From Arbacia lixula (Eukaryota > Echinodermata > Echinoidea > Arbacioida > Arbaciidae): 64,000 nt of DNA. Below are positions 1 through 64,000 of this stretch, piece by piece (position 1 is the first letter of the stretch; each line of letters starts with the position of its first letter). The stretch is taken from the NCBI GenBank assembly GCA_963669155.1, contig OZ022577.1:28521237-28585236 (forward strand). Direction: 5' to 3'. Position numbers and translations under genes: made by a program. Below the pieces are notes generated by a model, which made no database searches, was not told the DNA's origin, and was given only the letters and a program-made list of their open reading frames with translations.

Positions 1-34
1 GGAGGTGAAGGCGAGACTAAGGGATCCAAATGGC

Positions 35-125
35 GTCCGTCCGTCGTCCGTCCGTCGTCCGTCCGTCGTCCGTCCGTCGTCCGTCCGTCGTCCGTCGTCC
101 GTCGTCCGTCGTCCGTCGTCCGTCA
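35..125. repeat. GTCC/CGTCCGT microsatellite
   Basis: This is a run of CGTCCGTC and GTCGTCC words with no other content. It sits directly left of the 157-bp satellite. A short open frame across it is only the translated repeat (Arg-Pro-Ser-Val) and is not a gene. Confidence 0.95.
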
Positions 126-130
126 CAAAT

Positions 131-1073
131 GTTAAAGTTTACCTGCAAGACTCTCTTTTGACAAATAACTTCACATGGGTTGCTTGGATTACAACCTAAC
201 TTGGGTCATAGATGCACTGGGGGTACCTTCATGTTATGGTACCGTTGGAGGTCACAGGATAAGGTCAAAGGTCATTTGAGGTCATACGTTAAAGTTTACC
301 TGCAAGACTCTCTTTTGACAAATAACTTCACATAGGTTGCTTGGATTACAACCTAACTTGGGTCATAGATGCACTGGGGGTACCTTCATGTTATGGTACC
401 GTTGGAGGTCACAGGATAAGGTCAAAGGTCATTTGAGGTCATACGTTAAAGTTTACCTGCAAGACTCTCTTTTGACAAATAACTTCACTTGGGTTGCTTG
501 GATTACAACCTAACTTGGGTCATAGATGCACTAGGGGTACCTTCATGTTATGGTACCGTTGGAGGTCACAGGATAAGGTCAAAGGTCATTTGAGGTCATA
601 CGTTAAAGTTTACCTGCAAGACTCTCTTTTGACAAATAACTTCACATGGGTTGCTTGGATTACAACCTAACTTGGGTCATAGATGCACTGGGGGTACCTT
701 CATGTTATGGTGCCGTTGGAGGTCACAGGATAAGGTCAAAGGTCATTTGAGGTCATACGTTAAAGTTTACCTGCAAGACTCTCTTTTGACAAATAACTTC
801 ACATAGGTTGCTTGGATTACAACCTAACTTGGGTCATAGATGCACTAGGGGTACCTTCCTGTTATGTTGCTGTTGGAGGTCACAGGATATGGTCAAAGGT
901 CATTTGAGGTCATACGTTAAAGTTTACCTGCAAGACTCTCTTTTGACAAATAACTTCACATAGGTTGCTTGGATTACAACCTAACTTGGGTCATAGATGC
1001 ACTGGGGGTACCTTCATGTTATGGTACCGTTGGAGGTCACAGGATAAGGTCAAAGGTCATTTGAGGTCAGGGA
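131..1073 (+). repeat. 157-bp tandem satellite, six units
   Basis: The word GTTAAAGTTTACC recurs at 131, 288, 445, 602, 759 and 916, exactly 157 bases apart each time, and the last unit ends near 1073. The units differ by only a few substitutions. The end of each unit contains four direct copies of AGGTCA with spacers of 7, 1 and 4 bases, which resemble nuclear-receptor half-sites arranged as DR7, DR1 and DR4. In the fifth unit the second half-site is altered to TGGTCA. Open frames crossing the array are by-products of the repeat and are not called as genes. Confidence 0.95.
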
Positions 1074-2562
1074 TACAATTCTTTTGCGTAGCAACGGAGA
1101 TCACGATATTTCTGGTTATTTTCGCAAGTGGGCGAGACACAATATCGCTAATGCCTTGTTTTTTTCAACGACATTTCACTCATACCCAGTTTGCCTCATT
1201 ATCTTTCAAATGTTTCTCCCGATCGTAATATGAAATTAAAAAAAAATCAGGCTGTGTGTGTGTTCTACAAGTTTTCAAAGACTCAATTGTCTTATTTTTC
1301 CTTAAATCCCATGAAATTATCGAGTATATATTAATTTTTGTTCATTAAAGACGTAGTGCTATTTCCCTAGCTGTCACTGGTGTGATGGTGTAAAGGGGTG
1401 AAAATGTCATTCCTTTCCTCAAATTTGTCAAACGGCAAAGACATTATCAATTAGTTAGATCTTACTTTAAGAAACTTGATTTAAAACTGTACCGGTACGG
1501 CATTGTACGCAGTGTACGACCGGTACGCCTCATGCGTAGAGCAACAACGTTGCGAATTGTTGAACTAGCGATTAGGAAATACTGCTGCATTAAGCTTCTT
1601 ACACTTTTAACAAAATGTAATATTTAGTATATAAATGTCAATTGCACGGTAACGTTCACCTTAAAGGATTCAGAGAGCAATTATAGTTCACATCCTGCTT
1701 CCTTTTCTCTTACTACGCTTAAATGACTTTGATGTTTGACTTTGTGCTGCTATAGATTTAAACATGGATAGACTATAATCATCCCTGTAATTATCTTTGA
1801 TTAAATACATTGCACATTAAAACCAGTTTTTAGAAAATGACGAGTGTTTTACCAGTGTTTAACAAACAAATCACACGATTGCCTTATTGTATAACCAAAA
1901 TTGCCTGAATTGCAAAATTTGCTTTAGTTAACAAACATGATAATGATTAACCTTGATTCTAGGCTTTAGGACATTTCTACTTCACAGCAATATTACAGAG
2001 TCTATAGTGCACTCTTTCATTCACACCTTTTCTCCCTCCAGCCGGAGAAGGCAGCGGTAATTATTAATCTACTGCAGCCAGACCCGTGTATGGCATATTG
2101 TAGTTTGGATTGGAAATTCCTAACAGCCTGGAAACCAAGCTAGGTAATTATGCACCAAAAAACGCCACGTATGTGCTCACGGCTCTAAACGACGCGTTGC
2201 GCCATGTTTTTTGCATAAAATACCTCTTTTCGCCGAGTGCGCGCAGTTAATTTCTCTCTTTAATTCCTTGAGAAAGCACCAAATCCTTTCGAGAAACTTG
2301 CTCCGTAGGAACAGCTTTGCTTCTTATGAATATGCATAAAACAAAGTTCATACCATACTCGTTCTAGTAATCTTAAGTTTAAACTTCATATCCATATTTT
2401 TTAATGTAAACTTTTGCTTTATAAAAAAGCTTAAAAATTACATATATGATTGTTCATATTTTAGGTTTGGCTAAAATTGTCATGGTAATTTGCTCAAAGT
2501 TTTTTTGAAGGTATAAATGATATCCTCTTGGAGAGCGAGGATAGGGGTCAATACCGTCAATG

Positions 2563-2945
2563 AAGTTTGAAGTTTGAAGTTTGAAGTTTATTTATTATTT
2601 CTGACGACCCCTTTCGAGGTATGAGAAATACACAGTAACTTGTACAATACAATTTATATATATAAATATATATATACACACACATATGTTTTCTTTAAGA
2701 AAAAGAAAAGAAAACAGTTTCGAAATACATGTACATGTAATAGTATTTGCAATATTTACAAGTATTCACAGAAGCAATGTATCGCAGTTTATAACACAGG
2801 CCTATAAAAAAGTTTGGATCAATTTATGTCTTAAATTTCGCCATTATGAGTTTAATGAACTTGGCAAGTTGTGATAATTTTAATTTTAATTTTAATTTTA
2901 ATTTTAATTTAATTTTAATTTTAATTTTAATTTTAATTTTTTTTA
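2563..2945 (+). mobile_element. U1-specific ~380-bp insertion with (TTTTAA)n tail
   Basis: The other units read continuously through GTCAATGCTAGGCCAACG, while U1 is interrupted between GTCAATG and AGGCCAACG. The insert begins with about four GAAGTTT repeats, passes through a TA/CA-rich stretch near 2655-2690, and ends in an AATTTT-repeat tail of about 65 bases. A low-complexity tail suggests a SINE-like or other non-LTR-mobilised element. No coding domain and no clear target-site duplication are visible. The 62-codon frame inside it is probably fortuitous. Confidence 0.7.
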
Positions 2946-3244
2946 GGCCAACGCTATGCGATTATGACGTATGTGTAACTAGGATGGGCGCTCATTGGCA
3001 ACCGTTTGGCGCATAAGCAGTAAGCATTAACACAAGTTCTCCATGACCGAATAAGATGAGAAAATTTATTTGACTTTTGTGAAAATACTTTACATCAAAG
3101 ATCTACCGCATATAATATCCAATACCATACTCTTAATATCTAAACTTGAAAAAACACATGTTTCTTTTTGTTTGTGTCCTATATCATGCCGGTAAATCGT
3201 TTCTTACCAAATTGGCTACTACTATTAAAGCGCCCATTGCATTA

Positions 3245-3252
3245 TGACGTCA
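3245..3252. promoter_or_regulatory. Palindromic CRE (TGACGTCA) upstream of copy 1
   Basis: A perfect cAMP-response-element palindrome lies 196 bases before the ATG. It is kept in all five units within a conserved stretch that also holds ATTGG (inverted CCAAT) words at about 2994 and 3211. CREs of this form bind CREB/ATF bZIP proteins in animals; its use here is inferred. Confidence 0.5.
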
Positions 3253-3440
3253 TACGCGCATAAGATATGTCGGTGCGCGTCAAGAGTGCAATGCATACAA
3301 AAGTAAACATAACGTGAAACGGGGTTATTAAAGGAAACATCCACCAAGCAGATCCCTTACAAAATACGAGCTGAGGATTTAAATTGCTTGTGATAATATT
3401 TGTTTCCAGCATTTCGTCTTACACAATCTCTTCCAAAACC

Positions 3441-5695
3441 ATGGGCCGCAATCGCTGGCAGATAATTAAGAGGCGCTTGCAAAAGAAACACAAGGTAACA
3501 TATCCGTTAATAAAATTGACATTTACTGAGGGTGAAATTCATTTTTTATAATCTCTGCTTTTATATATGGATGTATTGTGATGCATCGCATTATTGTGAA
3601 ATTATCAGCTATGGTTGTCAGTTGCTATCTCACGTGTGAATAAACATGCATTTATCTCCAGTATCGTGCTTTTACATGTACCAATTCTGTGCGCCGTGCG
3701 TATAATCATATATTTATATATATTTCTTCTTTTTGGTTAATTTGTCGATTCAGGACATCAACACAATATCTTTTTTTTTTGCGTTACTTTCTAGAATATT
3801 TTTTTTAATATGAAAGTACACCAATGTGAGCAAATTGTGTATTGTCTTAGATTTTTGAAAAAATGTTATGAAAACCTGTTTCTTGGAACATAATTTCTAA
3901 ATAATACTTCCATCATCATGTTTGTGATTTTCTTCTGCTGCTTGTATTTTTATCTAATACCTTACTTCCGCCTATTCTAATGTTGTTTAGATCGGGCCGC
4001 TGCCTGGGCAGAACCAGTTGGAAACCGCCCCTGTGTCACGAACACCAGCGCAACTTGACGCACTGTTTACTGCCAACACACTCCTCAAGCCCCTCACACC
4101 CGACATCGTCGAAGATAACACAGACGAGGATATCAAGAAGCAAGTCAAAGGGGATGGAGATCACACTGCAGCGACTCGAAGCCATTCACCTCCTTTGAAA
4201 GTTGGAGACATTGAAGATGGCGAGGAGATTGAGCATGTGTCAGGTATGTATAAGATACTTACACTGGATTCTATGTTCCAAGTTTCAGAGCCGATTGGAG
4301 TGAAAGATAGATGGATAGGTCGATGGGTGGACGACAGATAGATAAATACATACGTGGAGGAGAGAGGGGGGGGGGTTAGACATAAAGAAGTCTATCCTAT
4401 CAAAGCTTTTTAGGATAACAATGATCTGACAGAGGTAGGTAGGGACTGATAGAAGAACATACGTGTAGGGGGGGGGGGGGAAATGGAAATAGAAAGGGAG
4501 ATATGAATAAATATGATATCCATTCTCTGGGACGCACTTGTTCTTTGAATATTTACAGTGATCATCAAAAGTTACGTCTTAATTTTTTTGGGAGGTTTTC
4601 ATTATTTGTTGATGTGCCAAAGAACAACGTCTAAACAGGGTTTGAACATTAAAGCTCAAACATTATTTGCTGCTTCTTAGTATTCATATTCTTTGTTACA
4701 AGTCACAGTGTACTTCACATGCATCGTTTTATTTTGCCTGGAAAATAAATAACATTAAGAGATGAGTATCATTTTAGGTGTAAATATTGATATAGCTGCT
4801 TTATATTATGCTAGACATCCCGGGGACCTGCTCATACAACATTTACAATGGTTTCTCGCTGAAGAAGCCTCTTCAGGCCGCCCGCCTGCAAGCTAAAATG
4901 GAGACCGCCCGGGCACGAAGGCAGGTTAGTACATGTTCTGGCCAAATAGCGGAAACGCTCAGAGCTTTAATAGAAAACAAACCCACACATCATTTTATCG
5001 CCAATACGTAGATTGTGATATCCACTATTTCCCCCGCCTTGTCGATAGCTTTTTTTTTCTTAAATGGCAATACTTTTGTTGGCGTCTTGTAGACCTAGAA
5101 AATTATATTCTATTGATTTAATGGATATCATAGTGATTATAGTACGGCGCATTCTGCTTTGCCAAGAAGCAAACTGGCAGTCATGTGAACATGACTTCAT
5201 TTGACGGTTTACGTCTCGTTTGTGATGAACTTGTCAGTGCAGTGTTAATCCTATCTCCAAAACAATAAGTTGTCTAGTTTCTGTTGGTATATGCAATTTC
5301 TTCTCTGACGACCTGATAATGGAAAAATCTTAAAAGTTCTAATTTTGCTTGCAACTTCGCACCCAAGAGGATTATTTGAAGGGATCCATTGAATTAATTG
5401 TCAAGTATGCCTCTCCCCAACCCAACCATCATTCTTAATCTGCATTCCCTTTCTCCTATTTATTTTTCTTTTCCGTTTTCCTCCTCTTCTTTTCCTTTTT
5501 CTTCTTCTATTTTCCCCTTCCACCTCCCCCGTCTTTACACAATCTTCTCCTCTTCTTTTTCTCCACCGCCCCCCCTCTCTTTCACCCTTCTCTTCCCACT
5601 CGCAGCTGATCGAAACTCAGTTGAAGATCAAGCTCGCCGAGCGATTGGATACCAGTTACTTCCAACCGCCACCATTGCCAACAATAACAAGTTAA
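3441..5695 (+). CDS. Unrecognised 168-aa protein, tandem paralogue 1 (4 exons)
   Basis: Coding exons are 3441-3494, 3991-4243, 4815-4924 and 5606-5695, joined at GT-AG sites in phases 0, 1 and 0. The spliced frame is 168 codons plus TAA. The start has a strong context (AAACCATGG). Residues 1-18 are very basic (RNRWQ...KRRLQKKHK), like a nuclear-localisation or nucleic-acid-contacting segment. Residues 19-102 are hydrophilic, with an acidic patch (about 56-66) and an SPP phospho-site-like motif (84-86). Residues 118-153 form a charged, probably helical stretch (SLKKPLQAARLQ to KIKLAERL). The tail 157-168 is proline-rich (YFQPPPLPTITS). There is no signal peptide, membrane segment or catalytic motif, and I do not recognise the family. 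A pyrimidine tract of about 160 bases precedes exon 4. An AG after TTTGTTTCC just before the ATG could be an acceptor for an untranslated 5' exon. Copy-specific residues: His83, Gly90. Confidence 0.85.
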
Positions 5696-5925
5696 ACACC
5701 CGAAAGGCACTATTTAACAACCAATAATTACATCAGTGCAATTATTACTTTAAAATATATAACTACTCGCACAAGCATGCTAGGATTTCTAAAATCACTT
5801 ACAATTGAATTGTATGCGTAATTGAAACAATATTAGATTCGCACTGGGTGAAAGCCAAGAGGTATTTCAAATCTAACAAAATTGTAGCAAAAGCAAAAGC
5901 GTAGCAAAACATGTCATATATTTGC

Positions 5926-5931
5926 AATAAA
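5926..5931 (+). terminator. Candidate polyadenylation signal, copy 1
   Basis: AATAAA lies about 230 bases after the stop codon of copy 1. It is also present at the same place in copies 2-4. Confidence 0.45.
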
Positions 5932-6068
5932 CAATTCAACTGGGTCACTAGTTCATAGCGCTAGATTGCATACTAATTACCAAAAGCAGGATTTTGCAAA
6001 TTAGAAAACAAGTTAAGTCCGGATTTTAACCAACGTATGAATCAGTATGTGTTTTACAGTGGACAAGA

Positions 6069-6302
6069 TTAGCCGTCCATTGCACCTCTGTGCTTGCGCC
6101 CATCTGATCTTGCTTTGCAAAGGGGAAGATACAATTGCAACCCATAAATAACATTTCGGATGTGCAAACTGTACATCAAGGCAACAATTACCCCAACATA
6201 ATCTCTGAATGTAGTAAACAGCATCACGGTTGTGTACTGGAGTCTGCCAATGAAATGGCTCAAATCACTCAAATATAAACCAATCAAAATCAAGAGCGGC
6301 AA
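6069..6302 (-). other. Conserved 78-codon minus-strand open frame, U1
   Basis: This frame begins after CTCTAG on the minus strand, which is a plausible splice acceptor, and ends with ...RGAMDG and a stop. It has no ATG, so if coding it would be a terminal exon. The same 234-base interval is free of indels in all five units. On the plus strand, U1-U5 also share a shorter frame through the same bases, so indel-free conservation does not settle which strand, if either, is translated. Confidence 0.25.
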
Positions 6303-6673
6303 AGGCTAGAGTATAAAACGGCTTAGGCTTACTTGCACTTCAACTAAGTTCAGGTATAACTCATAACTCATAATTCATTGATCATAATATGGAAATAATT
6401 CCGCTCCGTCAACTATACATTTTTTTCTTATAGATATTCCTTTAAGTAACAGTTTTGGAAATCTTAAATCAATTTTTTGAAGTTGTGCTAAGACAGTTGC
6501 GAGCTGAAGCTAAATCTACACTTATTGTTCAAGTTTGATTAATTGTATCAATGCAGCAACAATCAATGCCACAATTGCAATATTGATTTAAAAGATATGT
6601 CCCAAAACAAATATAGGAAGAAACACTAAGGAAAGAATATGCACTGGTATTTATAATATAAAGGTTATGCAAG

Positions 6674-6708
6674 CCCCCCCCCCCCCAAAAAAAAAAAAAA
6701 AAAAAAAA
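6674..6708. repeat. polyC-polyA tract, U1
   Basis: A run of C is followed directly by a run of A. The same junction occurs in every unit with different run lengths, as expected from slippage. Confidence 0.9.
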
Positions 6709-7689
6709 CTTGACAAGCAACAAACAACGTAAATCGTCCATTGTGATCCTCTAAGTTTTTAATTCATTTGGATTCTTGATAGAATAATACTGTTTAAAAT
6801 GTGCACACTCTCCAAATCTAACTTTTGTCATATATGATATGATACGATAACGTTTGTAAAAACAATCGAACAATTGTGATTTTAGGTGAACAGCACAAAT
6901 AAAGCCATGTAAGTATTAATCTAACAAACGCACAAGTATGCAGCAACGTTAACAGCTGGTGACGAAAGTTACAAAGCTAATTATGCCACACTCCTACTGC
7001 TATGACAACACGTGATCATACTCCTGCTACATGTACTACTGCTATGAGTACTTCTACTTCATTACTGCAATTACAACCACGAACTATAAGAACAACAGCG
7101 ATAGGAATGATATATATGCAATTAACGATGCCACTACCCGTACCGCATGGGTAAGCCATAGGTATGCACAAAGTAAATAAACCAAAATAAACTATTATAA
7201 TAAACCCAAGTATGATAAGGCGAAAAAAAAACACCCAAAATTATATAAACAATATGAAAGACAAAATCAAAATTCCATCCCCCTAACAAAATGGAAAATT
7301 GAACCAAAATGAAAATATGTCGAGCAAAAATTGAATGGTATAAAATGAAGGAAAAATAGTTTCTTTTGAAAGAATTGATATACAACGTCGGTAGGGAAAG
7401 TCGGAAATTGTGACCTCAAATATTGGCATGGAAGTTAAGTAATACTTTATCTTAATCTTAAGTCGACTATATAATATTTAAATAGTGCTGATAAAAGTCA
7501 ATAGGCCTCTGCCTGAAAACGAAAGATCGCATCAAACAGATAAATTGACTAAACTTAAAGTAATATAAACAATTGTAACGAAAACTGCTACAGCAATGTA
7601 ATGAGCAACATCAACATAAATCAACCAAAGAAACTAAAACAAACAGTATCCTCTGCAACAACAGCCGCTAAACAGCGACGACAGACAGC

Positions 7690-8725
7690 TGTTGTATTAC
7701 AGTAGCAACACAATGTTGCTTCAACGGCAGCCGCAGGAACAGTGACAATAGAAGTCATCCCGTTACACAAAAATAAATCAACCATAAACAGTGCTCATGT
7801 GTTTGTCGCTTTTAGTCTCAAACTACTGCTTTTTTGCTTCACAAATACGTTTCATAACCATTCTTCGTTGAAATTGGACATTGTTCATCCCTCCACATAT
7901 TTTGTTGCTGCTACTCCAGCAGCCGACGTTGCAGCAACATTTATTGCTTCTATTCATGCATCGGCGGTTGCAGCAAGCTATGTAGCAATAGCATTAGTAG
8001 ACGTATCAAGAAATGAAATACAACCAACAATATCGACAACCGCTGAGAGAACAGCGACAACATACAGCTGATGTAGTACAGTAGCAACACACAATTTCTG
8101 CAACAGCTGCTACATGTAGGGGAGCAACAACATTTTTGCTGCAACGGCGGCTGCAGAAACAGCAACAACCTAAGTCGCTACAACGAACACTGCTTGTACA
8201 GGAGCAACATAATGTTGCTACATCGGTGGCTGCATGTACAGTAGCAACTGAAGTTGTTCTAACAATCATTGCATAGGTATTAGCAAAAAAATGTTGCTGC
8301 ACCAAGCGCTTCATGAGATTTGTTAACAAGATATTTCTTCAACGGCGGCTGCGGAAATAGCAGCAACTCAAGTAGCTACAACAGCCACTGCTTGTACAGT
8401 AGCAACACAATGTTGTTACAACGGTGGCTGCTTGTACAGTAGCAACTTAAGTTGCTGAATAGCTGCTGCTCGTACAGTAGCAACACAATGTTGCTGTAAC
8501 GGCGGCTGTAGGAATAACAGCACACTATGCCGTTGAAACAACCGTTCCATGAAAGAAGCATCAAAAGTTGCTGCAACAGTCGCAACATAAGTTGTTGCAA
8601 TACCCGTTGCCGCAATGGCGGCTGCAGGTACAGTCGCAACATAAGTTGCTCCAACACCCATTGTATGAACAGTACCAATAGATGTTGCTGTAACGTCGGC
8701 TGCTGGAATAGCAGCAACAAAATTC
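7690..8725. repeat. Hairpin-rich degenerate minisatellite, U1
   Basis: Degenerate units of roughly 40 bases combine GGCGGCTGC with GTAGCAAC and GTTGCTAC, the last two being exact inverted repeats around a 5-base loop (for example at 8399-8419). The overlapping Cys- or Ala/Thr/Val-rich open frames on both strands follow from the repeat and are not called as genes. About 150 bases near 7750-7900 are non-repetitive. Confidence 0.85.
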
Positions 8726-11700
8726 TGTAAATGGGTGAATGGATGGGTAATCTCCACGAAGAATGGATATGGAACTAACTTGTAAAGCAAGAAGCAGTAG
8801 TTAGAAGCTAAAACCAACTAAAACGTAAAAATGATTATTTATGGTTGATTTATGTTGGTGTAACATTAATTTCTTACATAAGAGTCAATAGTTAAATAAG
8901 TAAATACGGAACACATAGCAGCACTATCTAATCGTCTCAATATGTGCATATAAAATGGAATTGACTATTCAAGCAAAAAGCAACAGTGATATAACTAACC
9001 AGCCCAATTGCATAGAAACTATATTAATTTATGTTGTCTTCAAACATGTAAAATGTTTAACAACAAAGACGTAAGATATCAAAATCACACCCCTGAAATA
9101 ACAAATAAAATTGAAAAACTAGCCAACCCCTCAAAAAATCTAGCGCACAAATTGATAGTTCATCCCATCACCTTCACCAACGTTGATTATTTGCTTAATA
9201 CTACATATTAATTGTTTCACAAGATCAGAACAACACGTTATGGTGGTTGTAGTAGTAATGTAGTAGAAGTACTCTGAGCAGTAATACATGTAGTAGGATA
9301 TAGACAGAACAACAGCAGTAACTCACTCTGTACATGTTGTCATCAGGCCAGCCCAATTATGATAATCATTACGATTATTATTTCCTAACTACCATACAGC
9401 AATATGGTAAGCCCTGCAATAGCAAGTTGAATTCTAACATACAACTGTTAAAGAAACATATCAAGGAAAGGCAAGAACTGCCAGTGCATAATCTTTCATT
9501 CAAATTGTATTACACTGTTGAAGTATTCAACAAAAGCACACGTTGAAGGAAGTAATGCAATTACAAATACTAAAATGTTAACAACCAAAATTAAGCTACT
9601 GTGAATGGACAAATTCATGAATTATCAAGCATGCTGGTTTCGCAACTTTAGCAACGAATACGCTTTACCTTTTGATCAATTACATCAAACTTGAGTTAAA
9701 ACATCTGAACCTAAAATAGAAGATTAAGAATGAGTAAATTTTGGCATATATAGGGGTGCATACTAAGTGCTGCTCACTTGCAAAATACAATATTCGCAAA
9801 TAACTATATGGAACTGGAATATATCTACATCTCATAGACATAGGAGCACCGCACATTTTTTTTTCACAGATCGACTTCAATACTCCATGCGCTTCCGTGA
9901 TGCTTGCATACAACACATATCACTTTATCCCCTCGATATTAGATCAAAACGGAACCCGACTCTTCTTGTCCACTGTAAGACACATACTGATTCTACAGCA
10001 CAAACAAAAACAACCACCAATGCCGCACCACCACTGTGTGGGCAACTGCAATACTCTAAGGATAGTGACTGATAGGGTTTAACTACTGATTAAGATTCAG
10101 AATTAAAGGCTGCAGTATTATTGATGACAAATCTGAATCGAGAGAGAATGTGCAACCACTCATCGAAGCGCTATTGAAATATATGGAATATGAACTAATC
10201 ATATGCTACGCTATCATATTTTTTGCGATGCCTAATGCCGCAATAGTTGACTGAAATAATAAAATTGTATTCCTTAAAACCTGTATCCCGATGTGGTTTT
10301 ATAAGTCAAATGTAAACATTGGTTTGATAATGAAGATTTGGGTACAGTCGTGTGGTGTGCAATATTGACATCCAGAAAGTGTGTGGTACGTGGGAATGTG
10401 TCATCATGAACAGGTATTTACACAGACTGCGCGCAATGGAATTGTGGCGGTATTCTGGAGTATGTTTTATTATCATTAATCAACAATGAACGTTACAGGA
10501 TGCTGAATGCTTTGTTAGTGTTGTTACGTAACATATGCTCGCAAAATGTACATATTTCACATGAACATTCTATTCTTATTATAGATATGAAGAACTACAC
10601 TATATTCCCCATAAACCACGTAGTTTTATTTCATAGAAGGTAAACTGATAAGTGTCAGTATTATCTATAATTGCCCACTTATCACGAGTTCCAGTGTTCT
10701 GTGGATCATGCAGAATTAATTAATTTTACTGTATTAATCTTAGCACTCGCACTCTGCACCAAGACCATGAAAAACAATGCAAGACATTCCATTACTTTCA
10801 TTAATTGATTTATTTTATACATTTTAGTCAAGCTTTTACAAAAAAATTAATATAGTACTGAATAATTAACAGAATTTGATTGGTTATATAGAAATAGATC
10901 GAAGTATACACAGATAATTCAAAAAGATAAAAGTAAAAAAAAATGTATTTCTTAAATTGGACAACTGCCTCTTTATCGTCCTAATTTGGTAATACATCTG
11001 ATTGAGTCTGCATACAGTATAAGACATACAGTCACGAAACCCTGTCAAAATGAGGCATTCATATAAGAAATAATTTGTCTGAAATTGCAATTAGAATCTG
11101 TCTTGCTTTTGCAGAAACTATACAGGACTTACAATTTGGTTAGCATAATACATGTACATCAAATATTTGAGTGTCAAAGCGGACGGAAACAAAATAATGG
11201 TAATACAGGCAAAATCTACACCATTGTAGAGATTATAGACCAATAACCCTCCTCCCCGTTCAAGAGCGTAAAGCTATGAGAATAGTTTCTCAAATAATTA
11301 TGCCATTAATACTGACGTTTTTATCTACAGTTCTCACACAGTGTGTATGTTAGTCCTTCTAGTCACATTTTTGGCTTTAGCACATTAACGTATCTTCAGG
11401 TAATGTTGGAATGGACGGATGTAAAGTTGACACATGAATCTCAAGGTGATATCTTTCATGGCACAATTTACTTAGGACCTTACACGTCCTGTAGTATGAC
11501 CATTAACTCCACTTTTTTTTAAAGAATCACATAGATCCCACAAGAACTACATTTATGAGCACTTCTCCAACTGTCAAATGATAATAGCTGGACATGAATG
11601 ATGAAACAATACCATGGACACTATTTTTTTGTTCAACGACATTTCACTCATACCCAGTTTGCCTCATTATCTTTCAAATGTTTCTCCCGATCGTAATATG

Positions 11701-13357
11701 AAATTAAAAAAAAAAAATCAGGCTGTGTGTGTGTTCTCCGCTAGACCAAGTTTTCAAAAACTCAATTGTCTTATTTTTCCTTAAATCCCATGAAATTATC
11801 GAGTATATATTAATTTTTGTTCATTAAAGACGTAGTGCTATTACCCTAGCTGTCACTGGTGTGATGGTGTAAAGGGGTGAAAATGTCATTCCTTTCCTCA
11901 AATTTGTCAAACGGCAAAGACATTATCAATTAAGTTAGATCTTACTTTAAGAAACTTGATTTAAAACTGTACTGGTACAGCAGTGTACGCAGTGTACGAC
12001 CGGTGTACGCCTTATGCGTAGAGCAACAACGTTGCGAATTTTTGAACTAGCGATTAGGAAATATTGCTGCATTAAGCTTCTTACACTTTTAACAAAATGT
12101 AATATTTAGTATATACATGTCAATTGCAGAGTAACGTTCACCTTAAAGGATTCAGAGAGCAATTATAGTTCACATCCTGCTTCCTTTTTTCTTACTACGC
12201 TTAAATGACTTTGATGTTTGACTTTGTGCTGCTATAGATCTAAACATGGATAGACTATAATCACCCCAGTAATTATCGTTGATTAAATACATTGCACATT
12301 AAAACCAGTTTTTAGAAAATGACGAGTGTTTTACCAGAGTTTAACAAACAAATCACACGATTGCCTTCTTGTACAACCAAAATTACCTAAATTGCAAAAT
12401 TTGCCTTATTAAACAAACATGCTAATGATTAACCTTGCTTCTTGGCTTTAGGACATTTCTACTTCAAAGCAATATTACAGAGTCTATAGTACATTCTTTC
12501 ATTCACACCTTTTCTCCGTCCAGCCGGAGAAGGCATCGATAATTATTAATGTACTGCAGCCAGACCCGTGTCTGGCATATTGCAGTTTGGATTGGAAATT
12601 CCCAACAGCCTGGAAACCAAGTTAGGTAATTATGCACCAAAAAATCGCGTTCAGCCAAGGCCACGTATGTGCTCACGGCTCTAAACGACGCGTTGCGCCA
12701 TGTTTGTGCCTAAAATACCTCTTTTCGCTGGGTGCGCGCAGTTAATTTCTCTCTTTAATTCCTTGAGAAAGCACCAAATCCTTTCGAGAAACTTGCTCCG
12801 TAGGAACAGCTTTGCTTCTTATGAATATGCATAAAACAAAGTTCATACCATACTCGTTCTAGTAATCTTAATTTTAAACTTCAAATCTAAATTTTTAATG
12901 TAAACTTTTGCTTTATAAAAAAGCTTAAAATTACAAATATGATTGTTCATATTTTAGGTTTGGCTAAAATTGTCATGGTAATTTGCTCAAAGTTTTTTTG
13001 AAGGTATAAATGATATCCTCTTGGAGAGCGAGGATAGGGGTCAATACCGTCAATGCTAGGCCAACGCTATGCGATTATGACGTATGTGTAACTAGGATGG
13101 GCGCTCATTGGCAACCGTTTGGCGCATAAGCAGTAAGCATTAACACAAGTTCTCCATGACCGAATAAGATGAGAAAATTTATTTGACTTTTGTGAAAATA
13201 CTTTACATCAAAGATCTACTGCATATAATATCCAATACCATACTCTTAATATCTAAACTTGAAAAAACACATGTTTCTTTTTGTTTGTGTCCTATATCAT
13301 GCCAGTAAATCGTTTCTTACCAAATTGGCTACTACTATTAAAGCGCCCATTGCATTA

Positions 13358-13365
13358 TGACGTCA
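13358..13365. promoter_or_regulatory. CRE palindrome upstream of copy 2
   Basis: TGACGTCA lies 192 bases before the copy 2 ATG, within the same conserved flank as in copy 1. Confidence 0.5.
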
Positions 13366-13549
13366 TACGCGCATAAGGTATGTCGGTGCGCGTCAAGAGT
13401 GCAATGCATACAAAAGTAAACATAACGTGAAACGGGGTTATTAAAGGAAACATCCACAAAGCAGATCCCTTACAAAATACGAACTGAGGATTTAAATTGT
13501 GATAATATTTGTTTCCAGCATTTCGTCTCACACAATATCTTCCAAAACC

Positions 13550-15814
13550 ATGGGCCGCAATCGCTGGCAGATAATTAAGAGGCGCTTGCAAAAGAAACAC
13601 AAGGTAACACATCCTTTACTAAAATTGACATTTACTGAGGGTGAAATTCATTTTTGATAATCTCTCCTTTCATACATGGATGTATTGTGATGCATCGCAT
13701 TATTGTGAAATTATCAGCTATGGCTGTCAGTTGCTATCTCACGTGTGAATAAACATACATGTATCTCCAGTATCGTGCTTTTACATGTACCAATTCTGTG
13801 CGCCGTGCGTATAATCATATATTTATATATATTTCTTCTTTTTGGTTAATTTGTCGATTCAGGACATCAACACAATATCTTTTTTTTTGCGTTACTTTCT
13901 AGAATATTTTTTTTAATATCAAAGTACACCAATGTGAGCAAATTGTGTATTGTCTTAGATCTTTGAAAAAATGTTATGAAACCGTGTTTCTTGGAACATA
14001 ATTTCTAAATAATACTTCCATCATCATGTTTGTGATTTTCTTCTGCTGCTTGTATTTCTATCTAATACTTTAGTTCCGCCTATTCTAATGTTGTTTAGAT
14101 CGGGCCGCTGCCTGGGCAGAACCAGTTGGAAAACGCCCATGTGTCACGAACACCAGCGCAACTTGACGCACTGTTTACTGCCAACACACTCCTCAAGCCC
14201 CTCACACCCGATATCGTCGAAGATAACACAGACGAGGATATCAAGAAGCAGGTCAAAGGCGATGGAGATCACACTGCAGCGACTCGAAGCCCTTCACCTC
14301 CTTTGAAAGTTGAAGACATTGAAGGTGGCGAGGAGATTGAGCATGTGTCAGGTATGTATAAGATAGTTACTTATATTTATTTATTGGAGTGAAAGATAGA
14401 TGGATAGGTCGATGGGTGGACGACAGATAGATAAATACATACGTGGAGGAGAGAGGGGGTTAGACATAAAGAAGCCTATCCTATCAAAGCTTTTTAGGAC
14501 AACAATGATCTGACACAGGTAGGTAGGGACTGATAGAAGAACATACGTGTATGAGAGAGCAGTGGAGATAGAAAGGGAGATATGAATAAATATGATATCC
14601 ATTCTCTGGGACGCACTTGTCCTTTGAAAATTTACATTGATCACCAAAAATGACGTCTTATTTTTTTTTATTTATTTATTTATTTTTTTTTTTTTTTTTT
14701 TGGGGGGGGGGGGTTCATTATTTGTGGATGTGCCAAAGAACAACGTCTGAACAGGGTTTGAACATTAAAGCTCAAACATTATTTGCTGCTTCTTAGTATT
14801 CATATTCTTTGTTACAAGTCACAGTGTACTTCATATGCATCGTTTTATTTTGCCTGGAAAGTAAATAACATAAATAGATGAGTAGCATTTTAGGTGTAAA
14901 TATTAATATAGCTGCTTTGTATTATTCTAGACATCCCGGGGACCTGCTCGTACACCATTTACAATGGTTTCTCGCTGAAGAAGCCTCTTCAGGCTGCCCG
15001 CCTGCAGGCTAAAATGGAGACCTCACGGGCACGAAGGCAGGTTAGTACAAGTTCTGGCCAATATTTAGCGGAAACGCTCAGAGCTTTATTAAAAAATATA
15101 CCCACACATCATTTTATTGCCAATACGTAGATTGTGATATCCACTATTTCCCCGCCTCATCGATAACATTTCTTTTTTCTTAAATGGCAATACTTTTGTT
15201 GGCGTCTTGTAGACCTAAAAAATTATATTCTATTGATTTAATGGATATCATAGTGATTATAGTACGGCGCATTCTCCTTTGCCAAGAAGCAAATTGGCAG
15301 TCATGTGAACATGACTTCATTTGACGGTTTACGTCTCGTTGGTGATTAACTTGTCAGTGCAGTCTTAATCTTATCTCCAAAACAATAAAATTTTCTAGAT
15401 TCTGTTGGTATATGTAATTACTTCTCTGACGACCTGATAATGGAAAAATCTTAAAAGTTCTCATTTTGCTTGCAACTTCGCACCCAAGAGGATTACTTGA
15501 AGGGATCCATTGAATTAATTGTCAAGTATGCCTCTCCCTCACCCAACCATCATTCTTAATCTGCATTCCCTTTCTCCTATTTCTTTTTCTTTTCCGTTTT
15601 CCTCCTCTTTTTTTCCTCTTTCTTCTTCTATTTTCCCCTTCCACCTCCCCCGTCTTTACACAATCTTCTCCTCTTCTTTTCCTCCACCACCCCTCCTCTT
15701 TCACCCTTCTCTTCCCACTTGCAGCTGAGCGAAACTCAGTTGAAGATCAAGCTCGCAGAGCGATTGGATACCAGCTACTTCCAACCGCCACCATTGCCAA
15801 CAATAACAAGTTAA
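13550..15814 (+). CDS. Unrecognised 168-aa protein, tandem paralogue 2 (4 exons)
   Basis: Exons are 13550-13603, 14099-14351, 14931-15040 and 15725-15814, with the same phases and splice sites as copy 1. The frame is intact and the protein is again 168 residues. Differences from copy 1 are Asn30, His32, Pro83, Glu90, Gly94, Thr111, Ser134 and Ser141; the last changes the LIETQ start of exon 4 to LSETQ. Intron 2 contains a long T-run followed by a G-run (about 14663-14713), a slippage-prone tract also found in copy 4. Expression cannot be judged from sequence, but nothing marks this copy as a pseudogene. Confidence 0.85.
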
Positions 15815-16039
15815 ACACCCGAAAGGCACTTATTAAACAACCAATGATTACATCAGTGCAATTGTTACTTTAAAATATATAACTACTCGCACAAGCATGC
15901 TAGGATTTCTAAAATCACTGACGATTGAATTGTTTGCGTAATTGAAACAATATTAGATTCGCACTGGGTGAAAGCCAAGAGGTATTTCAAATCTAACAAA
16001 ATTGTAGCAAAAGCGTAGCAAAACATGTCATATATTTGC

Positions 16040-16045
16040 AATAAA
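16040..16045 (+). terminator. Candidate polyadenylation signal, copy 2
   Basis: AATAAA lies about 225 bases after the stop codon, at the position homologous to copy 1. Confidence 0.45.
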
Positions 16046-16182
16046 CAATTCAACTGGGTCACTAGTTCATAGCGCTAGATTGCATACTAATTACCAAAAG
16101 CAGGATTTTGCAAATTAGAAAACAAGTTAAGTCCGGATTTTAACCAACATATGAATCAGAGTGTGTTTTACAGTGGACAAGA

Positions 16183-16416
16183 TTAGCCGTCCATTGCACC
16201 TCTGTGCTTGCGCCCATCTGATCTTGCTTTGAAAAGGGGAAGATACAATCGCAACTCATCAATAACATTTCGGATGTGCCAACTGTACATCAAGGCAACA
16301 ATTACCCCAACATAATCTCTGAATGTAGTAAACAGCATCACGGTAGTGTACTGGAGTCTGCCAATGAAATGGCTCAAATTACACAAAAATAAACCCATCA
16401 AAATCAAGAGCGGCAA
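16183..16416 (-). other. Conserved minus-strand open frame, U2
   Basis: This is the homologue of the U1 frame, with the same length and the same RGAMDG ending. It changes Cys to Phe near the end and restores a Trp-His-Ile stretch that reads Leu-His-Ile in U1. Confidence 0.25.
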
Positions 16417-16820
16417 AGGCTAGAGTGTAAAACGGCTTAGGCCTACTTGCACTTCAACTAAGTTCAGGTATAACTCATAATTCATTGCTCAAAATATGGA
16501 AATAATTCCACTTCGTCAACTATACAAATATGCATGCAACAAAAAATAATATGATTATTGAATAATATCTTTTTATAGATATTCCTGTCAGTTGCAGTTT
16601 TGGAAATGTAAAATCAGTTTCTCAAGTTGTACTAACACAGTTAGAAGCTGAAGCTAAATCTACACTTATTGTTTAAGTTTGATTAATCGTATCAATGCAG
16701 CAACAAGCATTGCCACAATTAAAATACTTATTTAAAATAAGCGTATGTTCCAAAAACAAATGTAGGAAGAAACACAAAGAAAAGAATATGCACTGGTTTT
16801 CAAAAGGTTGCGTATGACCG

Positions 16821-16857
16821 CCCCCCCCCCCCAAAAAAAAAAAAAAAAAAAAAAAAA
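16821..16857. repeat. polyC-polyA tract, U2
   Basis: Twelve C are followed by about twenty-five A, the longest A-run among the units. Confidence 0.9.
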
Positions 16858-17849
16858 CACATTTATAATGCAAGTTTCAGAAACTATAACTAGACAAACT
16901 TGACAAGCTACAAACAACGTAAATCGTCCATTGTGATCTTGTCAGTTATTAATTCATTGGATTCTTGATAGAAGGGACCATGCAATACTGTTTAAAATGT
17001 GCACACTCTCCAAATCTAAATAACTTTTGTCATATATGATATGATATGATATGATAAGATAACGTTTGTAAAAACAATCAAACAATTGTGATTTTAGGTG
17101 AACAGCACAAATTGGGGCATGTTAGTATCAATCCAAGAAATGCACAAGTATACAGCAACGTTAACAGTTGGTGACAAAAGTTATAATGCTAATTATACCA
17201 CACTCCTACTGCTATGACAACACGTGTACATACTCCTGCTACATGTACTACTGCTATGAGTACTTCTACTTCATAACTGCAATTACAACCACGAACTATA
17301 ACATCAACAGCAATAGTTGTATATACAATTAACGATGTAACTGCCCGTACCACATGGGTAAGCCATAGGTATGCACAAAGTAAATCAACCAAAATAAACT
17401 ATTACATAAAACCCAAGTATGATTAGGCAAAAAAAACCTCACCCAAAATGATAAAAAACAATGTGAACAACAATTCAAAATTCCATCCCCCTAACAGAAT
17501 GGAAAAATTAACCCAAAATTAAAATATGTCGAGCAAAAATTAAATGTTATAAAATGAGGGGAAATAGTTCCTTTTGAAATAAATGATATACAACGTCGGT
17601 AGGGAAAGTAGGAAATCGCAACCTTAAAGATTGGCATGGAAGTTAAGTAATACTTAATCTTAATTCGACTATATAATATTTAAATAGTGCTGATAAACGG
17701 CCTATGCCTGAAAACGAAAGATCGCTTCAAACAGATAAATCAACTAAACTTAAAGTAATATAAACAATTGTAACAAAAACTGCTACAGCAATGTAATGAA
17801 CAACAGAAATCAACATAACTCAACAAAAGAAACTAAAACAAACAGTATC

Positions 17850-18860
17850 CTCTGCAACAGCAGCCGCTGAAAGAAGAGCGATGACAGACAGCTGTTGTAT
17901 TACAGTAGCAACACAATGTTGCTTCAACGGCTGCCGCAAGCAGTAACAATAGAAGTCATCCCGTTACACAAAAATAAATCAACCATAAATAGTGTTAATG
18001 TTTTTGTTGCTTTTAGTCTCAAACTACTGCTTTTTTTGCTTCACAAATACGTTTCATAACCAATCTTCGTTGAAATTGCACTTTGTTCATCCCTCCACAT
18101 ATTTTGTTGCTGCTACTCCAGCAGCCGACGTTGCAGCAACATTAATTGCTTCTATTCATGCATCGACGGTTGCAGCAAGCTATGTATAGCAATAGCATCA
18201 GCAGCATCACTAGACGTATCAAGAAATGAGATACAACCAACAATATCGACAACCGCTGAAAGAACAGCGACAACATACAGCTGATGTAGTACAGTAGCAA
18301 CACACAATTGCTGCAACAGCTGCTACATTTTTGCTGCAGCGGCGGCTGGAGAAACAGCAACAGCTTAAGTCGCTACAACGGCCACTGCTTGTACAGTAGC
18401 AACATAATGTTGCTACAACGGTGGCTGCATGTACAGTAGCGACTGAAGTTGTTGTAACAATCATTGCATAGGTATAAGCAAAAAATGTTGCTGCAACAAG
18501 CGCTTCAGGAGATTGTCAACAAGATATTTCTTCAACGGCGGCTGCAGAAATAGCAGCAACTCAAGTAGCTACAACAGCCACTGCTTGTACAGTAGCAACA
18601 CAATGTTGCTACAACGGTGGCTGCTTGTACAGTAGCAACTTAAGTTGCTGAATAGCTGCTGCTCGTACAGTAGCAACACAATGTTGCTGCAACGGCGGCT
18701 GTAGGAATAACAGCACACTATGCCGTTGAAACAACCGTTCCATGAAAGAAACATCAAAAGTTGTTGCAACAGTCGCAACATAAGTTGATGCAACACCCGT
18801 TGTATGAACAGTAGCTTTAAATGTTGCTGTAACGTCGGCTGCTGGAATATCAGCAACACA
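17850..18860. repeat. Hairpin-rich degenerate minisatellite, U2
   Basis: This is homologous to the U1 array, with one internal block shortened around 18310-18335 and another around 18790-18830. The hairpin words GTAGCAAC/GTTGCTAC are kept. Confidence 0.85.
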
Positions 18861-21800
18861 ATTCTGTAAATGGATGAATGGATGGGTAATCTCCACGAAG
18901 AATGGATATGGAACTAACTTGTCAAGCAAGAAGCAGTAGTTAGAAGCTAAAAGCAACTAAAACGTAAAAATGATTATTTATGGTTGGTTTATGTTGGTGT
19001 AACAGTAACTTCTTACATAGGAGGCAATAGTTAAGTAAGTAAATACAGAACAAATAGCAGCACTATCTAATTGTGTTAATGTGTGCATATGAAATGGAAT
19101 TGACTATTCAAACAATAAGCAACAGTGAAATAACTAACCAACCCAATTGCATAGAAACTACATTAATCAATGGTGTTTTCAAACATGTAAAATATTTAAC
19201 AACAAAGACGTAAGATGTCAAAATCACACCCCTGAAATAACAAATAAAATTGAAAAACTAGCCAACCTCTCAAAAAATCTAGCACACAAATTGATAAAGT
19301 ATTGAAAGAGGAAAAAGAATGGATTAAGTAATGGGCAATGCATGCAAAGCTGTTCTTATGATCGGGCGTGGCAACATGAGACAGATTTTTTTTAATGTTT
19401 CATCCAGATCGTCTCAGAAGTGATAGTTCATCCCATCACCTTCACCAACGATGATTATTTGCTTAATACTACATATTAATTGTTTCACAAGATCAGAACA
19501 ACACTTTATGGTGGTAGTAGTAATGTAGTAGAAGTACTCTGATCAGTAATACATGTAGTAGGATAGAGACAGAACAACAGCAGTAACTCACTCTGTACAT
19601 GTTGTCATCAGGCCAGGTATGATAATCAGCCAAGTATGATAATTATTACGATTATCATTCCCTATAAACTACCATACATCAATATGGTAAGCCCTGCAAT
19701 AGCAAGTTAAATTATAACACATAGTGGTTAAAGAAATAAGAAACATATCAAGGAAAGGCAAGAACTACCAGTGCATAATCTTTCCTTCAAATTGTATTAC
19801 ACTGTTCAAGTATTCAAGAAAAGCATACGGTGAAGGAAACAATGCAATTAGATGTGGTTAAAAACTAAAATGTTAACAACCAAAATTAGCCTGTCAATGG
19901 ACAGATTATCAAGCATGCTAATTTCGCAACTTTAGCAACAAATACGCTTTAACTTTTGATTAATTATATCAAACTCAAGTTAAAACTTCTGATAACTAAA
20001 ATAGAAGACTAAGAATGAGTCCATTTTGGCACACATAGGAGTGTATACTAAGTGCTGCTCACTTGCAAAATACAAATATTTGCAAATAATTATATGGAAC
20101 TGGAATATATCTACATTTTATAGGAGCACCGCACATTTTTTTTTTCCACAGATTGACTTCAATACTCCACGCGCTTCCGTGATGCTTGCTGTTAACAGCA
20201 TACAACACATATCACTTTATCCCCTCGATATTAGATCTCAAGATCAAAACGGGACCCGACTCTTCTTGTCCACTGTAAGACACATACTGATTCTACAGCA
20301 CAAACCAAAACAACCACCAATGCCGCACCACCAGTGTGTAGGCAACTGCAATACTCTAAGGATAGTTACTGATAGGGTTTACCTACTGATTATGATTCAG
20401 AATGAAAGGCTGCAGTATTATTGATGACAAATCTGAATCGAGAGAGAATGTGCAACCACTCATCGAAGCGCTATTGAAATATATGGAATATGAACTAATC
20501 ATATGCTACGCTATCATATTTTTTTGCGATGCCTAATGCCGCAATAGTTGACTGAAATAATAAAATTGTATTCCTTAAAACCTGTCTCCCGATGTGGTTT
20601 TATAAGCTAGATGTAAACATTGGTTTGATAATGAAGTTTTGGGTACAGTCGTGTGGTGTGCAATATCGACATCCAGAAAGTGTGCGGTACGTGGGAATGT
20701 GTCATCATACGTGCAATGGCATTGTGGCGGTATTCTGGAGTACGTTGTATTATCATTAATCAACAATGAACGTGTCAGGATGCTGAATGCTTTGTTAGTG
20801 TTGTTACGTAACATATGCCCGCAAAATGTACATATTTCACATGAACACTCTATACTTATTATAGATATGAAGAACTGCACTATACCCCCATAAACCGCGC
20901 AGTTTTATTTCATAGAAGGTAAACTGGTTAGTGTCAGTATTGTCTAAAATTGCCCACTTATCTAACTTTAAGAAACTTTATTTAAAACTGTACTGGTACG
21001 GCAGTGTACGCAGTGTACGACCGGTACGCCTTATGCGTAGAGCAACAACGTTGCGAATTGTTGAACTAGCGATTAGGAAATTTTGCTGCATTAAGCTTCT
21101 TACACTTTTAACAAAAGGTAATATTTTGTATATACATGCCAGAGTAACATTGCAGAGTAACGTTCGCCGTAAAGGATTCAGAGAGCAATTATAGTTCACA
21201 TCCTGCTTCCTTTTCTCTTACTACGCTTAAATGACTTTGATGTTTGACTTTGTGCTGCTATAGATCTAAACATGGATAGACTATAATCATCCCTGTAATT
21301 ATCTTTGATTAAATACGTTGCAAATGAAACCCAGTTTTCAGAAAATGACGAGTGTTTTAACAGTGTTTAACAAACAAATCACACGATTGCCTTATTGTAC
21401 AACCAAAATTGCCTAAATTTTAAAATTTACCTTATTAAACAAACATGATACCTTGCTTCTCGGCTTTAGGACATTTCTAATACAAAGGAATATTACAGAG
21501 TCTATAGTACATTCTTTCATTCACACCTTTTCTCCGTCCAGCCGGAGAAGGCATCGATAATTATCAATCTACTGCAGCCAGACCCGTGTATGGCATATTG
21601 CAGTTTGGATTGAAAATTCCCAACAGCCTGGAAACCAAGCTAGGTAATTATGCACTTAAAAATCGCGTTCAGCCAAGGCCAACCACAGTTCTTTTTAGTT
21701 CAGCAAGGCCAACGCTATTCGATTATGACGTATGTGTAACTAAAATGCGCGCGCATTGGCAACCGTTTTGGCGCATGAGCAGTAAGCATTAACACAAATT

Positions 21801-22000
21801 CTCCATGACCGAATAAGATGAGAAAATGTATTTGACTTGTGTGAAAATACTTTACATCAAAGATCTGCATATAATATTCAATACCACACTCTTAATATCT
21901 AAATTTGAAAAAACACATGTTTCTTTTTGTTTGTGTCCTATATCATGCCAGTAAATCGTTTCTTACCAAATTGGCTACTATTAAAGCGCCCATTACATTA

Positions 22001-22008
22001 TGACGTCA
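22001..22008. promoter_or_regulatory. CRE palindrome upstream of copy 3
   Basis: TGACGTCA lies 196 bases before the copy 3 ATG. It is retained although part of the more distal flank is missing in this unit. Confidence 0.5.
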
Positions 22009-22196
22009 TACGCGCATAAGGTATGTCGGTGCGCGTCAAGAGTGCAGTGCATGCAAAAGTAAACATAACGTGAAACGGGGTTATTAAAGGAAACATCCAC
22101 AAAGCAGATCCCTTACAAAATACGAACTGAGGATTTAAATTGCTTGTGATAATATTTGTTTCCAGCATTTCGTCTTACACAATCTCTTCCAAAACC

Positions 22197-24441
22197 ATGG
22201 GCCGCAATCGCTGGCAGATAATTAAGAGGCGCTTGCAAAAGAAACACAAGGTAACATATCCGTTACTAAAATTGACATTTACTGAGGGTGAAATTCATTT
22301 TTAATAATCTCTCCTTTTATATATGGATGTATTGTGATGCATCGCATTATTGTGAAATTATCAGCTATGGCTGTCAGTTGCTATCTCACGTGTGAATAAA
22401 CATACATGTATCTCCAGTATCGTGCTACTACATGTACCAATTCTGTGCGCCGTGCGTATAATCATATATTTATATATATTTCTTCTTTTTGGTTAATTTG
22501 TCGATTCAGGACATCAACACAATATCTGTTTTTTTTTTTGCGTTTCTTTCTAGAATATTTTTTTTGATATGAAAGTACACCAATGTGAGCAAATTGTGTA
22601 TTGTCTTAGATTTTTGAAAAAAAAAATGTTATGAAACCGTGTTTCTTGGAACATAATTTCTAAATAATACTTCCATCATCATGTTTGTGATTTTCTTCTG
22701 CTGCTTGTATTTCTATCTAATACCTTACTTCCGCCTATTCTAATGTTGTTTAGATCGGGCCGCTGCCTGGGCAGAACCAGTTGGAAACCGCCCCTGTGTC
22801 ACGAACACCAGCGCAACTCGACGCACTGTTTACTGCCAACACACTCCTCAAGCCCCTCACACCCGATATCGTCGAAGATACTACAGACGAGGATATCAAG
22901 AAGCAGGTCAAAGGCGATGGAGATCACACTGCCGCGACTCGAAGCCCTTCACCTCCTTTGAAAGTTGAAGACATTGAAGGTGGCGAGGAGATTGAGCATG
23001 TGTCAGGTATGTATAAGATATTTACTTATATTCATTTGTTGGAGTGAAAGATAGATGGATAGGTCGATGGGTGGACGACAGATAGATAAATACATACGTG
23101 GAGGAGAGAGGTGGTTAGACATAAAGAAGCCAATCCTATCAAAGCTTTTTAGGACAACAATGATCTGACAGAGGTAGGTAGGGACTGATAGAAGAACATA
23201 CGTGTATGAGAGAGCAGTGGAGATAGAAAGGGAGATATGAATAAATATGATATTATCCAATCTTTGGGACGCACTTGTTCTTTGAATATTTACAGTGATC
23301 ATCTAAAGTTACGTCTTAATTTTTTTGGGAGGTTTTCATTATTTGTTGATGTGCCAAAGAACAACGTCTTAACAGGGTTTGAACATTAAAGCTCAAACAT
23401 TATTTGCTGCTTCTTATTATTTGTATTCTTTGTAACAAGTCAAAAGTGTACTTCATATGCATCGTTTTATTTTGTCTGGAAAATAAATAACATTAAGAGA
23501 TGAGTATCATTTTAGGTGTAAATATTAATAAAACTGCTTTATATTATGCTAGACATCCCAAGGACCTGCTCATACAACATTTACAATGGTTTCTCGCTGA
23601 AGAAGCCTCTTCAGGCCGCCCGCCTGCAAGCTAAAATGGAGACCTCCCGGGCACGAAGGCAGGTTAGTATAAGTTCTGGCCAATATTTAGCGGAAACGCT
23701 CAGAGCTTTAATAAAAAATATACCCACACATCATTTTATTGCCAATACGTAGATTGTGATATCCATCATTTCCCCCGCCTCATCGATAACATTTCTTTTT
23801 TCTTAAATGGCAATACTTTTGTTGGCGTCTTGTAGACCTAAAAAATTATATTCTATTGATTTATTGGATATCATAGTGATTATAGTACGGCGCATTCTGC
23901 TTTGCCAAGAAGAAAACTGACAGTCATGTGAACATGACTTCATTTGACATTTCACGTGTCGTTTGTGATTAACTTGTCAGTGCAGTCTTAATCTTATCTC
24001 CAAAACAATAAAATTTTCTAGATTCTGTTGGTATATGTAATTACTTCTCTGACGACCTGATAATGGAAAAATCTTAAAAGTTCTAATTTTGCTTGCAACT
24101 TCGCACCCAAGAGGATTACTTGAAGGGATTCATTGAATTAATTGTCAAGTATGCCTCTCCCTCACCCAACCATCATTCTTAATCTGCATTCCCTTTCTCC
24201 TATTTCTTCTTCTTTTCCGTTTTCCTCCTCTTCTTTTCCTCTTTCTTCTTCTATTTTCCCCTTCCACCTCCCCCGTCTTTACACAATCTTCTCCTCTTCT
24301 TTTCCTCCACCACCCCCCCCCCCTCTTTCACCCTTCTCTTCCCACTCGCAGCTGATCGAAACTCAGTTGAAGATCAAGCTCGCCGAGCGATTGGATACCA
24401 GCTACTTCCAACCGCCACCATTGCCAACAATAACAAGTTAA
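22197..24441 (+). CDS. Unrecognised 168-aa protein, tandem paralogue 3 (4 exons)
   Basis: Exons are 22197-22250, 22754-23006, 23553-23662 and 24352-24441. The spliced frame is uninterrupted. Differences from copy 1 are Thr61, Pro83, Glu90, Gly94, Arg106 (in DIPRTCSY) and Ser134. Exon 1 encodes exactly the same 18 residues as copies 1, 2 and 4. The long pyrimidine tract before exon 4 is kept and includes a C-run at about 24313-24322. Confidence 0.85.
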
Positions 24442-24672
24442 ACACCCGAAAGGCACTTATTTAATAACCAATAATTACATCAGTGCAATTGTTACTTTAA
24501 AATATATAACTACTCGCACAAGCATGCTAGGATTTTTAAAATCACTTACGATTGAATTGTATGCGTAATTGAAACAATATTAGATTCGCACTGGGTGAAA
24601 GCCAAGAGGTATTTCAAATCTAACAAAATTGTAGCAAAAGCAAAAGCGTAGCAAAACATGTCATATATTTGC

Positions 24673-24678
24673 AATAAA
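24673..24678 (+). terminator. Candidate polyadenylation signal, copy 3
   Basis: AATAAA lies about 230 bases after the stop codon, at the homologous position. Confidence 0.45.
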
Positions 24679-24815
24679 CAATTCAACTGGGTCACTAGTT
24701 CATAGCGCTAGATTGCATACTAATTACCAAAAGCAGGATTTTGCAAATTAGAAAACAAGTTAAGTCCGGATTTTAACCAACATATGAATCAGTATGTGTT
24801 TTACAGTGGACAAGA

Positions 24816-25049
24816 TTAGCCGTCCATTGCACCTCTGTGCTTGCGCCCATCTGATCTTGCTTTGCAAAGGGGAAGATACAATCGCAACTCATCAATAACA
24901 TTTCGGATGTGCCAACTGTACATTAAGGCAACAATTACCCCATCATAATCTCTGAATGTGGTAAACAGCATCACGGTAGTGTACTGGAGTCTGCCAATGA
25001 AATGGCTCAAATCAAACAAAAATAAACCCATCAAAATCAAGAGCGGCAA
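24816..25049 (-). other. Conserved minus-strand open frame, U3
   Basis: It has the same 234-base extent and ending as in the other units, and reads Asp-Gly-Val-Ile where U1 and U2 have Val-Gly-Val-Ile. Confidence 0.25.
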
Positions 25050-25420
25050 AGGCTAGAGTGTAAAACGGCTTCGGCCTACTTGCACTTCAACTAAGTTCAG
25101 GTATAACTCATAACTCATAATTCATTGATCATAATATGGAAATAATTCCGCTCCGTCAACTATACATTTTTTTCTTATAGATATTCCTTTAAGTAACAGT
25201 TTTGGAAATCTTAAATCAATTTTTTGAAGTTGTGCTAAGACAGTTGCGAGCTGAAGCTAAATCTGCACTTATTGTTCAAGTTTGATTAATTGTGTCAATG
25301 CAGCAACAATCAATGCCACAATTGCAATATTGATTTAAAAGATATGTTCCAAAACAAATATAGGAAGAAACACGAAGGAAAGAATATGCACTGGTATTTA
25401 TAATATGAAGGTTGCGCAAG

Positions 25421-25455
25421 CCCCCCCCCAAAAAAAAAAAAAAAAAAAAAAAAAA
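25421..25455. repeat. polyC-polyA tract, U3
   Basis: Nine C are followed by about twenty-six A. Confidence 0.9.
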
Positions 25456-26419
25456 CAACTTGACAAGCAACAAACAACGTAAATCGTCCATTGTGCTTAT
25501 TAATTCATTAAGTTATCAATTAATTTGGGTTCTTGATAGAATAATACTGTTTAAAATGTTCACACTCGCAAAATCTAAACCTTTGTCAAATATGATATGA
25601 TATGATACGATAACGTTTGTAAAAACAATCGAACAATTATGATTTTAGGTGAACAGCACAAATGGAGCCATGTAAGTATTAATCCAACAAACGCACAAGT
25701 ATATAGCAACGTTAACAGCTGGTGACGAAAGTTATAAAGCTAATTATGCCACACTCCTACTGCTATGACAACACGTGTACATACTCCTGCTACATGTACT
25801 ACTGCTATGAGTACTTCTACTTCATTACTGCAATTGCAACCACGAACTATAACATCAACAGCAATAGGAATTATATACATGTATATACAATTAACGATAT
25901 TACTGCCCGTACCGCATGGGTAAGCCATAGGTATACACAAAGTAAATAAACTAAAATCAACTTTTATATAAAACACAAGTAGGATAAGGCGAAAAAACAC
26001 CCCAAATTGTAAAAACAATATGAACAACAAAATAAAAATTCCACCCCTAATAAAATAGTAAAGCAAAATGGAAAAATTAACCCAAAATGAAAATATGTCG
26101 AGCAAAAATTAAATGTTATAAAATGAGGGAAAAAAGTTTCTTTTGAAAAAAAATGATATACAACGTCGGTAGGGAAAGTCGGAAATCGTAACCTTAAAGA
26201 TTGGTATGGAAGTTAAGTAATACTTAATCTTAATCTTAAATCGACTATGTAATATTTACATAGTGCTGATAAAAGTCAATAGGCCTATGCCTGAAAACGA
26301 AAGATTGCATCAAACAGATAAATTAACTAAACTTAAAGTAATATAAACAATTGTAACAACAACTGCTACAGCAATGTAGTGAACAACATCAACATAAATC
26401 AACAAAAGAAACTAAAACA

Positions 26420-27540
26420 GTATCCTCTGCAACAACAGCTGCTGGAAGAACAGCGATGACAAACAGCTGTTGTATTACAGTAGCAACACAATGTTGTTTC
26501 AACGGCTGCCGCAAGTACAGTAACAATAGAAGTCATCCCGTTACACAAAAATAAATCAACCATAAATAGTCTTCATGTTTTTGTCGCTTTTAGTCTCAAA
26601 CTACTGCTTTTGTGCTTCACAAATACGTTTCATAACCATTCTTCATTGAAATTGCCCATTCTTCATCCCTCCACATATTTTGTTGCTGCTACTCCAGCAG
26701 CCGACGTTGCAGAAACATTTATTGCTTCTATTCATGCATCGGCGGTTGCAGCAAGCTATGTAACAATAGCATCAGCAACATCAGTAGACGTATCAAGATA
26801 TGAAATAAAACCAACAATATTGACAACCGCTGAGAGAACAGCGACAACATACAGCTGATGTAGTACAGTAGCAACACACAATTGCTGCAACAGCTGCACT
26901 TGTAGGAGAGCAACAACGTTTTTGCTGCAACAGCGGCTGCAGAAACAGCAACAGCTTAAGTCGCTACAACGGCCACTGCTTGTACAGTAGCAACATAATG
27001 TTGCTGCAACGGTGGCTGCATGTACAGTAGCAACTGAAGTTGTTGTAACAATCATTGCATAGGCATTAACAAAAAATGTTGCTGCAACAAGCGCTTCAGG
27101 AGATTGTCAACAAGATATTTCTTCAACGGCGGCTGCAGAAATAGCAGCAACTCAAGTAGCTACAACAGCCACTGCTTGTACAGTAGTAACACAATGTTGC
27201 TACAACGGTGGCTGCTTGTACAGTAGCAACTTAAGTTGCTGAATAGCTGCTGCTCGTACAGCAGCAACACAATGTTGCTGCAACGGCGGCTGTAGGAATA
27301 ACAGCACACTATGCCGTTGAAACAACCGTTCCATGAAAGAAACATCAAAAGTTGCTGCAACAGTTGCAACATAAGTTGTTGCAACACCCGTTGTATGAAC
27401 AGTAGCTTTAAATATTGCCACAATGGCGGCTGCAGGTACAGTCGCAACATAAGTTGCTCCAACACCCATTGTATGAACAGTACCAATAAATGTTGCTGTA
27501 ACGTCGGCTGCTGGAATATCAGCAGCACAATTCTGTAAAC
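26420..27540. repeat. Hairpin-rich degenerate minisatellite, U3
   Basis: This is one of the longest versions of the array (about 1.1 kb). It has an extra block near 27415-27470 carrying GGCGGCTGCAGGTACAGTCG-type words that U2 and U4 lack. Confidence 0.85.
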
Positions 27541-30288
27541 GGATGAATGGATGGGTAATCTCTACGAAGAATGGATATGGAACTAAGTTGTCAAGCAAGA
27601 AGCAGTAGTTAGAAGCTAAAAGCAACTAAAACGTAAAAATGAGTATTTATGGTTGATTTATGTTGGTGTAACATTAACTTCTTACATAAGAGGCAATAGT
27701 TAAATAAGTAAATACAGAACACATAGCAGCACTATCTAATCGTTTTAATATGTGCATATAAAATGGAATTGACTATTCAAGCAAAAAGCAACAGTGAAAT
27801 AACTAACCAACCCAATTTGCATAGAAACTACGTTAATTAATGTTGTCTTCAAACATGTAAAATATTTAACAACAAAGACGTAAGATGTCAAAATCACACC
27901 CCTGAAATAACAAATAAAATTGAAAAACTAGCCAACACCTCAAAAAATCAATAAAGTATTGAAAGAGGAAAAAGAATGGATTAAATAATGGGCAATGCAT
28001 GCAAAGCTGTTCTTATGATCGGGCGTGGCAACATGAGACAGATTCTTTTAAATGTTTCATCCAGATCGCCTCAGAAGTGATAGTTCATCCCATCACCTTC
28101 ACCAACGTTGATTATTTGCTTAATACTACATATTAATTGTTTCACAAGATCAGAACAACACGTTATAGTGGTGGTGGTAGTAATAATGTAGTAGAAGTAC
28201 TCTGAGCAGTAATACATGTAGTAGGATAGAGGCAGAACAACAGCAGTGACTCACTCTGTACATGTTGTCATCAGGCCAGCCCAATTATGATAATCATTAC
28301 GATTATCATTTCCTAACTACCATACATCAGTATGGTAAGCCCTGCAATAGTAAGTTAAATTCTAACACATAGTTGGTAAAGAAATAAGAAACATATCAAG
28401 GAAAGGCAAGAACTACCAGTGCATAATCTTTCCTTCAAATTGTATTACACTGTTCAAGTATTCAACAAAAGCACACGGTGAAGGAAATAACGCAATTAGT
28501 TGTGGTTAAAAACTAAAATGTTAACTACCAAAATTAACCTACTGTCAATGGACAGATTATCAAGCATGCTGATGTCGCAACTTTAGCAACAAATACGCTT
28601 TAACTTTTGATTAATCATATCAAACTTGAGTTAAAACTTCTGATACCTAAAATAGAAGACTAAGAATGAGTCAATTTTGACACACATAGGGGTGTATACT
28701 AAGTGCTGCTCACTTGCAAAATACAATATTTGCAAATAATTATATGGAACTGGAATATATCTACATCTCATAGACATAGGAGCACCGCACTTTTTTTTTT
28801 TCACAGACTGACTTTAATACTCCACGCGCTTCCGTGATGCTTGCATACAACACATATCATTTTAGCCCCTCGATGCTAGATTTCAAGATCAAAACGGGAC
28901 CCGACTCTTCTTGTCCACTGTAAGACACATACTGATTCTACAGCACAAACCAAAACAACCACCAATGCCTCACCACCACTGTGTAGGCAACTGCAATACT
29001 CTAAGGATAGTGACTGATAGGGTTTAACTACTGATTATGGTTCAGAATGAAAGGCTGCAGTATTATTGATGACAACTCTGAATCGAGAGAGAATGTGCAA
29101 TCATTCATCGAAGCGATATTGAAATATATGGAATATAAACAAATCATATGCTACGCTATCATATTTTTTGCGATGCCTAATGCCGCAATAGTTGACTGAA
29201 ATAATAAAATTGTATTCCTTAAAACCTGTCTCCCGATGTGGTTTTATAAGTCAAATGTAAACATTGGTTTGAAAATGAAGTTTTGGGTACAGTCGTGTGG
29301 TGTGCAATATTGACATCCAGAAAGTGTGTGGTACGTGGGAATGTGTCATCATGAACAGGTATTTACACAGACTGCGCGCAATGGAATTGTGGCGGTATTC
29401 TGGAGTACGTTGTATTATCATTAATCAACAATGAACGTGTCAGGATGCTGAATGCTTTGTTAGTGTTGTTACGTAACATATGCCCGCAAAATGTACACAT
29501 TTCACATGACCACTCTATACTTATTATAGATATGAAGAACTGCACTATATCCCCATAAACCGCGCAGTTTTATTTCATAGAAGGTAAACTGATTAGTGTC
29601 AGTATTGTCTATAATTACCCACTTATCACGAGTTCCAGTGTTCTGTGGCTCATGCATAATGAATGTTTACTGTACTAATCTTAGCACTCACACTCTGCAC
29701 CAAGACCACGAAAAGCAAAGCAAAACATTCCATCACTTTCATTAATTGATTTAGTTTATATATTGTAGTCAAGTTTTTACAAAAAAATACAGAACTGAAT
29801 AGTTTACTAACAGAATTTGATTGATGATATAGAAATAGATGGAAGTATACACAATTAATTCAAAAAGAAAAAAAGTAAAAAATGTATTTCTTAAATTGGA
29901 CAACTGCCTCTTTATCGTCCTAATTTGGTAATACAGTATAAGACATACAGCCAGGAAACCCTGTCAAAGTGAGGCACTCCTATAAGAAATTTTTTTTCTG
30001 AAATTGTTAATTAGAATCTGTCTTGCATTTGCAGAAACTATACAGGACTTACAATTTGGTTAGCATAATACATGTACATCAAATATTTGAGTGTCAAAGC
30101 GGACGGAAACAAAATAATGGTAATATAGGCAAAATCAACACCATTGTAGAGATTGTAGACCAGTAACCCTCCTCCCCGTTCAAGAGCATGAAGCTATGGG
30201 AATAGTTTCTCAAATAATTATGCCATTAATACTGACGGATTAATATACAGTTCTCACAGAGTGTGTATGTTGGTCCATCAAGTCACAT

Positions 30289-30766
30289 CTAGTCAACCCT
30301 CTCCATCCACTCTTTAACTGCACGGCTGCCAAAAAGAGACTCAAATCAAGACGCAGTTTCCTCCACTCGACTGAATCCCTTGATGGCTCCACGGACAGTG
30401 AAAGGATCATCCTATGGTCCAACCACCTCCAGTCTGTGACGCGCCAGGTCTCCATCGGTCCTAGTGAAACATTATCCCCAGGTTCAAGTCAGGAATGGCC
30501 AACCTGACAATGTCTCAATCGCCTGCGGTCTGGCATAGAACGGTGTAAAGTCCTTATGCAGAAATGGGGGTACAATAGGGATGGAGACACAACCTGTGAC
30601 TGTGGGAAGGACCAGACGATGCAACACCTTTTGGTCTGCCCTCTCCTACCAGAGCCTTGCACCACCAACGATCTGGAGTCGCTCAACCCCAAAGCCAGAT
30701 CGTGTATCCTCCACTGGTCAGGACTTGTGTAGTGACCCGAGAAGAAGAAGAAGAAGAAGAAGAAAA
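30289..30766 (+). mobile_element. Non-LTR retrotransposon (LINE) 3' fragment in U3
   Basis: This is a 478-bp 5'-truncated insert with an exact 8-bp target-site duplication AGTCACAT (30281-30288 and 30767-30774) and a (GAA)n tail. One frame reads the C-terminus typical of LINE reverse transcriptase proteins: LNRLRSGIERC, then a CDCGKDQTMQHLLVCP zinc-knuckle-like motif, ending in a tryptophan-containing GLV and stop. The frame is broken by an in-frame TGA at 30505-30507, also present in the U4 copy, so both derive from one dead insertion. The exact clade (RTE- or Jockey-like) is not certain. Confidence 0.85.
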
Positions 30767-32781
30767 AGTCACATTTTGGCTTTGTGGGAATCACGGCACA
30801 TTAATGTATCTTCAGGTAATGTCGGAATGTTTGGATGTAAAGTTGAAACATGCATCTCAAGGTGATATCTTTCATGGCACAGTTTACTTAGGACCTTACA
30901 CGTCCTGTAGTATGAATCTTAACTCCACTGTTTTTAAAGAATCACATAGATCCCACAAGAACTACATTTATGAGCACTTCTCCAACTGTCAAAAGATAAT
31001 AGCTGGACATGAGTGATGACACAATACCATGGAAACTATTTTTTTTTCAACGACATTTCACTCATACCCAGTTTGCCTCATTATCTTTCAAATGTTTCTA
31101 TTTGCATTAGTAACTCCCGATCATAATACGAAAAAAAAAATCAGGCTGTGTGTGTGTTCTCCGCTAGACCAAGTATTCAAAACCTCAATTGTCTTATTTT
31201 TCCTTAAATCCCATGAAATTATCGAGTATACATATTTTTTGTTCATTAAAGACGTAAAGTGCTATTTCCCTAGCTGTCACTGGTGTGATGGTGTAAAGGG
31301 GTGAAAAATGTCATTCCTTTCCTCAAATTTGTCAAACGGCAAAGACATTATCAATTAAGGTAGATCTTACTTTGAGAAACTTGATTTAAAACTGTACTGG
31401 TACGGCAGTGTACGCAGTGTATGACCGGTACGCCTTATGCGTAGAGCAACAACGTTGCGAATTTTTGAACTAGCGATTAGGAAATATTGCTGCATTAAGC
31501 TTCTTACACTTTTAACAAAATGTAATATTTTGTATATACATGTCAATTGCAGAGTAACGTTCACCTTAAAGGATTCAGAGAGCAATTAAAGTTCACATCC
31601 TGCTTCCTTTTCTCTTACTACGCTTAAATGACTTTGATGTTTGACTTTGTCCTGCTATAGATCTAAACATGGATAGACTATAATCATCCCTGTAATTATC
31701 TTTGATTAAATACATTGCACATTAAAACCAGTTTTTAGAAAATGACAAGTGTTTTACCAGTGTTTAACAAATAAATCACACGATTGCCTTATTGTATAAC
31801 CAAAATTGCCTAAATTGCAAAATTTGCTTTAGTTAACAAACATGATAATGATTAACCTTGATTCTAGGCTTTAGGACATTTCTACTTCACATCAATATTA
31901 CAGAGTCTATAGTACACTCTTTCATTCACACCTTTTCTCCGTCCAGCCGTAGAAGGCATCGATAATTATTAATCTACTGCAGCCAGACCCGTGTCTGGCA
32001 TATTGCAGTTTGGATTGGAAATTCCCAACAGCCTGGAAACCAAGCTAGGTAATTATGCACCAAAAAATCGCGTTCAGCCAAGGCCACGTATGTGCTCACG
32101 GCTCTAAACGACGCGTTGCGCCATGTTTGTGCCTAAAATACCTCTTTTCGCCGGGTGCGCGCAGTTAATTTCTTTCTTTAATTCCTTGAGAAAGCACCAA
32201 ATCCTTTCGAGAAACTTGCTCCGTAGGAACAGCTTTGGTTCTTATGAATATGCATAAAACAAAGTTCATACCATACTCGTTATAGTAATCTTAAGTTTAA
32301 ACTTCAAATCCATATTTTTTAATGTAAACTTTTGCTTTATAAAAAAGCTGAAAAATTACAAATATGATTGTTCATATTTTAGGTTTAGCCAAAATTGTCA
32401 TGGTAATTTGCTCAAAGTCTTTTTGAAGGTATAAATGATATCCTCTTGGAGAGCGAGGATAGGGGTCAATACCGTAAATGCTAGGCCAACGCTATGCGAT
32501 TATGACGTATGTGTAACTAGGATGGGCGCTCATTGGCAACCGTTTGGCGCATAAGCAGTAAGCATTAACACAAGTTCTCCATGACCGAATAAGATGAGAA
32601 AATTTATTTGACTTTTGTGAAAATAGTTTACATCAAAGATCTACTGCATATAATATCCAATACCATACTCTTAATATCTAAACTTGAAAAAACACATGTT
32701 TCTTTTTGTGTGTGTCCTATATCATGCCAGTAAATCGTTTCTTACCAAATTGGCTACTACTATTAAGCGCCCATTGCATTA

Positions 32782-32789
32782 TGACGTCA
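32782..32789. promoter_or_regulatory. CRE palindrome upstream of copy 4
   Basis: TGACGTCA lies 196 bases before the copy 4 ATG. Confidence 0.5.
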
Positions 32790-32977
32790 TACGCGCATAA
32801 GATATGTCGATGCGCGTCAAGAGTGCAATGCATACAAAAGTAAACATAACGTGAAACGGGGTTATTAAAGGAAACATCCACCAAGCAGATCCCTTACAAA
32901 ATACGAACTGAGGATTTAAATTCCTTGTGATAATATTTGTTTCCAGCATTTCGTCTTACACAATCTCTTCTAAAACC

Positions 32978-35210
32978 ATGGGCCGCAATCGCTGGCAGAT
33001 AATTAAGAGGCGCTTGCAAAAGAAACACAAGGTAACACATCCGTTAATAAAATTGACATTTACTGAGGGTGAAATTCATTTTTGATAATCTCTCCTTTTA
33101 TATATGGATGTATTGTGATGCATCGCATTATTGTGAAATTATCAGCTATGGCTGTCAGTCGCTATCTCACGTGTGAATAATCATGCATGTATCTCCAATA
33201 TCGTGCTTTTACATGTACCAATTCTGTGCGCCGTGCGTATAATCATATATTTATATATATTTCTTCTTTTTGGTTCATTTGTCGATTCAGGACATCAACA
33301 CAATATCTTTTTTTTTTTCGTTACTTTCTAGAATATTTTTTTTAATATGAAAGTACACCAATGTGAGCAAATTGTGTATTGTCTTAGATTTTTGAAAAAA
33401 TGTTATGAAAACCTGTTTCTTGGAACATAATTTCTAAATAATACTTCCATCATCATGTTTGTGATTTTCCGCTGCTGCCTATATTTCTATCTAATACCTT
33501 ACTTCCGCCTATTCTAATGTTGTTTAGATCGGGCCGCTGCCTGGGCAGAACCAGTTGGAAACCGCCCCTGTGTCACGAACACCAGCGCAACTTGACGCAC
33601 TGTTTACTGCCAACACACTCCTCAAGCCCCTCACACCCGATATCGTCGAAGATACTACAGACGAGGATATCAAGAAGCAGGTCAAAGGCGATGGAGATCA
33701 CACTGGCGCGACTCGAAGCCCTTCACCTCCTTTGAAAGTTGAAGACATTGAAGGTGGCGAGGAGATTGAGCATGGGTCAGGTATGTATAAGATATTATAT
33801 TTATTTATTGGAGTGAAAGATAGATGGATAGGTCGATGGGTGGACGACAGATAGATAAATACATACGTGGAGGAGAGAGGGGGTTAGACATAAAGAAGCC
33901 AATCCTATCAAAGCTTTTTAGGACAACAATGATCTGACAGAGGTAGGTAGGGACTGGTAGAAGAACATACGTGTATGAGAGAGCAGTGGAGATAGAAAGG
34001 GAGATATGAATAAATATGATATCCATTCCCTGGGACGCACTTGTTATTTGAATATTTACAGTGATCACCAAAAATGACGTCTTATTTTTTTTTTTTTTTT
34101 TTTTGGGGGGGGGGGGTCATTATTTGTGGATGTGCCAAAGAACAACGTCTGAACAGGGTTTGAACATTAAAGCTCAAACATTATTTGCTGCTTCTTAGTA
34201 TTCATATTCTTTGTTACAAGTCACAGTGTACTTCATATGCATCGTTTTATTTTGCCTGGAAAGTAAATAACATAAATAGATGAGGATCATTTCACGTGTA
34301 AATATTATAGCTGCTTTGTATTATGCTAGACATCCCGGGGACCTGCTCGTACACCATTTACAATGGTTTCTCGCTGAAGAAGCCTCTTCAGGCCGCCCGC
34401 CTGCAGGCTAAAATGGAGAACGCCCGGGCACGAAGGCAGGTTAGTACAAGTTCTGGCCAATATTTAGCGGAAACGCTCAGAGCTTTATTAAAAAATATAC
34501 CCACACATCATTTTATTGCCAATACGTAGATTGTGATATCCACTATTTCCCCGCCTCATCGATAACATTTCTTTTTTTCTTAAATGGCAATACTTTTGTT
34601 GGGGTCTTGTAGACCTAAAAAATTATATTCTATTGATTTAATGGATATCATAGTGATTAGAGTACGGCGCATTCTCCTTTGCCGAGAAGAAAACTGACAG
34701 TCATGTGAACATGACTTCATTTGACGGTTTACGTCTCGTTTGTGATTAACTTGTCAGTGCAGTCTTAATCTTATCTCCAAAATAATAAAATTGTCTAGAT
34801 TCTGTTGGTATATGTAATTACTTCTCTGACGACCTGATAATGGAAAAATCTTAAAAGTTCTAATTTTGCTTGCAACTTCGCACCCAAGAGGATTACTTGA
34901 AGGGATTCATTGAATTAATTGTCAAGTATGCCTCTCCCTCTCCCAACCATCATTCTTAATCTGCATTCCCTTTCTCCTATTTCTTTTTCTTTTCCATTTT
35001 TCTCCTCTTCTTTTCCTCTTTCTTCTTCTATTTTCCCCTTCCACCTCTCCCGTCTTTACACAATCTTCTCCTCCTCTTTTCATCCCCTCCCCTCTTTTAC
35101 TCTTCTCTTCCCACTCGCAGCTGATCGAAACTCAGTTGAAGATCAAGCTTGCCGAGCGACTGGATTCCCAATACATCCAGCCGCCACCATTGCCACCAAT
35201 AACAAGTTAA
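32978..35210 (+). CDS. Unrecognised 168-aa protein, tandem paralogue 4 (4 exons)
   Basis: Exons are 32978-33031, 33528-33780, 34330-34439 and 35121-35210, all with intact GT-AG sites and frame. This is the most diverged copy at the C-terminus: residues 154-168 read DSQYIQPPPLPPITS instead of DTSYFQPPPLPTITS. Other differences from copy 1 are Thr61, Gly78, Pro83, Glu90, Gly94, Gly101, Thr111 and Asn133. Intron 2 has a T-run/G-run tract at about 34084-34116. Confidence 0.85.
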
Positions 35211-35441
35211 ACACCCGAAAGGCATTCATTTAACAACCAATAATTACATAAGTGCAATTATTGCTTTAAAATATATAACTACTCGCAAACGCATGCTAGG
35301 ATTTCTAAAATCACTTACGATTGAATTGTATGCGTAATTGAAACAATATTAGATTCGCACTGGGTGAAAGCCAAGAGTTATCTCAAATCTAACAAAATTG
35401 TACCAAAAGCAAAAGCGTAGCAAAACATGTCATTTATTTGC

Positions 35442-35447
35442 AATAAA
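35442..35447 (+). terminator. Candidate polyadenylation signal, copy 4
   Basis: AATAAA lies about 230 bases after the stop codon. Confidence 0.45.
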
Positions 35448-35601
35448 CAATTCAACTGGGTCACTAGTTCGTAGCGCTAGATTGCCAAGTGATTACCCAA
35501 AGCAAGATTTTGCAAATGAATAATCTAATGTGATTAGAAAACAAGTTAAGTCCGGATTTTAACTAACATATGAATCAGTATGTGTTTTACAGTGGATAAG
35601 A

Positions 35602-35835
35602 TTAGCCGTCCATTGCACCTCTGTGCTTGCGCCCATCTGATCTTCCGTTGCAAAGGGGAAGATACAATCGCAACTCATCAATAACATTTCGGATGTGCCA
35701 ACTGTACATCAAGGAAACAATTACCCCATCATAATCTCTGAATGTGGTAAACAGCATCACGGTAGTGTACTGGAGTCTGCCAATGAAATGGCTCAAATCA
35801 CACAAATATAAACCCATGAAAATCAAGAGCGGCAA
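35602..35835 (-). other. Conserved minus-strand open frame, U4
   Basis: This frame is homologous and of equal length to those in the other units. U4 and U5 share a Cys-Asn-Gly-Arg stretch where U1-U3 have Lys-Ala-Arg. Confidence 0.25.
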
Positions 35836-36221
35836 AGGCTAGAGTGTAAAACGGCTTAGGCCTACTTGCACTTCAAGTAAGTTCAGGTATAACTCATAAC
35901 TCACAGCTCATAATATCGAAATAATTCATTTATGCATGCAACAAAAAATATGATTACTGAATAATGTCTTTTTTATATAGATATTCCTTTAAGTAACAGT
36001 TTTGGAAATCTTAAATCACTTTAAGTTGTGCTAAGATAGTTGCGAGCTGAAGCTAAATCTACACTTATTATTCAAGTTTGATGAATTGTATCAATGCCGC
36101 AACAAGCAATGCCACAATTGCAATATTGATTTAAAAGATAAATATGTTCCAAAAACCAATATAGCAGAAACACCAAGGAAAGAATATGCAGTGGTATTCA
36201 TAATATGAAGGTTGCGCAAAG

Positions 36222-36253
36222 CCCCCCCCCCCCCCCAAAAAAAAAAAAAAAAA
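36222..36253. repeat. polyC-polyA tract, U4
   Basis: Fifteen C are followed by about seventeen A. Confidence 0.9.
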
Positions 36254-37199
36254 TATATATTGCAAGTTCAAGAAAATGTAACTAGACAAACTTGACAAGC
36301 ATCGTCCATTGTGATCCTCTAAGTTATTAATTCATTTGGATTCTTGATAGAATAATACTGTTTAAAATGTGCACACTCTCCAACTTTTGTCATATATGAT
36401 ATGATATAATACGGTAACGTTTGTAAAAAAACAATCAAACAATTGTGATTTTAGGTGAACAGCACTCATAGAGCCATGTTAGTATCAATCCAACAAATGC
36501 ACAAGTATACAGCAACGTTTACAGTAAGTGACAAAAGTTATGAAGCTAATTATACCACACTCCTACTGCTATGACAACACGTGTACATACTCCTGCTACA
36601 TGTACTACTGCTATGAGTACTTCTACTTCATAACTGCAATTACAACCACGAACTATAACATCAACAGCAATAGTTGTATATACAATTAACGATGTAACTG
36701 CCCGTACAGCATGGGTAAGCCATAGGTATGCACAAAGTAAATCAACCAAAATAATCTATTACATAAAACCCAAGAATGATAAGGCAAAAAAACCACCCAA
36801 AAATGATAAAAACAATATGAACAACAAAATCAAAATTCCACCCCCTAACAGAATGGAAAAATTAACCCAAAATTAAAATATGTCGAGCAAAAATTAAATG
36901 TTATAAACTGAGGGAAATAGTTCCTTTTGAAATAAATGATAGAAAACGTCGGTAGGGAAAGTAGGAAATCGCAACCTTAAAGATTGACATGAAAGTTAAG
37001 TAATACTTAATCTTAAGTCGACTATATAATATTTAAATAGTGCTGATAAACGGCCTATGCTGCCTGAAAACGAAAGATCGCTTCAAACAGATGAATTAAC
37101 TAAACTTAAAGTAATATAAACAATTGTAACAAAAACTGCTACAGCAATATAATGAACAACAGAAATCAACATAACTCAACAAAAGAAACTAAAAACAAA

Positions 37200-38235
37200 C
37201 AGTATCCTCTGCAACAGCAGCCGCTGAAAGAACAGCGATGACAGACAGCTGTTGTATTACAGTAACAACACAATGTTGCTGTAACGGCTGCCGCAAGTAC
37301 AGTAACAATAGAAGTCATCCCGTTACACAAAAATAAATCAACCATAAATAGTGTTAATGTTTTTGTCGCTTCTAGTCTCAAACTACTGCTTTTTTGCTTC
37401 ACAAATACGTTTCATAACCATTCTTCGTTGAAATTGCACATTGTTCATCCCTCCACATATTTTGCTGCTGCTACTTCAGCAGCCGACGTTGCAGCAATTT
37501 TTATTGCTTTCATTCATGCATCGACGATTGCAGCAAGCTATGTAGCAATAGCATCAGCAGCATCACTAGACGTATCAAGAAATGATATACAACCAACAAT
37601 ATCGACAACCGCTGAAAGAACAGCGACAACATACAGCTGATGTAGTACAGGAGCAACACACAATTGCTGCAACAGCTGCTACTTGTAAGACAAAAACATT
37701 TTTGCTGCAACGGCGGCTGCAGAAACAGCAACAGCTTAAGTCGCTACAACGGCCACTGCTTGTACAGTAGCAACATAATGTTGCTACAACGGTGGCTGCA
37801 TGTACAGTAGCAACTGAAGTTGTTGTAACAATCATTGCATAGGCATTAACATAAAATGTTGCTGTGACAAGCGCTTCAGGAGATTGTCAACAAGATATTT
37901 CTTCAACGGCGACTGCAGAAATAGCAGCAACTCAAGTAGCTACAACAGCCACTGCTTGTACAGTAGCGACACAATGTTGCTACAACGGTGGCTGCTTGTA
38001 AAGTAGCAAATTAAGTTGCTGAATAGCTGCTGCTCGTACAGTAGCAACACAATGTTGCTGCAACGGCGGCTGTAGGAATAACAGCGCACTATGCCGTTGA
38101 AACAACCGTTCCATGAAAGAAGCATCAAAAGTTGCTGGAACAGTCGCAACATAAGTTGTTGCAACACCCATTGTATGAACAGTACCAATAAATGTTGCTG
38201 TAACGTCGGCTGCTGGAATAGCAGCAACTCAATTC
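37200..38235. repeat. Hairpin-rich degenerate minisatellite, U4
   Basis: This is homologous to the arrays in the other units, with a block near 38150 shortened compared with U1 and U3. Confidence 0.85.
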
Positions 38236-40867
38236 TGTAAATGGATGAATGGATGGGTAATCTCCACGAAGAATGGATATGGAACTAACGTGTAAAGCAA
38301 GAAGCAGTAGTTAGAAGCTAAAACCAACTAAAACGTAAAACTGATTATTTATGGTTGATTTATGTCGGTGTAACATTAACTTCTTACATAGGAGTCAATA
38401 GTTAAATAAGTAAATACGGAACACATAGCAGCACTATCTAATCGTCTCAATATGTGCATATAAAATGGAATTGACTATTCAAGCAAAAAGCAACAGTGAT
38501 ATAACTAACCAGCCCAATTGCATAGAAACTACATTAATCAATGTTGTCTTCAAACATGTAAAATGTTTAACAACAAAGACGTAAGATGTCAAAATCACAC
38601 CCCTGAAATAACAAATAAAATTGAAAAACTAGCCAACCCCTCAAAAAATCTAGCGCACAAATTGATAGTTCATCCCATCACCTTCACCAACGTTGATTAT
38701 TTGCTTAATACTACATATTAATTGTTTCACAAGATCAGAACAACACTTTATGGTGGTAGTAGTAATGTAGTAGAAGTACTCTGAGCAGTAATACATGTAG
38801 TAGGATAGAGGCAGAACAACAGCAGTAACTCACTCTGTACATGTTGTCATCAGGCCAGCCCAATTATGATAATCATTTCCTAACTGCCATACAGCAATAT
38901 GGTAAGCCCTGCAATAGCAAGTTGAATTCTAACATACAACTGTTAAAGAAACATATCAAGGAAAGGCAAGAACTGCCAGTGCATAATCTTTCCTTCAAAT
39001 TGTATTACACTGTTGAAGTATTCAACAAAAGCACACGTTGAAGGAAGTAATGCAATTACAAATACTAAAATATCAACATCCAAAATTAAGCTACTGTGAA
39101 TGGACAAATTCATGAATTATCAAGCATGCTGGTTTCGCAACTTTAGCAACAAATACGCTTTAACTTTTGATCAATTACATCAAACTTGAGTTAAAACATC
39201 TGAACCTAAAATAGAAGATTAAGAATGAATAAATTTTGGCACATATAGGAGTGTATACTAAGTGCTGCTCACTTGCAAAATACAATATTTGTAAATAATT
39301 ATATGAAACTGGAATATATCTACATCTCATAGACATAGGAGCACCGCACATTTTTTTTTTCACAGACTGACTTTAATACTCCACGCGCTTCCGTGATGCT
39401 TGCATACAACACATATCACTTTATCCCCTCGATATTAAGATCTCAAGATTAAAACGGGACCCGACTCTTCTTGTCCACTGTAAGACACATACTGATTCTA
39501 CAGCACAAACCAAAACAACCACCAATGCCGCACCACCACTGTGTAGGCAACTGCAATACTCTAAGGATAGTGACTGATAGGGTTTACCTACTGATTATGG
39601 TTCAGAATGAGAGGCTGCAGTATTATTGATGACAAATCTGAATGTGCAATCATTCATCGAAACGCTATTGAAATATATGGAATATGAACTAATCATATGC
39701 TACGCTATCATATTTTTTTGCGATGCCTAATGCCGCAATAGTTGACTGAAATAATAAAATTGTATTCCTTAAAACCTGTCTCCCGATGTGGTTTTATAAG
39801 CTAAATGTAAACATTGGTTTGATAATGAAGTTTTGGGTACAGTCGTGTGGTGTGCAATATTGACATCCAGAAAGTGTGTGGTACGTGGGAATGTGTCATC
39901 ATAAACAGGTATTTACACAGACTGCGTGCAATGGTATTGTGGCGGTATTCTGGAGTACGTTGTATTATCATTAACCAATAATGAACGTGTCAGGATGCTG
40001 AATGCTTTGTTAGTGTTCTTACGTAACATATGCTCGCAAAATGTACATATTTCACATGAACATTCTATTCTTATTATAGATATGAAGAACTACACTATAC
40101 TCCCCATAAACCACATAGTTTTATTTCATAGAAGGTAAACTGATTATTGTCAGTATTGTCTATAATTGCCCACTTATCACGAGTTCCAGTGTTCTGTGGA
40201 TCGTGCATGATTAATGTTTACTGTATTAATCTTAGCACTCACACTCTGCACCAAGGCCATGAAAAACAATGCAAGACATTCCATTACTTTCATTAATTGA
40301 TTTATTTTATACATTGTAGTCAAGCTTTTACAAAAAATTAATATAGTACTGAATAATTAACAGAATTTGATTGGCTATATAGAAATAGATGGAAGTATAC
40401 ACAGATAATTCAAAAAGATAAAAGTAAAAAAAAAATGCTTTCTTAAATTGGACAACTGCCTCTTTATCGTCCTAATTTGGTAATACATCTGATTGAGTCT
40501 GCATACAGTATAAGACATACAGTCACGAAACCCTGTCAAAATGAGGCATTCATATAAGAAATAATTTGTCTGAAATTGTAATTACACATGTAGAATCTGT
40601 CTTGCTTTTGCAGAAACTATACAGGACTTACAATTCGGTTAGCATAATACATATACATCAAATATTTGAGTGTCAAAGCGGACGGGAACAAAATAATGGT
40701 AATATAGGCAAAATCAACACTACTGTAGAGATTGTAGACCAATAACCCTCCTCCCCGTTCAAGAGCATGAAGCTATGGGAATAGTTTCTCAAATAATTAT
40801 GCCATTAATACTGACGTTTTAATCTACAGTTCTCACAGAGTGTGTATGTTGGTCCATCTAGTCACAT

Positions 40868-41336
40868 CTAGTCAACCCTCTCCATCCACTCTTTAACTGC
40901 ACGGCTGCCAAAAAGAGACTCAAATCAAGACGCAGTTTCCTCCACTCGACTGAATCCCTTGATGGCTCCACGGACAGTGAAAGGATCATCCTATGGTCCA
41001 ACCACCTCCAGTCTGTGACGCGCCAGGTCTCCATCGGTCCTAGTGAAACATCCCCAGGTTCAAGTCAGGAATGGCCAACCTGACAATGTCTCAATCGCCT
41101 GTGGTCTGGCATAGAACGGTGTAAAGTCCTTATGCAGAAATGGGGGTACAACAGGGATGGAGACACAACCTGTGACTGTGGGAAGGACCAGACGATGCAA
41201 CACCTTTTGGTATGCCCTCTCCTACCAGAGCCTTGCACCACCAACGATCTGGAGTCGCTCAACCCCAAAGCCAGATCGTGTATCGTCCACTGGACAGGAC
41301 TTGTGTAGTGACCCGAGAAGAAGAAGAAGAAGAAAA
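40868..41336 (+). mobile_element. Non-LTR retrotransposon (LINE) 3' fragment in U4
   Basis: This is the orthologous copy of the U3 insert, 469 bp long, with the same AGTCACAT duplication (40860-40867 and 41337-41344), the same in-frame TGA and a shorter GAA tail. Its last codons read HWTGLV and stop, closer to usual LINE C-termini than the HWSGLV of U3. Confidence 0.85.
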
Positions 41337-43305
41337 AGTCACATTTTGGCTTTGTGGGAACCACGGCACATTAATGTATCTTCAGGTAATGTTGTAATGG
41401 AAGGATGCAAAGTTGACACATGCATCTGAAGGTGATATCTTTCATGGTACAACCTTACACGTCCTGTAGTATGGCCATTAAATCCACTTTTTTTAAAGAA
41501 TCAAATGGATCTTACAGGAACTACATTTATGAGCACTTCTCCAACTGTCAAATGATAATAGCTGGACATGAATGATGAAACGATACCATGGACACTATTT
41601 GTTTTTTCAACGACATTTCACTCATACCCAGTTTGCCTCATCTTTCAAATGTTTCTCCCGATTGTAATATGAAATAAAAAAAAAATCAGGCTGTGTGTGT
41701 GTTCTCCGCTAGACCAAGTCTTCAAAAACTCAATTGTCTTATTTTTCCTTAAATCCCATGAAATTATCGAGTATATATTAATTTTTGTTCATTAAAGACG
41801 TGGTGCTATTTCCCTAGCTGTCACTGGTGTGATGGTGTAAAGGGGTGAAAACGGCAAAGACATTATCAATTAGTTAGATCTTACTTTAAGAAACTTGATT
41901 TAAAACTGTACCGGTACGGCAGTGTACGCAGTGTACGACCGGTACGCCTTAAGCGTAGAGCAACAACGTTGCGAATTTTTGAACTAGCGATTTGGAAATA
42001 TTGCTGCATTAATCTTCTTACACTTTTAACAAAATGTAATATTTAGTATATACATGTCAATTGCAGAGTAACGTTCACCTTAAAGGATTCAGAGAGCAAT
42101 TATAGTTCACATCCTGCTTCCTTTTCTCTTGCTACGCTTAAATGACTTTGATGTTTGACTTTGTGCTGCTATAGATCTAAACATGGATAGACTATAATCA
42201 TCCCTGTAATTATCTTTGATTAAATACATTGCACATTAAAACCAGTTTTTAGAAAATGACGAGTGTTTTACCAGAGTTTAACAAACAAATCACACGATTG
42301 CCTTCTTGTACAACCAAAATTACCTAAATTGCAAAATTTGCCTTATTAAACAAACATGGTAATGATTAACCTTGCTTCTCGGCTTTAGGACATTTCTAAT
42401 ACAAAGCAATATTACAGAGTCTATAGTACACTCTTTCATTCACACCTTTTCTCTGTCCAGCCGGAGAAGGCATCGATAATTATTAATCTACTGCAGCCAG
42501 ACCCGTGTCTGGCATATTGCAGTTTGGATTGGAAATTCCTAACAGCCTGGAAACCAAGCTAGGTAATTATGCACCAAAAAATCGCGTTCAGCCAAGGCCA
42601 CGTATGTGCTCACGGCTCTAAACGACGCGTTGCGCCATGTTTGTGCCTAAAATACCTCTTTTCGCCGGGTGCGCGCAGTTAATTTCTCTCTTTAATTCCT
42701 TGAGAAAGCACCAAATCATTTCAAGAAACTTGCTCCGCAGGAACAGCTTTGCTTCTTATGAATATGCATAAAACAAAGTTCATACCATACTCGTTCTAGT
42801 AATCTTAATTTTAAACTTCAAATCTATATTTTTTAATTTAAACTTTTGCTTGATAAAAAAAAAGCTTAAAATTACAAATATGATTGTTCATATTAATTTT
42901 TTTAGGTTTGGCTAAAATTGTCATGGTAATTTGCTCAAAGTGTTTTTGAAGGTATAAATGATATCCTCTTGGAGAGCGAGGATAGGGGTCAATACCGTCA
43001 ATGCTAGGCCAACGCTATGCGATTATGACGTATGTGTAACTAGGATGGGCGCTCATTGGCAACCGTTTGGCGCATAAGCAATAAGCATTAACACAAGTTC
43101 GCCATGACCGAATTAGATGAGAAAATTTATTTGACTTTTTTGAAAATACTTTACATCAAAGATCTACTGCATATAATATCCAATACCATACTCTTAATAT
43201 CTAAACTTGAAAAAACACATGTTTCTTTTTGTTTGTGTCCTATATCATGCCAGTAAATCGTTTCTTACCAAATTGGCTACTACTATTAAAGCGCCCATTG
43301 CATTA

Positions 43306-43313
43306 TGACGTCA
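43306..43313. promoter_or_regulatory. CRE palindrome upstream of copy 5
   Basis: TGACGTCA lies 196 bases before the copy 5 ATG. Confidence 0.5.
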
Positions 43314-43501
43314 TACGCGCATAAGGTATGTCGGTGCGCGTCAAGAGTGCAATGCATACAAAAGTAAACATAACGTGAAACGGGGTTATTGAAGGAAACA
43401 TCCACAAAGCAAATTCCTTACAAAATACAACCTGAGGATTTAAATTGCTTGTGATAATATTCGTTTCCAGCATTTCGTCTTACACAGTCTCTTCCAAAAC
43501 C

Positions 43502-46500
43502 ATGGGCCGCAATCGCTGGCAGAGAATCAAGAGGCGCTTGCAAAAGAAACACAAGGTAACATATCCGTTACTAATATTGACATTTACTGAGGGTGAAATT
43601 CATTTTTAATAATCTCTCCTTTTATATATGGATGTATTGTGATGCATCGCATTATTGTGAAATTATCAGCTATGGCTGTCAGTTGCTATCTCACGTGTGA
43701 ATAAACATACATGTATCTCCAGTATCGTGCTTTCACATGTGGTAACAATTTGATGCGCTGTGCGTTTAATTATATATTTATATATTTTTCTTCTTTTTGG
43801 TTAAATTGTCGATTCGGGACATCAAGTCAATAGCATTTTTTTTTTGCGTTACTTTCTAGAATACTTTTGAATATGAAAGTACACCAATGCGAGAACATTG
43901 TGTATTGTATAGATTTTTGGAAAAACTGTTATGAAATCGTGTTTCTTGGAACATAATTTCTAAATAGTACCTCCATCATCATGTTTGTGATTTTCTTCTG
44001 CTGCTTGTATTTCTATCTAAAACCTTACTTCCGCCTATTCTAATGTTGTTTAGATCGGGCCGCTGCCTGGGCAGAACCAGTTGGAAACCGTCCCTGTGTC
44101 ACGAACACCAGCGCAACTCGACGCACTGTTTACTGCCAACACACTCCTTAAGCCCCTCAAACCCGATATCGTCGAAGATACTACAGACGAGGATATCAAG
44201 AAGCAGGTCAAAGGGGATGGAGATCACACTGCAGCGACTCAAAGCCCTTCACCTCCTTTGAAAGTTGAAGACATTGAAGATGGCGAGGAGATTGAGCATG
44301 TGTCAGGTATGCATAAGATACTTACACTGGATTCTATGTTCCAAGTTTCAGAGCTGATTGGAGTGAAAGATAGATGGATAGGTCGATGGGTGGACGACAG
44401 AGAGAGGGGGTTAGACATAAAGAAGCCTATCCTATCAAAGCTTTCTGGGACAACAATGATCTGACAGAGGTAGGTAGGGACTGATAGAAGAACATAGGTG
44501 TATGAGAGAGCAGTGGAGATAGAAAGGGAGATATGAATGAATACGAGACATACTTGTGGACAAGTATCAGGTGGTCTGCATTGGCAAATTCATGCACAGA
44601 CATGGGCTGGAAAATGCACGGTGAACTATAGACCTTCATTCGTGACACCAACTATCCATAAGCAATGTGAGACAGCGCTCAAGAAAGCTCATAGGGCACC
44701 TATTATACTAAAATTTCAGAGAATTTCCTAAATGGTAACATGTTTATGCTAACGTGATTAATAGTCATGTAAGAGAATGGGGCGAGAGAAAAAAGAATTG
44801 GAAAGAAAATCTCAAAGAGAATGACAAAGTGAGGCATAGAACAGAAGAAGATGGCAAAATAAACATTGCAAAAGGAATGCAAAAGTTGACCCTACCCACG
44901 CCAGGAATCGAACCGGGGGCCTCGAGATCTTAAAACGGCGCCTTACCTATTGAGCCACAAATCTTCCCATTCACTTAACACGTAATGCCCAGCAGGGGCT
45001 AGAATGATTAAGAAATCGATATTCAAGCTGAAATTTCACCATGATCCCGACATCTGATTAAAAAATGGAGACAACGTTCCGGAAAGCTCGTAGACTCAGC
45101 TACAACATACTGAAATTTCAGAGTGAAAGCTTGACATATTAGTGAGATACATCTCCTAGAAGCTCGTCATGTCATTTCATAAATACCACTTCCATTGACA
45201 TAACACGGAAGTGCGATTTTGACATTCATGCGTATAATGAAATTTACACCGTGAAGACGTCATCAAAATGAAAAATGAAGGCAACTTCTACTATGGAGCG
45301 AGGTCTCAGCTACAACATACTGAAATTTGGGAGAAAATTGACCATGAATTACTGAGATACACAAAAGCGGGTAAAAAAGTTCATGACGTCATACATGAAA
45401 AATCATTTTTTCGATTCATATGGCAATATGATGACATCAACATAAATTTAAAAGGTAAATCGAACATTAAATCACATTTACATTTCCCACTTTTTCAGAA
45501 TATTGAAAAAAAATTGGGGGTCACCGGCCATTCTGAAGAGCTATGGCCGATTGAAGGTAGTCATGTTTTTTGCAATATTTGCACACAAAAACGTATTGAC
45601 GCACGCGCAGACTTTGAACTTTGACGCACCCGCACGACCTTGTTATTGCATGGAAATGGCTCAAAATGACAGGATGTGTTGTATGTAGTGTCAGTAACAT
45701 GAATCTAGTAAAAAAACGGAATTTTGACGTTTTTTTCGCGTTACGCACGGAAAAACGCGCGAACGCGCGCGCACGCGCGGAAATTTTTGAAATGCTAGAA
45801 ATTACCTAAAACATATGCAAAACAATTTTGAGTTGATTCTGAGCATTTTTAAATTTTGCGCGCGCGTTTTTGCACTAACGTACGCGTACGCGCGCGTTTT
45901 AATTTATTGAAATTAATTGTATTATCATTAAATTTATGCAAGTCAATTTTCATTAGCTATAAATGATTGGTTCTAGAGCTAGATGAGGTAATAGGTTTTT
46001 ATTAAACTGCTCGTAGATGACGTCACGATGACGTCATGACCTTGAAAATGTTGCTGGAACATGTTCACGTACATATTCATACATGATGAAGATTTCATGA
46101 AAAATGACTAATGCATTGTTGAGATATCCATGCCACAAAATTTTGGAATAAAAATAAATAAATAAATAATAAACGAGACATACTTGTGGACAAGTATAAG
46201 GTGGTCTGCATTGGCAAATTCATGCACTGGCATGTGCTGGTAAATGAACGTTCTTAAAACATCGCCTTACCCATTGAGCCACAAATCTTCGCATTCACTT
46301 TTCACGTAATGCCCGCTAGCAGTGGCTAGAACGATTTAGAAATCGATATTCAAACTGAAATTTTGCCATGATCCCGATATCTAATGAAAAATGGAGACCA
46401 CGTAGCTGAAAGCTAGTAGATTTAGCTACAACATACTTCATTTTCAGAGTGAAAGATCGTATCATACGAAAAGATATAGCTCCTGAAAGATGTCATTTCA

Positions 46501-48741
46501 TGATTTCAAATAAATGACCCTCCCGTTGACATTACACGTGAAAACGTCTGATTCTGACTTTAATACCGATAATCATATTTTTACCTTGAAGACGTTAATG
46601 AATTGAACAGTTAGGGCAAGCCTGCCACAGAGCAATGTCCTAGGCACGACATACTGAAATTTGGGAGAAAATTGACAAAGGATTACTGAGATATGCAAAA
46701 GCGAGTAAAAAAGTTCATGACGTCATAATTGAAAATTCATTTTTTCGATTCATATGGTAATATGATAACGTCACCATGTACTTACTGGTCAAATGATACA
46801 TGAAATGATATTTACGTTTCATACTCTTTCAGAATATTAAAAAAAAATTGGGGGTCACCGGCCATTCTGAGGAGCTATGGCCGATTGAAGACACTCATGT
46901 TTTTTGCAATATTTGCACACAAAAACGTATTGACGCACGCGCAGACTTTGAACTTTGACGTACCCGCACGACCTTGTTATTGCATGGAAATTGCTCAAAA
47001 TTGCAGGATGTGTTGTTTGTAGTATCAGAGACATGAAACCATTAAAAAAAGTGAATTTTGAGGCTGCGTACGCGTAACGCACGAAAAAAACGCGCGAACG
47101 CGCGCGCACGCGCGGAAATTTTTCAAGTGCTAGAAATGGCCTGAAACATATGCAAACCAATTTTGAGTGGATTTGGAGCATTTTAAAATTTTGCGCGCGC
47201 GTTTTTGCACTAACGTACGCGTACACGCGCGTTTTTATGTATTGAAATTAATTGTATTATTATTAAATTTATGCATATCAATTTTCATGAGCTATAGATT
47301 ATTGGTTCTAGAGCTACATGAGGTAATAGGTTTTCATTAAACTGCTCGTAGATGACGTCATGATGACGTCATGACCTTGAAAAAGTCACAATGACAAGTT
47401 CACATGTATACCTATACATGGTCAAAATATGGTGTAACATGACATACGCATTGTTGAGATATAGATGACACAAAAACATGGGGTGCAAAAAATAAAAATA
47501 AAGAAAGAAAATTCGGGCGAAATTAAAAGGTGATCTGTCGGTGCACGACAGACCACCTAATAAAGAAAGAAAATTCTAACGAAATTAAGAGGTGATCTGT
47601 CGTTGGCGACAGACCACCTAATGATATCCATTCTCTGGGACGTACTTGTTCTTTGAATATTTACAGTGATCATCAAAAGTTACGTCTTGATCTTTTTTGA
47701 GTTTTCATTATTTGTGGATGTGCTGCTTCTTAGTATTCATATACTTTGTAACAAGTCACAGTGTACTTCAAATGCATCGTTTTATTTTGTCTGGAAAATA
47801 AACAACATTAAGAGATGAGTATCATTTTAGGTGTAAATATTAATAAAACTGCTTTATATTATGCTAGACATCCCGGGGACCTGCTCGTACACCATTTACA
47901 ATGGTTTCTCGCTGAAGAAGCCTCTTCAGGCCGCCCGCCTGCAGGCTAAAATGGAGACCGCCCGGGCACGAAGGCAGGTTAGTATAAGTTCTGGCCAATA
48001 TTTAGCGGAAACGCTCAGAGCTTTTATAGAAAATAAACCCACATATCATTTTATCGCCAATACGTACATTGTGATATCCACTATTTCCCCTGCCTTGTCG
48101 ATAGCATTTCTCTTTTCTTAAATGGCAATACTTTTGTTGGCGTCTTGTAGACCTAAAACATTATATTCTATTGATTTAATGGATATCATAGTACGGCGCA
48201 TTCTCCTTTGCCAAGAAGCAAACTGGCAGTCATGTGAACATGACTTTATTTGACGGTTTACGTCTCGTTTGTAACTTGTCAGTGCAGTCTTAATCTTATC
48301 TCCAAAACAATAAATTGTCTACATTCTGTTGGTATATGCAATTACTTCTCTGATGACCTGATAATGGAAAAATCTTAAAAGTTCTAATTTAACTTGTAAC
48401 TTCGCACCCAAGAGGATTACTTAAAGGGGTCCATTGAATTAATTTTCAAGTATGCCTCTCCCTTATCCAGCCATCATTTTTAATCTGCATTCCCTTTCTC
48501 CTATTTCTTTTTCTTTTCCGTTTCCCTCCTCTTCTTTACCTCTTTCTTCTTCCATTTTCCCCTTCCACCTCCCCCGTCTTTTCACAATCTCCTCCTCCTC
48601 TTCTCCTCCCCCCCCCCCCCCCCTCTTCCACCCTTCTCTTCCCACTCGCAGCTGATCGAAACTCAATTGAAGATCAAGCTTGCCGAGCGACTGGATTCCA
48701 GTTACTTCCAACCGCCACCATTGCCAACAATAACAAGTTAA
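43502..48741 (+). CDS. Unrecognised 168-aa protein, tandem paralogue 5 (4 exons)
   Basis: Exons are 43502-43555, 44054-44306, 47868-47977 and 48652-48741. Intron 2 is 3561 bases because of an insertion; elsewhere it is 546-579 bases. All splice sites are GT-AG (the exon 2 donor is GTATGC rather than GTATGT) and the frame is intact. Differences from copy 1 are Arg8 (the only change in exon 1 among all copies), Val31, Lys54, Thr61, Gln81, Pro83, Glu90, Thr111 and Ser155. The downstream AATAAA seen in the other copies reads AATGAA here (48965-48970), so the 3' end may be formed differently. Confidence 0.83.
44892..44964 (-). other. Degenerate tRNA-like sequence inside the insertion
   Basis: On the minus strand an A-box match (TGGCTCAATAGG, 44946-44957) and a perfect B-box (GGTTCGATTCC, 44904-44914) are spaced as in a tRNA, and the whole is about 73 bases. 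The acceptor and anticodon stems pair poorly, so this is a tRNA-derived, SINE-type promoter relic and not a functional tRNA. Copy B keeps only the A-box half (about 46250-46290). Confidence 0.55.
45745..45900. other. CpG-rich alternating purine-pyrimidine block, copy A
   Basis: Two CGCG-rich stretches (about 45757-45780 and 45857-45897) surround an AT-rich centre, in DNA otherwise poor in CpG. The alternating CG/CA pattern and its inverted arrangement could adopt Z-DNA or a hairpin. Confidence 0.5.
47080..47235. other. CpG-rich alternating purine-pyrimidine block, copy B
   Basis: This is homologous to the block in copy A at the same relative position. It retains both CGCG-rich arms with a few substitutions. 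Confidence 0.5.
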
Positions 48742-49124
48742 ACACCCAGAAGGCATTCATTTAACAACCAATAATTACATCAGTGCAATTATTACTTTAA
48801 AATATATAACTACTCGCACACGCATGCTAGGATTTCTAAAATCACTTACGATTGAAATAATTGAAATAATATTAGATTCGCACTGGGTGAAATCCAAGAG
48901 GTATTCAAAATCTAACAAACTTGTAGCAAAAGCAAAAGCGTAGCAAAACATGTCATATATTTGCAATGAACAATTCAACTGGGTCACTAGTTCGTAGCGC
49001 TAGATTGCATACTGATTGCCAAAAGCAGGATTTTGCAAATTAATAATCCAATGTGATTAGAAAACAAGTTAAGTCCGGATTTTAATTAACATATGAATCA
49101 GTATGTGTTTTACAGTGGACAAGA

Positions 49125-49358
49125 TTAGCCGTCCATTGCACCTCTGTGCTTGCGCCCATCTGATCTTCCGTTGCAAAGGGGAAGATACAATCGCAACTCA
49201 TCAATAACATTTCGGATGTGCCAACTGTAGATCAAGGCAACAATGACCCCATCATAATCTCTGAATGTGGTAAACAGCATCACGGTAGTGTACTGGAGTC
49301 TGCCAATGAAATGGCTCAAATCAAACAAATATAAACCCATCAAAATCAAGAGCGGCAA
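49125..49358 (-). other. Conserved minus-strand open frame, U5
   Basis: This is the fifth copy of the 234-base frame, again without indels and with the same ending. It has Ile-Tyr-Ser where the others have Met-Tyr-Ser. Confidence 0.25.
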
Positions 49359-49762
49359 ATGCTAGAGTGTAAAACGGCTTAGGCCTACTTGCACTTCAAC
49401 TAAGTTCAGGTATAACTCATAACTCATAGATCATAATATGGAAATAATTCCACTCCGTCAACTATACAAATATGCATGCAACAAAAAATAATATGATTAC
49501 TGAGAAATATCTTCTTTTTTTTTATAGATATTCCTGTCAGTAACAGTTTCGGAAATCTAAAATCACTTTCTCAAGTTGTACTAAGACAGTTGGAATCTGA
49601 AGCTAAATCTACACTTATTGTTTAAGTTTGATTAATCGTTTCAATGCAGCAACAAGCATTGCCACAATACTGATTTCAAAGAAGCGTATGTTGCAAAACA
49701 AATGTAGGAAGAAACACTAAGAAAAGAATATGCACTGGTATTTAAAAGGTTGCGCATGACCG

Positions 49763-49785
49763 CCCCCCCCCCCCCCCAAAAAAAA
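49763..49785. repeat. polyC-polyA tract, U5
   Basis: Fifteen C are followed by eight A, the shortest A-run in the series. Confidence 0.9.
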
Positions 49786-50779
49786 GAAACATTTATATTG
49801 CAAGTTTCAGAAACTAAGTTTCAGAAACTATAACTAGACAAACTTGACAAGCAACAAACACCGTAAATCATCTATTGTGATCTTGTCAGTTCTTAATTCA
49901 TTCGGATTCTTGATAGAAGGGACCCTGCAATACTGTTTAAAATGTACACACTCTCCAAATCTAAATAAATTTTCATGTATATGACATGATATAATACGGT
50001 AACGTTTGTAAAAACAATCAAACAATTGTGATTTTAGGTCAAAAGCACTATTAATGGAGGCATGTTAGTATCAATCCAACAAATGCACAAGTATACAGCA
50101 ACGTTAACAGTTGGTGACAAAAGTTATAAAGGTAATTATACCACACTCCTACTGCTATGACAACACGTGTACATACTCCTGCTACATGAACTACAGCTAG
50201 GAGTACTTCTACTTCATTACTGCAATTACAACTACGAACTATAAGAACAACAGCAATAGGAATGATATATATACAATAAACGATGCTACTGCCGTACCGC
50301 ATGGGTAAGCCATAGGTATGCACAAAGTAAATAAACCAAATAAACTATTATATAAAACCCAAGTATGATAAGGCGAAAAAACACCCAAGATTATAAAAAC
50401 AATATGAACAACAAAATCAAAATTCCATCCCCCTAACAAAATGGTAAAATTAACCCAAAATGAAAATATGTCGAGCAAAAATTAAATGTTATGAAATGAG
50501 GGAAAATAGTGTCTTTTGAAAGAAATGATATACAACGTCGGTAGGGAAATTCGGAAATCGTAACCTTAAAGATTGGCATGGAAGTTAAGTAATACTTAAT
50601 CTTAAGTCGACTATATGATATTTAAATAGTGCTGATAAAAGTCAATAGGCCTATGCCTGAAAGCGAAAGATCGCATCGAACAGATAAATTAACTAAACCT
50701 TAAGTAATATAAACAATTGTAACAAAAACTGCTACAGCAATGTAATGAACAACATCAACATAAATCAACAAACCAAAAC

Positions 50780-51890
50780 AAACAGTATCCTCTGCAACAA
50801 CAGCCGCTAAAAGAACAGCGACGACAGGCAGCTGTTGCATTACAGTAGCAACACAATGTTGCTGTAACGGCTGCCGCAGGAACAGTGACAATAGAAGTAA
50901 TCCTGTTACACAAAAACAAAGCAACCATAAACAGTGCTCATGTTTTTCGCTGTTTTTGTTTTTTGTACATCGCTTTTAGTCTCAAACTACTGCTTTTTTT
51001 GCTTCAGAAATACGTTTCATAACCATTCTTCGTTGAAATTGTACATTGTTCATCCCTCCACATATTTTGTTGCTGCTACTCCAGCAGCCGACGTTGCAGC
51101 AACATTTATTGCTTCTATTCATGCATCGGCGGTTGCAGCAAGCTATGTAGCAATAGCATCAGCAGCATCAGTAGACGTATCAAGAAATAAAATACAACCA
51201 ACAATATCGACAACCGCTGAGAGAACAGCGACAACATACAGCTGATGTAGTACAGTAGCAACACACAATTGCTGCAACAGCTGCTACTTGTAGGAGAGCA
51301 ACAACATTTTTGCAGAAACAGCAACAACTTAAGTCGCTACAACGGCCACTGCTTGTACAGTAGCAACATAATGTTGCTACAACGGTGGCTGCATGTACAG
51401 TAGTAACTGAAGTTGTTGTAAGAATCATTGCATAGGTATTAGCAAAAAATGTTGCTGCAACAAGTGCTTCGGGAGATTGTCAACAAGATATTTCTTCAAC
51501 GGCGGCTGCAGAAATAGCCGCAACTAAAGTAGCTACAACAGCCACTGCTTGTACAGTAGCAACACAATGTTGCTACAACGGTGGCTGCTTGTACAGTAGC
51601 ATCTTAAGTTGCTGAATAGCTGCTGCTCGTACAGTAGCAACACAATGTTGCTACAACGGCGGCTGTAGGAATAACAGCACACTATGCCGTTGAAACAACC
51701 GTTCCATGAAAGAAGCATCAAAAGTTGCTGCAACAGTCGCAACATAAGTTGTTGCAACACCCGTTGTATGAACAGTAGCTTTAATTGTTGCCGCAATGGC
51801 GGTCGCAACATAAGTTGCTCCAACACCCATTGTATGAACAGTACCAATAAATGTTGCTGTAACTGGAATAGCAGCAACACAATTCTGTAA
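50780..51890. repeat. Hairpin-rich degenerate minisatellite, U5
   Basis: This is homologous to the other arrays, with small internal deletions near 51310 and 51860. Both strands carry long open frames generated by the repeat, as in the other units. Confidence 0.85.
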
Positions 51891-54800
51891 ATGGATGAAT
51901 GGATGGGTAATCTCCACGAAGAATGGATATAGAACTAAGCAAAAAGCAGTAGTTAGAAGCTAAAAGCAACTAAAACGTGAAAATAATTATTTATGTTTGA
52001 TTTATTTTTGGTGTAACGACATCAACTTCTTACGTAAGAGGCAATAGTTAAATAAATGACCAACACATAGCAGCACTATTTAATCGTTTTAATATGTGCA
52101 TATACAATGAAATTGAGTATTCAAGCAAGAAGCAACAGTGAAATAACTAACCAACCCAATTGCATATAAACTACATTAATTCATGTCGTCTTCAAACATG
52201 TAAAATGTTTAACAACAAAGATGTAAGACGTCACAATCACACCCCTGAAATAGCAAATAAAATGGAAAAACTAGCCAACCCCTCAAAAAATCTAGCACAC
52301 AAATTGATAAAGTATTGAAAGAGGAAAAAGAATGGATTAAATAATGGGCAATGCATGCAAAGCTGTTCTTATGATCGGGCGTGGCAACATGAGACAGATT
52401 TTTTTTAATGTTTGTTTTATATCATGTAAAAAACGGACATTTTACTAGTAGTTAAAATAAAAAATATCAATATTCTAAACATTTAAACAAATTAAACGCC
52501 CACACAAAATAAATCATGAATGGAATTTTGGATATTAAAAAATAAAGTGAAAAAGTAAGAATTTAGCATAAACAATTTAAAGCAGTACGCGATAAAGAAG
52601 TCGACATAATCGTATCAACAAGACCAATAGGAAATTAAGAATAATTTGCAATACTACATATTAATCGTTTTACAAGATCAGAACAACACTTTATGGTGGT
52701 AGTAGTAATGTAGTAGAAGTACTCTGATCAGCAATACATGTAGTAGGATAAAGACAGAACAACAGCAGTAACTCACTCTGTACATGTTGTCATCAGGCCA
52801 GCCCAATTATGATAATCATTACGATTATTATTTCCTAACTTCCATACATCAATATGGTAAGCCCTGCAATAGCAAGTTGAATTCTAACATACAATTGTTA
52901 AAGAAACATATCAAGGAAAGGCAAGAACTACCAGTGCACAATCTTTCCAAAATTAAGCTACTGTGAATGGACAAATTATCAAGCATGCTGGTTTCACAAC
53001 TTTAGCAACAAATACGCTTTAACTTTTGATCAATTACATTAAACTTGAGTTGAAACATCTGAACCTAAAATAGAAAACTAAGAATGAGTCAATTTTTGGC
53101 ACATACTTTGTGCTGCTCACTTGCAAAATACAATATTTGCAAATAATTATATATTGGAATTCCATATATTCCAGATACTGGAATATATCTACATGTCATA
53201 GACATAGGATCACCGCATATTTTTTTTTTCACAGATGGACTTCAATACTCCACGCGCTTCCGTGATGCTTGCTGTTAACAGCATACAACACATATCACTT
53301 TATCCCCTCGATATTCGATCTCAAGATCAAAACGGGACCCGACTCTTCTTGTCCACTGTAAGACACATACTGATTCTACAGCACAAACCAAAACAACCAC
53401 CAATGCCGCACCACCACTGTGTAGGCAACTGCAATACTCTAAGGATAGTTACTGATAGGGTTTACCTACTGATTATGATTCAGAATGAAAGGCTGCAGTA
53501 TTATTGATGACAAATCTGAATCGAGAGAGAATGTGCAACCACTCATCGAAGCGCTATTGAAATATATGAAATATGAACTAATCATATGCTGCGCTATCAT
53601 ATTTTTTTGCGATGCCTAATGCCGCAATAGTTGACTGAAATAATAAAATTGTATTCCTTAAAACCTGTCTCCCGATGTGGTTTTATAAGTTAAATGTAAA
53701 CATTGGTTTGATAATGAAGTTTTGGGTACAGTCGTGTGGTGTGCAATATTGACATCCAGAAAGTGTGCGGTACGTGGGAATGTGTCATCATGAACAGGTA
53801 TTTACACAGACTGCGCGCAATGGAATTTTGGCGGTATTCTGGAGTACGTTGTATTATCATTAACCAACAATGAACGTGTCAGGATGCTGAATGCTTTGTT
53901 AGTGTTGTTACGTAACATATGCTCGCAAAATGTACATATTTCACATGAACACTCTATTCTTATTATAGATATGAAGAACTGCACTATATTCCCCATAAAC
54001 CACATAGTTTTATTTCATAGGAGGTAAACTGATTAGTGTCAGTATTGTCTATAATTGCCCATTTTAATATCACGACTTCCAGTGTTCTGTGGATCATGCA
54101 TAATTAATTTTTACTGTGTTAATATTAGCACTCTCTCTCTGCACCAAGAACTCGAAAAACACTGCAAGACATTCAATTAATTTGATTAATTTCTTTATTT
54201 TATATATTGTAGTCAAGCTTTTATAAAAAAAAAAATACAGTACTGAATAGTTTACTTACAGAATTTGATTGATGATATAGAAATAGATAGAAGTATACAC
54301 AAATAATTCAAAAAGATAAAAGTAAAAAATTATTTCTTGAATTGGACAACTGATTCTTTATCGTTCTAATTTGGTAATACATCTGATTGAGTCTGCATAC
54401 TGTACTAGACATACAGTCACGAAACCCTGTCAAAGTGAGGCATTCATATAAGAAATAATTTTTCTGAAATTGCAATTAGAATCTGTCTTGCTTTTGCAGA
54501 AACTATACAGGACTTACAATTTGGTTAGCATAATACATGTACATCAAATATTTTAGTGTCAAAGCGGACGGAAACAAAATAATGGCAATACAGGCAAAAT
54601 CAACACCATTGTAGAGATTGTAGACCAATAACCCTCCTCCCCGTTCAAGAGCGTGAAGCTATGGGAATAGTTTCTCAAATAATTATGCCATTAATACTGA
54701 CGTTTTAATCTACAGTTCTCACATAGTGTGTATGTTGGTCCATCTAGTCACATTTTGGCTTTGTGAGAACCACAGCACATTAATGTATCTTCAGGTAATG

Positions 54801-55070
54801 TTGGAATGGACGGATGTAAAGTTGACACATCAATCTCAAGGTGATATCTTGCATGGCATAATTTACTTAGGACCTTACACGTCATGTAGTATGAACATTA
54901 ACTCCACTGTTTTGAAAGAAAACACATAGATCCTACAAGAACTACATTCATGAGCACTTCTCCAACTTTCCATGAATAATAGCTGGGCATGAATGATGAA
55001 ACAATACCACGGAAACTAATTTTTCAACAAAAATGTATCTAAGATCTTTTGAAATGTCAGTATCACACCC

Positions 55071-55071
<1 letters not shown>

Positions 55072-55115
<44 letters not shown>

Positions 55116-55290
55116 GGGCATTGTTCAACCATTGTTGGATGAAGCCCTCCTCAATCAGTTTCCATTCACTTCTATTTGTTGTCATTCTGTTCCATGTTCC
55201 TGAGTTTGTGTGTGTGGATATTTCGTGTCTCCACCTTCTCTTCTCCTCATTGTAAGTGGTATTTTCATGTCGGTTAAAAGTTCCCTTATA
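55072..55290 (-). mobile_element. RTE-like LINE 3' relic with (GAT)n tail
   Basis: On the minus strand a short frame reads RRWRHEIS, then NRSEWKLIEEGFIQQW, the end of a LINE reverse-transcriptase polyprotein. It is followed by (GAT)n (plus-strand CAT repeat, about 55072-55115), the tail type of RTE-clade elements. Only the last 60 or so codons remain, so it cannot be active. Confidence 0.65.
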
Positions 55291-55985
55291 CATAGTAAAT
55301 AAAATTGAAAAAAAAAGCCACTCCAAAACAGATCTAACACAAACACGGATAAAATATTAAAGGAGGAAGAAGAATTGATGGAAAAAAATCAGCAATGCTT
55401 CCAGAACTGTTGGTATGATCCGGCGACGTAGCACTAGACAGAAAACGTATCCAATGTTTATTTTTAATGACTTATTTATGTGTGTTATATCAAAAACTGA
55501 CAATTTACTAGTTAGTGAAGCAAAACATCCCAATATTGTTAATCTTAAAGACTTTCTTTTTAACGCACGCACACACATAAATCATGGATTTTGGAGTAGT
55601 AGAACAGTAAGAATCTCGCATCAATAGTGAAAACCAGAACTCAATAAAGCAGTCGCCATGATCAAATCAACACAGAATCATAAGTTACACATCAATAATT
55701 TACAACACGAACAATTATTTTCAATTGTTCTACACGATCGGAACGAGACTTTGTGGTGGTAGTAGTAATGTAGTAGAAGTACTCTTGACATAGTATGGAA
55801 TATGAACTGATTATATGTTACGCTATATTTTTGCGATGATTGATGCCACAATGATTGATTGAAATAATAAAATGTTATTCATGAAACATGTTTGCTTGTG
55901 TGGATTTAATAAGTCAAACGTAGATATTGGATTGATAGTCAAGATTTGGGTACAGTCGTGTGGTATCATGAGCCGGATATGCCTG
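55290..55985 (+). repeat. Diverged partial copy of the unit spacer
   Basis: Sequence from AAAATATTAAAGGAGGAAGAAG onward aligns, with many differences, to 52305-52690 and then 53560-53760 of U5. It includes the GTGGTAGTAGTAATGTAGTAG phrase and the GGGTACAGTCGTGTGGT phrase. It is much more diverged than U1-U5 are from one another, so it is an older duplication. It carries no gene exons. Confidence 0.7.
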
Positions 55986-56248
55986 GTACTGTGGTCACTT
56001 TTATTATGATTTGGTAGTAATCGTCAAATTCCCAAATTCCTTACAGATTCTACAAAGAGTTATCCCAAATTATCGAAAAAATCGTATACATGAATATTCG
56101 GAACACAAGCGCCCTCTGATAAACATGGGTATAATTTCCACAGAATCAGCCTAAAACTCTCTTGTACAATATCATCAAGTTTCTTCAATTTCTTGTTTTT
56201 CGATGTCAGCTTCCAACTTTTCCTCAAACACCTATCACCCCCCTTCAA

Positions 56249-56427
56249 GCACACACATAGACACACATACGCACACACACACACACACACACACACATAG
56301 ACACATACGCACCTCATACGTACGCGCATATATACAGACACACATACACCCATATACACACACATACAGACGCATTTATACACCCCATTCACACACATAT
56401 ACACGCACACACACATGGGCACACACG

Positions 56428-56465
<38 letters not shown>
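56249..56465. repeat. CA-rich microsatellite cluster
   Basis: Pure and interrupted (CA)n runs with ATACAC interruptions. Long His/Thr or Cys/Val open frames here are repeat translations and are not genes. Confidence 0.9.
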
Positions 56466-56564
56466 TATATACACCACACTCCCCCGCCATATACAAATAC
56501 AGTCTATACACATGTGCATACTGATCATTACGTATATAAACGCACATCTATTCTATTTATCTAT

Positions 56565-56740
56565 CTAGCCTATTTCTCTCCACTGCTGAAGGAAGGCCTC
56601 CTCATCAATTTTCCATTTTGATCTACCTTGTGCCGTTCGTGTCCATGTCATTCTACCATATTCTCTAATATCGTCAATCCACCTCCTAATTTGCCTGCCT
56701 CTTCTTCTGGTGTTAGCTCTGGGGGTCCAGAGAAACTCAC
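56565..56740 (-). mobile_element. LINE reverse-transcriptase C-terminal relic
   Basis: The minus strand reads RRWIDDIREYGRMTWTR, then RSKWKIDEEAFLQQW, a typical C-terminal stretch of LINE endonuclease/reverse-transcriptase proteins. It is related to, but not recently copied from, the relic at 55116-55290. The upstream domains are absent. Confidence 0.7.
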
Positions 56741-56955
56741 ATATAAACATCCATACACTCAACATACGGTACATACGCATACGCTCAGAAATAATCTCAC
56801 ACTGACCATGGGCAAAAATACGCCTACACACACCCATATATTCACTAACACAAAGAACATACATACTTAATACATACTTACACACACTAAACATACATAT
56901 ACCCACATGCTGTAATACCCATACACAGATAATCGTGTTGTCACCTACACTCCCT

Positions 56956-56956
<1 letters not shown>

Positions 56957-57007
<51 letters not shown>
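56957..57007. repeat. (CA)n microsatellite
   Basis: A nearly pure CA dinucleotide run of about 50 bases. The region 57010-57500 that follows is AT-rich, and I see no gene in it. Confidence 0.95.
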
Positions 57008-57009
<2 letters not shown>

Positions 57010-57499
57010 AACAATAACGTAACGCAACAACTTCGTCTCCATAAAATATTCTTTAAGAAATTAAACGTGATCTTGCTATATCTTAAAACAATATGTGACT
57101 TCATGATATTCATTATCAAACTTAAGGACTTTGTTTTATATTGATATTATGTCATGATTGTGTTATAACACATATAATCATTATATCACATATAATCTCC
57201 TCATTATAAATCAATGACGATGAGATGCCATTAAACTGAGTCAATGCCGACATATATAGATTGAACTTTAATCGATTGGACTCCAGGTGCGACAGCACAG
57301 TCATCAGAAAAACAAGCGGCAATCGTTTTCCCCAACCGATATTCTCATTGATTTTGCTGAAACGTGACCTACCGCTTTAAGCCCGCCAGTTTTTCTCTCT
57401 TTATATTTTGGTATAATCTGGGACATAGTTCGAAGTACATCTGACGGAGCACTCCACTCCATTCACAAGAGCCGTGAGACACTCGACATATGGTCGTCT

Positions 57500-58136
57500 G
57501 TTTCTGACGTCATTCTGCGCTGTCATGGAGACGAAATTTCATTTCTTCCCGCCTGTATCTCTCTCTCTCTCTCTCTCTGCCCTCTGATGCTGTCGTGGCA
57601 CGGGCGAATGACAGCATCGGAGAAAGATGACGGCGTGTACATGACCGTGAGGCGCGGTGCTGTGGCAAAGTGTAAGCATGTGCGATAGAATGCTTCCTCT
57701 CTTTTCCTCCGTCCTGTCACTTCTAAGATGTCACATTGACCCAGATTTCTGCTCGAAATCGGAAGAGCTTTAACATGGGAGCATCCCAGAAGGGGAATTT
57801 ATGATAATGCTGTAATGCACCGAGCGTGTGGCGGAGAGACACGGCAGAGATACGGCCGGGGAAATGTTACAGAGTTAATGTACCTTCATGAGTCTGTGTG
57901 CAAAGAGCCGGTCACAGCTGTCTACGTTAGACGAGCGTCCGCGTTAATCCCTTCTTCGTCGTGTGTGACGGTATGATAGGGATAAACCTATCACTTCCTG
58001 TTGGTTGGATCTTGCTGCATGTGTGTCCCCGTCTCACCCCGTCTGCTGACCATGCTATGCCGCCGCGCCCGCATAGATAGCATCACAAACCGCGCGAAGA
58101 GATCGAGATTACTGGGGCCCATAAGGTAAACAGAGA
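57500..58136 (+). promoter_or_regulatory. 5' flank / probable promoter of the F-box gene
   Basis: Base composition rises toward the gene. The stretch holds a perfect CRE TGACGTCA (57505-57512), a (CT)n run (57558-57579), an imperfect inverted repeat GATGCTGTC/GACAGCATC (57586-57618) and a CpG-rich segment (about 58060-58110). No TATA box is evident. An in-frame TAA at 58122-58124 shows that the coding frame cannot extend further upstream. Confidence 0.45.
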
Positions 58137-58994
58137 ATGGAAGTGACGTTGACAGCTGTCAAGAACGCGATGGTTCGACAGCGGACTCGCACGGAGTCGT
58201 CCAGTTTCTCGGACTATGATGTACCCACAGTGGAGCAGGCCGGGTGTCACTTTCACCGTCTTCCCGAGGAGTTATTGGTCCGCATCTTCAGCTTTCTCCA
58301 CCCCGTCAACGACCGCATGCCCCTGTACGCCGGCGTGTGTCGCAAATGGCGGAAGGTGCTGCAGGAGACATCGTCCCTCTGGCGCGAGCTGAACATCGAA
58401 CCCGAGGACTACGGCCCCCGCCACTACGCCACCCTGTGCACCATCTTCACAGTGTACAGCAGCCATGTCCAGCGGCTCACCTGGACGCCCGGGACGCGCG
58501 TCTACGAATCCGTCTTCCTGCTTATCCCGAATCTCTGCAACCTAACGGTACTCAGACTCCCCATCATCTGGAACCGCGGCGTGGTCGACACCTTCGCACC
58601 GCTCACCCGCCTTGAGGAGCTCCAGATCAATGGCGCCTTCGAGCTCACGGACGAAGACCTGGTCGCGGCTGCCTGTAACTTTCCTGCCCTCAGGGACGTG
58701 ACCCTCAACGCCTGCTGGTTGATCACGTACCGCGGCATCGAGGTCTTCCTCGAAGCCCTGCCCAACCTCACGCGCTGTAAGCTCAAGATCAACGCGGGTC
58801 TGCCCATCAGTGACGTCAGAAGCGAGCAGGCGATGTTGCGAGGGAACCAGTTGACAAGACATCTTGAGGATGGGGTGAGGGTGGAGGCCATTACCTCGCT
58901 CAGTCTTAGCTTCTTGGCTCTTGAGATGGATGAACTTTGGTCTGTGGTCAACGCACTGCCCAGGCTCAAGAAACTGGTGGTTGCAAACTGCGAG
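58137..58994 (+). CDS. F-box/leucine-rich-repeat protein, first coding exon (partial)
   Basis: The exon encodes 286 residues and ends in phase 0 at a GAG|GTAATT donor. The start is the first Met after an in-frame stop and has a good context (A at -3, G at +4). Residues 41-86 form an F-box (RLPEELLVRIFSFL, CRKWRKVL, SLWREL). F-boxes bind Skp1 within SCF ubiquitin ligases. From about residue 133 to the end are irregular leucine-rich repeats (NLTVLRLP, RLEELQING, ALRDVTLNACWLI, NLTRCKLKI, RLKKLVVANCE), which would select the substrate in FBXL-type proteins. The exon is GC-rich, unlike its surroundings. Since the last repeat is cut at the donor, further exons are expected; none was recognised up to 64000, so the gene probably runs off the window. 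The specific FBXL member is not assigned. Confidence 0.85.
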
Positions 58995-59208
58995 GTAATT
59001 ACATGTTATCTTTTTTGGTGATAGGCTATTATTTATTTATCTATCAATTCTTCTATCAGTTGTATCTGCATAATTGTATTTATGAATGTGCATACATTTA
59101 TGTAGGCATGTAGGCTTATACTCTCCATAGTCTTATCATAGTTTGAAGAGCCCCATCTTTCTATTATTTCTATAATTTTGTCCCATTCTTAATTTACATA
59201 TCTGTCTG

Positions 59209-59296
59209 CATGTGTGTGTGTGAGTTTGTGTGTGTGTGTTTGCGTGTATGTGTGTGAGTTTGTGTGTATGTGTGTGTTTGTGTGTGTATGTGTTTT
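59209..59296. repeat. (TG)n microsatellite
   Basis: Interrupted TG/TGTA repeat within the putative intron after the F-box exon. The rest of 58995-59940 shows no exon that I can support. Confidence 0.9.
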
Positions 59297-59940
59297 CATC
59301 ACGCAATATATCAAAATATCGGGTAAGGTTCACAGAAATAGTTTCAACGTGGAAGGCGATCGTGCGTTTTCTCTGAAACCAAATCGATGAAATGAGGCTA
59401 ACAGGTGCGCACCAGTTCTTATGTGATTGCTATATCGCTCGTCCATATTATATGTCGTCACTGGTGATTTGCAGGAGAGGTTAGTGTGTCATGTGAGTGG
59501 TGAACGCGCATTCATCAGTATTAAGTACACAATTTGCCGCGGAGTGGGTTTCGCTTGTCTCGGTTACAGGTGGCGTGTAACGGAGAGAAAAACTTTTAAA
59601 GGGAAGAATGGAATTCGCGAAAGTAAAAACCTCAAAACGGTTGGATCTGCAGGTATTTGAATTTGAATTTAAATTGAATTTAGATTCAATTGGTTTTATT
59701 TCATTCGTTTTTTTTTTTTAAATATGACAGTATTTCCATACAAGGAAACACCAGTGTTGAATAATGATATAAATATGAGCGGTCAACGTAGGATTACAAA
59801 ATGTCGAAATCAGATAAAGATTAAAAGAAATAGTAGCTGTTACATTATATAGGTATGATCATTGGAAATAGTACTGTACGAAACTGTACCCAAAATCAGA
59901 AAAAAAGGTTATAAGAACTGATCCTTCTTAAATTATATGA

Positions 59941-60085
59941 ACACACACACGCACACATTATCGTATAACGCACTCAGACGCATACATGCAGAGATACATA
60001 CAAATTATACACTTGCTCGCGATGTACAAACACACGAATACACGTACACACAAATATAACTCACACTCACACATACAGACACGCA
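59941..60085. repeat. Degenerate CA-rich repeat
   Basis: ACACAC and ATACAC words with interruptions. There is no coding signal. Confidence 0.75.
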
Positions 60086-60264
60086 TGCTTGCACATAATA
60101 CTTGGGTCAGGGCTTTTTTGCTTGTTTGATCATTGGAACTGATGATCACACTTATTAATCTCACAATAGATTTTGAGAGAGTCATCAGCGAAATCTACTA
60201 TCATTTTGACTCTGCTGGACATATAGCAATTTCATTTCCGACTAGAAAGTAACCAACGCCTGAA

Positions 60265-60309
60265 TTTTGCTGAATTATTTGTAAAGACTTTGCAAATATT
60301 TCAGCAAAA
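60265..60309. other. Perfect-length hairpin 1 (17-bp arms)
   Basis: The arms 60265-60281 and 60293-60309 are complementary at 16 of 17 positions around an 11-base loop. It lies 7 bases from a second hairpin. Confidence 0.7.
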
Positions 60310-60316
60310 TTAATTT

Positions 60317-60355
60317 CGCAAGAGAAAATTACATATTATGAAATTTTCTTTTGCG
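60317..60355. other. Hairpin 2 (14-bp arms)
   Basis: CGCAAGAGAAAATT (60317-60330) pairs with AATTTTCTTTTGCG (60342-60355), with one mismatch that is a wobble pair if transcribed. The loop is 11 bases, the same as in hairpin 1. Confidence 0.7.
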
Positions 60356-60359
60356 ATAT

Positions 60360-61330
60360 ATGTGAAGAGATATACGTAATTTCAATACTATATTACATGT
60401 TTGTATGAAACTCCCTCAAATATAATGGCTTGTAGCTGATAATTACTAGAGAAGTTGCGTTCATGTGAATATTTACAATTTCAAAATGTCATATTGGTAA
60501 ATGAAAATAAACAGATTGTCCTCATTTACACAAGCCCAGACAATAAATAGCCTAAAACAACTGTCCATATTTATGGGTCAGTTTTTGTTTTTCAGACCAG
60601 CTGGTTGGTCGCGAATTTGCCAGCCGCAAATCAAGCATTCTGTTAAAAATGTGCGTTTTGCGCGTCACGTGGACATGACAGCTTGCATCTTCTCTTCGAT
60701 CGCCTCTCTTTATATACACCGGCACATTTTTTTTTTCATCTCCGTCGTTTGGATTGACGTAAAACCGTGGTGCGCCCACGTATTTCGGCGGCTATTTTGG
60801 TACATATATCGTCACAATCTAAACTCGGTGTTTTGTGTGGTCTAGGCGCCACAGGCTTTGGCTTTCGCCGTCGAGATTGTGGCTTGTTTTTGAAACGAGG
60901 AAACGGGCGATTTGGTATTCCTTCGAGAGCATGATATGAAATACCACGTTGGTGTTGAGGCGTGAAATGTCATTACCGACAGTGGATTGTCTTCAGGTTG
61001 ATTTGTATTGCTGCTGATTATGTATGTCTTACCACTGTCACAGACGAAGGAATACAAGAGTATGAATCCTTATCGGCATGTTTGAAGATAAACAAGTTGG
61101 TCGTGCTTGTTTAACATGAATCTGTTATCATCCGTTATCAAAATAACTCCATTGTGTTGTTATCCCAAAACAAGTCTCACAATTTCCCTCCTCCTCGCTT
61201 TTTTCTTCTTCGTCTGCATTATATCTACTTATTTTAAGCTTCGTCTTGATGATTTGAACTATCTTCCTCCTTGCTGTGATGAGGGCATACTTGCGTTGAA
61301 TTTCCTTCTCTTCAAAAGTTTTACTGATCG
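60360..61330. other. Unannotated intronic or intergenic DNA
   Basis: The stretch holds AT-rich sequence and several short open frames of 70-114 codons on both strands, none with a recognisable domain or a convincing start and splice context. I see no supported feature. Confidence 0.6.
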
Positions 61331-61334
61331 ATAA

Positions 61335-61445
61335 TCTAAGTCAATACCAGCATTAACATGTCCATCACCAACACAACCACAACCAGCGCCACCAACAACA
61401 TCATCATCGTCGTCGTCACAATTATCGTCACCACCACCATCACTG
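61335..61445. repeat. ACC/ATC trinucleotide-rich repeat
   Basis: Interrupted ACC, ACA, ATC and GTC triplets. The Asp/Gly-rich minus-strand frame is a repeat translation. Confidence 0.8.
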
Positions 61446-61685
61446 TTTTCAAGATTCAAGATTCAACATAAAATTTATTTCCAATATAAAAAATAGTACA
61501 CTGTACAATATGGGTAATCACGGTAACAAAATCAATACATTTGAAGTTTAGTTTTACAAAGTGTAATACATTATGTACACGATACAGTCACTGTCACTTA
61601 TAACTATTGACGTTTCCCTGCCCAGAAAATAAAGCGTAGATTTATAAACAACTTCATATAGGATGTTAATGATGATGTAAAAATA

Positions 61686-61733
61686 TTAATATATATATAT
61701 GTATATATATATTTATATATATATATATATGGA
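61686..61733. repeat. (TA)n microsatellite
   Basis: A run of TA dinucleotides with two short interruptions. Confidence 0.95.
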
Positions 61734-62119
61734 TAACTATATGGCTTTTTGTCTTTATTGATTTTACAAATCAAATTTTACATCAATGATAATTGATTTT
61801 CCATCACCAAATCGTGATGCAAACATAACTATTACATAATAATTACACACATTGCCACTTTCAGGTAACAAATTTAAAGGGGTTTCGGTTGTAGACTAAC
61901 CTGAGTCATGCAAACTAAACACGTTCGAGAATCAATTGGTATATCTGAGTTACATGTTTGAATAATGCTGTCGCTTCGTGATACCTATCGCATATGTCCT
62001 GGCTTGTTTATTCAGGAAATATTGCTATATTTGGATCTCGCGTGGCTTGCTTTACAATCAGCAGGGTCAGCCTACAAAGACAGCTTGATTAATTCCCTCT
62101 CAGACCTAGTTAAGAGACA

Positions 62120-62295
62120 AAGAAAGATGGAAGGAAGGGAGAGAGGTGGAGAGAGAAAGAAAGAGTACGGGAGAAAGAGAGAGAGATAGGTAGAGAGATA
62201 GGTAGAGAGACAGAGAGAGAGACAGAGAGAGGGAGAGAAAAGGACAGAGAAGGAGAGAGGGAGGGAGAAAGAGAGAGAGAGAGAGAGAGGGGGTG
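62120..62295. repeat. (GA)n microsatellite
   Basis: A purine-only stretch of GAGA and GGGAGA words. The mirror-symmetric purine run could form triplex DNA. Confidence 0.9.
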
Positions 62296-62669
62296 CGGGT
62301 TGGAGGGAGACAGTGACAGAAATAGAGATTTTCATCTCCCTATCACTGCGTGCACTGAATAATACGTCTGTTTCACAGCTCACGTGTTATTTTATGTATA
62401 TATGCATTGCATAAATGACGTAGTTGTTTCCATGGCCAAATATGCGATTTATCACTATACAATGTATAACATTTTGACATGTATAACATGTGTGCAGATA
62501 TATGTGTAGATATGTGTGTTTGCATGTGTCTGTGTCGTGCGTGTGTGTGCTTGTATGTGAATCTACATAATAATCGTGAATCTACAAAATCATTAACGAT
62601 TGTGAACACACATATTTTACAAAAGATATCATACTCTCTCCCACCACCTCCTCTCCGATCACCACTCCC

Positions 62670-62955
62670 GCAATATTTGTCTGTCTGTCTGTATGTCTGT
62701 CTCTCTTCTCACTCTCTTTTGTCTCTCCCTCCCTGCACCTTTCTCCCCCTCTCATTCTCTCTCTCTCTCTGTATCACACACATACGCGCGCGCGCACACA
62801 CACGCACACACACACACACACGCATATTTTGTCTGTCTGTCTGTATGTCTGTCTCTCTTCTCACTCTCTTTTGTCTCTCCCTCCCTGCACCTTTCTCCCC
62901 CTCTCATTCTCTCTCTCTCTCTCTCTGTATCACACACACACACACACACAAAATA
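62670..62955. repeat. Tandemly duplicated CT/CA composite repeat
   Basis: A block running from TTTGTCTGTCTGTCTG through TCTCCCTCCCTGCACC to TATCACACACA is present twice, near 62676 and 62826. The repeat distance is about 150 bases and the copies are almost identical. Confidence 0.85.
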
Positions 62956-63129
62956 CACACAGTGGTATCACGAAGTAATGTGCCTACATACCTAATGAGA
63001 AAGTTCTGTTTGATCGCACGGTCGTCTGACTCCATCCATTGATTGGAATTTATGTGCACCCATAGTGGCGCCATTTTGCCATCATTAAGAGCGTTCTTCC
63101 GCGCGTTTAACCCCATTTTGCATGAGTGC

Positions 63130-63430
63130 ACATAGTCACGACGGGTCCTCAGGGCATGGGGGTGGGGGAGAAGGAGGGGGGGGCAGACACTGCAACTCAG
63201 GTGAAAGGCACAAGGGTGAGTTTGAGTTGGGCTTTGAAAAGGGCGAGCGATGTACCGAGGTGTAGGAACACGAGGGAAAACGAGCAAGATATTAAATAGA
63301 GAAGGGAAAAGACAGCTGGATGTATATGAAGAGATGAAAGAAGGGTGTGCGAACAAGATGTATAATGTCAGATGAACAAAGAAAGAAAGGAAAAGGAAAT
63401 ACTTTTGCGGGAGAGAGGGTGGGATACTAT
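63130..63430. other. Purine-rich non-genic stretch with a G-run cluster
   Basis: G-runs of 5, 5 and 8 at about 63157-63183 could support a G-quadruplex. I see no gene here. Confidence 0.5.
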
Positions 63431-63617
63431 AGGGATGGGGGCTGGTAGAGACATAACAGGTGTCACTAAAATATTATCAAACATAAGTGTAAAGTGTCGC
63501 ATGTCTAATGATAGTCATCAAAAATAGTGACGCCATCTGTCATCGTAATGACAGCTAGGCCTATGACATCTTAGATAAATAAAGGAAGAGATGATAAAAT
63601 ACCAATTTGTGGGAGAA

Positions 63618-63780
63618 TGGGGAGAGAGAGGAAACAAGATAATGTAGAGAGAGAGGGGGGAGGGGGGGAAGACAGAGAGAGAGAGAGAGAGAGAGAGAAG
63701 GAGGAGATAGAGGGATAAAGAGAGATGGGGTGGAGTTGTGTGTGCTTGTGTGTGTGTATGTGTGTGTGAGGGGGGGGGAG
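63618..63780. repeat. (GA)n, (TG)n and G-run simple repeat
   Basis: GAGAGA runs at about 63630-63720 are followed by a TG run and a G-run at 63770-63778. Confidence 0.9.
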
Positions 63781-63921
63781 GGGACATGTGCTCGTAGAGA
63801 CACGGATGAAAAGTGCTCCACACGTTTGACGTAACAGGTGTACCGCCTGTCCAATAATAGTCTTCAAACATGATTAGGCATTTAATCATCATGACCTTAT
63901 AACCCAGTATCCTTCACCCAC

Positions 63922-63945
63922 CTTATCTCTCTCTTTCTTTCTCTT

Positions 63946-64000
<55 letters not shown>
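63922..64000. repeat. (CT)n microsatellite running off the window
   Basis: Nearly pure CT dinucleotides up to the last base, so the true length is unknown. Confidence 0.95.

Follow-up and report, generated by a model that had tools for sequence, protein, structure and literature searches.

PMC7475035 describes Sdic as a tandem gene family that is specific to Drosophila melanogaster and functions in sperm competition, and in PMC6690552, genes co-amplified on the X and Y chromosomes of Drosophila are compared to mouse Slx/Sly. Here, we describe a gene family found through a window of 64,000 nucleotides (the whole stretch of DNA that was analyzed) from a genome of 607 Mb with an echinoderm-type mitochondrial code. 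Sdic and the array in the window are alike in that a single lineage carries similar gene copies in tandem. However, the copies in the present case are also scattered over five contigs, and the likeness is one of arrangement, with no sequence relation claimed. In common with the Drosophila X/Y genes, a gene has been amplified at several sites in the chromosomes; any likeness in sex linkage, testis expression or drive would be hypothetical, and the parallel is a lead only.

Structure of the array and its gene

Self-BLAST of the window revealed five head-to-tail units of 9.3–13.4 kb each, which span positions 1159–55024 and are 86–95% identical to one another in matching stretches of at least 300 bp. 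The units start at 1159, 11626, ~20960, 31041 and ~41602, and the right edge lies at ~55024; a deletion crosses the border between units 2 and 3. The features are as follows.

1159..11625, + strand: array unit 1 (self-BLAST and junction alignment)
11626..20959, + strand: array unit 2, tail missing through the deletion over the u2/u3 border (self-BLAST and alignment)
20960..31040, + strand: array unit 3, head missing through the same deletion (self-BLAST and alignment)
31041..41601, + strand: array unit 4 (self-BLAST and junction alignment)
41602..55024, + strand: array unit 5 (self-BLAST and junction alignment)
55289..56312, + strand: remnant of a unit tail, older and diverged, outside the young array

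The junction alignment placed the 9-bp sequence TTTTTCAAC at both the left and the right outer edge of the array. The 3-kb insertion mentioned in the preliminary description is real; it occupies 3,078 alignment columns and lies within intron 2 of unit 5. Neither Rfam matches at the gathering score nor tRNA genes were found in the window.

The claim that each unit carries one intact gene with four coding exons was borne out: the start, the four coding exons, all GT/AG splice sites and the TAA are intact in all five units, and the coding exons sum to 507 nt per copy (168 codons).

3441..5695, + strand: gene copy u1; exons 3441-3494, 3991-4243, 4815-4924 and 5606-5695 (TAA included), which coincide with the conservation peaks against distant copies
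13550..15814, + strand: gene copy u2; exons 13550-13603, 14099-14351, 14931-15040 and 15725-15814
22197..24441, + strand: gene copy u3; exons 22197-22250, 22754-23006, 23553-23662 and 24352-24441
32978..35210, + strand: gene copy u4; exons 32978-33031, 33528-33780, 34330-34439 and 35121-35210
43502..48741, + strand: gene copy u5; exons 43502-43555, 44054-44306, 47868-47977 and 48652-48741; intron 2 with the 3-kb insertion
1937..2143, + strand: putative promoter and non-coding first exon (conserved upstream block in the alignment of 11 copies), with a GT donor at 2144 and an AG acceptor immediately upstream of 3410

As the last line indicates, the gene probably has an additional non-coding first exon upstream. 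The annotated ATG was taken as the start, because the C2b and C10 copies show a 4-base length difference immediately before it, which opposes a protein start farther upstream, and because in-frame stops lie upstream of it in all 20 genomic copies.

Genome-wide distribution of the family

The window array is one branch of a dispersed multigene family, whose ~20 copies are spread across five contigs of chromosome size. Thus, of the five-copy ~10-kb tandem amplification described previously, the five units are confirmed, but five is the window's share only: the array comprises nine same-strand copies, four of which lie to the left of the window, and eleven further copies were found outside the array. 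Sixteen of the 20 copies are intact, including all nine of the array and all ten of the cluster around the window, and the protein, 168 aa long in the window, measures 161–185 aa in the remaining intact copies. Gene loss does occur, since the other four copies, all outside the window cluster, are broken. Four separate exons with GT/AG borders are present in 19 of the 20 copies, the exception being C8_2, which is devoid of the end of exon 3 and of exon 4; with the introns retained, the copies are not processed retrocopies. A match on C3 (33%, E 0.7, three stops) was taken as chance and was not counted as a member. Segments of ~8–10 kb, containing the gene and its flanks, occur on several contigs, where they were multiplied in place.

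Selection on the coding exons

Three comparisons bear on the constraint of the protein. One is that the coding exons are more conserved than the introns across contigs: the identities of seven distant copies to u1 are 0.93, 0.84, 0.94 and 0.90 for exons 1-4, respectively, and 0.71 for the introns (gaps counted as differences), and by substitutions alone, the introns of different contigs differ by ~20-24%. Another is that within the window array, where noncoding divergence is ~6% and the introns contain ~30 gap intervals, the 507 exonic columns are free of indels, where the intron rate would predict 9.5, and the nonsynonymous changes number 23, half of the 46.5 predicted from the noncoding rate (P about 1e-4). 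The stops, 0 against 3.3 expected, are weak if taken alone. (In the alignment used for the indel and substitution counts and for the pairings described below, unit 5 was cut ~36 bases early, which does not affect the gene.) The last is that dN/dS is 0.32 in the window array and 0.31 within the nine array copies, i.e., not near 1, in agreement with the earlier suggestion of a protein under constraint; between clades, it is 0.33–0.46. As the exons are gap-free and more conserved than the introns and dN/dS is low, the sequence is regarded as a genuine gene, moderately constrained by purifying selection, and not as an artefact. Selection for dosage, raised in the preliminary description, may have driven the expansion, but this is a conjecture.

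The exons were found to differ in this respect. The lowest dN/dS belongs to exon 3, at 0.15–0.19 against C9, C2b and C7 (three of four comparisons) and 0.42 against the inverted copy, and this exon also shows a third-position excess (0.085 versus 0.014 and 0.025). Such an excess is not clear for exons 1, 2 and 4, and the differences in exon 4 are most frequent at first positions. For exon 1, two of the four comparisons give a dN/dS above 1, with very small numbers of synonymous changes behind them, and for exon 4, dN/dS reaches 0.67; the values of 0.78 within C9 and 0.91 in the C2b pair both depend on few changes. In exon 2, 7 of 13 pairwise gaps are in frame (DNA alignment with the seven distant copies, two of which are broken). 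These sequence comparisons show purifying selection on the coding exons taken together, with exon 3 as the clearest case. This statement covers the copies pooled and not each array copy, because the changes private to single array copies (15 nonsynonymous to 10 synonymous) reveal no significant constraint (P=0.18). The reading of u4 as a relaxed copy was considered and dropped; 3 of its 8 nonsynonymous singletons among the five copies remain private after the other copies are added.

The protein and its possible relatives

The protein consists of a basic N-terminus, an acidic linker, a charged helix and a PPLP tail. The earlier statement that it belongs to no recognised family still stands: no Pfam family was found in any of the seven members scanned (of the 20 copies), and PDB sequences, viral contigs and prokaryote genomes (one prokaryote-genome scan) gave no convincing match. 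The literature yielded nothing for the peptide MGRNRW, and passages of PMC10394057 were likewise without result. From composition alone, we tentatively suggest, as a possibility that we rate as rather low, that the protein might be a nuclear or cytoskeletal scaffold, in which the basic N-terminus would bind a charged surface, the acidic linker would be a disordered, modifiable spacer, and the C-terminal helix with its PPLP tail would pair with itself or a partner.

The best match of the exon 3-4 profile among PDB sequences was the ciliary microtubule inner protein CFAP96, with E values of 0.024 and 0.033 over ~60 residues, which raises the question of whether the gene was derived from CFAP96. 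Near the end, a small number of the matching positions are retained by the same animal's CFAP96 (L, Y and PLP, by eye). However, the E values are weak, and the two matches are homologous to one another. In the first half of the match, the animal's own CFAP96 (C18) lacks the majority of the matching residues, and the peptides of at least 30 aa at its locus score at most 6.2 bits with the same profile (exons tested separately), so that the resemblance fails both by eye and by profile. The CFAP96 Pfam profile (PF15239) also matched none of the seven scanned members. We therefore reject this kinship and consider such a derivation very improbable.

Inverted-repeat module 3′ of the gene

A module with inverted arms lies 3′ of the gene.

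7467..8905, no strand assigned: 1.4-kb module of unit 1; inverted arms 7761-7983 and 8641-8864 flank a 39/78-bp minisatellite

A match to this module was found 3′ of the gene in all 20 genomic gene copies. Beyond the gene clusters, it occurs at one place, C2:16.633 Mb, among the 22 best candidates that were scored, and it was accordingly not regarded as a dispersed repeat. The module is read as non-coding, because there is no consistent codon phase and the gaps in frame are 1 of 22 in arm 1 and 11 of 26 in arm 2. On one reading, an echinoderm gene family not described before would have been amplified jointly with the conserved module, which could yield a hairpin RNA that regulates gene dosage; such a self-regulating gene-hairpin pair is a speculative and quite improbable arrangement.

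Origin of the array and alternative explanations

At 214 informative sites among the five window copies, all ten pairings are supported, and the dominant pairing changes from stretch to stretch. The exon-4 variant of u4 is common to the leftmost array copy (left of the window), the copies at 26.7 Mb and C10_1. The copies thus look as if they were shuffled by conversion or unequal exchange. A possible course is that the first tandem step was the joining of short repeats, such as the 9-bp sequence at both edges, that unequal crossing-over then produced the nine copies, and that conversion mixed them; the family may be restricted to the lineage of this probable echinoderm.

Other explanations of the array were also weighed. 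The 10-kb unit might be a mobile element or composite transposon, with the gene as cargo or as the element's own protein, given that most of the unit, beyond the gene alone, occurs on the five contigs and that the module accompanies every gene copy. Against this, constant ends are absent: BLAST homology to u1 stops at different points on either side from one array to another, and the segments that C9 has in common with C8, and C10 with the 26.7-Mb cluster, extend past the u1 limits (14 longest matches per pair). The single place of the module outside the gene clusters (among the best candidates scored) and the lack of a Pfam match for the gene's protein also speak against a mobile element, which we regard as rather improbable. 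It is likewise unlikely that the gene is a passenger in drifting, satellite-like DNA, its frames kept intact by youth and conversion. The private changes of the array copies, which are indistinguishable from neutral ones, the mosaic pattern, the four broken copies and the unclear third-position excess of exons 1, 2 and 4 would fit such drift; against it stand exons that are gap-free despite the divergence and gaps of the noncoding DNA, and the exon conservation peaks and the exon-3 constraint between contigs whose introns are so far apart. As for haplotypes or reads placed wrongly in tandem, the copies are alike and one assembly was examined; nevertheless, the nine copies carry different indels and insertions, divergence among the five window copies is 4.6-7.1%, and related copies exist on other contigs, which makes an assembly artefact extremely improbable.

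Discussion

We consider it probable that the window is part of a nine-copy tandem branch in which segments were multiplied in place, with mosaic-looking copies and coding exons under purifying selection; the family may be restricted to one lineage. To judge from its sequences, this would be a gene family of an echinoderm without recognised relatives and evidently under selection. The finding adds an unplaced, evidently selected gene family with changed copy number. Its 20 copies of varied age on five contigs form a natural series for the origin of new multigene families, and the series also suits the question of whether selection acts on copy number or on protein variation. Should expression prove germline-restricted, the family would merit consideration as a player in reproductive or meiotic conflict.

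Organization of the array

Self-comparison of the window resolved five head-to-tail units (u1–u5) from 1159 to about 55024, with 86–95% identity between units in matches of at least 300 bp. The five-copy array of the preliminary description is therefore found in the window, but the array is larger, because four more same-strand copies lie to the left. TTTTTCAAC is present at both the left and right outer edges of the array. At the u2/u3 border, a deletion took the tail of one unit and the head of the other, and an older unit-tail remnant was found right of the array (55289–56312). In all five units, four exons, an ATG (with A at −3 and G at +4), GT/AG at all borders, and a TAA stop were found, and the spliced frames are 168 codons plus the stop; the earlier claim of the same intact gene in every unit was thus verified. 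The following elements were also seen.

Window 131–1069 and C2:28504199–28505193: a 157-bp satellite between array units
C8:20150862–20151993: the same satellite near the C8 gene cluster
Window 44500–47700: a 3-kb insertion in intron 2 of u5, holding two 1.2-kb direct repeats, 84% alike
C2a_n1 (an array copy): intron 2 likewise interrupted by a long insertion, but of another kind

Copies in the genome

The genome (607 Mb, 590 contigs), in which the window occupies C2:28521237–28585236, was searched with the unit DNA and the protein as queries. Exons 2 and 3 were found together at twenty places: beyond the window, contig C2 carries the four same-strand copies, a diverged inverted copy at 28.473 Mb, and two copies at 26.75 Mb, and contigs C10, C8, C9, and C7 carry two, two, three, and one, respectively. 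A weak exon-4 match (E 0.6) adjoining a unit-tail match at C2:17.4687 Mb may be a decayed twenty-first copy. The frame is intact in 16 of the 20 copies: both C10 copies carry frameshifts (that of C10_2 only near the end), C8_1 has a stop in exon 2 and an altered final stop, and C8_2 lacks the exon 3 end and exon 4. Judged by eye, the mitochondrial COI (contig C590) makes sense when AAA codes for Asn, AGA for Ser, ATA for Ile, and TGA for Trp, as in the echinoderm/flatworm code; the animal is probably an echinoderm and perhaps a sea star.

Selective constraint

At the level of sequence, the strongest support for a real gene is the comparison between contigs. Compared with u1 over 2946–9156, with gaps counted as differences, seven distant copies, of which two are broken, had mean identities of 0.93, 0.84, 0.94, and 0.90 in exons 1–4 and 0.71 in the introns; the 495 bp on the upstream side gave 0.79 and the downstream part 0.68. 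The dN/dS was 0.33–0.46 between clades of intact copies.

dN/dS per exon, nine array copies against the C9 copies, the 26.75-Mb pair (C2b), the inverted copy, and the C7 copy
Exon 1 (very few changes): 1.45 (C9), 0.22 (C2b), 0.09 (inverted), 1.94 (C7)
Exon 2: 0.49 (C9), 0.42 (C2b), 0.46 (inverted), 0.36 (C7)
Exon 3: 0.19 (C9), 0.15 (C2b), 0.42 (inverted), 0.15 (C7)
Exon 4: 0.49 (C9), 0.67 (C2b), 0.22 (inverted), 0.53 (C7)

In the codon-phase comparison, a third-position excess is clear in exon 3 and absent from exons 1, 2, and 4, with first positions differing most in exon 4. Exon-2 length differences among the intact copies are multiples of three, and 7 of the 13 pairwise exon-2 gaps are in frame in the raw DNA alignment including the broken copies. 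Taken together, the identity, dN/dS, codon-phase, and gap results indicate that the exon-3 segment is best constrained and the acidic linker is loose.

Within the window array, the mean divergence is 3.8% in exons, 5.9% in introns, and 5.8% in the rest of the unit. In the gene span, 30 gap intervals were counted, with 1,607 five-way intron columns as the base, and none of them falls in the 507 exonic columns, for which the intron rate predicts 9.5 and the outside-gene rate 13.6; intervals were counted as events and many sit in simple runs, without which the expectation from introns is 3.8. Under the noncoding mutation spectrum, 42 coding changes were seen against 69.5 expected: 23 nonsynonymous against 46.5 (P about 1e-4), 19 synonymous against 19.6, and no stops against 3.3 (synonymous share of changes, P=0.014). 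The dN/dS check proposed earlier gave 0.32 for the five window copies (pooled pairwise) and 0.31 within the nine. Changes shared among the nine are 17 nonsynonymous to 18 synonymous (P=0.006). Strong selection on every individual copy is opposed by the private changes of the array (15 nonsynonymous to 10 synonymous, P=0.18) and by the dN/dS of 0.78 within C9 and of 0.91, on four changes, for the 26.75-Mb pair.

Probable exchange between copies

A tree built from 19 coding sequences (without C8_2) placed C9 and C8_1 in one group and C10 and the 26.7-Mb pair in another, both at 100% ultrafast bootstrap; 8 of the 16 inner branches are open, including the node that would contain the array. Homology between contigs spans most of the unit, beyond the gene alone, and stretches past the limits of u1 homology are shared between C9 and C8 (77–91% among the 14 longest matches) and between C10 and the 26.7-Mb pair (84–92%, likewise among the 14 longest). 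Between them, the 214 two-against-three sites of the window array lend support to every one of the ten possible pairings, and which pairing predominates shifts along the unit. An exon-4 variant (SQYIQPPPLPPITS) is common to u4, the leftmost array copy, both 26.7-Mb copies, and C10_1. The simple reading of these mosaic sites and the common variant is that the copies have probably exchanged sequence.

Gene structure outside the coding exons

A block at 1937–2155 has counterparts in five of the six regions compared (the exception is C7) and ends in AGCTAG/GT in 10 of 11 aligned copies, with GG in the inverted copy; in 19 of 20 copies, TTTCCAG/C precedes the ATG by 31–35 bases (CCAAC in C9_3). The block and this acceptor together suggest a putative non-coding first exon and promoter. 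AATAAA occurs 229–235 bases past the stop in all array copies except u5 (8 of 9), and at that distance in none of 10 distant copies examined. Other features are as follows.

Window 7467–8905: a 1.4-kb module in which inverted arms of ~225 bp, about 75% alike, flank a 39/78-bp minisatellite; 3′ of the gene in all 20 copies and seen at one further place, C2:16.633 Mb; parts more conserved than introns
Window 6000–6130 and about 9930–10070: similar wording, by eye, around TTGTCCACTGTAA-like sequence, perhaps a short repeat; 6006–6125 highly conserved between contigs (0.88–0.91)
Window 58125–59021: an F-box match and leucine-rich-repeat-like sequence in one open frame, which probably belongs to an F-box gene as one of its exons

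The protein

Pfam gave no match for the two copies scanned first or for any of the seven of the wider set; the PDB sequences gave none for the single-copy query, and two viral-contig scans and one prokaryote-genome scan yielded no match to the protein, in agreement with the preliminary description, which could place it in no family. The best PDB match was CFAP96 (E 0.024 with the exons 3–4 profile, 0.4 with the full profile). CFAP96 of this genome maps to C18, where, by eye, a few residues of the segment are kept (L, Y, PLP) and most of its first half is missing; peptides of at least 30 aa from this locus reached at most 6.2 bits with the exons 3–4 profile, exons being scored apart. Kinship with CFAP96 was therefore rejected and the match taken as chance.

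The composition agrees with the basic N-terminus, acidic middle, charged helix, and proline-rich tail described before: exon 1 is strongly basic (charge +7.6), residues 53–103 are acidic (−10), and residues 119–154 are charged, likely helical, and followed by PPPLP. The N-terminus does not look like a signal peptide. LKVED is a putative SUMO-consensus-like motif, and PPLP a putative WW ligand. A nuclear or cytoskeletal scaffold protein is a weak guess as to function.

Judged by its sequences, the gene appears real in the sense of selection and belongs to an amplified, unplaced family. The unusual point is that this family has no relative in anything searched; in kind it is ordinary, formed by tandem and segmental duplication and probably also by exchange, and selection for dosage is possible behind its amplification.
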